Translations under genes and position numbers: made by a program | Shown here: positions 1 to 64,000 of the stretch, piece by piece | Position numbering within the stretch: position 1 is the stretch's first letter | How the letters are laid out: the number at the start of each line of letters is the position of its first letter | The notes under the pieces: model-generated | Seen by the model: only the letters and a program-made list of their open reading frames with translations | Database searches by the model: none | What the model was told of the DNA's origin: nothing | Assembly (NCBI RefSeq): GCF_943181415.1 | Contig: NZ_CALPBZ010000005.1 | Span: forward strand, 1 to 64,000 | DNA length: 64,000 nt | DNA from: Microbacterium sp. Marseille-Q6648 | GTDB lineage: Bacteria > Actinomycetota > Actinomycetes > Actinomycetales > Microbacteriaceae | Direction of reading: 5' to 3'

Positions 1-13
1 CGTCGGGTTAACG

Positions 14-47
14 TGAAAGGGCCACCCAGCGTTGGGTGGCCCTTTCA
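14..47 (-). terminator. Terminator of the rRNA operon
   Basis: A perfect 15 bp inverted repeat (14-28 pairs with 33-47, loop of 4) lies just past the 3' end of the 5S gene in the direction of transcription. It has a GC-rich core and A/T-rich stem ends, as in intrinsic terminators. The symmetric arms mean it could also stop transcription arriving on the plus strand from outside the window. Confidence 0.85.
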
Positions 48-55
48 TGAAAGAA

Positions 56-174
56 GTCCGGCGGTGTCCTACTCTCCCACAGGGTCCCCCCTGCAGTACC
101 ATCGGCGCTGAGAGGCTTAGCTTCCGGGTTCGGAATGTGACCGGGCGTTTCCCTCTCGCTATGGCCGCCGAAAC
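56..174 (-). rRNA. rrf: 5S ribosomal RNA
   Basis: The reverse complement reads as an actinobacterial 5S rRNA of about 119 nt, starting GTTTCGGCGGCCATAGCG and ending near CACCGCCGGAC. The complementary ends can form the terminal stem. It is the last gene of the 16S-23S-5S operon and is followed directly by the terminator hairpin. The ends are set by family resemblance and could be off by a few bases. Confidence 0.97.
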
Positions 175-222
175 ACTATTGATGTTTCAATCAGTCACAC
201 GACAAGTATGTTGTTGTGTGTG

Positions 223-265
223 TTCTCGACCGTACATCGAGAACCACTCAGTGGACGCAAGCACC
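223..265 (-). other. 23S-5S spacer with processing-stem arm and local hairpin
   Basis: The 100 nt spacer between 23S and 5S holds a 27 nt element (239-265). It is near-identical, in opposite orientation, to 3491-3517 in the 16S-23S spacer. In the transcript the two arms bracket the 23S rRNA and can pair into a long stem, the usual substrate for RNase III type release of pre-23S. A second 7 bp inverted repeat (223-229 with 237-243) inside the same spacer could form a competing local hairpin. Confidence 0.6.
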
Positions 266-274
266 AGAAACGGT

Positions 275-5331
<5,057 letters not shown>

Positions 5332-5822
5332 AAACGATTGCCACCAACCACCGGAATAAGGCGCGAAGGCAGCGAGTTCAACCTGACCAAAAACGAATGT
5401 CACTGACATCCATAAATTGATCCAAAGGAATCTCAACCCAGCCGAAGCTGGACGAGGTTATTTGGCATTTGACAAGTGCACGCTGTTGAGTTCTCAAGGA
5501 TCGGACGCTCCCCCCAACCAGCCTCACGACCAGCCCAGGAGGGCAACCTCACTATCTTATCCCCGCGCCGCCGCTTGTCAAATCGACACGCCGTGGCGTT
5601 CGTGCACCGTCTCAACTCTTCCGAGCCGATCCTGCGCACAGGGGAACCTCCATCTGCAGGCTTCCGGCACGCCGGTCATCCTGTTCGAAGGGGGGTGGTT
5701 CTCCGCTTGAGGGGGCGGGGCCTTGGCCTCTCCGCTCTCCCTTTGGGGCGAACACATGTAACTGTACGCGGGGATCCGTGCCGTGACGAATCCGCCGCGC
5801 ATCCCGGGCGTGTCGCGCCGGC
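5332..5822 (-). other. rRNA operon leader and promoter region (non-coding)
   Basis: This 491 bp gap has no convincing gene. On the minus strand it holds the main rRNA promoter (5554-5581) and a boxA-like antitermination element in the leader (TTGAGAACTC, about 5486-5496). A weaker second promoter candidate sits further upstream: TCGTCA (5784-5789), 17 bp spacing, TACAGT (5761-5766). The region starts right after the stop of the flavin/F420-fold gene on the same strand. Confidence 0.7.
5554..5581 (-). promoter_or_regulatory. Main rRNA operon promoter
   Basis: On the minus strand a perfect -35 hexamer TTGACA (5576-5581) is followed after 16 bp by TAAGAT (5554-5559). Transcription would start near 5547, about 215 nt before the mature 16S. 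The perfect -35 box and the downstream boxA-like element are typical of strong actinobacterial rrn promoters. Confidence 0.75.
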
Positions 5823-6209
5823 TCAGCCCTCGAGCAGCCCCGCGGAGGCGAGCATCCGCTCCGGCGTGAGCCGGATCACGACCCGTCTCGGATTGACCCG
5901 CGGCGGGCGGTAGCGAGCGGCGTAGAGGGCCTCCGCGCGTGCGACGGCGTCGGCATCGCGCTCGATCACGGCGCGTCCCGCGAGAGTCAGCCAGCGCGCG
6001 CCGTCGACCTGCGCCACGGTGGCGCGGCCGTCCCGCTCGACGTTGCGCACCTTCTGCGTACCGTCGCTGGTGATGACTCGGACGATTCCGTCGTCGAGGG
6101 TGAAGCCGACGGCGACCGCGTGGATGAGCCCCGAAGGCGCGATCGTCGAAAGCGTCGCCAAGTGGCGATCCGCGACGAACCGCCGCCCCTCGTCTGACAG
6201 ATGCTTCAC
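5823..6209 (-). CDS. PPOX-class (pyridoxamine oxidase-fold) F420/FMN-dependent oxidoreductase
   Basis: This 128-residue protein has the split-barrel flavin-binding fold of the pyridoxamine 5'-phosphate oxidase superfamily. Its opening (KHLSDEGRRFVADRHLATLST), the VGFTLDDGIVRVITS strand pair and the central VAQVDGARWLTLAGRA segment match the small PPOX-class proteins that usually bind F420 or FMN and reduce unknown substrates. The GTG start is chosen because a -10-like TACGAT (6216-6221) ends exactly 6 nt upstream, which fits a leaderless transcript; a purine-rich stretch further upstream is too distant for a normal ribosome site. It follows the Lrp-type gene on the same strand after 88 bp. 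The cofactor and substrate cannot be told from sequence alone. Confidence 0.85.
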   Translation of the reverse strand: MKHLSDEGRRFVADRHLATLSTIAPSGLIHAVAVGFTLDDGIVRVITSDGTQKVRNVERDGRATVAQVDGARWLTLAGRAVIERDADAVARAEALYAARYRPPRVNPRRVVIRLTPERMLASAGLLEG

Positions 6210-6297
6210 GTCGACATCGTATGCGCCCTCCCTCGCGGGTCGGTCGCCTCCACCGCCAGCGGCCCCGACCCCGCTCCGTGCGTCGCGGCGTCTCGTG

Positions 6298-6789
6298 TCA
6301 TGCCTGTGGGCCGGTGACGCCGACACCCTGTCGGACGTCGAAGGCCAGCTGAGTCTCGGTCTGCCGAACACCTCGGTGCACCGTGATGTGCTCGAGCACC
6401 ATGTCGCGGAGCATCTCGGGGCTCTCGACGGCGACGTGCACGAGGAAGTCCGCGCTGCCCGCCACATGGAACACCTGCAGCACGCGTGGCGTGCGGACGA
6501 TCGCGTCGTAGAAGTCCTCGACCAGCTCCTTGCTGTGGCTTCCCAGCCGCACGGTCACCACCGCCTGCAGCGGGAACCCGAGTGCGGCAGGGTCGATAAC
6601 GGTGCGGGCCCTGCCGATCACGCCCCGCTCCCGCAAGAGACGCCGCCGGTACGCGCACGTCGACTCGGCGATACCCAATTGCGCGGCGAGCTCTTTGTTG
6701 GTCACCTCGCCGTCGGTCGCGACGGCGTGCAGCAGCGCGCGGTCGAGATCGTCGAGCGCGAGAGGAGCGGACGATTGCGATTTCGGCAA
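6298..6789 (-). CDS. Lrp/AsnC family transcriptional regulator
   Basis: This 163-residue DNA-binding regulator has an N-terminal winged helix-turn-helix (about residues 11-60, with LDDLDRALLHAVATDGEVT and the recognition segment LGIAESTCAYRR). A C-terminal RAM ligand-binding domain follows (about 68-150, with LQVFHVAGSADFLVHV). The length is normal for the family. The start is TTG, supported by GAGGAG at 6796-6801, 6-7 nt upstream. It is divergently transcribed from the PLP-dependent sulfur amino acid enzyme. Lrp-type regulators often sense an amino acid and control the adjacent catabolic or export gene, so control of that gene is a reasonable inference. The effector is unknown. Confidence 0.92.
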   Translation of the reverse strand: MPKSQSSAPLALDDLDRALLHAVATDGEVTNKELAAQLGIAESTCAYRRRLLRERGVIGRARTVIDPAALGFPLQAVVTVRLGSHSKELVEDFYDAIVRTPRVLQVFHVAGSADFLVHVAVESPEMLRDMVLEHITVHRGVRQTETQLAFDVRQGVGVTGPQA

Positions 6790-6846
6790 GACGGGCTCCT
6801 CGATCTCGGATGGCGAGCGCGTTTCGACAACTCAATGCCGCGGATG

Positions 6847-6861
6847 CTGCTCTGTCAGCAG
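6847..6861. promoter_or_regulatory. Palindromic operator candidate between regulator and PLP enzyme
   Basis: CTGCT-N5-AGCAG is a 15 bp perfect-arm inverted repeat in the 113 bp gap between the divergent Lrp-type gene and the PLP enzyme. Lrp/AsnC proteins bind 15 bp imperfect palindromes, so size and location fit. Assignment to this regulator is an inference. Confidence 0.4.
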
Positions 6862-6902
6862 GATAGCTGGCCTAACCCTGTTGAAACGCACACCCTGGAG
6901 AT

Positions 6903-8132
6903 ATGCGTTCATCATCTTGGGGACTCGACAGCACCGCCGTCCACGCCGGACGCGAGGATCTCGCCGGTCTCGGCGTGCACGCGCCCCCGATAGACCTGTC
7001 GACCACCAACCCCCTCCCCGACATCGACAGAGGGGGCGACTCCTACGAATCGATGGCGACCGGCGGACGTCCGCTGCCCGACGGCGGATTCGTGTACGCG
7101 CGGCTGTGGAATCCCACCGTCGCGCGCTTCGAGTCGGCGCTCGCCGAGCTCGAGCACGCCGATGCCGCCGTGGCATTCGCCTCGGGTATGGCCGCGGTCA
7201 CCGCCGCCGTCCTCGCCGCCACCTCCGCCGGTCGCGGCCGCCACATCGTCGCGGTACGGCCCCTCTACGGCGGCACGGATCACCTCCTCGCCTCGGGCTT
7301 GCTCGGCACGGAGATCTCGTACTGCGAGGAAGGCGACGTGGCGGCGACGGTGCGCCGCGACACCGCCCTGGTCATCATCGAGACGCCGGCGAATCCCACT
7401 CTCGAACTGGTGGACATCGCCGCGGTCGTCGCTCAGAGCGACGGCGTCCCGGTGCTCGTGGACAACACGTTCGCCACGCCGGTCCTGCAGAACCCGCTCG
7501 ATCTGGGCGCGGCGATGTCGTTGCACAGTGCGACCAAGTACATCGGCGGGCACGGCGACGCCATTGCGGGTGTCGTGGCGTGCTCGGAGGAGTGGGCCGA
7601 GGCGCTGCGGCGGGTGCGGGCCGTAACGGGCGGCATCCTGCACCCGCTGGGGGCGTATCTGCTGCACCGCGGGATCGCCACCCTGCCGTTGCGGGTGCGG
7701 GCCCAGCAGTCGTCGGCGCAGCGGGTCGCGCAGTGGCTGCGCACTCACCCCGCGGTCTCGGACGTCTACTACCCGGGACTCGACGGCGATCCCCGGGGGC
7801 TGCTGCACCGGCAGATGCGCGGCACCGGCGCGATGATCGCGATCCGTCTGCGCGGAGGCTTCGCGGCAGCGAGCAGCGTCACCACGGGCGTGCGTCTGTT
7901 CACGCACGCGGTCTCTCTCGGCGGCATCGACTCGCTCATCCAGCATCCCGCCGCGTTGACCCATCGACCTGTCGCGGCCCATGCGAAACCGAGCGACGAC
8001 ATCGTCCGCCTGTCGATCGGTCTCGAAGACACCGACGACCTGATCGCCGACCTCGCGCAGGCGCTCGAGTCGTTCGCCCCGGCTGCCGAGCCGGACTCTC
8101 GAGAGCGGCTCGCGGCGACCGCAGTGCGCTGA
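6903..8132 (+). CDS. Cys/Met-metabolism PLP-dependent enzyme (methionine gamma-lyase / cystathionine gamma-lyase type)
   Basis: This 409-residue member of the trans-sulfuration fold-type I PLP enzymes acts on sulfur amino acids such as methionine, cystathionine or homocysteine. Visible landmarks are GLDSTAVHAG at the N-terminus, SGMAA (94-98) for cofactor phosphate binding, LYGG with the stacking Tyr122, VDNTF with the pyridine-binding Asp187, and SATKYIGGHGD with the PLP Schiff-base lysine Lys212. The C-terminal VRLSIGLED box is also present. A ggag motif lies only 2 nt before the ATG, which is short, so the ribosome site is weak. The gene is divergent from the Lrp-type regulator, the usual arrangement for an amino-acid-inducible lyase. 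Which reaction dominates (gamma-lyase or gamma-synthase) cannot be decided here. Confidence 0.9.
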   Translation: MRSSSWGLDSTAVHAGREDLAGLGVHAPPIDLSTTNPLPDIDRGGDSYESMATGGRPLPDGGFVYARLWNPTVARFESALAELEHADAAVAFASGMAAVTAAVLAATSAGRGRHIVAVRPLYGGTDHLLASGLLGTEISYCEEGDVAATVRRDTALVIIETPANPTLELVDIAAVVAQSDGVPVLVDNTFATPVLQNPLDLGAAMSLHSATKYIGGHGDAIAGVVACSEEWAEALRRVRAVTGGILHPLGAYLLHRGIATLPLRVRAQQSSAQRVAQWLRTHPAVSDVYYPGLDGDPRGLLHRQMRGTGAMIAIRLRGGFAAASSVTTGVRLFTHAVSLGGIDSLIQHPAALTHRPVAAHAKPSDDIVRLSIGLEDTDDLIADLAQALESFAPAAEPDSRERLAATAVR

Positions 8133-8214
8133 GACCTCCGACGGTTGTGACACCCCGACGTCGGTCCGCGGATCTTCCGATCCCGGAGCCTCCTGCTGTG
8201 CAGAGCGGCGAGGC

Positions 8215-8395
8215 CTACTTCTTGCCGCGGCCCGGCGGAGTGGGCCCCGGTGCAGGTTCCGGCTCGGGCGCCGGCTCGGGCTCGGGCTCGGGCTCCGGCG
8301 CAGGCTCGGGCGCAGGCTCGGGCTCGGGCTCGGGCTCGGGCGCAGGCTCCGGCGCCGGGTCGGTTGCGGGTGCCGGTTCGGAGCCGGCGAGCGCC
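8215..8395 (-). repeat. C-terminal Pro/Glu tail of the giant protein; hexanucleotide repeat DNA
   Basis: The last 55 or so residues alternate Pro with Ala/Glu (PAPEPEPEPEP pattern) and end PTPPGRGKK. At DNA level the plus strand is a run of ggctcg/ggctcc/gcaggc hexamers from about 8251 to 8350. Such a low-complexity stretch can act as a rigid wall-spanning spacer. There is no LPXTG motif and no following hydrophobic segment. Confidence 0.85.
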
Positions 8396-11300
8396 GTCTG
8401 GGTCTCGGGCGGCGCGTACCCGTCCGTGCGCACCCGGAGGCTGTCGAAGCGTGCCGTGCCCGACGCGACCACGAGACCGAAGCGACCGTCGGCCAGCGCG
8501 GCGTTGTAGGCGCGCGAGGCGATGAACGCACCGCCCAGCATCAGCGAGACCGACGCGCCCTTGATGGTGACGAGCATCTCGTAGCGGACGCCCGCCGCCA
8601 GCGCCCGGCTCACGGTCTGGTCGATGACGGTGCGTCCGCCGGCGACGTGCCCGAACAGGACGGCCTGGGCCGCGAGGTCGAGCACGATGAACTTGTAGTC
8701 CCCGGCGTTGTAGTAGTCGTACACGATGCCGGCGCGCGCGCCCGCCTGCAGGGTGACCGCGGCGGTGAGCTCCAGGTAGGCGTTCGCGGCGAGGGCGGCG
8801 GCGACGTCGGCGAGCGCGATCGCGGACGGCCCGGATGCCGGAGCGGAACCGGTGAGCACCCCCTGCGACGCCGTCCACGTGCCCCCGACGGTGTCGCTCA
8901 CCAGCCCCGCTCCGTCGTCGAATCCCTCTGTCACGTCGAGCGTGATCTGCGGCGGCAGCACCTGGACCGAGATGTTGTCGAACACGCCACGTGCCTGGCT
9001 GGAGCCGACGCCGACGAAGCCCTTGTTGAGTCCCACGGCGACGCCGTCCACCATCCGAGGCGCGAAGGTGTGCGTGAAGGCGGTCTTGCCGTTCAGGAGA
9101 ACGGTCACCGTAGTGCCGTTGACGGCGACGAGCATCGAGTACCAGGTGTTGTACTTCACTCCGCCCTGAACAGAGCTCTGCACGTCGACGATCCAGCCGG
9201 CGGCGGTGCGGCGGCCCATGACCAGCTTGTTGGTGGACTGGTCGACGCCGGCGAACTTGAAGTCGTCGGGTGCGAAGTAGTCGAAGATGACGTACGCGTT
9301 GGCCTTCCACCCGCCCGTGGGCTTGGTGAGGTTCACCTGCGCGTGCAGCTCGTAGTAGATCGGCAGGTACTGATCGATGTAGTACACCGCGGCCGCGTCG
9401 CCCGAGGTGGAGGTCGCGGTGACGGTGAGCGACCCGCCGCTGACGGCGAAGACGCCCGAGTCGGCGAAGAACGCTTCGGCGCTGCCGCTGCTGAACGAGG
9501 CCGAGCGGAGCACATCCCGCTTGCCGCCGGGCACGTTGCCGGGCTGCGGGTCGCGCGGACCGCCCGTCTGGTCCTGCCAGTAGTCGTCCTGCTGGACGAT
9601 CAGACCGATCTCGCCGTAGGGCTCGCCGTTGCGCGCGGCGTAGAACTCGCCCGAGAGCTGCGCGATCGTGAAGTCGGCGCCCTGCGCGGCCGAGAGGCGG
9701 TACAGGAAGTCGTACAGACCCGGCATCACCTGCCGGCTCACGGTGCCGAGGCCGAACGGGGCGAAGGGCACGAGGTAGCTGTTGAACTCGCCGACCCAGT
9801 CGATGAGACGGTCGCCTCCGGTGTTGCCGATGAGGACGTCGAGACCGGCGCCGCCGAACGCGCGGTCCTCGTACGAGGTGTGGGTGTCGGGCTGGTCGTT
9901 CTCGCCGCCGTTGGTGGTCAGCACGTCGTCGGCGTTGAGCAGGTCGTTGCCCCAGCCGCCCCACAGAGTGTCTCGACCGGTGCCGCCGACCACCCAGTCG
10001 TTGCCGTGGTCGCCGAAGAGCACGTCGTCGCCGTCGGAGAGCGCACCTGCGTCCGGGCGGCCCTCGGTGGGCGTGAAGTTCAGGAACCACTCGCCGCTGC
10101 CGACGAGGATCTTCCGCATCGGCGCGTATTCGTCGTAGAGCGCGAACTCGCCGCTGGTGGTGTCGAACCCGAGGAGCGAGCCGTCGTTGAACGGGCGGGC
10201 GAAGTCGCTGCGGACGCCGCCCACGCCGTAGCCGACGGGCAGCGCTTCGGCGCCCGAGATCGCGTCGTCGCCGGAGCCGCCGTGGATGAAGTCGCCGTCC
10301 CAGCCGCCGAACAGGACGTCGTTGGCGTGGAGCGCGCGGTAGAGGGTGTCGAGGTGGTCGTCGTTGACGGCGAACGGCGTGAGATCGACGCGCTTGGTGA
10401 GCTTGCCGTTCGGGAACAGCACGGCGATCTGCACGCGCCCGGGCGTGGCGATCTCGACCTGGACGTCGGCGGCCGTCACGCCGTTCAGAGGTTCGGCGAT
10501 GCCGTTGCGGCTGGTGAAGATGCGCCCGTCGTCGTCGAGGATGCCGTCGACGCCGGTGCCGCCCGAGATCCAGTCGTGGCCCCAGCCGCCGATGAGGTCG
10601 TCGTCCCCGGCGTCGCCGAAGATGACGTCGTCGCCGCGTCCCGCGTAGACGGTGTCGTCGCCGGCCTCGCCGTGGATCTCGTCCGCTGCCCCGATGTCGG
10701 CGGACGCGGAGCCGGAGAAGTCGGGCCCGCCGGGCGTGTAGTCCAGCAGCTGGACCGCGCGCGGCAGCAGCCGCACGGTCTCGCCGTAGGTGTCGTAGGC
10801 GAAGGTGCGGTACTGGGTCGCCCCCGTCGACGTCACGGTGACCAGGCGCAGGATGTTGCCGTTGTCGCCGACGATGTTGTCGGAGTCGCGGGCGTGACCC
10901 GAGGTGTCGTCATTGCGTCCCACCGCGGTGCCGGCGCCGCCGAAGATCAGGTCGGCACCGTCGGGGCGCTGGGCCGGCGTGACGAGCGAGAACAGCTCGG
11001 AGCTGCCGCCGATGATGTCGTCGCGACCGAGGTTGCCGAAGATCACGTCGGATCCGCCGCCGCCCTCGATGTAGTCGTCGCCGTCGCTCGCCGCCGCGAC
11101 CGAGGGCGCCAGGACGAGATCGCCGGCCGCGGTGCGGTGTGCGCCGACGGTGTTGTCGATGGAGCCGTCGCCTTCGATCACGTCGTCGCCGAGCTGACCG
11201 AAGATGATGTCGTCGGCCGCGCCGCCCGCGATGCGGTCGGCGCCGTAGCGGTTCGTCGGCGTGGTCGCGGCGTGGTCGAGCAGGGTGATGCGGAAGTCGC

Positions 11301-14300
11301 TCCAGGCGGTCGCCCCGGCCGGGTCGTTGCGTGCCCCGTCGGTGACGAGCGCCTGACCGGCGGTGGTGAGCGCGGTGCTGTAGATCTGCGCGCCGGTCAG
11401 CGTGCGGAACCGGGGGCTGGTGTGATCGCCGAAGCCCGCGGACCGATCGAGCGAGACGTTGTCGCCGAAGATCAGGTCGCGGCCGGTCCCGCCGTCGATG
11501 CGGTCGGCTCCGGTGCCGCCGATGAGCAGGTCCTCGCCGCCCTCGCCGCGGATGGTGTCGGCGCCGCCGACCGCGTTGTCGGTGATCGCGACGGTGAGCG
11601 CGTGCAGCGCACCCGAGCGCACGGCCAGGACGAGGTAGCCGTGGTCGCCGAGCACGATGTCGGCTCCGTCGCCGGCGAAGACGGTGTCGCCGGCGGCACC
11701 GCCCAGCACGAGATCGCGATCGGCGCCGGTGCGGATGACGTCCGCGCCGCCGAGTGCCGGGTCGGTGGTCTCGATGCGACCCGCGCCGATCGGCGTCCCA
11801 CCCCACGTCGGCGAGACCGCGCCGCTCGCGGCGATGAAGCGGCCGTGGTCGCCGAGGACGACGTTGCGCCCGTCGGGAGCGCCCGCGGTCTGGCCGCGGT
11901 CGGCGGCGATGACGTCTCCACCGGCGCCGCCGAGGATGACGTCGGCGCCGATGCCGGTGGTGATGACGTCCGCCGAGCCGATCGTCGGGTCGACGGTGGT
12001 GATGAGGCCGACGGGGCGCACGGCGCCGTCGGTGATGTCATCGGGGCCGCCGGTGCCGGAGCGTGCGACCACGACGCCGTCCGCGTCGACCCATTCGACG
12101 ATGCCGCGGTCGCCGAAGACGATGTCGCCGCCGGTGCCGCCGTGGAGCTGGTCGGCGCCGATGCCGCCGAAGACGATGAGGGGCAGCGTCGAGGTCTGTC
12201 CGTCGACCACGTCGTCGTCGGTCGTGCCCGAGGGGAGGATCGCCCCGAGCGCCGGCATCGTGTAGGTGCGGAGGGCGCTCCGCGTCACCTCGACCACGAC
12301 GTGCGCGGCCGACCCGTCGCGCTGCGCCGGCGCGGCGAAGGTGAGGAGGCCGCCGGCCTGCGCGATCTCGGAGGCCGCCAGCATCCGCCCGTTGACCCAC
12401 ACCCGGTAGCCGACGAGGTCGCCGGTCGCGCCGAGGTCGTACGATCCGGCGGTCTGGACCGTCCAGGTGGTCAGGTGCAGCGTCACCCGCACGAGGTCGC
12501 CGGGGCGGAGGGCGTCGAAGAGCCCCGCGGTGTCGAGCGTGGTCGAGACGACGTAGCGGCTCGGGTCGAGCGTCCAGGTCGACCCGTCGCGGGTCACCGT
12601 GATGGTGGCCACGGTGTCGGCCCGGACGGGCTCGTCACCGTCGTCGAGGTCGGCGCCGAGCCCGAGCACGTTGTCGTTCGGACCCTGCGTGTTGAGGACG
12701 AAGAAGCCGTCCTCACCGGCCTGCAGGTCGACGGTGACGGTGTCGTCGCCGAGACCGGTGTTCAGCCATGTGGTGGTGCGCACGCCGGCGCGGGTGTGGG
12801 TGCCGTCGATCGTGATCGTGTCGGCGAGCCCGCCGGTCCAGATCCGGATGCCGTCGGCGAACGTGCCGCCGGCATCGGCGCGCCACGAGATGCCCGCCGG
12901 AGCGAGTCCCGTGACGAAGATTTCTCCGGTGGTCGACAGCGCGGCGTCCACCGCCCGCGCCGCTGCGGCGACGTCGGTGATGAGGACGTCGGTGTCGCCG
13001 GCGGTGGCGCCCTCGTCGCTCAGCAGCAGCGTGTGACGGCCGGAGCCGAGGTTCAGGTTCAGGGTGCCGGCGATGCGGTCGAGATCGCCGGCGAGGAAGG
13101 TGGGACGCTCGGTGCGTCCGACGTCGGCCCGCGAGGAGATGTACACGCGGTCGTCGCCGGGGCCGAAGGCCACGTTCGTCACGGGCAGCGTGCCGCGGAC
13201 GTTGAGCACATCATGGCCCGCACCGAGCGACAGGTTGAGGGTCTCGAGGCCGTGATAGCGGATGCCGGACCTCGCCCCCGCGTCGGTTGCGGCATCCGCT
13301 GTGCCGGCGCCGAGCGCGCCGAGCTGGATGAGCACCGGTGAGGCGGTGCTCTCGTTGACCTCGCCGCGGAAGCCGATGAGGTAGGTGCCGCCCACCAGCC
13401 AGACGTAGACGCTGGCGGCGCACTGGGTCGCGTCCGCGTCGCCGCAGCTCATCGACACGCCGGGGTCGGCGCCGGGCGTGGTCGGGAAGAGCAGGCGCTG
13501 CAGTGCCTCCTGCACGTCCGCGGCGGACGTGTTCGCGGCGAAGGTGACGGCGCCGATGCCGGTGGCCACGCCGTTGCGGATCTGAGAGAGGAGGATCGTG
13601 AAGCTCGCGCCGCGCGGGGTGACGGCGTAGAGCCGGTCGAGCGGGCGGCCGAGTTCGTCGACGCCGGTGCGCGGCGTCATGTCGAGGCCGGTCAGGGTGT
13701 CCTGCGTGAGCCACCCGAGGTTGTCGTCGCCGTCGCCGTGGTCGTACAGGTGTGCGGTGTCGTTCCCGACGCCGCCGTCGAGCACGAGGAGCGCCCGGAG
13801 CAGGTCGAGCACCGCGCCGGCGGTGCCGACGTGGAAGACGTCGTCGTCCGTGTTGCCGAACAGCGGAGCCGCCGAGCCGGCCGGACCACCGACGATGCGG
13901 GTGTGGCCGTCGACGGTGCGGACCGTGACGGTGTCGTCGCCGGGGCCGGCGTGGATGGTCGTGGTCCCGGCGTGGGTGTTCTCGACGACGAAGACGTCGT
14001 CGCCGTAGCCGAGCAGGATCGTGAGGTCTTCGAAGCCGGCGTAGCGGATTCCGCCGAGCACGGGGCGGCCGGCGAGCGAGTAGTCCCCGGCCATGCCGAG
14101 CCCTGTGATGCGGTCGCGGGTCAGCACGCCGGTGTCGTTCGCCGGGCTGTCCTCGTTGTGGACGATGAGGACGTCCACCTGCGCGGTCTCGATCGCGTCG
14201 GCGGTGCTCGCGGTGACCGGGAGCGGGCTCGACGAGCTCTCGCCCGGCAGCACGATGGGCAGGTAGCCGTCGAGCTCGAGCGTGACGGGCGGGTTCGGGT

Positions 14301-17300
14301 CGTCGCCGCCCGAGAGGTACAGCGGACCCTGGATCAGGTGGACCCGGCGGGCCGCGTCGGCGAACTCCTGCACGTCGCCGCCGTCGATGCGGACGTCGTC
14401 GATCGCGCGGACCCGGACGACCTGATCGGTCATCCAGCTCGCGGATGTGAAGGTCAGTTCGAGCTGCGCCACCCAGGCCGCGCCGTTCCAGAACTCCAGC
14501 TGCACCTCGCGGCACCCGTTCGGCAGGCCGCAGTCGGGGCCGCCCATGTCGAGGGTGAACGACGCGATCGCGTCGAGGGTGATCGTGACGGTCTCACCGG
14601 ATGCCGGTGCGCGGGTGAGCCGCACGGTGTAGGCGGCCTCCGCGCCGAACTGGTCGCCGGTGGCGCCTTCGACGAGGCGGATGTCGCCCCCGATGGGCGT
14701 GATGACGACACCCGCGGTGTCGCCGTCGTGGACGAGGACGTTGACGCGCTCCACGATCTCGCCGGGGATCTCGGCGACGTAGACCTGGGTCACGCCGAGG
14801 GTGAAGGTGCCCGTTCCCCACGGGTCGAAGACGGTGATGGTGGTGGCGGTGTTCGTCGCGATCGTCCGGTAGGTCGCGGTGCCGTTGGCGCCGACGATGC
14901 GCAGCAGCGCGCCGCTGAGTCCGCCGTTCGCGGTGGGCAGGACCACTCCGCCGAGGGTGACGGTGCGCTGGTCGGGCGAGATCGCGGTGACCGTGCCGAC
15001 GATCTCGTTCTGGACGATCGGCGCGGTGTAGCCGGTGATGACGAAGGCATCCCCCGACGTCGGGGCGACATCCCACTCGCCTTCGATCTCGATGGTGGTG
15101 GCGGTGTTGTCCCAGATGCGGGCGGTCTGTCCCGCTCCGGCACCGGTGACGATGCGGATGAGGTGGCCCTTCAGCGACCCGGGCGCCGCGGTGAGTCCGG
15201 CGAAGACGAACTCGCTCGGGACTCCGCCGGCGCCGGCGACCGTGCCGGTGCGGCGGTCGACCGATTCGATGACGGCGGTGATGGCCTGCACGTGCTGGCC
15301 CTCGACCGCGGTGTCGTCGACGGCCTTGGCGTGGATGGTCCGGGCTCCGGCGGTGGTGAAGGCGAGCACGAGCGTCGAGACCCAGTCGACGCCGTTCGTC
15401 GAGATCTTCAGCCCGGTCGGGGCGGTGACCCGCACGTTCACGGTGCCGAGCGGCGCCGAGGTGATGCGGACCTCGTAGGTCGCGGTCGTGCCGCCGGCGC
15501 CACCGGAGCGCTCGATGACGCGGATGCCGCCGTCGGGGACGGTGACGGGCACAGCGGGGGCGTCGTCGTCGAGGACGCGGACGAACGTCGTGGCGACGAG
15601 CGCACCGGCGTAGGCGCCGCCGGTGACGATCGCGTCGATGGGAGCCAGCCACTCCCCCTCGGACGACAGGTCGTCGATGGCCCGGACGAGGACCGTGCGC
15701 TGGCCGGTGTCGCCGGCGTCGAAGTTCAGGGTGACCGAGGTCTGCCAGGTGGCGCCGCCGTCGACGGACAGCTCGATGTAGCGGCTGCGGCTCGTCGACG
15801 TCGGGTCGATGGCCGGGCCGACGAGCGTCACCTGCACCGCCGAGGCGGACGCGTGGGTGAGCCGGACCGACACCGCACCGTGCGGGCCGTCTTCGCGGAG
15901 GACGAGCGAGCCGCCGACGGGGGCGATCACGACGGTGGGCTCGTCGTTGTCCATGATCTCGGTCGCGATGCCGTCGACCGGGATGAGCGCCCATGCGCTG
16001 TTGGCGACCGTGCTCTCGACGGAGTGGCGCACGAGGCCGGTGTGCCCGAGAAGGTCGTCGGCCTGGACGGCGGGAGCGGCACTGCCCACCTCCACGCGGT
16101 CGGAGCCGAGGCCGCCGAAGATCGACAGCTCGATGGCGGGGTTCGTCGAGAGGACGTGGAAGACGTCGTTGCCCTCCATGCCGTAGATCGAGACCTTCTC
16201 GACGTTGGTGTACCGGACGACCCGGCCCGCGCCGTAGACGCCGTTCGCGGTGATGACGAAGGTGTCGTTGAACTCGGTGCCGATGATCACGACGAGGTCG
16301 TATCCCGACCCGCCGTCGATGTTGACCGGGGCGTTCGCGGCGTACTGGATGAAGTTGCGGCCTTCGCCGGCGTCGACGGCGGCGAGCTCGGATTCGCCGA
16401 CGAAGGAGCGGATGACGAAGGTGTCGTCGCCGGCGTCGCCGTACAGGTTCAGGGTGGCGACGTTGCGGAAGACCTCGAACACGTCGTCGCCGGTGCCGCC
16501 GAAGACCGAGGCGGTGAACGAGACGCCCCGGGTCAGCTTCCCGCGCGTCGAGGAGAAGAACGCGGATGCCGGGAACTCGGCGTCGCCGGTGTAGGCGGTG
16601 TAGAGCTGTCCGAAGCGGAACCGGTCGTTGCCGGAGTCGCCGTTCGCGACCACGACCGACGCGGTGTCGTCGAAGGCGAAGGTGTCGTCGCCGGCCCGGC
16701 CGTTGATGACGACGCCGCCCGTGATCTCCTGCCCGTAGGTGACCTTCTCGACCGCGCCGAACTGGCCCGCGATCGCACCCGGCTGCGACAGCGCCGCGAT
16801 GAGGGCGCGGGTGGCGTTGCGCCGCATCAGGAAGGTGTCGTTCGCGGCGGTGCCGTTCACGACGAGCACGTTCGAGCCGCCGTCGAGGATGTCGAGGGTG
16901 TTGATGCGGCTGCTGCCGACGCCGAAGAGGTCGATGAGGAAGTAGTCGGAGTCGGCGCCGCCGTCGAGGTTGAGCGTCTGCCCGGCCATGGGGTTGACCC
17001 CGACGGGGCCGGGCGCGGCGTTGACGACGAGCCAGTCGTCGCCGCCCTGTCCGCGGACGGTGGTGGTGCCCGAGAGCGCTTCGACGAAGACGCGGTCGTC
17101 GCCTTCGGCCGCATTGACGGTCGTCGTGCCGGCGTGGGTGCCGTCGATGTTCAGCACGTCCGAACCGGAGCCGAGGGTGAGGTCGAGCGCCTCGACCTCG
17201 TCGTAGGCGATGCGACCGTCGGTCATGACCAGCACCCCGGTGCTGACCGCGCCGCCCGAGGCCGGCACCAGCGGGCGGCCGGCGACCGCGCCGATCGTGA

Positions 17301-20300
17301 GCGTGCGCGCCCAGCCGGCGGCACCGGCGAGCGCGCCCGTCCACGCGATGGTCCAGCGGTCGCCCGCCTTGGTCACGACGACGCTGCCCGCGCCCACCAG
17401 CGACGCCAGCGCCGCCTGCACCTGCGCGGCGGTCGCGTCGAAGGCCAGCTGCGTCGTCGTGCCGACGCCGGCGACGGTCAGGGTGAAACGGCCGTCGACG
17501 GCGCCGCGGACGGTCACGACCTGCACCAGGTTCGGCGTGGGCGACCCGCCCGTCATGCCGAGACCCGAGATCGTCGCCCCCGTGACGACGCCGATGCGGT
17601 CGAGCACCGTGGCGGTGTCGTCGACGTAGAGCGTGTCGGTGCCCGCGCCGCCGGTGATCGTCAGCGGTGCGGCGATGCCGGTGAGCACGCCGCCGACGCC
17701 GTTCGCGGTCGAGCTGATGCGGATGGTGTCGGTGCCCGCCCCGGTCGCCACGGAGGTGACTCCCGAGATGCTGCGCACGATGACGGTGTCCCCGCCGTCG
17801 TGGGTGGTGAGCACCGTCGAGCCGGCGTGGGTCGAGTGGATCGTGAAGGTGTCGCCGCCCGACCCGAGGTCGATCGTGAGCTGCTCGAGGCCGGTGTAGC
17901 GGATGCCGGTGCTCATGCCGAGGCCGGTGATCCACTCGAAGGTCAGCGCACCCGTGTTCGCCAGGGTGTCGCGGGTGTCGTCGATCGAGAGAAGATCGGC
18001 TCCCGTGCTGGTACCCGGGCCCGAGCCGCCGTCGACGACGAGGAGGGCCGAGATGGAGTTGACGTCGCCCCCGGTGTTCGTCCACGTCGTGTTGGTGGTG
18101 CCGGCGCCCGCCGCGTTCGAGCCGACGGCGATGCGGTCGGTGTGCTCGCCGGTGAAGATGCGGTGCTCGACGGCGATGGCGCGGACGGCGACGCGGTCGC
18201 CGCCGGTGAGCGTGCGGATCTCGACCAGCTCGACGCCGGCGTGGGTGATGGTCCCGAGCGTCGTCGTCGTGCCGGCGCCGTCGAAGGACACCCGTCGGAT
18301 GCGGTTGGACTCGGTGCCGGCCGGCGGCGAAGAGACGATGTCGATCATGAGGTCGTCGGGTGCGGTGGACCCGCGAACGTCGAGGCGGTCGGTGCCGGCG
18401 GAGTCGTCGATGTGGACCGCGAGGCCGGTGGAGCGGGTCAGCTCGACGCGGACGAGGTCGTCCCCGGCGCCGCCGTCGAGGTAGGCGGTCCCGGTCCACG
18501 GCTCGGACGTGCGGCGGACGCCGGCGACGAGCACCGAGCCGTCGGCGTCGCCGACCAGGAAGGTCGTCGCGGCCGACCCCGACGCGGTCAGCCGGGCGAT
18601 CTCGAAGATGTCGTCCAGGTCCTCGGCGATCGACCCGACGCCGAAGTCGGTGCCGACGACCAGACCGACGACGAACAGGTTGTCGTAGAGGCCGAAGTCG
18701 ACGCCCGAGAAGGTCTCGACGAGAGTGTCGACGCCCCCGGCATCCCGGAAGGTGTCTCGTCCGAGCCCGCCGGTGACGATGTCGTCGCCGGCGCCCGAGT
18801 TGAGGATGTCGTCGAAGCGCGAGCCGACGAGGGTGTCGGAGCCGAGGCCGCCGATGAGGGTGAGCGCCAGCTGGTCGGCGGTGACCCCGGCGGCGGAGAG
18901 CGAGTCCGCACCGTCACGACCGTCGATGACGAGCGCGTCGCCCTGGGCGCGCACTCCGCCGCCGATCCACACGTCGTAGCCCGCCGCCGTCGTGCGCTCC
19001 ACGCGGGTGCGGGCGCCGTCGGTGGTGACGACGAAGGCGTCGGCCGAGCCCGAGCCGAGCACGGTGACGATGTCGGTGCCGCCGGTGCCGAGGGCGATCT
19101 CGATCGACGAGATGCCGGACGCGTTGGCGGTGATGTCGCTGAGGATGATCTGGTCGGACCCGGCGCCCGCCTCGATGACCAGCTGTTCGATGTCGTACGT
19201 GTCGCGGGTGAGGCCGTTCAGGGTGTGGCGGAGGAGCTCGGACGAAGGGTTGCCGATGGTCAGCAGGTCGGAGCCGCCGCCGAGCACGAGGGTGAGCCGG
19301 TCGGTGCCGCTGCCGCCGTCGACGACCTGGGTGGCGCCCGAGGTGAAGACGGCCGCGGTGGCGAGGATGGTGTCGTCTCCGGCACCGCCGCTGTAGGTGC
19401 GGGCGAGCCCCGACAGGGTGTCGTCGTCGTCACCGCCGTTGAGCACGTCGGTGATGAGGTTGCCGAACAGCTGGTCGTTGCCGCCGTCGCCGTTGAGGGT
19501 CACGGTGCCCGTGCCGGTGTGGCGGAGGATGTCGGCGCCGGCGCCGCCGTGGACCGTGGCGGTCGCGGAGCCCGCCACGGTGATGACGTCGTTGCCGTCG
19601 CCTCCGCTGAGCACCGATCCGGTTCCGGAGCCCTGCAGCAGGATCGTGTCGGCTTCGGTGCCGCCGTCGATGGTGACGGGGATCTGCACGCTCGGGTCGA
19701 TGACGAGGTTGTCGACGCCGTCGCCGAAGTAGCCGTAGATGCGCTGGACGTTGGCGTACGTGCGGGAGTGGCCGAAGGCGGTGACCTTGATGGTCGCCAG
19801 TCCCCCGCTGAGGTTGCCGATCTGCTCGATGTAGACCGTTTCGGCTGTGACGGCGCTCGAGACGCTCCGGGCCGTGCGCTGGGCGGCGGCGCCGACGTTG
19901 AGGTACAGGTCGCGGTCGGTGCTCTTCCACTCGCGGAGGCTCTTGAAGGCGTTGACGCCCGTGTAGGTGACGTTGTTGCCGGCGAGGTACGGCACCACCG
20001 GGAAGCGGACGGTGCCGATCTGGATGGTCGCGGAACGGGAGTACCAGGAGCCCAGGACCTTGAAGCGGACGGTGACGCGGAAGTTGAGCGGGACGTCGCC
20101 GTTGGAGTCGGCGGTCCGGGAGTCGGCCGTGACGGCGAGGTCGAGTCCGACGCCGAGGCTGATCTCGAAGAGCTTGAAGTCGAAGTAAACCTCGACGCTG
20201 GCGGAGCCGCCGATGAAGAGGGTGTACCAGACGATGCCGTCCTGCTCGTGCGAGAGGAACGAGACCTCGAGCGAGAAGCTGCCGCGGATGCCCATGAAGC

Positions 20301-23300
20301 TCCCGCCGAGCTGCATCCGGCCCGACAGGACGAGGCTGAAGTTGCCGTCGGAGTTGAGGAAGATCGTGCCCGAGAAGTTGAAGCCGAAGAACGAGAGCGA
20401 GGCGTAGGCGTCGAGGTACCAGTCGCCGGCGGCGTAGGACGTGTCGGTGGCGCTGGTCTTGCCGACCTCGATCGTGAAGCCGGCGTTGAAGCTGAACAGC
20501 TTCAGCAGTGTCACCGACCCGGTCAGCTGCAGCTTGAAGCCGGGGTCGACGCCCGCGCGGCGTTCGCCGACGGTGTTGATCCGAAGCGTGCCGGTCGCGC
20601 TCAGGCTGAAGACGAACGCGTCCGCCGAGGCGCTGACGGCCACCGACATCACGAAGCCGTCGTCGTAGACGCCCGCCACGCCGTTGGCGCTGAAGCGGAG
20701 CCCCGCGAGGTCGAACGAGACGCCGAAGCGCATCTCGAACGCGCCGGTGGCGATGCGGATCTCGGCGAAGCCCGCGCCGCGCGCGAACCCGAGGAAGTTG
20801 AGGGTGCCGTCGAGGCGGAGGAGGAACCCGGGGGCGACGGTCGTGCTGCCGATGACGGCCGAGGCGCCCGTGGTGTTCAGCTGAAGCAGCGCGCTCACCG
20901 AGAACCCGATGCCGATGTCTTCGCCGAACCCGGCGTCGAGGGCGATCGCGAAGCGCGCGACGACGCCGCGGCTGGTGATGGAGAATCCGGAGTCGACGAT
21001 CGTGAGGTCGCCGAAGGGCTCGAGTGCGGCCCGGCCGTTGACGACGAGCGAGAGCTGGCCGGCGCCGATCGTGAGCACGACGTGTCCGGTGATCTCGAGG
21101 ACGTTGAGCACCCGCAGCGAGCCGTACATCTCGAGGCGGAAGCCGGCGACGACCCCGATCGTCTGGTTGGCGACGACGAGCTGGCCGTTCTGGCGCTGGA
21201 ATCCGCCGAACACCGGGGCTCCGTTGACGGTCTGCGTGTCGACCACGAAGGTGCGGATCTGCCGCGACGAGCTGAACGTGTTGATCTCGAGGAGGAACTG
21301 GCCGTTGAGGGAGACCCCGGGGATCGCGTTCGCGCCGAGCGTCAGCTGCACGCGCCCGACCACACCGGTCTGGGCTCCGACGTACACCGCGAGGTTCAGC
21401 GCACCCGTCAGCGAGCCGAGGTAGGGGATCGTGGTCCCCACCATGCCGTCGATCTTGAGGTAGGCGGTGCCGGACGGGTCGATGGCGGCGGTGATCCCGA
21501 TGAACCCGGTGAGGGTGAAGGCCCCGCCGATCGTGAGCTCGGCCTGGATGCTGGCGACGACGTAGATGCTGCCGCCCGCGGGCGCTGCGGGGTCGGGCTG
21601 GCCGTCGATGCCCGGAGGCGACTTGGGGATGAAGAACACCGGAGCCTGGCCGGGCAGCAGGAGCGGCAGGAAGGCGTTGGGCACGACGAACGTCTGGTCG
21701 GCGAGGGTCGTGTTGAAGATGACGTTCACCGACCCGGTGGCCGAGAACAGCGATCCCACGTTCGGAAGGCCGATGCCGACACCGGTCGAGACGCGGATGC
21801 TGCCCGCGACACCCGGGATCGCGCCGCCGTCGGTGCGGGTCGAGATCATCAGGACGCCGGTGACCGAGCCGTACTCGAGCTGCGCCGACCCGGACCCGAA
21901 CGAGAGGCGTCCGGTGAGGAAGATCTCCATCGAGGGCGTCGGCGGGTTCGCCGAGATGTTCAGGTACAGCCCGCCCTGGATCCGCATCAGCTCGTTGCCG
22001 CCCGGGGCGACGATCGCCTGTCCGACGATCTGGAAGCCGAAGCTGAACGGCTGCAGCACGAACTCCTCGGTGAGGTCGGTGCCGCCGGGGCCCACCCCGG
22101 TGAGCGTGAGCTGCTCGGTCTTGACCTCGTTCGTGAGGTTGATGCGCAGCTGCGCCGAGCCGCTCAGCTGCAGACCGTAGGGCCGCAGTGCCTCGAAGTT
22201 GGTCTCGATCGACGCCACGCCCCAGAACTGCGGCACCGGGTACATCGGGTTGGTCGTCTCGTCGCCGATGGCGAGGACGAATCGTCCGGCAGTGGACCCG
22301 AGCGTGCCCAGGCCGTACACGTCGAGCTGTCCGGCGAAGGTGAGGATGAACACCAGGCGGGTGTAGTCGATCTCGAGGATGACCTGCGCCTTGATGTGCA
22401 TGAGCGGCTCGTCGAGGAAGTCGCCCGCCTGCAGCAGGATGCCGCCCGACAGCTCGATGAAGAAGCTGGTTCCCTGCTCGATGAGCCGGAAGGTGTGGGT
22501 GCTGCCCGCGGCGAGGTTGCCCGCCGTGTCGGCCCACGCGCCCGCGGCGAAGGTGACGGTGACGGTCCCCGCGGTGAGCGCCGTCGCGAGCGTGTACGAG
22601 TACATCGCCAGGCCGCCGGCGTACTGGACGCCCGAGAAGACCAGCGCCTGCGTGCCGCCGCCGGAGAACGAGAGGTCGTTCGAGCCGAGCGTGGTGGTGT
22701 CGACCTCGGCGCCGGAGGTGGGGGTGAGCCGGACCCCGACCCACGTCCGGGGACCGATGGTGGCCCACGAGAGGTCGGACTCCGCGCTCGCGGTGCCGGC
22801 GTGGCTCGCGGCGGCGAACAGCGTGCCCTGGGTGTTCAGCCAGCTGCCGTCGATGAAGGTGACGACCAGCGCGCCGGCCAGGTGGCCGGAGAAGAAGTAC
22901 CGGTAGGTGCTGCCGGTCACCAGCATGGGCGAACCCAGGACGACGAGCTCGACGCCGTCGGCCGTGATCGTGATCTCGCCGCCGGCATCCGTGATGGAGG
23001 CCCGGTCGATCGCGAAGCCGCCGAAGGCGCCGAAGGTGATGTCGATCCAGCCGCGTCCGGCGAGCTCCTTCACATCGACCACCGAGCCGGGTGTCGGGTC
23101 GGTCACGACGGCGGTCGGGGCGGTGAGGGTGAGGGTCTCGGTCTCAGCGGAGTTGAGGCGACCGCCGAGGTCGGCGAACCGGCCGGCGAGGAAGGTGATC
23201 GTGTAGGCGCCGGCGGCGAGCGTGGCGCTGAAGGAGTAGCGGTAGATGTCGCTCGTGCCGACGCGGACCGGAGCAGAGAGGGCGATGAGTGCGCCCGACG

Positions 23301-26300
23301 CGTCACGGAACTCGATCTCGTTGCCGTCGATCGTGGTGTGGTCGATGCCGAAGCCGTCGGAGCCGCGGAAGCGGATCTCGAGGTACCTCAGGGCGTTCAG
23401 GAGGTCGCGGCCGATGGTGGCTCCCGACAGCGGAGTCGTCTTCGACTCGTCGACGTCGGTCGTGGCCGGGTTGTCGGGTGTGGTGCGGACGGCATCCGCG
23501 GTGGCCCCGACGACGTGGAAGGACTGGGTGAAGGTGGTGCCGGCCGGTGGCGCGCGGGCGGGGCTGACGTCGAAGGCGGTCAGGTCGAAGATGATGTCGA
23601 CACGGCCGGGGGCGAAGCTGCCGTTGAGGAGGTAGCGCCACGTGTTGCCGCCGAGGTGCACGACCCCGATGATCTGGATGCCGCCCGCGCCGGGCCCGGC
23701 GAGGGTGAACTCGTCGCCGGTGACGGATCCGGGCAGGATCGTGAACGTCTCGCCGTCGATGGAGGCCGGCGGCGTGAAGGTGACGTCGAGGTACGACATG
23801 GTGCGCTGGCTGATGGTGACCGCTGCGGGGACACCGGGCTGGGTGCCCGCGGTCGGGGCGGCGCCGGTGTACGCGGTCGTGCCGTCCGCCTGCGTGTAGC
23901 TCCACCCGGCCGAAGCGAAGACGACCTCGACCTCGTCGCCCGGCAGCAGCGGGGCCGACAGCTGGTAGCGGACCCACACCACGCCGTCGGCGTCGACGAG
24001 GATCGTGGCGCCGGTGACGGTGATCGTCAGGGCGGAGCCGTCGCGCACGACCTCGAGGGTGAACTCGTCGAGGTCGAGCAGCGTCGCGGGGTCGAAGCGC
24101 AGCCCGGTCGGGGCCGTGAACGGCACATCGATGTAGTCGCGTCCCGGTGCGGTGAACGGGGTGTCGGATGCCGGTGCGGCCGTCGCCGCGTACGAGACGT
24201 CCACGGCGCCGATCGTGACGGCGGACGACGCCTGCGCGGCCGTCTCGCGTTCGACGAGGACGGGGATGAGGAACTGGCCGGTCACGGTTCCTGCGCGGAT
24301 CGCGCGCGACGTGTCGAGCACGACCGTCCAGCCGGATGCGGCGGCGGTGAAGGTCAGCGCGCCGAGGCGCTCGATGACCGATGCCGGGTCGACGGCGTAG
24401 CCGGCGGGCAGGCCGGCCGTGGCGGCATCCGGGAAGCTGATCACCAGATCGGTGCTCCACACCAGGCTCGAGCCGGGAGCGCTGATGCTCGGCACGGTCG
24501 GGGTGACGCTCTGCTGGTACGACCACGAGCCGGCGAGGCGGGTGAGGGTGACCGACAGTCCCGCGTCGTATTCGCCGGTGAGCCAGAAGCGGAAGCGGAT
24601 CTTGCCCGAGGGTGCCCCGGCGACCTGCACGGGCGCCCGCGCGGAGTCGATCGAGATGGACCCGAGGCCTTCGCCGTAGAGCTCGAACTCCGGCGCGAGA
24701 TCGAGGATCGAGGCGAGGTCGAGGGGGCTGCCGTCGACCGCCGCGTCGAAGTCGACGTCGAGGAAGGCCGTCGGCGTGACGGTCAGGGTCTGGCCGGGCT
24801 GTGCGCCCGCGGTGACGGGGCCGCGGTATCCGAGCACCGAAGCCGTGAGGGCGGCGGTGAGGGCGCCGGCGGTGCCCACGGCGGTGACGACGACGGGGAG
24901 CCGGAACTCGCCCGGGGTCTCGGTGGCGGTGATCGGCACGGTGGGGTCGAGGGTGAGCGCCCAGCCGCCGGCGGCGCCGAAGCTGAGGCCCGACAGCCGC
25001 TGGATGACCGAGGCCGGGTCGATGGTGAAACCGGCCGGGATGCCCAGCTGCCCCGCCGAGGGGAATCGGATGCCGACACTGCCGGCTCCGGTCTCGCCCG
25101 GTTCGTCGGTGATGACCAGAGGACCGGTGAGGGTGAGCAGGTACGACCAGCTGCCTGCGAGGAAGGTGAGGTTGACGGCGCCGGTGGTGGCGAAACGGCC
25201 GGTGAGCCAGTAGCGGTACGTCGCGGTCGTGGCGGTGCTCGAGAGGAGCTGGGGCGCCTGCGTCCCGTCGAGGCGGATCGTGCCGAGACCGGCGCCCGAC
25301 AGCTGGAACTCCGGCGCCAGGTCGGTGATCGAGGCCGGGTCGATGGCGAACATGGTCGGGTTGGTGAAGGTGACCTGGATCCACGCGCGGCCGTTGATGA
25401 CGTTGATGTCGACGGAGGCGTTGGGGGTCGGGTTGGTCACGGTGGCCGTCGCGCCGACCACGGTGAACGACAGCGTGGTGGCGGCACTGCCGGCGCCGGC
25501 GGTCGTGCCCGATTCGGTGGTGAGGTCGGCGTTCTCGACCGCTCCCGCCGCGAAGCGCAGCTCCCACCGGCCCATCCCGAGGGCGGCGGTGCCGATGGCG
25601 TAGCGGAACCGGGTGGTGCCGGTGATCCGCACGGCGGTCTCGAGGAGGTCGGCGCCGGCGTCGAGGTCGGCGACGAGCACGACGTCGACACGGTCGCCGT
25701 CGAGGGTGTAGTAGGCGCCCGTCGCGTCGGTGCGCAGCTCGACGAACACCATGCCGCTGTCGGTCGTCACGGCCACGATCGGGACGGGTCGCCCGGTGAT
25801 GGTGGTGCGCTGGGTGCCGCCGAACCAGAGCGTGAACTCCTGGCCGTTGTCGAGGATGCCGGCGATGTCGAGGCTGGCCCCGGCCGGCGGCGTGTACGAC
25901 ACGTCGATGTGCTTGACCGACCCGTTCGCGCCGTTGACGACGCCGACGTCCACCGAGCCGCCGTTCGTGGTCGGCGAGCCGAGCCCCACCGTCGGCGCGG
26001 TGCCGGTGGCGATCGGGTCCAGTCCTTCGACGACGTCGAACGTGACCTCGTTGCCGGAGGAGTTGCGGAAGCCCATCTTGAGCTTGCCGTAGAGGGTGAG
26101 CAGGCGCACCTGGTCGGGGAAGTCGGCGAGGAACAGGATGGTGACGTTGCCGCTGGCGACCTTGGAGAGATCGGCGTAGAGACGCCCGCTGATCGAGATG
26201 TTGTCGGCGGCGAAGTTGAGCTTTCCGACGATGAGGATCTTGCCGTCGGTCGAGATCTTGATGATCACCTGCCCGTTGAAGACCGCCTGCGACGTGTAGA

Positions 26301-29300
26301 TCGAGAAGATCTTCGCCGAGCCGGTGATCACCATGGGCGATGTGAACGCGGCGGCGAACCCGCTCTGGCCGGGGTTCTGCGCGATCGCCTTGGCCTGCAG
26401 GGCGACCTGCTGCTGGAGTCCGAGCAGCCACTGGTCGGCGGTGAGGACCGTGGGCAGCTGGAACGCCGAGGAGCGCAGCGCGAAGGGGTCCTCGATCGAC
26501 GGCAGGGTCTTGAAGAACTCGACGCCGCCGGCGAAGTCGTTGATGGACAGCCCGGAGTTCGGCTCGAGCAGGATGCCGCCAGGGACGTTCACGCTGAGGT
26601 ACACCTGCAGCGGACCGAGCTCGGAGAGCCCCAGACGGATCCCGAAGCCGGCGAGCCCCGCGATCGAGATGGTGCCTTCGAGGCCGAGGTAGAACACGCG
26701 CTGCGCGACCGGGGTGGTGGTGTCGAACACGCCGATGACGTTGTACGCCGAGTCGAGCTTGAGGATGCCGCCGACGAGACCCGCAGAGACATCGCCGCCG
26801 AACATCTTGCCCTTGACGGTGACGCCGATGGAGTCGATGCCGATGATCGGGAACTTGCCCTCGAGCAGCAGCGAGGGCTGGATGCGGATTCCCTGCACGG
26901 CGCCGGTGATCTGCAGCCCGGCAAGCCCCTGGATGCCGGTGACGCTGGCCGACAGGATGAGCACGAAGTCCTCGGGCGCGTTCTCGACGTCGTCCCACTG
27001 GATGCCGATCGCATCGATGCGCACCGGCAGGAACGTCGGCCACTTGAACGAGTCGCCGGTCGCGGAGCCGACCGACAGGAAGACGCCGAACCCGGGCAGG
27101 GCGTTGAACGAGCCGTCGCCGAGGATGGCGAAGTTGCGGCCCTCACCGGCGATCGCGAGCGAGCCGATCGTGACCTTCGCGCCCACCGCCTGGAACTGCA
27201 CCATGATCTCCGAGCCGGTCGCGCCGGTGTCGAGCCGGAAGTCGCGAGCGGTGAGTGTGACGTAGGTGCCGAGGCGGATCTCGAGGGTGTCGACGGTGAG
27301 CTGGAACGCGTCGACCCTCCCCTCGCTGAAGGTGAGCGCGATGCGGAACGCCTCGTCGTCGGGCGTGCCGTCGGGACGACGGTCGTCGGCTGTCGTGCGG
27401 TCGGTGAGCGTGGCGCCGAAGGCCTTGCCCGGGAAGAGTCTGGCGCCGCCGGAGGCGACGAAGATGACGCCGGTGAAGCCGGCGGTGGCGGTGCTGGGAG
27501 CCCCGGCGGCCGGGAAGCGGACCTCGAGACCCGAGACGCCGATGCGGATGTCGTCGAGTTCGAGGATCCCACCGAAGCTGATGGTGCGGTCCGGGGTCGA
27601 CGGGGTCAGGGCGTTGGCCGCGTCGGGGGTGCCGGTGGTGGGAGGCAGTCCGTAGGCGAGCTCGGCGGTGCCGAGTTTGAAGCCGTCGCCGTAGACGGTG
27701 AGGCCCGGGATCACGCCGGCGCCGAGCGTCTGGTCGTTGTTGGCGGTGATGTTCGACGACGCGGCGGGGTCGTAGGGCCGCAGCGAGCCGGTGATGCCGA
27801 ACGAGGGGAAGGTGATCGTGGCGGTGTTGATGCGCACGAGCTCCTGGTCGGCCGCAGCGTTGGGATCGTAGTTCGCCCGGATGCCGGTGGCCTGCAGCCG
27901 GGCGACGTTCGGGATCTGGGCGTCGAGCGCGGCGACCTGCAGTCCCCACTTGCCGGTGAGGCCGATGTCGACGGTGCCGCCGAGGAGTCCGAAGACGTCG
28001 ACGGCGAGCTCGAACGACCCCTGGATGCCGATCAGGTCGACCGTGACGCCGGAGTTGGTCTGCGCGGTGGAGGCGGCACCCGTGGTCGGGTCGCCGCCGA
28101 AGGCGAGGGACGCCCGCTGCACCCCGACGATGACCGAGACGAGGACTTTGCCGTCCGAGAACCCGAACCCGCCGAGGCCGACCGTCGGGCCCTGCAGGGT
28201 GAGCGGTCCGAGCGCGATCGGCCCGCCCTCGGTGCGCTCGCCGACCGTGCCGGCCGTGACGGCGAGCGCGAGGGCCTGCACCCCGTTGTACGCGGGTGTC
28301 GTGCCCGCCGCACCGGCGGCCACCGCGCCCGGCGTCATCGTCAGGGTGATCGATCCCGTGCCGGTGAACAGGCCCAGGGTGTTGTTCGGGTTCTTGTCCT
28401 TCAAGAAGTAGCGGTACGTGACGCTCGTGGCCCCCGCCGCGGCACCGGCGATGAGCAGCGGGGCACCGAGCAGGATCGGGGTGCCGTTGCTGTCGAGGGC
28501 GACGTCGCCCAGCAGGCCCGACAGCCGGAACGGGGCGACGGTCTCGAGCGTGTTCTTGATGATCGGCGCGGCGACGTCGCCGGCGGTCGCCGGCACGGAG
28601 GTGTACACCACGTCGATGTAGCCCTGCGCGTTGAGCTGGGTCTGGCTGATGCTCGGGGTGACGAGGGAGGCGACCGGACCGGGCTTCTGCCCGGGCGCGG
28701 TCGGGCTGAAGAGGTAGAACGTCTCGCTCTCGGCGACCAGAAGGGCAGCCCCGCCGGCGGTCGTGACGGCGCCGTCGACGAAGCGCACCGTCACGATCGT
28801 CGTCGTCGGCAGCACGGCGCCACCCGGCGCGCTGACGGTGTAGCGCCAGGTGTTGGCTTTGCCCGCCACCGGCGCCGGGGTGCCCACGGTCCAGGTCCCG
28901 CTCACGCCGGCCGCGGTGACCTCGATCGCCGGGGCGCCGGTCGTGACCGACGCGGTGTCGATCAGACCCTCCGACGGGGTGAAGGTGACGTCGATCGTGG
29001 TGACGGGCCCGGTGAGCACGGCGCCGCGCAGCGGTGCGGCCAGGTCGCCGCTCACGATCGCGGGCGGGGTGGTCGAGCTCGCGAACGTGGGCGCGGTGGT
29101 GGGGGCGATCGCGAACGACGTGACCCTGAAGGTGCCCAGCTGGAAGCCGGTCTGGGGCGAGACCGAGAAGGTCGCGAAGCCGGCGAGGCTGGCGATGTTG
29201 CGGCCGCCGGCGGTGACGAGGATCTTGGCGTCGAAGAGCGCGAGGTCGAGCGTGCCGTTCGGCTGACGGTTGACCCGCAGCGAGCCACCCAGGGTGACGG

Positions 29301-32300
29301 GGCCGGCGGCGATGACGACTCCGGTCACCGCGAACGAGAACGCACCGGCGGCGATCGGGCCGCTCATCGTGCCGACGGTCGGGAGGGCGAAGGACCCCGA
29401 GGTGGCGGTGCTGACCTGGAACGACACGGTCCCCGAGATGTCCAGCCCGTCGAGACCGAGGAAGGCGATCGTGCCGGTGGCGCGCAGCGCCCAGCCGTCG
29501 GCGGCCGTCGCGCCGCGGATGAACTCCACGGTGGCGTTGCGGATGAGCACGCCGATCGCGTCGGGGTTGGCGCCGCCGCCGGGGAGCTTGGACGGGCCCG
29601 AGCCGATGAAGATCTCCAGACCCGATCCCGAGAACGTGTCGCCGCTGATGGCGAACTCGCCGGCGCGGATCTCGAGGACGTCCCCGAAGCTGAAGTCGAG
29701 GTCTTGGACGATGAAGCGGAACGTCGGGGTGGCGGGCAGGTCGATGGTGAGGGTCTCGCCGCCGAGCAGGATGGACTGCTCGACCGCGACACCCGTGGTG
29801 TTGATTGTGAAGCCGACCGACGCGTTGAGCGCGAAGGATCCCGCGGCGGTCTTGGCGGTACCGGTGATGATGCCCGCGACGCCGCCGGTGGTGGTCACCG
29901 TCGCCGGATCGGCGTCGGTGGTCGCAAGCGGCGGGAAGACGACCAGGAAGCCGCTGCCCGAGACGATGCCGGGGTTGGTGCCGCCGATGCTCGCGGTCTC
30001 GCTGAGCGTCACGTTCGCCAGGGCGATCTTCGATACCGCGGTGGCCCCGCTGCCGATGCGCTCGAAGGCGAAGTCCGCGGTGATGGTGACACCCGAGATG
30101 GCGACGGCGATGTTCTCGGCGGCGACCCGCAGGAACGGTCCCTTGGGCAGCGTGAGGACGCGGACGTTCGGCTGCAGGACCACCTGGTTGCCGTTGGTCT
30201 TCCACGTGACGGTGTAGACGTTCCCCACCTTGACGACGCCGACGCGGTCGGTTGCGGCATCCGTGTCGAGCAGTCCCTCGACGGCGGCGTCGATGACGGC
30301 GGCCGAGGCGTCGAAGGCGAGCGGGGCGCTGATCTCGCCCTGTTCGATCGTGCCGTTGCGATTCGCGTCGATCGCGAGGGTGAACGTGCCGCTGGGGACG
30401 CCGACTGTGATCGTCTGGACCTCGCGGGTTCCGGCGGTGCCATCGGTCGTGGTGGCGACGCTCACGCCGGCGAAGGCGAAGATCTCGCTCACGGTCACGC
30501 CCTGACCGGCGACCTGGAGGGTGTTCAGCTGCAGGGTGAGTTGCGCGGTGATGGTGATGGGGAGCCCGCGCAGGTCGACATCCCCGGCGATCTCGCCCGC
30601 CAGGCCGGTGGGGGTGATGAGGAACGCGCCGTTGCCGCCGGAGAGGTAGAGCCCGACGTCGTTGGGTGTGGCATCGCCGTCGGCGTCGATGCCGTCTCCG
30701 CCGTCGTCGCCGAGGAAGATCTCGACCTCGGTGAAGGCCAGACGGACGATCTTCGCTCCGGTCGCCGTCCTGCGCTGCTCGAACATCACGACGCCGCGGA
30801 GCGTCTGGTCGAGGATCACGATCTCGGCGGGGTCGCCGGGAAGACCCACCTGCACCAGCATCGTGTTGCGGGCGATCGCGATGGTCTGGGTCGCGCCGCC
30901 GATCACCACGTCGCGCGAGACGTCGGCGGTGGTGTTGTTGATCTTGACGATGACGTCGGCGTCGATGGTGACGTCCGGGAGCACGTCGGGGTTGAGTGCG
31001 ATGCCGGCCACGAACGCGGCGGCGATGCCGCTGCGGGTGACGAGAATGGTGCCCGAGGCGACGGTGACGGTCACATAGGTGCGGGTGCCGTCGCCGAGTT
31101 CCAGCCGCACGTCGGCGAGCGCGATGGTGATCTCGCCGGTCGTGCTGTTCTTGGCGAACGCGAAGTCGCCGGTGAGGCGCTGACCTGCCACTTCGAGGGC
31201 GATGTCGAGGCCCGCCACGGCGATGCCTGGGGCGATGTCGACCCCGTCGACGGCGCGCGTGGCGGCCAGGGTGTTGATCTGCACCTGGAGGGTGCCCTCG
31301 AAGCTGACGCCGGGGATCAGCAGCTCGATCGTGGCCTCGAGTCGTCCGGCGATGCCGCCGGCGGCCGTCGAGGTCTTGCCGATGATGTCGAACGCGCCCG
31401 AGCCGTCGCGCACGATGACCACGTCGCGGTCGCCGGTGCCCAGCCGCAGCCCGACCTTGGCGAAGCGGATGCGCTGGGTGGTGACGTCGTCGCCGGTCGC
31501 GAGCGTCAGGTCGGCCCCGATGTGGGTGACCTTCTCGTATGACACGTCGGCGGTCAGCTGCTGGCCGGCGATGGTAAGGGCGAGGCCGGTCACCGACACC
31601 TTCAGGTACGGTCCCGCCGGCAGCGCCAGGGTGAAGGTGTCGCCGCCGACGACGAACTGCTCGCTCACGGCGACGGGGACGAGCTTGCCCGCGACCGTCC
31701 GCCGCATGTTGCTGATGTCGACGCCGACGGTGGCGGATGCCTGGAGCCCTGCGCCGAGGCGGATCGACGCGGTCGCCGAGATGGAGCCGCCGAATCCCTC
31801 GCCCGTGAGGAGCAGGAGCGCGGTTCCGCCGGAGAGGCGCAGCCCGACGTCGTCGGTCTGGTCGACGGTGGTCCCGCCGTCGTCGCCGACGAACAGCGCG
31901 ACGTTCGTGGCGGCGATGCGCAGCACGTTCACGTCGTCCGTGGTGCCGGCGCGACCGTCGGGACCCGATCCGCGGACCTGCTCGAACTGGAAGGTGCCCG
32001 AGATCGTCTGCTCGAAGACCGTGATGGCGCCCGTGACCGAGACCTTCACGAAGCGGCCGGCCGGCAGGTTCACGGTCAGCGCGCCGACGGTGGTGTTCAC
32101 CGCGGTCGGTGCGGTGTTCACCTGCAGACGCACCGCCAGACCCGACCCGAGGGAGAAGGGGATGCCGGAGAGCCCGACGAGGGCCACCGACGCGGACACG
32201 TCGATCGCCATGCCGGTCGCGGTGAGAAGGAACGCACCCGTGCCGTTCGTCAGCCGAACCCCGACGTCGTCTGCGTCGCCGGGGCCCTTGGCGTCGCCGA

Positions 32301-35300
32301 GGAAGATCGACACGGCCGTCGCCGAGACCTTCACGACGCGCGCGGTGCCGGCGCCGGCCTGCTCGAAGGTGAAGTTGCCGCGGAGCTGCTGACCTGCCAC
32401 GTCCAGCGCCAGGCCGGTCGCGGTGATCGAGAACAGCGAGGTCGCGGTGTCGACCGTCAGCTGCATCGTGGCGGAGGCGCTCACGCCGGGCACTGTGAGT
32501 GCGACGGTGCCCGAGATCGTCCCCGACATGCCAGCGGTGGCCAGAGTGAGCGTGCCCGCTCCCCCGGTGAGGGTGAGGATGTCGGTGCCGCCGCTGCCGA
32601 TCCGCAGCGAGACATCGGCGAGGACGATCGTGGTGGTGGTGCCCGAGCGTTCGAACGAGATGTCCCCTGTGAGGGACTGCCCCGCGATCGCGAGCACGAT
32701 CCCGCGCCCGCCCACGCGCACGTACGTGCCGGCCGTGAGGTTCAGCGAGACGGTGCGACCCCCGAGGGTGACGGCCTCGGTGACCTGGGCTCCCGTGCCG
32801 TTCATCGTGAGGAAGAAGGAGCCGCTGATGGTGACGCCGGCAGGCAGCAGGCTTCCGAGGTCGAGCGTTCCGGCCAGCGACATCGCCATGCCCGCGGGAG
32901 CGAGGACGATGAGTCCGTCGACGCCGGTGAGCAGCGGGTCGTCCTCGCCGAGGGCGACCTGTCCGCCGGAGATCGCGATGACGGTGCGGGTGACGCCGGC
33001 GGCGTTGCTGGTCTGCTGGAACGACACCGACGCCGTCAGCGAGATGTCGCCGAGGTCGAGGAGGATGCCCTCGCCCACGATCCGCAGATACGGTCCGGCC
33101 TCGAGGCGCGTGGCTGCGGCATCCGAGAGGACGACCGCCTGCCCGGAGCGGTTGATCTCGAGGCGCAGCGCGTCCGCGCCGACCGTGATCGACCCGCCGA
33201 GCGAGATGGTCGCATCCGTGATCTCGAGGATGCCGGCCAGACCCGCCGGGCCGATCTGCAGGGTTCCGTCGAGCGTCAGTTCGCCGATCGGGTCGCCGAA
33301 GTCCGCCGTCGCGGCGACCTCGATGTCGATGATCCGCACGCCCGCGGCCGTGGTGCGCTGGGTGAATCCGATCTCGCCCTCGGTGAGGAGGAAGCCGCCG
33401 ATGTCGACGGTGATGCCGGTCCCCTGGATCGAGAAGGTGGGAGTGAGCCCGCCGCGCGTGTCGACGCTGACGGCGAAGTCGCCCGTCACCTCGATGCCCG
33501 GCAGCGTCACCGCGACCGTGCCGGCGATCTCGCCGTGGATTCCGCCCGCGGCCAGGGTGAACTCTCCCGTGCCGCCGGTGAGGGCGACGAACTCACGGGT
33601 CCCGTCGCCGAACGACGCCCGGGCGCCGGTGACGGTGATCACCGTCGTCGCGGTGAGGCCGCTGCCGGACTGCTCAAACGAGAAGGAGCCCGAGAGGCGC
33701 TGACCGGCGACGAGGATGGCCACGTCGGTGCCGTCGACGCGAAGGTATGGTCCGGCGGGGAGGGCGAGTTCGACCGTGGCGCCGTCGAGCTCGAACGTGC
33801 GGTTCGCTGCGGGGCCGGAGTTGACGGCGATGGTGAAGGTCCCGCTGAAGCGCACCGCGTCGCCCGGGACGACGAAGGTGACGGTTCCGCCGACGCGGCC
33901 GGCGATGCCGTCGGCGGTCATCACGAAGACCGCCGAGCCGTCCGTGAGGCGGACCCCGGCGGTGGCGGTGCCGAGCTGCAGGGTGAGTGCGGAGGCGATC
34001 AGCACGGTCGTCGTGGGTGCCGCGGTGCCCGCGGGAGCCCCCGCGGCGACGGGTCCGCTCACCTGCGAGAAGACGAAGACGCCGCCGAGGCTCTGCCCGG
34101 CCACGGTCAGAGCCGCGGGCGTGGCGAGCGTGCCGACCTGGACCCGCACGGATCCGGCGGGCAGGACGACGCCCTGCACCGTGCGCGGGGTGGTGGCGGT
34201 GTTCAGCTGCAGCCGGACGTCGCCGGTGAGGGCGAACTGGTCGCCGGCGTTGAGCGTCAGCGTCGCGGTGAGCACGGTGGCCAGACCGGTCGGGGTGAGC
34301 TCGAGCTCTCCGGCCGCGATGGTCGCGACGGCCACGCCGTCGCCGAGGCTCAGGGTCAGGGGGGCTCCGCCGTCGCGCGCGGACGAGCCGAAGCGGATGC
34401 GCAGTCCGCCGCCGGCGAGCGTCTCGATCGCGAAGGTGCCGGTGAGCTCCTGCCCGGCGACGCCGAGGACCAGGTCGCCGATCACCAGAATGTGGGGTGC
34501 GCCCGCCGCGCCTTCGGCGACGGTCACCGCGTCGTCGCCCGAGCCGAGGACCTGCTCGCTGGTCGTCTCGTTGTAGTACACCCATGCGGTGCCGCCGAGG
34601 GTGACCCCGGGGATGCCCACGAGCGCGACCGTTCCCGCGATGGCCACCAAGCGGCTGCCGGCGGTGCCCTTGGCGTAGCCGTTGACGCCGGTGAGGTACA
34701 GGCCGGTGGCGAAGGGATTGACGGCCCCGCCGTCGATGAACCCGGGACCCTGGCCGACGAAGACCGTGAGGTCCGAGACGGTGACCTCGGCGCCCGCGAA
34801 GCTGATGGTTCCGATGATCTCCACGAAGTCGCCGAGCTTGATCGACCCCGAGACGCTGACGGCCACGTACGCACCGGACGCGTCGGCGACCTCGGCGGCG
34901 GTGAACAGCAGCGGGACGGCGATCCCGCCGACGAGGATGGTCTGGTCGATGGCATCGGGAGTGCCGTTGTAGCGCACCGAGAGGGTGGCGTCGGCGTCCA
35001 GACCACCGCCGGCGACCGCCACGGCGCCAGAGAAGAAGCCGGCGATGCCGTTCGCGGTCAGGAGGAACGCACCGGTGCCGTCGGTGATGCCGACCGCGCT
35101 GGTCTCGCCTTCGGGGACGAGTGAGACCGAGACGTCGGCGAAGGCGATCGTGGTGACGCTCGATGGCGCACCGGCGAGGTAGCGGATGCCGCCGGCGGTC
35201 GCGAGGACGATGTCGAGGTCGTCGCCGGCGTCGAAGCGACCGACGGCCAGCGTGGTGCCGGCCACCGCACTCAGCGTGACCGCCGACCGGAAGCCGAGCC

Positions 35301-38300
35301 ATTCGCCACCGACGCCGGTGCCTCGGTTCAGCTGGAGGAGCACGCCCGCCGTGGTGGCCAGGACGATGTCGAGGCGCCCGTCGCCGTCCATGTCGGCCAG
35401 CGCGATCGCGTCGGCGACCGGCGAAGCCGACGAGACCGGTGCGGCCGGCGACAGTCCGCCCCAGGTGCTCACGCCGCCCGTCGTGGTGAATCCGGCGTTG
35501 CGGTGCACCTGCACCGGGCCGCCGTTCATGGTGACGACGAGATCGCGGAAGCCGTCGCCGTCGACGTCGCCGACGGCCGCGTCCGTCGCCGCCGCCGTGT
35601 TGGCGAGGGTGAGAGGCGCGGTGTACGCGGTCCAGGCGGCACCCGAGCCGCCGGCGTTGACGTACACCGCGTGCGGGGCACCGGCGTTGACGACCACGAG
35701 GTCCGGGAGGTCGTCGCCCGTGAGGTCGGAGAGCAGCACCGACACCGTGCCGGTGTGGGCGAGGGTCAGCGACGGTGCGGCGGCGAACCCGGTGGGGGTC
35801 GCGCGGAAGACGAGCGCTCCGGTCGTCGCGCCGACGACGATGTCGGTCCGTGCGTCGCCGTCGACGTCGGCGACGGCCACCGCGGTGGCGCCGGTGGTGT
35901 TCAGCGTGATCCCCGCGGCGAAGGAGCCGCCGAGGTTCTCGTACACCGCCGATGTCGTCCCCCGGACGACGATGACGTCGAGGAGGGCGGAGCCGCGGAC
36001 GTTCGCCAGCGCGAGGGCGGTGGTCGTGCCGCTGCCGGCGGTGAAGGTCGCGGCGGGAGTCGCCGTGAAGACGTCGGACAGCGAGACGGGGATGCCGGGT
36101 GCGCCGGTTCCGAGGTGGAGCGCCGCCCCGGTGGCGGTGGCGGTCAGCAGGTCGGCGCGGCCGTCGCCGTTCACGTCGCCGGTGGCGACGACGAGGCCCC
36201 CGGTGAACGTGCCCGAGAGCGTCGTGACGCCCGGTGTCCGCGAGCGGCTCAGCAGGAAGTCGCCCGAGAAGGCGGGTCCGCCGGTGACGCCGAGGACGCC
36301 GCCGGTGATCGCGACGTGGAGGAAGGGCCCGGCCGGAACGTCGATGCCGAGGTCGGTGCGGCGGACGGCTGCGGAGGTGGTGTTGACGGCGAACTCGACG
36401 TCGCCGCCGATCGTGATGCCGGGCAGCGTGAAGATCCCGGTGGTGCTGCCGGTGAAGCTCGCCGCGACCCCGCGCGAGGAGACGAGCATGGCACCCGACC
36501 AGGCGTGGGCGGCGGTGATGTCGACGAAGGTCCCCAGCCGGAGGGTGAGGTTGGTCACCGCGAGCGCCGTCTCACCCGAGGGTGTGCGGCTGATGAGGAT
36601 GCGGTCCGCGCCGAGCGTCTGTCCGGCGACGGTGAGGCTCGCGGCGGTGACCTCGACCTTGAACCCGGGACGGACGACGGTCTCGTCCGGGCCGCCCGGG
36701 TCGAGGGTGACGTCGGCGGCGCCGGAGTTGATCTGCACCGCGACGGCGCCCGAGACAGAGAGGCCGGGGACGGTGACGGCGAGGACCGCCGAGACCGACC
36801 CCGCCATGCCGGTGCCGGTGAGTCGGAAGGCGCCCGAGATCTGAGTGGCGCTCACCAGCGGCGCACTCGGAGTGCCGAAGCGGACGACACCGTCGGTGAT
36901 CGTGAGGGTGAGGACCCCGGCATCGTTGACGATCTCGATGTCGCCCGAGAGGGTCTGGCCGGCCACCCCGATCGAGACGCCGGTTCCGGCGATGCGCAGG
37001 TAGCCGCCGGCGCCGCCGGCCGGGAGGTCCACGGTCACGGTGCCGTCGCCGACCCGCACCGTCTCGGTCACCCTCGCGGCGGTGGTGTTGATCTCGAGCG
37101 CGAGGGTGCCGGTGAGGACGACGCCGGGCACTCCCGACAGGGCGACGGTGCCGCTGACCCGCCCGGCCAGCCCGCCGGTGCCCGGCAGCACGAACAGAGC
37201 CTCGCCGCCGGTGAGGCTGAGCCGCGCGGCACCGGCGGTGAGCGCCAGCTGCACGCGCGCGAGCGCGATGCGGGTGAGGGTGGTGTCGTCGGTGCCGCCA
37301 GGGACGCCGTCGGCGCCGTAGGACGTCGCCCGCTCGAACGCCACGTCGGCCGTGATGGCCTGTCCGAGCACTGTCAGCACGACTCCGGTGCCGGCCAGCC
37401 GCAGGTACGGCCCGGCCGGCAGGGCGAGAGCGACCGTGCCGTCGCCCACCTGGAACGTCTGGCTGACGGCGGCGCCGGTCGTGTTCACCTGCAGTTCGAG
37501 CGCACCCGCCAGGGTGAACGGTGCGCCGCCGGCGACGGCGATGCTCACCGTCAGCGACCCGGCGATGCCCGAGCCGTCGAGGACGAAGAGGCCGGTGCCG
37601 TTCGTCGCCGTCAGGGGCCCGAGAGTGAGCGTGACATCGGCGAGGCCGATGCGGACGACGGTGGCGCCGGTGCCGGTGGCGACGCGCTCGAAGACGAGGT
37701 CGCCGGTGAGGGTCTGCCCGAGGACGGTGATCTGGAGGTTCTCGCCGCCCACGCGGACCACGCCTGCGGGCAGCGGCGTCGTCCAGCCCGCCACGGTCTG
37801 CTCCGTTGCGGTGGTGTTGAAGGCGATCGTGACCGCGCCGGTGACCGCGATACCGGGAACGGTGACGATCACGTCGACGGCGATGGCACCATGGGTGCCG
37901 GCGGGGGCCAGGACGATCGTGGCCGTGGAACCCGCCTGCTGGGCGAGCTCGACGATGGGAGCGGCCCCGCCCAGGATGAGACGCGCGTTGCGCAGGGTGA
38001 TCTCGGTGGCGCCGGCGTCATCGACGATCTCGACGTCGGCGGTGAGCTGCTGGCCCGCGATGGTGAGGACGATGCCGGTTCCGGCGATCCGCACGTAGGG
38101 GCCTTCGGGCAGCACGAGTTCGAGGGTCTCGCCGCCGACCTGGAACGTCTCGTCGATGTCGGTGACCACGGTGCTGATCTCGACGACGAGGTCGCCGGTG
38201 AGGCTGACCTGCGGTACCGCGAGAGCGATGCTGCCGGTGATGCGACCGGCGACGCCGGCGTCGCTGACGAGGAGGAGCGCGGTGCCGTCCGAGAGGCTGA

Positions 38301-41300
38301 CCACTCCCCCGGCGAGGCTCAGCTGCACGCTCGTCGCGGCGATCCGCAGCACCGACCGGCCCGCGTCGGGGATGCCCGTGGCGGGGTCGAGCGCGGTGAC
38401 CTGCTCGATCGCGACGTTCGCGGTCAGGGACTGGCCATTCACCGTCAGGGTGAGGCCGGTTCCCTCGAAGCGGATGAACGGACCGGCGGCCAGATCGAGC
38501 GATCGCGTGGCGGTGCCGACGAGAACGGATGCCGTCACACGGGCGGCGGTGGTGTTGAGCGCGAGCGAAAGGGAACCGCTCAGGGAGGCGTCCGCGCCGA
38601 GACGGACCGAGACGGTGCCGTCGATGCGTCCCGCCAGCCCCGTGGCGGTGACGACGAGGATGCCGGAGCCGGCGCTCAGTCGCACACCGATGTCGTCGCT
38701 GACGTCCGCGGCCTCGGCCCCCGGCGTGCCGCCGTCGTCGCCGATGAAGAGCGAGGCGTCGGCGAGACCGATCACCGTCGTGGTGACACCGCCGACGGAG
38801 GTGCGCTCCACGGCGATGTCGGCGCGGATCGTCTGTCCGAGGAACGCCAGGTCGAGACCGGTGAGCGCGACCCGGACGTAGGGTCCGGCGGGGAGCGAGG
38901 TGCTGTCGACCGTGACCGACGCCGGGGCGGTGTTGACGGCGACGTCGGCCTCGACGTCCTCGATGCCCAGGGCGGCGATCGTCACGGTGGCGTTCAGGAC
39001 ACCGGCGATGCCGTCGGCGCGGACGACGAGGTCGCCGGTGATCTCGCCGATCTGCACGGCGTCGCCGAAGACCACGGAGCCGTTGTCGACGGAGAGGGCG
39101 AGGTCGCCTCCGGACCGGTCGAAGCGGAAGTCACCGCTCAGCGTTTGACCGCCGAACGCGAGCATCGCATCGGTGACGGCGAACTCGGTCACGGCGTCGC
39201 CCGTCGCGAAGGTCACCGCGACGCCCGGCTCGGTGCTTCCGGGGATCTCGATGGTCTGGCTGACCGCCTCCCCGGTGGTGTTGACGCGCACGCTGGTGGT
39301 GCCGGTGAGGATCACACCCGCGACGCCGACGAGGCTGACGGTGCCGGTGGCCACCAGGGCGTGCCCGGATGCGGTCTCGACGAGTCCGATGGTGGCGCCG
39401 GTCAGCAGCACGCCCACCGCGAGGGGATTGAGCGCTCCCGAACTGAGGAAGGCCGGACCGCGGCCGAGGAAGACGGTGACGCCCGTTGCGGCCACGACCC
39501 GGACGGGAACGCCCCCGATCACGGTGTCGCTGAAGGTGATGTTGCCCTCGATGGTGACGAAGTCTCCGATGGTGAGGGTGAGGTCGGACGCGGAGAGGCT
39601 GAAGACGATGCCGCCGGGCGCGGGTGCCGGCAGCGTGAAGACGATGCGGGTGCCGCCGACGGTGAGGACGGTGTCGATGGCATCGGCCGTGGTGTTCACC
39701 TGCAGCAGCACCGAGCCGTCGACGGCGACCGCGTCACCGCCGAGCGAGATGGCTCCCGACAGGAATCCGGCGACCCCTCCGCTGCGGATGAGGAAGGCGC
39801 CTTCGCCGTCGTACAGCGACGGGTCGGCGTCTCCGTCGAGTGTCACGTCGACGCCGGTCATGGCCACGACGATCTCGACCGCTCCTGCGGCATCCGTGGA
39901 TCGGGTGAAGGCGAAGGAGCCCGAGATCGTGCCGGCGCCGGCGATGGTGGCCGTGAGCCCATCGACCTCGATGCGCAGGTACGGCCCGGCCGGCAGGACG
40001 CCGGTGCCCGGGTCGAGGGGACCGGGCGTGGTGTTGACGGCGACCGTGACCGTCGTCCCGGTGACCGACACGAGGTCGGGCACGGTCAGGTCGGCGCTGG
40101 CGGTGACGCTGCCGGCGATGCCGGCCGCCGTGATGAGGAAGCTGCCGGTGAGGGCCCGGACTTCGACATAGGGCGTCGCGCTGGGGCCGAGGTCGATGCT
40201 GCCGCCCGAAACGTCGACGCGGTAGGACACCGCACCGGAGGTGACGGTGCGCGCGAACCAGACGGTGCCGGCGATGTCGATACCTGCCACGCGGACGGTC
40301 AGGCTCGTGGCGCCGACGCGGATCGTGCCGGCGGCGATGCCGTCGTGCGCCGAGGCGGCATCCGTGTTGATCTCGACGGTGAGGCTTGCGGCGGTGATGC
40401 TCACGCCGGGGACGGCGAGAGCGGGGGCCCCGCTGAAGGTGCCCCAGATCCCGGATGCGCCGGCGGTCAGCGTCGCGGTGATGCCGGTCAGGGTGGCGAC
40501 GCCGTCGCCGAACACGAGCGAGCCCTGCGTGACCGCGATGGTGGTGGCGGTGGCATCCCGGGTGACGACGACGGTGCCGGTGAGGCGCTGTCCCGCGATC
40601 TCGAGCACGATGTCCGAGCCGGACACCCGCAGGTAGCTTCCGCCGCCGGCGGGGACGACGAGCGCCACGTCGGCGCCGCCGACGTTGACGGTGGTGTCCA
40701 CAGCCGCGCCGGTGGTGTTGACCTCCACCGCCAGCGCGCCGGTGAAGCCGACGCCCGGCAGGGCGAGCGTGACCAGTCCGCTGATGCGTGCGGCGAGGCC
40801 GGCGGTGGTGACCACGAGGGCGCCGGTCGCCCCGCTGACCGCGAGGATCGTGGTGGACCCGGCGGTGAAGGTGAGGCTTCCGCCGGTGAGCGCCGCCCGC
40901 ACGACGGTGGCGCCGGCGGCATCCACACCGCGCTCGAACGCGACGTCGACGGTGAGGGTCTGACCGCCCACCGTGATGACGGTGCCGAGCGCCTCGACGC
41001 GCAGGTAGGGCCCGGCGGGGATCGCCCCGACCGGGGCGCTGCCGGTGTTGACCGCGACGGTCACGCCGGACGCGAAGGTGAATCCGGTGATGTCGGAGGA
41101 CACGGTTGCCGACAGCCGGCCTGCGACCCCCGAGGCGGTGATCACGAGCGAGCCCGTCACGTTCTCGACGGCGAGGAGATCGGACGCGGCTTGCGAGAAC
41201 GCGAACGCGCCGCCGCTCACCGTGATCTCGGTGCGCGTGACGCCGGCGACGCTGGTCCGCGCGACCGTGATCTCGTCGAAGGTCACGGACTGGCCGGCGA

Positions 41301-44300
41301 GCAGGAGCTCCACCGTGGAACCCGTCACGCGCAGGTACGAGGCGCCCGCGGTGGTGTCGACCTCGAGGTCGAGGCCGCTCGAGAACGCGAAGCCGGGCAC
41401 GGCGACCGTCAGGGTGCCGGCGAGGGTGGCCACCGTCGCGCCGGTCGTGCGGGTCCAGGTCAGGGTGCCCGAGCCGCCCGTGAACTGCGCGACCGGGGTC
41501 GCGCCTCCGAAGACAAGGGCGAGGTCGGACGCGGTCACGGCGTAGCCGGCGGTCGTGCGGGCGAACGCGAGGTCGCCCGTCAGCGTCTGGCCGAGCACGA
41601 CGAGGGTCAGTCCCGTTCCGCTGAAGGCGGTGAACGGGTCGCTCGCTCCGGCCACCTCCTCATCGGTGAACGCGATCGTGACGTCACCGGTCCCGTCGGC
41701 GAAGGTCACGGTCTCGTCGATCGCAGTGGCGAACCCGTTGATGCGTGCCCGGAAGTCTCCGGTGAGGGAGATGGCGTTCCAGCCGGTGAGCGAGACCGTT
41801 CCGCGAGCGTCGACGGCGACGTCGGTGCCGCCGCTCGTGGTTTCGACGTAGAGCGCGACCACCGCATCCGAGACGCGCAGCCCGTCGCCGAGGTCGAGCT
41901 CGAGGTTGCGTGCCACCGCGGCGATCGCGGTCCGCCCGGCGACGGTGTCGATCTCGATGCGTCCGGCGAAGGTCGCGTCCACGATGCCGGTGGCGACGAC
42001 GGTGGCCGCGAGCGTTCCGGTAACCCCGGCGGCGGCGAGGACCAGATCGCCGGTGCCCTCGCTGAGGGTGACGACCTGATCGGTACCCTCGCCGATCGTG
42101 GCCCGGAGCCCGGTGATCGCGAGGGTGGTGACCGCATCCTGCCGGGTGAGCCGCACCGCTCCGGTCAGCGTGGCGGTGCCGATCGTGATCGCCACGTCCG
42201 CCGAGACGGCGAGTCCCGCGGTGCCGTCGTACGTGAGGACCGCCGCCGTGAGCGCGAGCCCGGACCCGCCGGCGGTGAAGCCGACGGTGCCGCCGGTGAC
42301 GCGGAGGTCGACGTCGCCGGTGTCGTCGCGAGAGACCAGCGAGAGCGAGCCGCCGGTGATCTGGACCTGGCCGCCGATCGTGGCGCTCACGCCGGCGGCG
42401 GTGAGTGTGAGATCGGAACCCGACTGGCTGAGGGTGGCGGCGGTCGCGCGGAGCTCGGCGATCTCGGTGCCGCCGGAACGGATCGAGATGCCGAAGTCGG
42501 TGTCCGGCGACACCGCGCCTGCGGTGATGAGCAGCGACCCGGCATCGAGGGTGGCGGCCTCGGTCAGCGTGTAGGTCGCCGACACCGCCGCCGTCGCCGT
42601 GATCGACAGGGCGCCGACGGTGAGCGCCAGCACCAGGCCTGCCGAGATCGTCGCCGTGCCGCTGTACGACGGCCCGGCCGAGAGCGATCCGATCGACAGG
42701 GTGATGTCGGTGAGCGTCAGCGCATCGCCGAGGGCCAGGTCGCCGAGGTTCTCGGTGAAGGAGGCGTTCGCGAGGTACGCCTGCAGCTGCTGGACGACGA
42801 GTCCGAGGAGGCCGGCGAGCGGCGACCCGGCGACGTAGTCCGAGAAGTGCGGGAGCGCCGCGGTGAGGGTGCCGGTGCGGGCGTCGTACGTCGTGGCGAT
42901 CGCCTGGAGCGCACCGTTCGGTGCGACGTACCAGATCCGCGCCCCCTGCACGGCGTCATCGACGGCGATGGTGAGGACGGGGGCGATGCGGAAGGTGGTG
43001 ATCTCGGCGCCGGTGCGGGCGTCGTACGCGCGCAGGTCGTAGATCGCCGAGGTGGTCAGCAGTCCCGAGACGCCGCTGTCGCGGGCGGTGATCGTGACCC
43101 AGGCGTCGGCGGGGAGAGATCCGGGGGCGAAGGTGAGGGTCGCGCCGCGGAAGGCGAGGGTTCCGCCGGTGGCGGCGGAGACGAGGATCGCTCCGGCAGG
43201 CGGCGTGATCGCCGGCGTCTGCGGGAGGGTCCCGTCGTCGAGGGTGAGGGATGCGCCCGGGTTCTGCAGGGCGACGGTGGCGGTGAGGCGGATGGCGGAG
43301 GTGGGGGTGGACTGGTCGTTCGCAGCCGGAGGACCGCGGCCCGCCTGGATGTGCACGTCGTCGCCGGCGAAGACGGGGGCGTTGACCGCGACGACGGCGC
43401 TGCGGGTGTGCAGCGGAACGATGACGACCTGGTCGACGGCGAGGTCGAGTCCGCGCCCCGTGGTGTTCGATCCCGTGGCGAGGGCGGTGAGCTCCACGGT
43501 GCCCCCGCTGCGCAGCGGCGCGTCGTCGAGGGCGAGTCCGGTTCCGAGGCCGACGGTGCTCGTCGCGGGGAGCACGGTCGCCGCGAGGCCCCGCACCTCC
43601 ACGCCGGCGACGGTCGCGGTCAGAGCGGCGGCGGCCGCGGCATCCGTCTCCGCCGCGCCGAGCGCGGCGAGCAGCCGCACGGGCGCCGCGACCGGCCGAA
43701 GCGGTGTGGCGGCGGGGGCGGCGGTGGCCGCCGTCGTGGAGGTGCCGGTCGACACCATCCGCACGTCACCGGCGACGACGGCGGCGCGCTCGAGGACCAC
43801 GTGCACGCGATGCGTCCCCAGGACCAGCGCAGCCCCGGCGCCGGTGGCGCGTGCCGAGGCGCGCTGGGTGGCGGTGAGGCTGAGGTCGCCGGTGGCGGTG
43901 AGGGGCGCGCCCGGCGCGGCGGCGGCCGACGTGTCGGCGGTCGACGAGACGAGGGCCCAGCCCGCTCCCCCGTCCGCCAGCGCGGAGTGCCGGGTGCTGG
44001 CCGCGAGGGTCACATCGTCGGCTCCCGAGAGCGCGGCGCCGTCTCGGAGTGCGCTGTCGGCGACGTCGCGGACGACGAGGGCGGCGACCCCGCCGGCGCC
44101 GAGGGCGCGGGAGGTCGCGGCGAAGTCGGACTCGGACTTCAGGTGCAGGTCGGCCCGGCCGACCTCGAGAGTCGCATCGGCGGCGAGGTGCGCGACCGTC
44201 TCGACGAACGCCCGCCCGATCGCGACCGACTGCGCATCGGGGTTCGCCGCCAGCGCGAGAGCAGCGAGGTCGCCGGAAGCACCGGAGGTCGCACCTCGCG

Positions 44301-46752: not shown

Positions 46753-46808
46753 GCCCGAGCCCGCGCATTGACCAGCCGTGTTGGCCGGTCCCCCCGCGCG
46801 GACGACAG

Positions 46809-46843
46809 CCGTGAGTATTGCACCTCACGGCGAACCTGTACAG
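46809..46843 (-). promoter_or_regulatory. Promoter and palindromic operator candidate of the giant gene
   Basis: In the 147 bp gap upstream of the giant gene, CCGTGAG (46809-46815) and CTCACGG (46824-46830) form a perfect 7 bp inverted repeat with an 8 bp spacer. On the minus strand TGTACA (46837-46842, inside the 8 bp palindrome CTGTACAG at 46836-46843) and AATACT are 17 bp apart, a fair -35/-10 pair. The inverted repeat would overlap the -10 region, a classical repressor position. Confidence 0.45.
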
Positions 46844-46899
46844 AGGCTGTGTGAAATATTGCGGCGCCGTGTCGTTAGGGGAACAAACCACCCTGGGGG

Positions 46900-48180
46900 T
46901 TAGGATCCGCCGCGGGCCAGTTGACACTCGTTCGCACCTAGCGTGGGCGCGGCGGCATCCGAGATCACGATCCCGTAGGGGCTCGCGGCGCAGGTCGCGT
47001 CACCGAGGAATCCGCCCGACGATCCCCCGAAGATCACGGCCGCCGATGAGGTTCCGCTGACGCGGAGTCCGTCGATGGCCGGGGCGGCGTCCGCATCGAC
47101 CTGGACGCCGACGTCACCACCCGAGATGGCGTTGTCCGCCCACGACGGATCTGCGGATCCCGTCGCGGCGAGCCCCACGCGGTTGTCGCGGAAGCTGCTC
47201 GAGCCGACCGATCCGCCGGCCTGGTCGAGGAACAGCAAGCCGACCTCGCCGTTGTCGGCGAACACCGACCCCTCGATGCTCACGCGATGCCCGCCCGCCA
47301 CCGCGACGCCGGCCCAGCCGTTGCGGGCGAACACCGAGTCGGTGACCTCCAGCGTCGTTCCGCGCCCGGAGCCTTCGTCGCCCTGCGCCGACATGTACAC
47401 GCCTGCGCCGCCGGCGCCGCCTTCATCCGCCCGAGCTCCCGCGATCCGCACGTTCGACAGGGCGACGGATGCAGACGGCCCGGCGACCAGCCCCGAAGCG
47501 GGGTCGTCGCCGACGAGCTCGAGCGTGAGGTTCTCGAGGCGCACGAGCCCGCCGGTGGCGACGATGATGGCGGCGTCCGTCGCACGCGTGCGCAGCACGG
47601 TGTCGTCGCGGTCCGACCCCCGAAGCGTCACGGCGGTGAGCAGGACGAGGGTGCTGTCGAGGTCGATGGTGCCAGGGGGCAGCACGACGGTGGTGCCCTC
47701 GGCCGAACGCGCGAGGGCGTCTCGCAGGTCGTCCGTCGGGGTGAGCGCGCGCTCCCCCGCCTCCTGCTCGACCGTGCCCAGGATCGATGCGGAGGCGCGA
47801 CGCCACACGGCCTCGGCGACCGGGGTCGACGGCTCGATCGCGCCGAGTCCGTCGGCGAGCTCCGCGGCGAAGGCTTCGCGGTCGCAATCCAGCCGGTCGC
47901 GGGCGCGACGTGCGTCGGTCACCGCGGCGGTGAGGGGGTCCTCCTCCGCCTCCGGCCCGTCGTCATCCGGCGTCGTCGGCGGCTCGCCCGCGGCATCCGG
48001 CTCGTACCCGGCGGCCAGCTGCGCTACGGCATCGACGATGCCGGACGCGGCATCGGTACATGCCTGTTCGAGAATCTCTCCCGGGATGCCGGCCTGCGTC
48101 GGCTCTGCGGATGGTTGCGGCCCGCACCCGGTGAGCACGCCTATGAGCGCGATCAGGGCGACAGTCCGCGCGAGCTTCAC
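46900..48180 (-). CDS. Lipoprotein with right-handed parallel beta-helix repeats
   Basis: This 426-residue protein starts with a lipoprotein signal whose lipobox is LTGC (Cys19), so it is probably anchored to the outer face of the membrane. Residues about 20-150 are a helical acidic N-terminal region. Residues about 165-420 are beta-helix rungs: TTVVLPPGTIDLDSTLVLLTAVTLRGS followed by NLTLELVG, NVRIAGAR, DSVFARNGWAGVAV and GSVFADNGEVGLLF turns with short asparagine- and glycine-rich loops. Such PbH1 repeats occur in carbohydrate lyases and surface proteins, but I see no catalytic signature. The GTG start lies 19 bp after the previous gene and the next gene downstream is the giant protein, so a role at the same surface is plausible. 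Substrate unknown. Confidence 0.85.
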   Translation of the reverse strand: MKLARTVALIALIGVLTGCGPQPSAEPTQAGIPGEILEQACTDAASGIVDAVAQLAAGYEPDAAGEPPTTPDDDGPEAEEDPLTAAVTDARRARDRLDCDREAFAAELADGLGAIEPSTPVAEAVWRRASASILGTVEQEAGERALTPTDDLRDALARSAEGTTVVLPPGTIDLDSTLVLLTAVTLRGSDRDDTVLRTRATDAAIIVATGGLVRLENLTLELVGDDPASGLVAGPSASVALSNVRIAGARADEGGAGGAGVYMSAQGDEGSGRGTTLEVTDSVFARNGWAGVAVAGGHRVSIEGSVFADNGEVGLLFLDQAGGSVGSSSFRDNRVGLAATGSADPSWADNAISGGDVGVQVDADAAPAIDGLRVSGTSSAAVIFGGSSGGFLGDATCAASPYGIVISDAAAPTLGANECQLARGGS

Positions 48181-48199
48181 ACGCGGAGCATAGCGCTCG

Positions 48200-48463
48200 T
48201 CAGAACCGGATCTCGTGACCGTCGGGATCCCACATCGATCCGCCCGCCACCTCGGGGGCGTCGTCGGGAATGGGGATCACCGCGATGGGGACACCCGGTG
48301 TGATGAGCAGATGAGCTGGCCGCGGAGCACCCTCGCCGTCGTTGACGAGCAGCCAGTGCACTCCCCGTGAGACGCCGTCGACGATCTCCTGCTTCAGTTC
48401 GGCGAAGTTCCGGCCCCCGACGCTGTAGTGCTCCCCGCCGTAGATGATGTCGATGCGCTTCAT
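48200..48463 (-). CDS. Small conserved-type protein, unknown function
   Basis: This 87-residue protein begins MKRIDIIYGGEHYSVGGRNF and ends near SMWDPDGHEIRF. It has a predicted alpha/beta character, one possible helix (AELKQEIVDGVSRG) and no signal or membrane segment. Its ATG overlaps the stop of the upstream gene in an ATGA arrangement, so the two are almost certainly translationally coupled. I do not recognise a family with certainty. The next gene downstream on the same strand is the beta-helix lipoprotein. Confidence 0.8.
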   Translation of the reverse strand: MKRIDIIYGGEHYSVGGRNFAELKQEIVDGVSRGVHWLLVNDGEGAPRPAHLLITPGVPIAVIPIPDDAPEVAGGSMWDPDGHEIRF

Positions 48464-48786
48464 ACCTCGACCTCTTCGGGCTCGGCGATGACGGCGGGCT
48501 CCGGCACGACATAGAGCCCGGCGGGCGAGTTGGCGGTGTAGGCGAGCGCGTCGACCCACGCCATGTTCAGCTGCGGCCTGCGGCTGCCGTAGTACTTGTA
48601 GACGAGTGAGCACCGGGGGTGGACCCATACCGTGGTGCGGCCGTCGCCGATGCTCGTGTCGTCCTTCCAGGTGAAATGGAACGCCTCGCCGCGCCGCAGC
48701 TTGGTTCCGATCACGAGCTGCAGATGCGCGAGGGTGCGATCTTCGAAGTCCACCTTGATGGTGGCTTCATAGATGAACTTGCCCAT
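48460..48786 (-). CDS. Small Microbacteriaceae-type conserved protein (DUF7882-like)
   Basis: This 108-residue cytosolic-looking protein has the pattern MGKFIYEATIKVDFEDRTL, LQLVIGTKLRRGEAFHFTWKDD, GDGRTTVWVHPRCSLVYKYYG and ANSPAGLYVVPEP. It is a compact conserved family I associate with Microbacteriaceae; the DUF number is from memory and may be wrong. A CGGAGGAAC ribosome site sits close to the ATG. It shares an ATGA overlap with the following small gene. No enzymatic motif is visible, and function is unknown. Confidence 0.82.
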   Translation of the reverse strand: MGKFIYEATIKVDFEDRTLAHLQLVIGTKLRRGEAFHFTWKDDTSIGDGRTTVWVHPRCSLVYKYYGSRRPQLNMAWVDALAYTANSPAGLYVVPEPAVIAEPEEVEV

Positions 48787-48912
48787 ATGTTCCTCCGAGA
48801 CGGCGGGGGAAAGCCCCGAGGACCTGGATGCGCCGGATGACCGACGCCTTCTCTACGGTGCCACCGCGGAGCCCCCCGACCAACGGGGTTGACATCCCGG
48901 AGGAGGAGGGAA

Positions 48913-50094
48913 TCACGTCGTCGGAGTGAGGACCACCTTCACGCAGCCGCCGGACTTCTTCTGGAACAGGTCGTACATGTCGGGAGCGATCTCGAGTCCA
49001 CCGCGATGCGTGATGAGATCCCCGATTCCGAGGGGATCCGCTTCGTCGCGTGCGAGCGGCAGCAGGTCGGGGATCCACCGCTTGACGTTGCACTGCCCCA
49101 TGCGCAGGGTGAGCTGCTTGTCGAACATCGTCTTCATCGGCAGAACGTCGGCGTCGCCTGCGTAGACGCCGCTGATCGAGATCGTTCCGCCGCGCCGGAC
49201 CATCTCGATCGCGGCGTGCAGCGCGGCGAGCCGATCGATGCCGGAGTGCTCCAGGACGGGGCGCGCGACCACGTCGGGGAGCATGCCGGTGATCATGTGC
49301 GCGGCATGGGCGAAGGGGCTCCCGTGCGCTTCGAGCCCGACCGCATCGATGACGGCGTCGGCACCCCGGCCCTGGGTGCGGGCGATGACGCGCGCGACGT
49401 CGTCGTCGCCTTCCCAGGCTTCGACGCCATGACGCGCCGCCATCTCGCGACGTTCGGGCACGGGATCGATCGCGATGACGCGATGCCCCCGCTGCACGGC
49501 GATCCGCGAGGCGAACTGTCCGACAGGCCCCAATCCGAGGACCACGACGGTCCCGTCCTTTTCGGGCACGTCGGCGTACTCGACCGCCTGCCAGGCCGTG
49601 GGCAGGATGTCGCTGAGGAACAGATACCGCTCGTCGGGCAGGTCGTCTTCAACGAGGATGGTGTTGTAGTCGGCGAAGGGGACGCGCAGCGCCTCGGCCT
49701 GGCCGCCGGGCACCTGCCCATACAGCTTCGTGTAGCCGAAGAGGGAGGCGCCGGTGCCGTAGAGGTCGTTCTGCGTCGTCTCGCACTGCGACTGAAGTCC
49801 CCGAAGACACATGAAGCACGCGCCGCACGCGATGTTGAACGGAACGACGACGCGCTGACCGGGACGCAGCCGGGAGACGTCGGCGCCGACCGCCTCGACC
49901 ACGCCCATCGCCTCATGGCCCAGGATGTCCCCCGCGTCGAGGAAGGGCCCGAAAACCTCGTACAGGTGGAGGTCCGACCCGCAGATCGCCGTGGAGGTGA
50001 CCTGGATGATCGCGTCCGTGGGCTCTTCGATGCGCGGGTCGGGGACGTCCTGCACCTCGACGTGTCTTCTTCCCTGCCAGGTCACCGCTCTCAT
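48913..50094 (-). CDS. Zinc-dependent alcohol dehydrogenase family protein
   Basis: This 393-residue medium-chain dehydrogenase/reductase oxidises an alcohol or aldehyde adduct with NAD(P). Catalytic zinc ligands are visible as Cys38 (ICGSDLH) and His60-Glu61 (GHEAMG). The structural zinc is supplied by Cys90, Cys93, Cys96 and Cys104. The Rossmann motif VLGLGPVGQFA follows. The extended loop and length resemble the glutathione-dependent formaldehyde dehydrogenase-like subgroup. The start at 50094 (MRAVTWQG) is preferred because MDR proteins begin there; an in-frame GTG at 50169 would add 25 uncharacteristic residues. The gene is divergent from the sugar ABC operon, with promoters facing each other in the 177 bp gap. 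Substrate unknown. Confidence 0.9.
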   Translation of the reverse strand: MRAVTWQGRRHVEVQDVPDPRIEEPTDAIIQVTSTAICGSDLHLYEVFGPFLDAGDILGHEAMGVVEAVGADVSRLRPGQRVVVPFNIACGACFMCLRGLQSQCETTQNDLYGTGASLFGYTKLYGQVPGGQAEALRVPFADYNTILVEDDLPDERYLFLSDILPTAWQAVEYADVPEKDGTVVVLGLGPVGQFASRIAVQRGHRVIAIDPVPERREMAARHGVEAWEGDDDVARVIARTQGRGADAVIDAVGLEAHGSPFAHAAHMITGMLPDVVARPVLEHSGIDRLAALHAAIEMVRRGGTISISGVYAGDADVLPMKTMFDKQLTLRMGQCNVKRWIPDLLPLARDEADPLGIGDLITHRGGLEIAPDMYDLFQKKSGGCVKVVLTPTT

Positions 50095-50130
50095 ATCCGG
50101 AACGATGCGAGGGCGAGCCTCTCGGAAGAA

Positions 50131-50205
50131 GGGGGTTGACAGGTTTCCCGTGCGCGCACTATCGGGCACGAACTGTAGATCCGCCTTCGCGCAGGGTCAA
50201 CCCCC
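50131..50205. promoter_or_regulatory. Face-to-face promoters between dehydrogenase and sugar ABC operon
   Basis: On the plus strand TTGACA (50136-50141) and TATCGG (50160-50165) are 18 bp apart. On the minus strand TTGACC (50195-50200) and TACAGT (50172-50177) are 17 bp apart. The two -35 boxes lie in a perfect 10 bp inverted repeat, 50131-50140 against 50196-50205. Each promoter fires through the other, so mutual interference or a shared regulator is possible. Confidence 0.55.
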
Positions 50206-50271
50206 TCCATGCTGGCACCGACCCCTGCCTACTTTCACCCCACCGATCACTTCTCAGTGTCAGGAGGACTC

Positions 50272-51654
50272 ATGAACACGGGTATCCGCCGCGTCACCGC
50301 GGCCGCCGTCGCCGCAGGCGCACTCGTCCTGGGCGGCTGCGCCGTCGGAACCGGAGGCGCCGACGACGCAGACGCCGAGTACGCCGCCGACGCCGAGCTG
50401 TCGGGCGACGTCTCGGTCATGGGGTTCTCGGGAGTGGACGAGGTCGCGACCTCGCGCCTGGACCTCGCAGAAGCGGCGCTGGGCGAGGCATCGGTCTCGC
50501 TCACCGAGGGCGAGCTGGATCTGCAGCAGCTGCTCTCCGCCGTCGCCACCGGAACTCCCCCCGATCTGGTCTACGCCAACCGCGACCAGGTCGGTTCCCT
50601 GGCCGCACGGGGAGCGATCGTTCCGCTCGAGAACTGCATCGAGGGCGAGCAGATCCCCACCGACCAGTTCGTACCGGCAGCGCTCGCGCAGGTGACCCTC
50701 GATGGGAAGGTGTACGGCATCCCGGAGTTCAACTCCGTCCAGCTCACGATGGCCAACGCCGACCTGCTGAGCGAGGCCGGCCTGAGCATCGAGGATGTGA
50801 ACTTCTCGAACTGGGATGCGGTGGTCGCGGCGAACGAGGCCCTGCTGGAGAGGGACGGCGACTCGGTGTCGGTGATCGGCGTCGACAGCAAACTCCCCGA
50901 GTTCCTGCCGCTGTGGGCCAAGGCCAACGGCGCCGACCTCATCTCGGAGGACGGCCGGACCGCGCAACTGGACGCTCCCGCCGTCATCGAGGCGCTCGAG
51001 TGGGCGGTGTCGATCTACGACGCGCAGGGCGGCTTCAGCGCGGTGAAGGCGTACCGCGACTCCGCGGACTTCTTCGGCGAGGGCAACCAGTTCGCCACCG
51101 GGGTTCTCGGCGCGATGCCCATGGAGCAGTGGTACGTGAACGTCCTCAACGACGTCTCGCCCGACGCCCCGATGGCGTTCGACACCGTGAAGTCCCGCGA
51201 CGGTGAAACCCTCGCGTACGCCTCGGGTTCGGCCTGGGCCATTCCCGCGGGCAGCGAGAACCCCGAGGCCGCGTGCCGGTTCGCGAGGGTCATGACCTCG
51301 CTCGACGCGTGGGAGGCTGCGGCGAACGCCCGCCTGGAGGCACGGGAAGCGGAGGGCAAGCCATTCACCGGCATCCTCACCGGCAATGCCGAAGCCGACG
51401 CGATGATCCAGGAGATGACCACCTCGGGCGGCGAGCCCTGGGACACCGCGGTGTCGAAGATGTACGAGGCCAACGACAGCACCTTCTCGCTGCCCGCCAA
51501 CCCCGCGGATGCCGAGTTCAAGACCGCCCTGTTCGACGCGGTCAACGCGGTCCTCAACGGCCAGGCCGAGCCCGCCGACGCCCTCGCCACCGCGCAGGAG
51601 CAGGCGCAGGAAGCCCTGGACGAAGGTTGGGCTGCGCTGGAGTCGGAGGGCTGA
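50272..51654 (+). CDS. Carbohydrate ABC transporter substrate-binding lipoprotein
   Basis: This 460-residue extracellular solute-binding protein has a lipoprotein signal with lipobox LGGC (Cys23). It shows the family-1 binding-protein layout: TGTPPDLVYANRDQVGSLAARGAIVPLENCIEG, then a GKVYGIPEFNSVQLTMANADLL segment and a C-terminal YASGSAWAIPAGSENPEAACRFARVM block. The ATG has an AGGAGGA site (50262-50268) in good position. It heads a three-gene operon with two permeases and no ATPase; in actinobacteria such importers commonly use a shared MsiK-type ATPase encoded elsewhere. The transported sugar cannot be told. Confidence 0.92.
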   Translation: MNTGIRRVTAAAVAAGALVLGGCAVGTGGADDADAEYAADAELSGDVSVMGFSGVDEVATSRLDLAEAALGEASVSLTEGELDLQQLLSAVATGTPPDLVYANRDQVGSLAARGAIVPLENCIEGEQIPTDQFVPAALAQVTLDGKVYGIPEFNSVQLTMANADLLSEAGLSIEDVNFSNWDAVVAANEALLERDGDSVSVIGVDSKLPEFLPLWAKANGADLISEDGRTAQLDAPAVIEALEWAVSIYDAQGGFSAVKAYRDSADFFGEGNQFATGVLGAMPMEQWYVNVLNDVSPDAPMAFDTVKSRDGETLAYASGSAWAIPAGSENPEAACRFARVMTSLDAWEAAANARLEAREAEGKPFTGILTGNAEADAMIQEMTTSGGEPWDTAVSKMYEANDSTFSLPANPADAEFKTALFDAVNAVLNGQAEPADALATAQEQAQEALDEGWAALESEG

Positions 51655-51655
51655 C

Positions 51656-52603
51656 ATGTCCGCCGCCGTCGCCGCTCCACCGGATCGCCGCGTGGCGCGG
51701 CGGCGGGCCCGCCGCCGGAACACCGGGTCCGCCCTGCTGTTCCTCAGCCCCTGGCTGATCGGATTCGGCGTCTTCACCGCCTGGCCGCTCATCTACAGCG
51801 CCTACCTTTCGTTCACCGACTACGACGTGATCAACGATCCCTCCTTCATCGGGACGGCGAACTACGTCGAGCTGATGCAGGACCCGAAGATCGCCCTGGC
51901 TCTGGGCAACACGCTGATGTTCACCGCCGTGCAGGTGCCGCTGTACGTGCTGGTCTCGCTCGTGCTCGCGCTGCTGCTGAACCGCGCGGGCCGGTCGGCG
52001 GGCTTCTATCGCACGGTGTTCTTCCTGCCGAAGATGACGCCTCCGGTGGCGGTGGGCGTACTCTTCCTGCTGCTGTTCAACGGTCAGAACGGCCTCATCA
52101 ACACCGCTCTGGGGTGGATAGGCATCGACGGGCCGGCGTGGACGACGGACCCGGCCTGGGTGAAGCCCGGCCTGATCATCATGAGTCTGTGGACGGTCGG
52201 CGCGTCGGTCATCATTCTGCTCGCCGCACTGCAGAGCGTTCCCGAGGAGCTGTACGAATCCGCGCGTATCGACGGCGCCGGATTCTGGCGTCAGTCGCTG
52301 AGTGTGACTCTGCCGATGATCAGCCCCGCGCTGTTCTTCATCGTCGTGGTGAACACGATCGCCGGCCTGCAGACCTTCGACGAGGCCTACACCGCCCTCT
52401 TCGGAGCAGGCAATACGACGTACAGCAACGACGCGGCGCTGTTCTACGTGATCTACCTGTTCCAGCAGGCGTTCCAGTTCCTGAACATGGGGTACGCCTC
52501 GGCCATGGCGTGGATCCTGTTCGGCCTGATCATGGCCGTCACGGTCGTTCAGCTGGTCGTGTCGAGACGGCTGGTCTATTACGAGGGCGAGGACCAGAAA
52601 TGA
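51656..52603 (+). CDS. Sugar ABC transporter permease (MalF/UgpA type)
   Basis: This 315-residue inner-membrane permease has six predicted transmembrane segments, starting with ALLFLSPWLIGFGVFTAWPLI after a basic cytosolic N-terminus. It carries the conserved EAA loop EELYESARIDGAGFWRQSL, through which it contacts the ATPase. The start codon lies 1 nt after the binding-protein stop, and the gene ends in an ATGA overlap with the next permease, so all three are co-translated. It forms the heterodimeric channel with the downstream permease. Confidence 0.93.
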   Translation: MSAAVAAPPDRRVARRRARRRNTGSALLFLSPWLIGFGVFTAWPLIYSAYLSFTDYDVINDPSFIGTANYVELMQDPKIALALGNTLMFTAVQVPLYVLVSLVLALLLNRAGRSAGFYRTVFFLPKMTPPVAVGVLFLLLFNGQNGLINTALGWIGIDGPAWTTDPAWVKPGLIIMSLWTVGASVIILLAALQSVPEELYESARIDGAGFWRQSLSVTLPMISPALFFIVVVNTIAGLQTFDEAYTALFGAGNTTYSNDAALFYVIYLFQQAFQFLNMGYASAMAWILFGLIMAVTVVQLVVSRRLVYYEGEDQK

Positions 52604-53523
52604 CCGGAGTGCTTCCGCCGCCCACCGTCAGCGCGGACGCGGATCCGCCCGAGCGCGTCTCGCCGGTCCGCGTGGAGCGGACCCCTCGACGCAGCCGCAA
52701 GCGCGTGGTCCGCGTGCTGGTGAGCGTCGCGCTCGCACTGCTGGCTGTCGTGTTCGCCTACCCGTTCGTCTGGTTGATCAGCGCCTCGTTCAAGCCACGC
52801 GGCCAGGTCTTCGACAACAAGCTGATCCCCGAGACGTTCACGTGGGACAACTATGTGCGCGTCTGGCAGGAGGCGCCGCTGGCCCTGTGGCTGACCAACA
52901 CCCTCATCGTCACGGTGCTGGCGGCGGTCACCGTCACGATCTCGAGCGCGATGGTCGCGTGGGGATTCGCATACTTCCGTTTTCGCGGGCGGGGGATGCT
53001 GTTCGGCCTGGTCCTGGCCACGATGATGCTTCCCGGTGCGGTGACCATGATCCCCACATTCCTGATCTGGAACGCACTGGGGATGGTCGGCACCCTCACC
53101 CCGATGTGGGCGCAGAACCTCTTCGCCAGCGCCTTCTACGTCTTCCTGCTGCGGCAGTTCATGCTCGGGCTGCCGCGCGATCTCTTCGACGCCGCCCGCG
53201 TGGACGGCGCCTCGCAGTGGGGCGTGTTCTGGCGGATCGCGCTCCCGCTGAGCAAACCGGCCATCGCCGTGACGCTGGTGTTCGAGGTGCAGGCGGTGTG
53301 GACCGACCTGATGCGCGCGCTCATCTATCTGCGGGACTCCGCCACCTTCACCATCCCCCGTGGGCTGAAAGCGCTCGTGGACGCCTTCGGATTCGGCGGG
53401 GAATGGCACTGGGAGATCATCGTGACAGCGAGCGTCATCGCGACGGTGCCGATGATCATCATCTTCTTCATCGGGCAGCGCCAGATCATCCACGGCATCA
53501 GCGCCGGCGGACTGAAGGGTTGA
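52600..53523 (+). CDS. Sugar ABC transporter permease (MalG/UgpE type)
   Basis: This 307-residue permease of the MalG class has a proline- and arginine-rich cytosolic leader (PRRSRKRVVR) before the first transmembrane helix. A periplasmic-side YVRVWQEAPLALWLTNTL segment follows. The EAA motif is RDLFDAARVDGASQWGVF. It ends with the typical IIFFIGQRQIIHGISAGGLKG tail. It overlaps the preceding permease by 4 nt (ATGA). Partner of the upstream permease; the energising ATPase is not in this operon. Confidence 0.93.
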   Translation: MTGVLPPPTVSADADPPERVSPVRVERTPRRSRKRVVRVLVSVALALLAVVFAYPFVWLISASFKPRGQVFDNKLIPETFTWDNYVRVWQEAPLALWLTNTLIVTVLAAVTVTISSAMVAWGFAYFRFRGRGMLFGLVLATMMLPGAVTMIPTFLIWNALGMVGTLTPMWAQNLFASAFYVFLLRQFMLGLPRDLFDAARVDGASQWGVFWRIALPLSKPAIAVTLVFEVQAVWTDLMRALIYLRDSATFTIPRGLKALVDAFGFGGEWHWEIIVTASVIATVPMIIIFFIGQRQIIHGISAGGLKG

Positions 53524-53602
53524 TCGCCCGCACAGAATAGGCATCCCATCGCGAGCACGCAACCCCCGCGACGCGCTCCGAGGGTGACCGGATGATGGCG
53601 GC

Positions 53603-53938
53603 ATGCAGCTGTTGCACTACACCGGTGACACCCTCCTCACGACGGACGATGTCGCGAACGCACTCATGGCCTACGCCTCGGCCCTGGCGGACTCCCATAC
53701 GTCGGACGTCGTCGTCGTGCCGATCCTGGACCAGAGGGGCGACGTCGTGATGGCCGAGATGCTGCTCGGGCCCGCGAGCCAGCTCTACAGCACGCCCGCC
53801 GACGGCGCCGGCGCGGAAGTGGAGGTCGACGAAGCCGTCGTCCAGGACCTCCGGCTGCGTGCACGGCGCCTGCGCCACCCCGAGGCAAGCCCCGACCGCG
53901 GCGAACAATGGCTCGTGCCGGACACCGACCTGGATTGA
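53603..53938 (+). CDS. Small hypothetical protein
   Basis: This 111-residue soluble, acidic protein has the segments LLTTDDVANALMAYASALADSHTSDVVVVPILDQRGDVV and MLLGPASQLYSTP. Alternation of helix and strand suggests a small alpha/beta domain, and the regular helix VDEAVVQDLRLRARRLR lies near the C-terminus. There is no signal or membrane segment. It lies 79 bp after the permease gene on the same strand and is followed by a strong hairpin, so it may share the transporter transcript or have its own promoter. I do not recognise a named family. Confidence 0.75.
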   Translation: MQLLHYTGDTLLTTDDVANALMAYASALADSHTSDVVVVPILDQRGDVVMAEMLLGPASQLYSTPADGAGAEVEVDEAVVQDLRLRARRLRHPEASPDRGEQWLVPDTDLD

Positions 53939-53958
53939 CGCCGACGGGCTTCGGTCAC

Positions 53959-53998
53959 GGCGAAGGGGCACCCACCGGTCGGTGGGTGCCCCTTCGCC
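53959..53998. terminator. Bidirectional intrinsic terminator
   Basis: A perfect 18 bp inverted repeat (53959-53976 with 53981-53998, loop of 4) separates the convergent small hypothetical gene and the DUF3618 operon. Its arms are GC-rich in the middle; the short gap on both sides means one hairpin serves both directions. Confidence 0.88.
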
Positions 53999-54008
53999 GT
54001 TCCTCGGA

Positions 54009-54584
54009 TCAGTGACCGCTGACGTTCTGGCCCGCCCCTTTCGCCTGGGTCTTCACGTCGTCGGCCGCTGTCGCGGCTTCGGTCTTCACATGTTCGACGG
54101 ATTCGGTCGCGGCATCCTTCACGGCGGTCGCGGCATCGCGAGCCGGCTCGCGAAGGTGCTCCCCGACCTCCTTGGCGACCCCCGACACCTCATCGACGAG
54201 AGGCTGCGCCTGCTCCTTCACCTTCTCGGCGACCTCCTTCTCACGATCGGATGCCGGGATCAGCGACGACAGGAGCAGACCCGCCCCGAACGCGATGAGA
54301 CCGACCGCCAGGGGATTGCCCTCGGCCTTGGTGACGGCTCGATCCTTCAGATCGCCGACGTTCGACGCCGCCGATGAGCCGGCGTGCGAGATCGACGAAC
54401 CCGCATCGTCCGCCGCCCCCATCACGCGGTCGCGGACCGATCCGATCGCGCCCTTGACCTTGTTGGTCTGACGCTCCACCATCTTCGACGGCGAGACCTT
54501 GTCGGCGAGCGCGTCGACGTCGCTGCCCAACTCTCGCCGGGTCTGTTCGATGTTGTGACGGATGACATCCGGTGAATCGCTCAT
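54009..54584 (-). CDS. DUF3618 domain-containing membrane protein
   Basis: This 191-residue protein starts with the DUF3618 signature (IRHNIEQTRRELGSDVDALADKVSP). A long amphipathic helical part, one membrane segment (NPLAVGLIAFGAGLLLSSLI) and a C-terminal coiled-coil-like tail follow, the tail rich in Ala, Glu, Lys and Val (heptads such as ATAVKDAATESVEHVKTEA). It overlaps the upstream Holin-X gene by an ATGA and is the last gene of a three-gene operon that ends at the terminator. In other actinobacteria these genes travel together and are thought to act in membrane or cell-envelope stress; the exact role is unknown. Confidence 0.88.
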   Translation of the reverse strand: MSDSPDVIRHNIEQTRRELGSDVDALADKVSPSKMVERQTNKVKGAIGSVRDRVMGAADDAGSSISHAGSSAASNVGDLKDRAVTKAEGNPLAVGLIAFGAGLLLSSLIPASDREKEVAEKVKEQAQPLVDEVSGVAKEVGEHLREPARDAATAVKDAATESVEHVKTEAATAADDVKTQAKGAGQNVSGH

Positions 54585-54994
54585 CGGTTCTCCTCATTTC
54601 TTCTCAGCGTTTCCGGTATTTCTCTGACTGTCTCGGCGGTCTGCGGCAGACCCTGCACCTTCTTGAGCTGCGACCGGCCGACCAACCACAGCACGAGCGC
54701 GATGAGCGCCCAGATGACCGCGACGACGACCGCCGCCCATCCGCCGCCCATCTGGGTGGACAGCGCCCACCACAGTGCGACCGATAGGAAGAAGATCGCC
54801 ATGAGCGCGGCATAGCCCGCGGCGCCGAGGGCACCGCCCGCCTTCGCGGCCGTCGACGCCGATTGCTTCAGCTCGGCTTTGGCGAGGGCGACTTCTTGGC
54901 GCATGAGCGTCGAGAGGTCGCGGCTCACCTCTCCGACGAGGTCGCCGAGCGACGTGGTCGCCGCCTTCTGCTCGCTAGGGGTTGGGTCGGACAT
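54581..54994 (-). CDS. Actinobacterial Holin-X family (phage holin family) membrane protein
   Basis: This 137-residue protein has an amphipathic N-terminus (SLGDLVGEVSRDLSTLMRQE, then VALAKAELKQS) and two membrane segments (LGAAGYAALMAIFFLSVALWW and GWAAVVVAVIWALIALVLWL) with a short basic tail. The name holin is historical; the family is widespread in actinobacterial chromosomes outside prophages. The second ATG (54994) is preferred over 55000: GGAGG is 6 nt from the former and touches the latter. The gene overlaps its upstream neighbour by 20 nt and its downstream neighbour by 4 nt, so the three are tightly coupled. Confidence 0.88.
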   Translation of the reverse strand: MSDPTPSEQKAATTSLGDLVGEVSRDLSTLMRQEVALAKAELKQSASTAAKAGGALGAAGYAALMAIFFLSVALWWALSTQMGGGWAAVVVAVIWALIALVLWLVGRSQLKKVQGLPQTAETVREIPETLRRNEENR

Positions 54995-55748
54995 AGCCAT
55001 CCTCCGTCGGCGCGTCTCCGATGAGATCGGAAGACGACTGCGAGTAGATCGGCGTCTCCTCAGCCGGGCCTTCCGAGGCGACGCCCGTCGCCGGGCTCGG
55101 CGGCGGCATCACGCCCGTGGGAGGGACCGCTCCGGCGGCAGGCACCGCGCGGGGGGACGGCGCCGCAGCGGCCGGTGTCGACCCCGGCCCGACGACGTTC
55201 GCCCGGGCTTCGGCGGCCTTCTTCTCATCGGCTGCCGATGAGGCCAGCGCCCGGGTCAGTCTGCCGACGACGACGCCGGTGACCGCGGCGGCGAGGATGA
55301 AGGTGCCCGGCTTGCGGCGCGCGAAGCGCTTCACCTCGTCGAGCACGGTGGCTGGCTCGCGCTCGCCGAGCCAGGCCGACATGCTCGCCAGCCGTGTGGA
55401 GGCCTGCCGGACGAGGTCGGTCGCGAGCCCCGAGGTCGTCGAGCCGGCGGCCATGGACTGCAGCTCGTCGCTCGTCGAACGCATCCCCCTCGCGAGGCGC
55501 TGCTGCTGAGTGCGGGCCTGGTCGCTCAGTTCGTGCTTGGTCTGCGCATACAGGTCGCGCACCTGGTTCTTGGCCTCGCCGGCAACGGCCGACGCCTCCT
55601 CTTTCGCGGTGTCGACCACACCGCCGGCCTTGTCGGCCGTCGTGTGCGCCAAGTCCGAAGCCTCGTGCTTGGCGGTCTCGACCTTGCCCGCGTCTGTGGG
55701 CACGGCGCCCGGTCCACTCGACGCGTATGCATCGTGGTTGTTCGACAT
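54975..55748 (-). CDS. Helical single-pass membrane protein, first gene of the DUF3618/Holin-X operon
   Basis: This 257-residue protein is largely helical: an Ala/Glu/Lys-rich N-terminal half (VETAKHEASDLAHTTADK, VVDTAKEEASAVAGEAKNQ) resembling late-embryogenesis-abundant-like repeats, a basic stretch (RFARRKPG) leading into a membrane segment (TFILAAAVTGVVVGRLTRAL), and a Pro/Ala-rich C-terminal region. The ATG follows GAAAGGGGCAGAA. A CCGGCC/GGCCGG hairpin (55767-55783) lies in its leader. No enzyme motif. The operon position implies a partner role for the DUF3618 and Holin-X proteins in the envelope. Confidence 0.82.
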   Translation of the reverse strand: MSNNHDAYASSGPGAVPTDAGKVETAKHEASDLAHTTADKAGGVVDTAKEEASAVAGEAKNQVRDLYAQTKHELSDQARTQQQRLARGMRSTSDELQSMAAGSTTSGLATDLVRQASTRLASMSAWLGEREPATVLDEVKRFARRKPGTFILAAAVTGVVVGRLTRALASSAADEKKAAEARANVVGPGSTPAAAAPSPRAVPAAGAVPPTGVMPPPSPATGVASEGPAEETPIYSQSSSDLIGDAPTEDGYVRPNP

Positions 55749-55870
55749 TTCTGCCCCTTTCGAGAGCCGGCCGGTGGGGCCGGTAGGGGCATTCCTAGAC
55801 GCGGTCTGCGGGAATCACCGCCCCCCTTGCCAAAGGGCGTCCCGCTGGGTTATTGGTGTGCGTGCGGCCG

Positions 55871-56707
55871 CTAAGGCGCGGCGCCGACGGCGACCGGACG
55901 ATCCGGGTGGTTCGACCATTGGCTCCACGATCCGGCATACAGTCGCGGGGCGAATCCCGCGATCGAGAGCGCGGCGAACGCATGGGCGGCCGTCACTCCC
56001 GAGCCGCAGTACACGCCGACCCCGGCGCCGGGCGCGATGCCCGCCGCCACCACACGCGCGCGGATGACGTCCGGGCTCAGGAAGCGCCCGTCGGCGGCGA
56101 TGTTCCCGGTCGTCGGCAGGTTGAGCGCCCCGGGGATGTGACCCGCCCGAGGATCGATCGGCTCGACCTCTCCGCGGTAGCGCTCGGCGGCCCGTACATC
56201 GATCAGGAGGCCCTCTGTGCCGAGGGCGGCCGCCTCGTCGATCGACGCGCGCGCCAGCCTCCCGGTCGTGAGGACGACCGATCCCGCGGCGGGTACGACG
56301 ATGCCCGACTCGAGGGGACGGCCCGACCGTGTCCACGCCTGCAGACCGCCGTCCAGGATGCGGATGTCGACTCCGGCGTCCGCGAGCAGCCACCACGCGC
56401 GCGCCGCCGACATGGAACCCAGGTCGTCGTAGACCACGACCGTGTCGTCCCCGTGCAGACCCCATCGGCGGGCGGCGGCCTGAAGCTTCTCGACGGGCGG
56501 AAGCGGATGCCGTCCGTCGGTCGGGGCGCCGTGCTCGGCGAGCTCGGCATCGAGGTCGACGTAGACCGCGCCCGGTATGTGGCCGTCGACGTAGGCGGGT
56601 CGCCCATCGGGTCGGTCCAGCCGCCATCGCACGTCGAGGATCCGCGGGCGCGGCTGCGAGACCATCAGGTCGGCGAGGTCGTCAGCGGTGATGAGGATGT
56701 CGGTCAC
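55871..56707 (-). CDS. Tandem-rhodanese sulfurtransferase (thiosulfate/3-mercaptopyruvate type)
   Basis: This 278-residue enzyme moves a sulfane sulfur from thiosulfate or 3-mercaptopyruvate to an acceptor such as cyanide or a thiol. Two rhodanese domains are evident: an inactive N-terminal one (about 8-135, with GHIPGAVYVDLD) and a catalytic one (about 150-275, with GHIPGALNLP). The active-site loop CGSGVTA has the persulfide-carrying Cys234. The CGSGVTA type loop is closer to 3-mercaptopyruvate sulfurtransferases than to CRKGVT thiosulfate types. GTG start with CGGAGAG upstream. Cytosolic; no linked sulfur genes nearby. Confidence 0.9.
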   Translation of the reverse strand: MTDILITADDLADLMVSQPRPRILDVRWRLDRPDGRPAYVDGHIPGAVYVDLDAELAEHGAPTDGRHPLPPVEKLQAAARRWGLHGDDTVVVYDDLGSMSAARAWWLLADAGVDIRILDGGLQAWTRSGRPLESGIVVPAAGSVVLTTGRLARASIDEAAALGTEGLLIDVRAAERYRGEVEPIDPRAGHIPGALNLPTTGNIAADGRFLSPDVIRARVVAAGIAPGAGVGVYCGSGVTAAHAFAALSIAGFAPRLYAGSWSQWSNHPDRPVAVGAAP

Positions 56708-56804
56708 GGCTCTCCGCAGGTCGGTTGTCAGGGACGATGGCGCTCTTCACATGACAGCATGCCCGGCCGCGATCGGGTACTCGGGAGCGGCGACCACCCG
56801 TGGA

Positions 56805-57554
56805 TCACAGCCGCTGGATCAGCCGCCGCGCGTCGTGCACGGCGTACCCGTGCCCGTCATTGTTGAAGTACGCCACGACCGCGCGGGACTCGCGCCACTC
56901 CGCGATCCGCGCGGCCCACCAGTCCAGATCGGCGTCGGAGTAGCTCCCGGCGTAGAGCACGTCGGGGTCCGGACCGTGGAAGCGCACATAGACGACGTCG
57001 CTCGTCGCGCGCAGCTCGCACGGCAGGTGCGCACCGCTCATGACGCAGTACGTCGCGCCGTGACGTTCGAGGAGCGCGAACACGTCGTCGTGGACCCAGG
57101 ACGGATGCCGCAGCTCCACGGCCACGCGCAGGGGCGCCGGCAGGGCCCGCAGTGCCCCCTCGAGCCGCTCGTCATCGCGTTCGGCATCGGGTGGCAGCTG
57201 CAGCAGCAGGAATCCGGCCGCGTCGCCGAGGGGCAGCATCCCGTCTCTGATGCGCTCCGCCCAGACCTCGGGGTTCGCGAGCGCCCGTGCGTGGGTGAGT
57301 CCGCGGGGCGCCTTCACCGACATGACGAAGTCGCCGGGCAGCTTCGCCCTCCACTTCGCGAAGGCGTCCGCTCGTGGCCAGTGGTAGAAGCTCGCGTTCA
57401 GTTCGACGGTGTCGAACTCTGCTGCGTACACCTCGAGCTGCCGGGCGCCGGTGCCCGGCGGGTAGAGCACGCCTTTCCAGTGCGCGTAGGCCCAGCCCGA
57501 GGTTCCGACACGGACCTCGCCGACCTGCAGGTGGCTGCTCACGGCGCCCAGCAT
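56805..57554 (-). CDS. DUF72 domain-containing protein
   Basis: This protein of about 249 residues is a DUF72 TIM-barrel-like family member. It shows the standard opening VGTSGWAYAHWKGVLYPPG, the NASFYHWP segment, FVMSVKAPRGLTH and the closing YFNNDGHGYAVHDA. The start at 57554 is preferred; an in-frame upstream ATG at 57632 would add 26 low-complexity residues, and a GTG at 57542 is also possible. The biochemical function of the family is unknown. It is divergent from the macrodomain gene and 97 bp from the sulfurtransferase start. Confidence 0.88.
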   Translation of the reverse strand: MLGAVSSHLQVGEVRVGTSGWAYAHWKGVLYPPGTGARQLEVYAAEFDTVELNASFYHWPRADAFAKWRAKLPGDFVMSVKAPRGLTHARALANPEVWAERIRDGMLPLGDAAGFLLLQLPPDAERDDERLEGALRALPAPLRVAVELRHPSWVHDDVFALLERHGATYCVMSGAHLPCELRATSDVVYVRFHGPDPDVLYAGSYSDADLDWWAARIAEWRESRAVVAYFNNDGHGYAVHDARRLIQRL

Positions 57555-57583
57555 GCCGCCCGCACCCCCGGCGCGCACCGGGG

Positions 57584-57612
57584 TTGACCCTCGTCGGGCG
57601 CGGCGATAGCTT
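57584..57612 (+). promoter_or_regulatory. Promoter candidate of the macrodomain gene
   Basis: TTGACC (57584-57589) is followed after 17 bp by TAGCTT (57607-57612), about 50 nt before the macrodomain ATG. It lies in the divergent gap next to the DUF72 gene. A purine-rich GGGGAGG stands upstream of the start. Confidence 0.45.
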
Positions 57613-57661
57613 GCGTGCCTGCAGGCCGTCACACGGCGGCGACGGGGAGGCGAGGCGCGTC

Positions 57662-58177
57662 ATGGCACGGATCACGGTCGTCCGAGGGGACATCACCCAG
57701 CAGCAGGTCGACGCCCTCGTGAACGCTGCGAACACCCGTATGCGCGGAGGGGGTGGCGTCGACGGAGCCATCCACCGCGCGGCGGGCCCGGCGCTGCTGC
57801 GCGAGTGCGTCGAGCGGTTCCCTCGCGGACTGGCGACGGGGGATGCCGGATGGACGGCCGCCGGCGACCTCGCCGCCCGCTGGGTCATCCACACCGTGGG
57901 TCCGAACTACAGCGCCGGCGAGCGCGACCGCGCCCTGCTCGAGAGCTGCTATCGCCGCGTGCTCGAGGTCGCGGACGAGGTCGGTGCGGCATCCGTCGCA
58001 CTCCCCCTCGTCGGCGCCGGCGTCTACGGGTGGCCACGTGACATCGCGATCGAGACCGCGGTCGACACCATCGCCGCGGCAGCGACCCGTGTCGAAGAAG
58101 CTCGTCTGGTCGCCTACGACGTGGCCGCGCACGGCGAGATCCGGGCGGTGCTGGAGCGGCGCGGCCATCCCGTGTGA
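57662..58177 (+). CDS. Macrodomain protein (O-acetyl-ADP-ribose deacetylase / MacroD type)
   Basis: This 171-residue protein is a stand-alone macrodomain. Residues 22-38 contain NAAN and GGGGVDGAIH, the hydrolytic MacroD/YmdB signatures, and residues about 121-128 carry LVGAGVYGWP, the phosphate-binding loop. Such proteins remove ADP-ribose or O-acetyl groups from ADP-ribosylated products. The length is standard. Its stop is 13 bp from the convergent Gfo/Idh/MocA gene. Confidence 0.93.
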   Translation: MARITVVRGDITQQQVDALVNAANTRMRGGGGVDGAIHRAAGPALLRECVERFPRGLATGDAGWTAAGDLAARWVIHTVGPNYSAGERDRALLESCYRRVLEVADEVGAASVALPLVGAGVYGWPRDIAIETAVDTIAAAATRVEEARLVAYDVAAHGEIRAVLERRGHPV

Positions 58178-58190
58178 TCGGGGGTACGGG

Positions 58191-59279
58191 TCAGCGTGCT
58201 CGCCACTCGGACGCCGGCGTCAACGGCACGAGCGAGGGGCGCTCCGCCGACGTCTCGAGCTCGATGCGTCGACCTTCTCGCGCCGAGGCCAGCAGACTCA
58301 GCATGATGTCGAGCACGTGCATCGCAAGTCCGCCGTCCGCCCGCCTGACGCCGGTGCGCACGAAGTCGATCACGCCGATGCCGCGCCCGGCGTCCTCGTA
58401 GCCGGCATCGGTCGGGCGCACGGTCCACTCGTCCGCCCCACGGGCGCGCACCCGCACCTCTCCGTCGAAGTTGTTCGGATCCGGTACCTGCAGCGACCCT
58501 GCCTCGCCGTGCACCTCGATCGGCGCGGCGGTCGACGCGCCGGCGTCGAAGCTGAAGGTGACGGTCGACAGGGCTCCCCCGACGTGCTCGAGAATGCCCG
58601 TCACGTGGGTGTCCACCTCGACGGGGATGATCTCGCCGGCGCGGGGCCCCGAGCCGATGCGGCGGGTGTCGCGGGTGCGGGAGGACGCGCCCGAGACCCG
58701 GGCGACGGGCCCGAGCAGGTGCACGAGCGAGGTGAGATAGTACGGGCCCATGTCGAGCAGGGGTCCGCCGCCCTCGCGATAGTAGAAGTCCGGATGCGGG
58801 TGCCAGGACTCGTGGCCCCCCGAGACCCACGTCGCCACTGCCGACACGGGACGGCCGATCGCGCCGGCGTCGATCGCCGATCTCGCGGTCTGCACACCGG
58901 TTCCGAGGACGGTGTCCGGCGCACCCCCCACCCAGGACCCGTTCGCCGCTTCGAGCATCGCGCGCGCGTCGTCGAAGGTCGCCGCGAGCGGCTTCTCTCC
59001 GTAGACGTTCTTGCCGTGCTCGAACGCGGCGATCGCGACCTCGGCGTGCGCAGCCGGGATGGTGAGGTTCACCACGGTCTGCACGGCGGGATCCGCCACC
59101 AGTTCCGCGACGGTGAGGGCGCGGCATCCGGGGATCTCAGCGGCCAGCGCCTCGGCGCGTGAGCGGTCGAGGTCGGCGGCGGCGACGATCTGCAGCTCGG
59201 GGTGCCCCGCGAGCGTGTCGAGGTACGCCCGCGAGATGACTCCGAGGCCTACGATGCCGATGCCGTGCGGCTTGCCCAC
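58191..59279 (-). CDS. Gfo/Idh/MocA family oxidoreductase
   Basis: This 362-residue NAD(P)-dependent sugar or inositol dehydrogenase has an N-terminal Rossmann fold (GIVGLGVISRAYL) and the conserved EKP motif (95-97) in YGEKPLAA. The C-terminal alpha/beta substrate domain contains GGGPLLDMGPYYLTSLVHLLG and VHGEAGSLQVPDP. The GTG start overlaps the ThuA gene by 31 nt and has AAAGGGG upstream; no better downstream start exists before the Rossmann motif. Third gene of an overlapping sugar-oxidation operon. Substrate unknown. Confidence 0.9.
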   Translation of the reverse strand: MGKPHGIGIVGLGVISRAYLDTLAGHPELQIVAAADLDRSRAEALAAEIPGCRALTVAELVADPAVQTVVNLTIPAAHAEVAIAAFEHGKNVYGEKPLAATFDDARAMLEAANGSWVGGAPDTVLGTGVQTARSAIDAGAIGRPVSAVATWVSGGHESWHPHPDFYYREGGGPLLDMGPYYLTSLVHLLGPVARVSGASSRTRDTRRIGSGPRAGEIIPVEVDTHVTGILEHVGGALSTVTFSFDAGASTAAPIEVHGEAGSLQVPDPNNFDGEVRVRARGADEWTVRPTDAGYEDAGRGIGVIDFVRTGVRRADGGLAMHVLDIMLSLLASAREGRRIELETSAERPSLVPLTPASEWRAR

Positions 59280-59959
59280 AGCAGTCCCCTTTCGATGATG
59301 GTGCGGACGTTCGCGTCGGCGAGGACGTCGAGGCTGTGGCCCGGGGTGGCGACGAAGATGCGCCCTGCTCCCCATTCGCGCGTCCATACGGCCGGCGACA
59401 CGATCGGCCGGTGCCACGGGTGGTACGGCTGCACCGGGTGGGTGGTGGTGGCGAGCACGTCGATGAGGTCGTCGTGCAGCACCCAGTACTGCTCGGTGTC
59501 GAGCGTGAAGTCGTCGAGTCCCGCAGTGATCTCGTGCGAGCGGCCGAGGTCGGTGAGCTCGACGGTGTAGGGCAGGTAGTTGTCGGATTCTCCGTTGCCG
59601 CACTGGTCGGGATGCTTCGACGGGTGCGTGGCGAATTGGCCGCCGATCAGCTGCAGGTAGTCGGAGGTGTTGCGATACGAGTCGGCGATGCCCCCGTGCC
59701 AGCCTGCGAGTCCCGTGCCGCGCTCGACGGCTCCGCGCAGACCCGCGAAGGCCTCCCGCGAGATCTCGGACATCGTGACGCACTGCAGGATGAGGTCGGT
59801 CGCCGCCATCGCCGCCTCGTCGGCGTAGACCTCGTTGGATTCCTCGACCCTGACCGTGAACCCGGATTCCTCGAGGAACGGGATGTACATGTCGGTGGCC
59901 TCGACGGGGCGGTGCCCGTCCCAGCCGCCGCGGACGACGAGTGCCTGTGGCGTGCTCAT
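59249..59959 (-). CDS. ThuA domain-containing protein
   Basis: This 236-residue protein of the ThuA-like (class I glutamine-amidotransferase-like) fold is known for a role in trehalose/disaccharide utilisation, where ThuA acts with the Gfo-type dehydrogenase ThuB. Landmarks are ALVVRGGWDGHRP at the start, GTGLAGWHGGIADS, QLIGGQFATHP and WTREWGAGRIFV near the end. It lies between two Gfo/Idh/MocA genes and overlaps both: an ATGA with the first and 31 nt with the second. This order supports a joint pathway of sugar ketone or keto-glycoside metabolism, which is inferred. Confidence 0.9.
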   Translation of the reverse strand: MSTPQALVVRGGWDGHRPVEATDMYIPFLEESGFTVRVEESNEVYADEAAMAATDLILQCVTMSEISREAFAGLRGAVERGTGLAGWHGGIADSYRNTSDYLQLIGGQFATHPSKHPDQCGNGESDNYLPYTVELTDLGRSHEITAGLDDFTLDTEQYWVLHDDLIDVLATTTHPVQPYHPWHRPIVSPAVWTREWGAGRIFVATPGHSLDVLADANVRTIIERGLLWASRTASAS

Positions 59960-61155
59960 GCGGGTGCTCCTTCGATCGATGCGGGCGCGACGTCGACGGC
60001 CGCGCTGTCGTTCGCCGCGCTCTCTTCGACCGCCGCGAGGACCCGCTGCACCCGCGCTGCGTCGGCGAACGTGGGGGCCACGGTCTCGCCGCCGCCGATC
60101 GCGCGTACGAAGTCGACGACCTGGTGGGTGAAGAGGTGCTCGTAGCCGAGCCCGTGACCTGCCGGCCACCACGCCCCGGCATACGGTTGCTCGGGCTCGT
60201 TCACCTGGATCCTGCGGAAGCCCTGCTCGCCGGCGGGATCGGCGGCGTCGTAGAACTCGAGCTCGTTCATCTCGCGGAAGTCGAACGCGATCGACCCGCG
60301 GTCGCCGTTGATCTCGATGCGGTTGGAGTTGCGGTGCCCGGTCGCCATCCGCGTCGCCTCGAAGACGCCCAGCGCCCCCGATGCGAACGAGGCCGTGAAC
60401 GCGGCGGCGTCGTCGACGGTCACCCGTTCATGCGGGGCGTCCTCGCGGGCGCGGCCGCCGAGACCCACCGATTCGCCGCGCACCGGGCGAGTCGGCACGA
60501 AGGTGCGCAGCGCAGCGGAGACCCGCACGATGTCCTCGCCGGTGAGCCACTGCGCGGTGTCGATGCTGTGGGCGCCGATGTCGCCGAGAGTGCCCGAGCC
60601 GGCGCGCTCGCGGTCGAGCCGCCAGGTGAAGGGGGCCTCGGGATCGCTCAGCCAGTCCTGCAGGTACTGCGCCCGCACGTGACGGATCCGCCCGATGCGC
60701 CCGTCCTCGACGAGGCGTCGCGCGAGGGCGAGGGCCGGGGTGCGGCGATAGCTGAAGCCGCACATGCTGACCGCTCCCGCAGACGACGCCTGCTCGGCGG
60801 CGGCCACCATGCGCTCGGCGTCCGCGACGCTGTTGGCGAGCGGCTTCTCGCACAGCACGTGCTTGCCGGCCGCGAGCGCCGTCAGGGCGATCTCCGCGTG
60901 CGTGTCGCCGGGCGAGCAGATGTCGATGACGTCGATGTCGGAGCGATCGATGACCGTCCGCCAGTCGTCCGTGGACTCCGGCACGCCGTAGGATGCCGCG
61001 GCTGCAGCCGTGCGTTCGGCATCGCGTCCGGCGAGGACGACCAGCTCGGGCGTGACCGGCAGGTCGAAGAAGCGCGGGGCGGTGCGCCATGCGTGGGCGT
61101 GCATCCGTCCCATGAAGCCGGGCCCGATCAGGGCGACGCGCAGTGTGGCGGGCAT
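59956..61155 (-). CDS. Gfo/Idh/MocA family oxidoreductase
   Basis: This 399-residue NAD(P)-dependent dehydrogenase has the Rossmann opening VALIGPGFMGRMHAHAW and the EKP motif (103-105) in LCEKPLANS. The C-terminal domain contains GSGTLGDIGAHSIDTAQWL. It is longer than the other Gfo protein in the operon and only distantly related to it. The ATG at 61155 has an AGAGG site and the reading begins at the family start; an upstream frame extension adds 13 residues that do not fit. First gene of the operon; a palindrome and a TATATT -10-like box lie about 75-95 nt upstream. Confidence 0.9.
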   Translation of the reverse strand: MPATLRVALIGPGFMGRMHAHAWRTAPRFFDLPVTPELVVLAGRDAERTAAAAASYGVPESTDDWRTVIDRSDIDVIDICSPGDTHAEIALTALAAGKHVLCEKPLANSVADAERMVAAAEQASSAGAVSMCGFSYRRTPALALARRLVEDGRIGRIRHVRAQYLQDWLSDPEAPFTWRLDRERAGSGTLGDIGAHSIDTAQWLTGEDIVRVSAALRTFVPTRPVRGESVGLGGRAREDAPHERVTVDDAAAFTASFASGALGVFEATRMATGHRNSNRIEINGDRGSIAFDFREMNELEFYDAADPAGEQGFRRIQVNEPEQPYAGAWWPAGHGLGYEHLFTHQVVDFVRAIGGGETVAPTFADAARVQRVLAAVEESAANDSAAVDVAPASIEGAPA

Positions 61156-61229
61156 CGTCGGATCCTCTCTCGGCGCACGACGACTCCGGTGCACGCCGGG
61201 TCATCACGATGCCATCCGAGCTCACCGTG

Positions 61230-61251
61230 GCGCAGAAATTTGCGCAATATA
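61230..61251 (-). promoter_or_regulatory. Operator/promoter candidate of the Gfo-ThuA-Gfo operon
   Basis: The minus strand reads TATATT (61246-61251) followed by the inverted repeat GCGCA-N6-TGCGC (61230-61245). The palindrome just downstream of a -10-like box is a normal repressor site. The nearby LacI-type gene is a natural candidate, though its own promoter region carries a different palindrome. Confidence 0.4.
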
Positions 61252-61296
61252 GGCCGTGACCCACAGGCACGGGCGTGCGCGGGTCGACCGGGCACG

Positions 61297-62319
61297 TCAG
61301 CTGACCGGCGGTGGAGCCGTGGATCCGCGCACGACGAGCTTGGTCGGCAGCTGCACATGCAGCGACGGGGGCTGCTCGCCGGCGAGGAGCCCTGTCACGT
61401 ACTCCGCCGCGAGCGCACCGAGGCGCCGCATCGGCTGGCGGACCGTCGTGAGGCCGGGTGAGACCCGCGCCGCCTCGGGGACGTCGTCGAATCCGACCAC
61501 CGACAGGTCGTCGGGAACCCGGATGCCCAGCTCGCCCGCGACCTCCATCAGGGCGATCGCCGACATGTCGTTGGCGCAGAACACCGCCGACGGCCGGCGC
61601 GGATTCGAGAGCATCACGCGGGCCTCGTCTCGCGCGGTCTCGAGCAGGTACATGCCGTTGCGCACGAGAGCGGGATCGATGTCGATCCCCGCATCCCGCA
61701 GCGACTTCCGATAGCCCGCGTCGCGCGCGGCAGCCGAACGCAGGTCGGGCCGGCCGGCCAGGAATCCGATCCGGCGGTGGCCGAGGCCGAGGAGGTACTC
61801 CATCGCGTCGAGAGAACCGTGGTAGCTGTCGGACTCGACGGTCGGAAGGTCTGCTCGACCGGTGTGGGGGTCGATGGCGACGATCGGCACGTCGACGGAC
61901 GCGCTGACGACGGTGGGAGTGACCATGATCGCTCCGTCGATGAGCGTGCCGCTGAGCCGGCTGAGCGAACGCCGCTCCCACCCCGTGCTGTCGGCCTGCC
62001 GAGAGCCGCTGTAGGCCAGCAGGTCGTAGCGGGTGGAGTGCAGCGCCTGCGCGACGCCCTTGAGGATCTCTGCACTGAACGGCTCGAAGTCGGCGACCAG
62101 CACGCCGATGACCCCGGTGCGGAACGATCGCATGCTGCTGGCGACGAGGCTGGACTCGTATCCGAGGCGCTCCACGACGTCGAGCACGCGCTGCACGGTG
62201 TCGGCGGCGATGCCGTACCGACCGTTGACCGCCTTCGACACCGTCGACACCGAAACGCCCGCTTCGGCGGCGACGTCGTGGATTGTCGGTCGGCGTCCCA
62301 TGTCGGTGAGTGTAGTCAT
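61297..62319 (-). CDS. LacI family transcriptional regulator
   Basis: This 340-residue sugar-responsive regulator has an N-terminal LacI helix-turn-helix (about residues 8-55: PTIHDVAAEAGVSVSTVSKAVNG) followed by the periplasmic-binding-protein-like effector domain. Inside it VIGVLVADFEPFSAEILKG, VDVPIVAIDP, HRRIGFLAGRPDLRSAAARD and FCANDMSAIALMEV are visible. The start at 62319 or the Met at 62301 is possible. It is divergent from the second sugar ABC operon and upstream of the Gfo operon on the same strand. It probably represses one or both until the sugar binds. Confidence 0.93.
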   Translation of the reverse strand: MTTLTDMGRRPTIHDVAAEAGVSVSTVSKAVNGRYGIAADTVQRVLDVVERLGYESSLVASSMRSFRTGVIGVLVADFEPFSAEILKGVAQALHSTRYDLLAYSGSRQADSTGWERRSLSRLSGTLIDGAIMVTPTVVSASVDVPIVAIDPHTGRADLPTVESDSYHGSLDAMEYLLGLGHRRIGFLAGRPDLRSAAARDAGYRKSLRDAGIDIDPALVRNGMYLLETARDEARVMLSNPRRPSAVFCANDMSAIALMEVAGELGIRVPDDLSVVGFDDVPEAARVSPGLTTVRQPMRRLGALAAEYVTGLLAGEQPPSLHVQLPTKLVVRGSTAPPPVS

Positions 62320-62328
62320 GGAAAAGGA

Positions 62329-62342
62329 TTTCGAAAACGTTT
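62329..62342. promoter_or_regulatory. LacI-type operator candidate
   Basis: Two overlapping palindromes, TTTCGAAA (62329-62336) and AAACGTTT (62335-62342), lie in the 112 bp gap between the divergent LacI gene and the second sugar ABC operon, close to the LacI start. AT-rich palindromes with a central CG are typical LacI-family operators. Autoregulation and control of the importer are inferred. Confidence 0.6.
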
Positions 62343-62431
62343 GACGACATCGGCGGAGCGGGTGACACTCGTCCGAGCAAGGCGCGCAGCAGCGCCCAGG
62401 TGTCCACTCGAAGAGGAGAAGGTTGAATCAC

Positions 62432-63715
62432 ATGAACGCGAAGAAGATCCTCGTCGCATCGGCGACGTTGGCGATCGGCGCACTCGCCCTGAGCGGTTGC
62501 GCGGGCGGGTCCGGCGACAGCGCGGACGGCCAGAGCATGACCCTCTGGCACAACTCCACGACCGGACCGGGGCAGGAGTTCTGGGAGCAGACGGTGGCCG
62601 ATTTCGAGGCCGAGAACCCCGACGTCACGATCGAGATCCAGTCGCTGCAGAACGAAGAGCTCGACGGCAAGCTGCAGACCGCGCTGAACTCCGGCGACGC
62701 GCCCGACATCTTCCTGCAGCGCGGCGGGGGCAAGATGGCCGCGATGGTCGAGGCCGGTCAGCTCAAGGACCTCACAGACGTGCTGTCCGACACCGCCACC
62801 AGCGAGATCCCCGAGGGCTCGTTCCGCGCCAACACGATCGACGGCAGCGTCTACGCGATGCCGGTGGCCGTGCTGCCGGGCGGCATCTTCTACAGCCAGG
62901 ACCTCTTCGACGAGGCGGGCATCGAGGAGACCCCGGCCACGATCGACGAGCTCGAGGACGCTGTCGAGGCCTTGAAGGCCACCGACGTCGCCCCGATCGC
63001 CCTGGGCGGCAAGGACGCCTGGCCCGCCGCGCACTGGTACTACTTCTTCGCGCTGCGCGCCTGCAGCCCGGAGACCATGGCCGACGCCGCCGCCGAGATG
63101 AACTTCGAGGACCCGTGCTGGCTGGAGGCGGCGGAGAACCTCCAGAGCTTCGCCGACACCGAGCCGTACAACGACGGATTCCTCACCACCTCCGCACAGC
63201 AGGGCGCCGGATCGTCCGCCGGACTCCTCGCCAACCGCCAGGCGGCCATGGAACTCATGGGCGCCTGGAACCCGGGCGTCATCGCGTCGCTCACGCCCGA
63301 CCAGGAGCCGCTGCCCGACCTCGGCTGGTTCCCGTTCCCGGAGGTCCCCGGCGGCGAGGGCGAGCCCGGCTCGATCCTCGGCGGCGTGGACGGCTACTCG
63401 TGCTCGGTCGACGCACCCGACGCGTGCGTCGACTTCCTGAACTACCTCGCCACGTCGGACGTGCAGGAGAACTACTACGCGGCCTTCAACGCTCCCCCGG
63501 TGAACACAGTCGCGCAGGAAGCGGTCACCGAGCCGTACCTCCAGCAGATCCTCGAGGCCTACAACGCCGCACCCTACGTGTCGCAGTGGCTCGACACGGT
63601 CTACGGCCTGAACGTCGGCAACGCCCTGAACGTGGCGGTCGTCGACCTGCTCGCCGGCAACAGCGGGCCCGACCAGCTGGTCGAGGCCGTCAACACCGCC
63701 GCGGCGAAGGGATAG
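62432..63715 (+). CDS. Carbohydrate ABC transporter substrate-binding lipoprotein
   Basis: This 427-residue extracellular sugar-binding protein has the lipobox LSGC (Cys23). After it come MTLWHNSTTGPGQEFW, the family-1 signature LNSGDAPDIFLQRGGGKMAAMVEAGQLKDLT, a YAMPVAVLPGGIFYSQDLF segment and the C-terminal SCSVDAPDACVDFLNYL block. The ATG at 62432 is chosen; an in-frame TTG at 62423 is possible, since the AGGAG lies nearer to it. It heads the second importer operon and is divergent from the LacI gene, which probably controls it. No ATPase is seen before the window ends. Confidence 0.92.
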   Translation: MNAKKILVASATLAIGALALSGCAGGSGDSADGQSMTLWHNSTTGPGQEFWEQTVADFEAENPDVTIEIQSLQNEELDGKLQTALNSGDAPDIFLQRGGGKMAAMVEAGQLKDLTDVLSDTATSEIPEGSFRANTIDGSVYAMPVAVLPGGIFYSQDLFDEAGIEETPATIDELEDAVEALKATDVAPIALGGKDAWPAAHWYYFFALRACSPETMADAAAEMNFEDPCWLEAAENLQSFADTEPYNDGFLTTSAQQGAGSSAGLLANRQAAMELMGAWNPGVIASLTPDQEPLPDLGWFPFPEVPGGEGEPGSILGGVDGYSCSVDAPDACVDFLNYLATSDVQENYYAAFNAPPVNTVAQEAVTEPYLQQILEAYNAAPYVSQWLDTVYGLNVGNALNVAVVDLLAGNSGPDQLVEAVNTAAAKG

Positions 63716-63725
63716 GACCACTCGC

Positions 63726-64000
63726 ATGCGTGTCCGCGAGAACTCGCTGACGGAGACCTCCACTCCTGCCGAGCTCGCGCAGCACGAGGGGGGCGGCGTC
63801 AGCGCGTCGCCCCCCTCGGTGCGGCGGCGACGGAAGGGTCTGGGATGGGGCGGCCGCCTGGAGGTCGCCCTGCTGGTGGGCCCCGCCCTCCTGGTCTTCC
63901 TCGGCTTCGTGATCTTCCCCGTCGTCGCCGCCGCCTACTACGGCTTCTTCAACTGGCAGGGCTACGGCGTGCCGACGAACTTCGTCGGCTTCAACAACTA
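63726..64000 (+). CDS. Sugar ABC transporter permease, N-terminal part (runs off window)
   Basis: The first 91 codons or so are visible. They encode a hydrophilic basic leader (PSVRRRRKGLGWGGR) and the first membrane segment (LEVALLVGPALLVFLGFVIFPVVAAAYYGFF), followed by NWQGYGVPTNFVGFNN as in MalF-type permeases. The ATG lies 10 nt after the binding-protein stop, so it is co-transcribed. The rest lies beyond the window. Confidence 0.88.
   Translation, partial: MRVRENSLTETSTPAELAQHEGGGVSASPPSVRRRRKGLGWGGRLEVALLVGPALLVFLGFVIFPVVAAAYYGFFNWQGYGVPTNFVGFNN

Follow-up and report, generated by a model that had tools for sequence, protein, structure and literature searches.

RTX adhesins of the LapA/BapA kind are giant proteins that carry RTX repeats near the C-terminus and leave the cell by type I secretion across two membranes, and the giants of Chlorobium chlorochromatii belong among the very large predicted proteins. 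Very large predicted proteins are also encoded by Omnitrophota, according to a survey of huge proteins that lists NRPS as the leading bacterial domains and Actinobacteria as the main contributor (PMC11573180). The Vibrio VB16 LEPR-XLL giant comprises ~8000 aa and bears RTX and serralysin domains at its C-terminus (PMC10868602). Fibrillar adhesin-like proteins are recognized by extracellular location, a terminal adhesive region, and a rod-forming stalk, an anchor being usual rather than strictly required; a known anchor is missing from nearly half of the proteins surveyed, and in fibrillar adhesins of actinobacteria the binding domain is mostly N-terminal (PMC8286594).

The gene considered here belongs to an actinobacterium, Microbacterium sp. 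Marseille-Q6648, in agreement with the host type originally predicted. It was analysed within a window, i.e., the whole stretch of 64,000 nucleotides, which forms the start of a 465,031-bp contig in a genome of 3.49 Mb (8 contigs), contains an rRNA operon at 56-5331, and has an N count of 0. The features of the locus are as follows (window coordinates; residues are those of the giant protein).

8215..46752, minus strand: giant gene, predicted secreted protein (12,845 aa with a TTG start in the open reading frame listing)
46900..48180, minus strand: partner gene, 426-aa lipoprotein (lipobox LTGC; C-terminal part a right-handed beta-helix, PF13229, E 8.1e-11)
46573..46752, minus strand: N-terminus, signal-peptide-like segment, residues 1-60, ending AAADA (by eye)
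45553..45912, minus strand: matrixin-like zinc metalloprotease module, residues 281-400 (HEIGHALGAGH at 349-359)
42853..45312, minus strand: stretch without a Pfam family, residues 481-1300 (Pfam scan, 0 hits)
29398..42201, minus strand: main 123-residue repeat array, residues 1518-5785 (33 of 38 matches in a profile search)
35143..36255, minus strand: FG-GAP block interrupting the repeat array, residues ~3500-3870 (PF13517, E 1.3e-20, at 35206-36225)
24943..28215, minus strand: central core, best conserved part, residues 6180-7270 (bins 6250-7000 at 79-88% identity)
22483..25590, minus strand: modules with internal repeats, residues 7055-8090 (34% self-similarity, E 1e-40 with composition correction off)
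19873..22425, minus strand: second repeat-bearing core, residues 8110-8960 (alignment A1 and repeat matches)
12253..19755, minus strand: RTX-like or mixed region, residues 9000-11500 (11 of 23 GGxGxDxU motifs, at 9050-10213)
9853..12177, minus strand: RTX calcium-binding repeats, residues 11526-12300 (12 of 23 GGxGxDxU motifs, at 11529-12300)
8353..9465, minus strand: twin concanavalin-like (LamG / 3keto-disac_hyd) domains, residues 12430-12800 (PF06439; second copy by eye)
8215..8385, minus strand: Pro/Glu-rich tail ending PPGRGKK (read from the sequence)

By description, the giant resembles the Vibrio VB16 protein in its size and in its RTX C-terminal part, but the latter is a Gram-negative protein with LEPR-XLL at the N-terminus. 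The RTX adhesins of the LapA/BapA kind are likewise similar in giant size and in the position of RTX repeats near the C-terminus; type I secretion genes were not found among the 8 window proteins scanned, and the window contains no HlyD relative. The giants of Chlorobium chlorochromatii and Omnitrophota, likened to the present protein by description only, are larger. Like fibrillar adhesins, the giant is a long chain built of repeats and may carry a binding domain towards one terminus; unlike them, it has no known anchor motif, its repeats fall outside Pfam, and the possible binding domain is near the C-terminus. Pfam scans of the giant detected no surface anchor family, and LPxTG occurs internally but not near the C-terminus in any of seven actinobacterial giants. 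Since no anchor was found, the giant is not filed as a fibrillar adhesin, although it may work like one. Giant RTX and LEPR-XLL proteins are the known kind to which it is related; what is new is a LEPR-less actinobacterial branch that combines a lipoprotein partner with a repeat unmodelled in Pfam.

The giant frame extends over 12,869 codons from stop to stop, and its translation has a single, terminal stop. The start codon is uncertain, being either TTG at 46752 or GTG at 46740 (12,841 codons); a third candidate, ATG at 46614, would truncate the signal-peptide-like segment. It should be noted that the antisense strand of the gene contains open frames of 5,934 and 3,783 aa, the longer of which occupies 13738-31542 on the plus strand, inside the giant gene. 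At high GC, antisense frames of thousands of codons make open length alone a poor proof; for this reason, the open frame was rejected as proof of a gene, and conservation was tested in its place. The frames compared were those of 2FI, G121, M. mangrovi, a Rhodoglobus MAG, Leaf288, and Agrococcus sp. KRD186, while three fragmentary loci (L024, L025, and L026) were excluded from full-length counts and the first two of these were used in alignments A2 and A1, A2 covering residues 2690-3440 and A1 residues 8110-8960. In all six relatives the frame is open across 12,119-12,530 aa (the 2FI giant is truncated at the contig start), and the giants can be aligned along the frame with pairwise identities of 57.2-72.9%. 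One of these open frames resides in a one-contig genome of 3,625,519 bp (G121).

The Nei-Gojobori script returned dN/dS of ~0.20-0.42 in every full 1000-codon bin for two pairs, the ratios being computed from rounded values and dS being approximate because third positions are almost all G or C. In the C-terminal half, substitutions at codon positions 1/2/3 amount to 0.173/0.119/0.384 in the first pair and 0.170/0.123/0.355 in the second, and GC at the same positions of the giant is 0.67/0.54/0.94. Purifying selection in all full bins of both pairs, therefore, indicates that the giant gene is functional along its length, as judged by constraint. The single terminal stop, the lack of N, and the six open, alignable frames of relatives, together with selection and codon-position pattern, bear out the original prediction of one uninterrupted gene of 12,845 residues that is not an artefact of high GC.

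Most, but not all, of the predicted domains were recovered. A signal peptide had been proposed, and by eye the start is indeed signal-peptide-like; similar N-terminal segments open the relatives' frames (2FI is cut there), and coil-like and Thr/Gly-rich linkers can likewise be discerned by eye. The predicted protease motif is present as well, HExxHxxGxxH being complete in all seven actinobacterial giants and in three giant frames of a more distant actinobacterium, G1096; Pfam Peptidase_M10 matches the module at E 0.0016 with 18.8 bits, below the cut-off of 24. Residues 461-1300 have relatives at 51-61% identity in each of the five actinobacterial genomes searched and no match in the verrucomicrobial genome DG1235. 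RTX repeats and a concanavalin-like domain hold up equally: over the whole C-terminal piece, PF00353 reaches E 1.7e-20 in 7 stretches (predicted calcium binding), and the first concanavalin-like copy scores 35.2 bits with PF06439 against a cut-off of 26.8. The predicted FG-GAP repeats are real but not general. In the alignment, the six relatives show an occupancy of 0.03 for the 3500-3750 bin and of 0.55 for the following one, and FG-GAP was rejected as core architecture, since among the relatives aligned it is seen in the Microbacterium sp. Marseille-Q6648 genome only. Two predicted components were not supported at the thresholds used: residues 10211-10722 gave no Calx-beta family at E <= 1, and residues 6871-8110 gave no Ig-like family at E <= 5 despite the internal repeats there, the sole Pfam match being FlgE_D2 at 0.48. 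The original interpretation was also incomplete, with no mention of the lipoprotein partner, of the repeat making up a third of the chain, or of the LEPR-XLL homology.

The central core is ~40% identical to its counterparts in two further genomes of the DG1235 phylum, G244 and G317, and alignment A1 includes 8 relatives, among them DG1235 at 46%. A search of PDB sequences with the core returned no credible relative (best E 0.33). Related pieces of the RTX-like or mixed region occur in DG1235 and G1096. The entire giant has 6 cysteines. Basic C-terminal ends are found in six of the seven giants, the tail of M. mangrovi being different and non-basic.

A third of the giant (33% of residues) is accounted for by the 38 matches to the 123-residue repeat, whose profile was built from sequence and iterated. 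Besides the main array, 5 matches fall at residues 8151-8731, the first of which is weak; 36 of the 38 span at least 70% of the model, and the two weak ones score 13.1 and 6.4 bits, the former overlying the edge of the FG-GAP block. Reversed or shuffled sequences yielded no matches. In the repeat consensus, hydrophobic residues alternate. At E <= 1, Pfam returned no family for the member from the window, none was hit in more than one of 8 members, and PDB sequences gave no credible relative (best E 0.41). The other six actinobacterial giants have 37-38 matches each, and the verrucomicrobial giants have 45 (DG1235), 47 (G317), and 32 (G244); 4 matches occur in G1096 frame B, and G1096 frames A and C, two alphaproteobacterial giants, and the longer Rhodococcus frame have none. 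The profile was iterated on part of these giants, so that the counts lean towards that group.

Relatives outside the phylum come from a sweep of the phylum of DG1235, in which 3 of 387 genomes, DG1235 included, carry such frames: 15,545 aa in DG1235, 13,828 aa in G244, and 18,984 aa in G317. HSPs to DG1235 cover 67% of the residues of the giant, with the order of the principal ones preserved, and those to G244 and G317 cover 32% and 26%, respectively, repeat-to-repeat matches being counted. On the strength of these alignments, the giant interior is largely colinear with the 15.5-kaa Verrucomicrobiae frame. All three verrucomicrobial loci have a LEPR-XLL motif at an N-terminus, and the LEPR-XLL model NF012209 scores 27.2 bits in DG1235 (on a separate frame), 19.8 in G244, and 17.1 in G317, the cut-off being 17. 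In DG1235, the LEPR-XLL end (L061 5063-8671) and the body lie on two overlapping frames, which may be two genes or may reflect a shift in the draft sequence. Behind the G244 frame (L078, from ~C1:4301488) there is a second frame of at least 2,836 aa with a LEPR-like motif (by eye).

The actinobacterial proteins begin differently. NF012209 had no hit at E <= 0.1 in the N-terminal 460 aa of the giant, and no LEPR-like motif occurs in the first 400 aa of any of the seven actinobacterial giants or three G1096 frames. The motif having been tested and found absent, the giant is not filed as a LEPR-XLL protein. Its likeness to LEPR-XLL giants (NF012209) lies in a homologous interior, in the 123-residue repeat common to all three verrucomicrobial ones, and in the C-terminal module of RTX and concanavalin-like parts, which is 40-43% identical in two alphaproteobacterial ones that are without the repeat. 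The latter are Pseudosulfitobacter WP_114295156.1, annotated as LEPR-XLL (38,757-bp CDS; 40% identity over 11595-12783), and a 9,027-aa frame with LEPRYLLSA in Sinorhizobium chiapasense, whose C-terminal module is 43% identical. The actinobacterial giant differs in having a signal-peptide-like start and a matrixin module instead of LEPR-XLL, and a Pro/Glu-rich basic tail.

A further difference concerns the surroundings. At four of five LEPR-XLL loci, drawn from two phyla (DG1235, L060-L061; G317, L079-L080; Pseudosulfitobacter, L096; Sinorhizobium, L097/L100), genes for a SecA-like ATPase of ~675 aa, a GAF-HlyD protein, and an M50-type protein stand beside the giant, accompanied by OEP in two and by SapC in two; no such cluster was found in 70 kb around the G244 giant. 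None of the nine actinobacterial loci (the window, six relatives, G1096, and Rhodococcus) has a match to the three proteins at E <= 1e-10 within the locus; the seven actinobacterial carriers and G1096 have, instead, the lipoprotein. It should be noted that the homologous interior and the cluster beside the gene are associations used here and not part of the published definition of LEPR-XLL. The cluster is a candidate dedicated export system of LEPR-XLL giants. One of its members, WP_114295152.1 (L096 28302-30326), is annotated as a 'prepilin peptidase' and matches SecA_DEAD at E 8.5e-99, so that the annotation looks wrong. A literature search, mostly of papers free of subscription, found no description of either the giant/lipoprotein pair or the export cluster, and the available part of PMC3482391, on SecA-like systems, contains nothing relevant. 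Our reading of these comparisons is that one giant body may be fitted with the export ends appropriate to the envelope of its host.

The lipoprotein gene is the next gene upstream of the giant, on the same strand. Its relatives, at 47-61% identity, are present in all six actinobacterial carriers, and the lipobox cysteine is kept in 8 of 8 aligned lipoproteins. All five relatives with an upstream flank have the lipoprotein gene adjoining the giant on the same strand. In 2FI, where the giant is cut at a contig start, the lipoprotein is near the start of another contig, an arrangement compatible with a contig break through the pair, adjacency itself being outside the view. Within the genus, the lipoprotein was found in 4 of 198 sampled genomes, which are the identical four that carry the giant (own genome included; an 800-aa query had matches in 3 of 197 other genus genomes). 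Were the two genes independent, the chance of such an exact coincidence would be ~1 in 62 million, a figure that applies to this sample and to genomes that are related. The other neighbours of the window locus have, among the matches listed, no counterpart in the relatives' flanks, which are of limited length, apart from frames that overlap or run antisense and a single match at 36%, whereas G121, M. mangrovi, and Leaf288 have many neighbours in common. The pair, therefore, occupies more than one genomic site.

The wider distribution is patchy. A central 2,990-aa query had no matches in 57 other relatives searched, and a scan of genome contigs found 9 loci in 8 genomes. Sweeps of the family and of the phylum each detected one genome besides the own, among 398 and 396, respectively. 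In the family it is G661, whose locus has the same position and frame length as the Agrococcus locus, and in the phylum it is G1096, an actinobacterium outside the class of the window, in which three giant frames of 7,448 (B), 11,695 (A), and 13,159 aa (C) stand in a row over ~99 kb. HSPs to these frames cover 22% (B), 13% (A), and 13% (C) of the giant, repeat-to-repeat matches counted, and a beta-helix lipoprotein, 31% identical, is encoded on the opposite strand between B and A. The three frames lie on contig C45 at 22875-121952 (L088-L093), each with the matrixin motif, and B has a membrane-anchor-like segment at its end (by eye).

Carriage on plasmids or viruses was considered and rejected. 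Among 72,556 plasmid records, the central 2,990 aa had no match, and the C-terminal 800 aa had matches in 21 records, including those of Pseudosulfitobacter, Sinorhizobium chiapasense, and Rhodococcus antarcticus. In the 54.9-kb plasmid of Rhodococcus antarcticus, matrixin-type and RTX parts are on two frames; these frames, akin to the two ends of the giant and located at 6750-38452 (L101), take up about half of the plasmid. The 43 of its 54.9 kb that were read contain no match to the lipoprotein, so the partnership may not extend to all matrixin-bearing relatives. Weak matches to the lipoprotein (27-31%) occur in four Deinococcus plasmid records. Viral contigs gave 58 pattern matches, none of which is a relative of A1.

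In a tree of the core rooted with DG1235, the Rhodoglobus MAG clusters, at a support of 0.79-0.95, with the window, 2FI, and Leaf288; Agrococcus branches near the root (support 0.52). The tree is compatible with transfer inside the family, the name of the MAG being taken as given and support differing among parts of the protein. GC of the giant and of its flank vary together in each genome (for the window, the rRNA operon counts as part of the flank), which gives no hint that the gene was recently imported from a distant donor. Foreign composition, considered as a mark of such import, was not seen.

We consider it probable, with moderate confidence, that Microbacterium exports the giant through Sec to its surface, where the protein works together with the co-occurring beta-helix lipoprotein. 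Judging by its start, the chain would exit through the Sec channel, and outside the cell its folding would be aided by calcium binding to the RTX repeats; a calcium-stabilised extracellular fibre, as originally predicted, is plausible as an inferred form. The 123-residue repeats would build an elongated stalk, glycans may be bound by the twin concanavalin-like domains close to the C-terminus, and the Pro/Glu-rich basic tail may span or bind the wall. The membrane-tethered lipoprotein would substitute for a sortase signal by holding, folding, or capping the fibre, and the matrixin-like module may act in processing the chain itself or a partner.

Against this explanation stand the lack of an anchor in the scans, the different tail of M. 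mangrovi, the Rhodococcus plasmid without a lipoprotein match in the part read, and the presence of concanavalin-like domains in enzymes as well. In a secreted giant enzyme, the matrixin-like and concanavalin-like modules (the latter of the 3-keto-disaccharide hydrolase family) would be active in degrading extracellular polymers or proteins, and the repeats would be scaffold. The zinc motif complete in seven of seven giants and a PF06439 score above cut-off would suit such an enzyme; we nevertheless think it unlikely, given that the M10 score is below the Pfam cut-off, that the module amounts to ~1% of the chain, that the concanavalin fold is equally common in lectins, and that the constrained repeats and core would be left unexplained. 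Alternatively, instead of a stalk, the repeats might build an extended hydrophobic beta groove in which lipids are stored or carried between membrane and wall, the lipoprotein serving as membrane dock. The look of the repeat consensus, with its alternating hydrophobic residues, and the absence of a Pfam or PDB sequence relative agree with a groove, but RTX and lectin-like parts are better suited to adhesion, and we give the idea little credence.

Slimmer still is the chance that the giant is a toxin stick acting by contact, as in CDI or polymorphic-toxin systems, and bears a payload at its C-terminal end. Giant size, surface-protein features, and patchy distribution (4/198) are what such a protein would exhibit; the payload end, however, should vary, whereas the 12250-12500 bin is 83% identical to relatives, and no toxin or immunity family was found in the giant or in the 8 window proteins scanned. 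Finally, an open frame produced by high GC, or a decaying relic, would be in keeping with the 5,934-aa antisense frame in the same stretch, but it is scarcely credible in view of intact alignable frames in six relatives, dN/dS of ~0.20-0.42 across all full bins of two pairs, and a codon-position pattern maintained in the C-terminal half.

For the Sec-exported surface protein and its lipoprotein, comparison with the LEPR-XLL loci suggests a history: the pair resembles giant proteins of Gram-negative bacteria refitted for a Gram-positive cell. If the envelope changed from two membranes to one, the absence of the LEPR-XLL motif and of the SecA/HlyD/M50 cluster would be accounted for. More tentatively, and with considerable doubt, one might envisage, in one-membrane bacteria, a two-gene giant-fibre system in which a Gram-negative LEPR-XLL body has received a Sec signal peptide, a protease, and a basic tail directed to the wall, a dedicated beta-helix lipoprotein replaces both export cluster and sortase anchor, the 123-residue repeat is a stalk of a new fold, and the whole is a cassette hopping between genomes.

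A constrained predicted surface protein of 12.8 kaa with a fixed partner differs from huge proteins of the NRPS type. If the proposal is true, giant extracellular proteins would cross between two-membrane and one-membrane envelopes by swapping their ends, the lipoprotein would be a candidate anchoring partner where a sortase signal is missing, and the repeat would define a large family that has no model in Pfam. Microbacterium sp. Marseille-Q6648 spends ~1% of its genome on this one protein, and what the cell gains from it would be testable in an environmental isolate.
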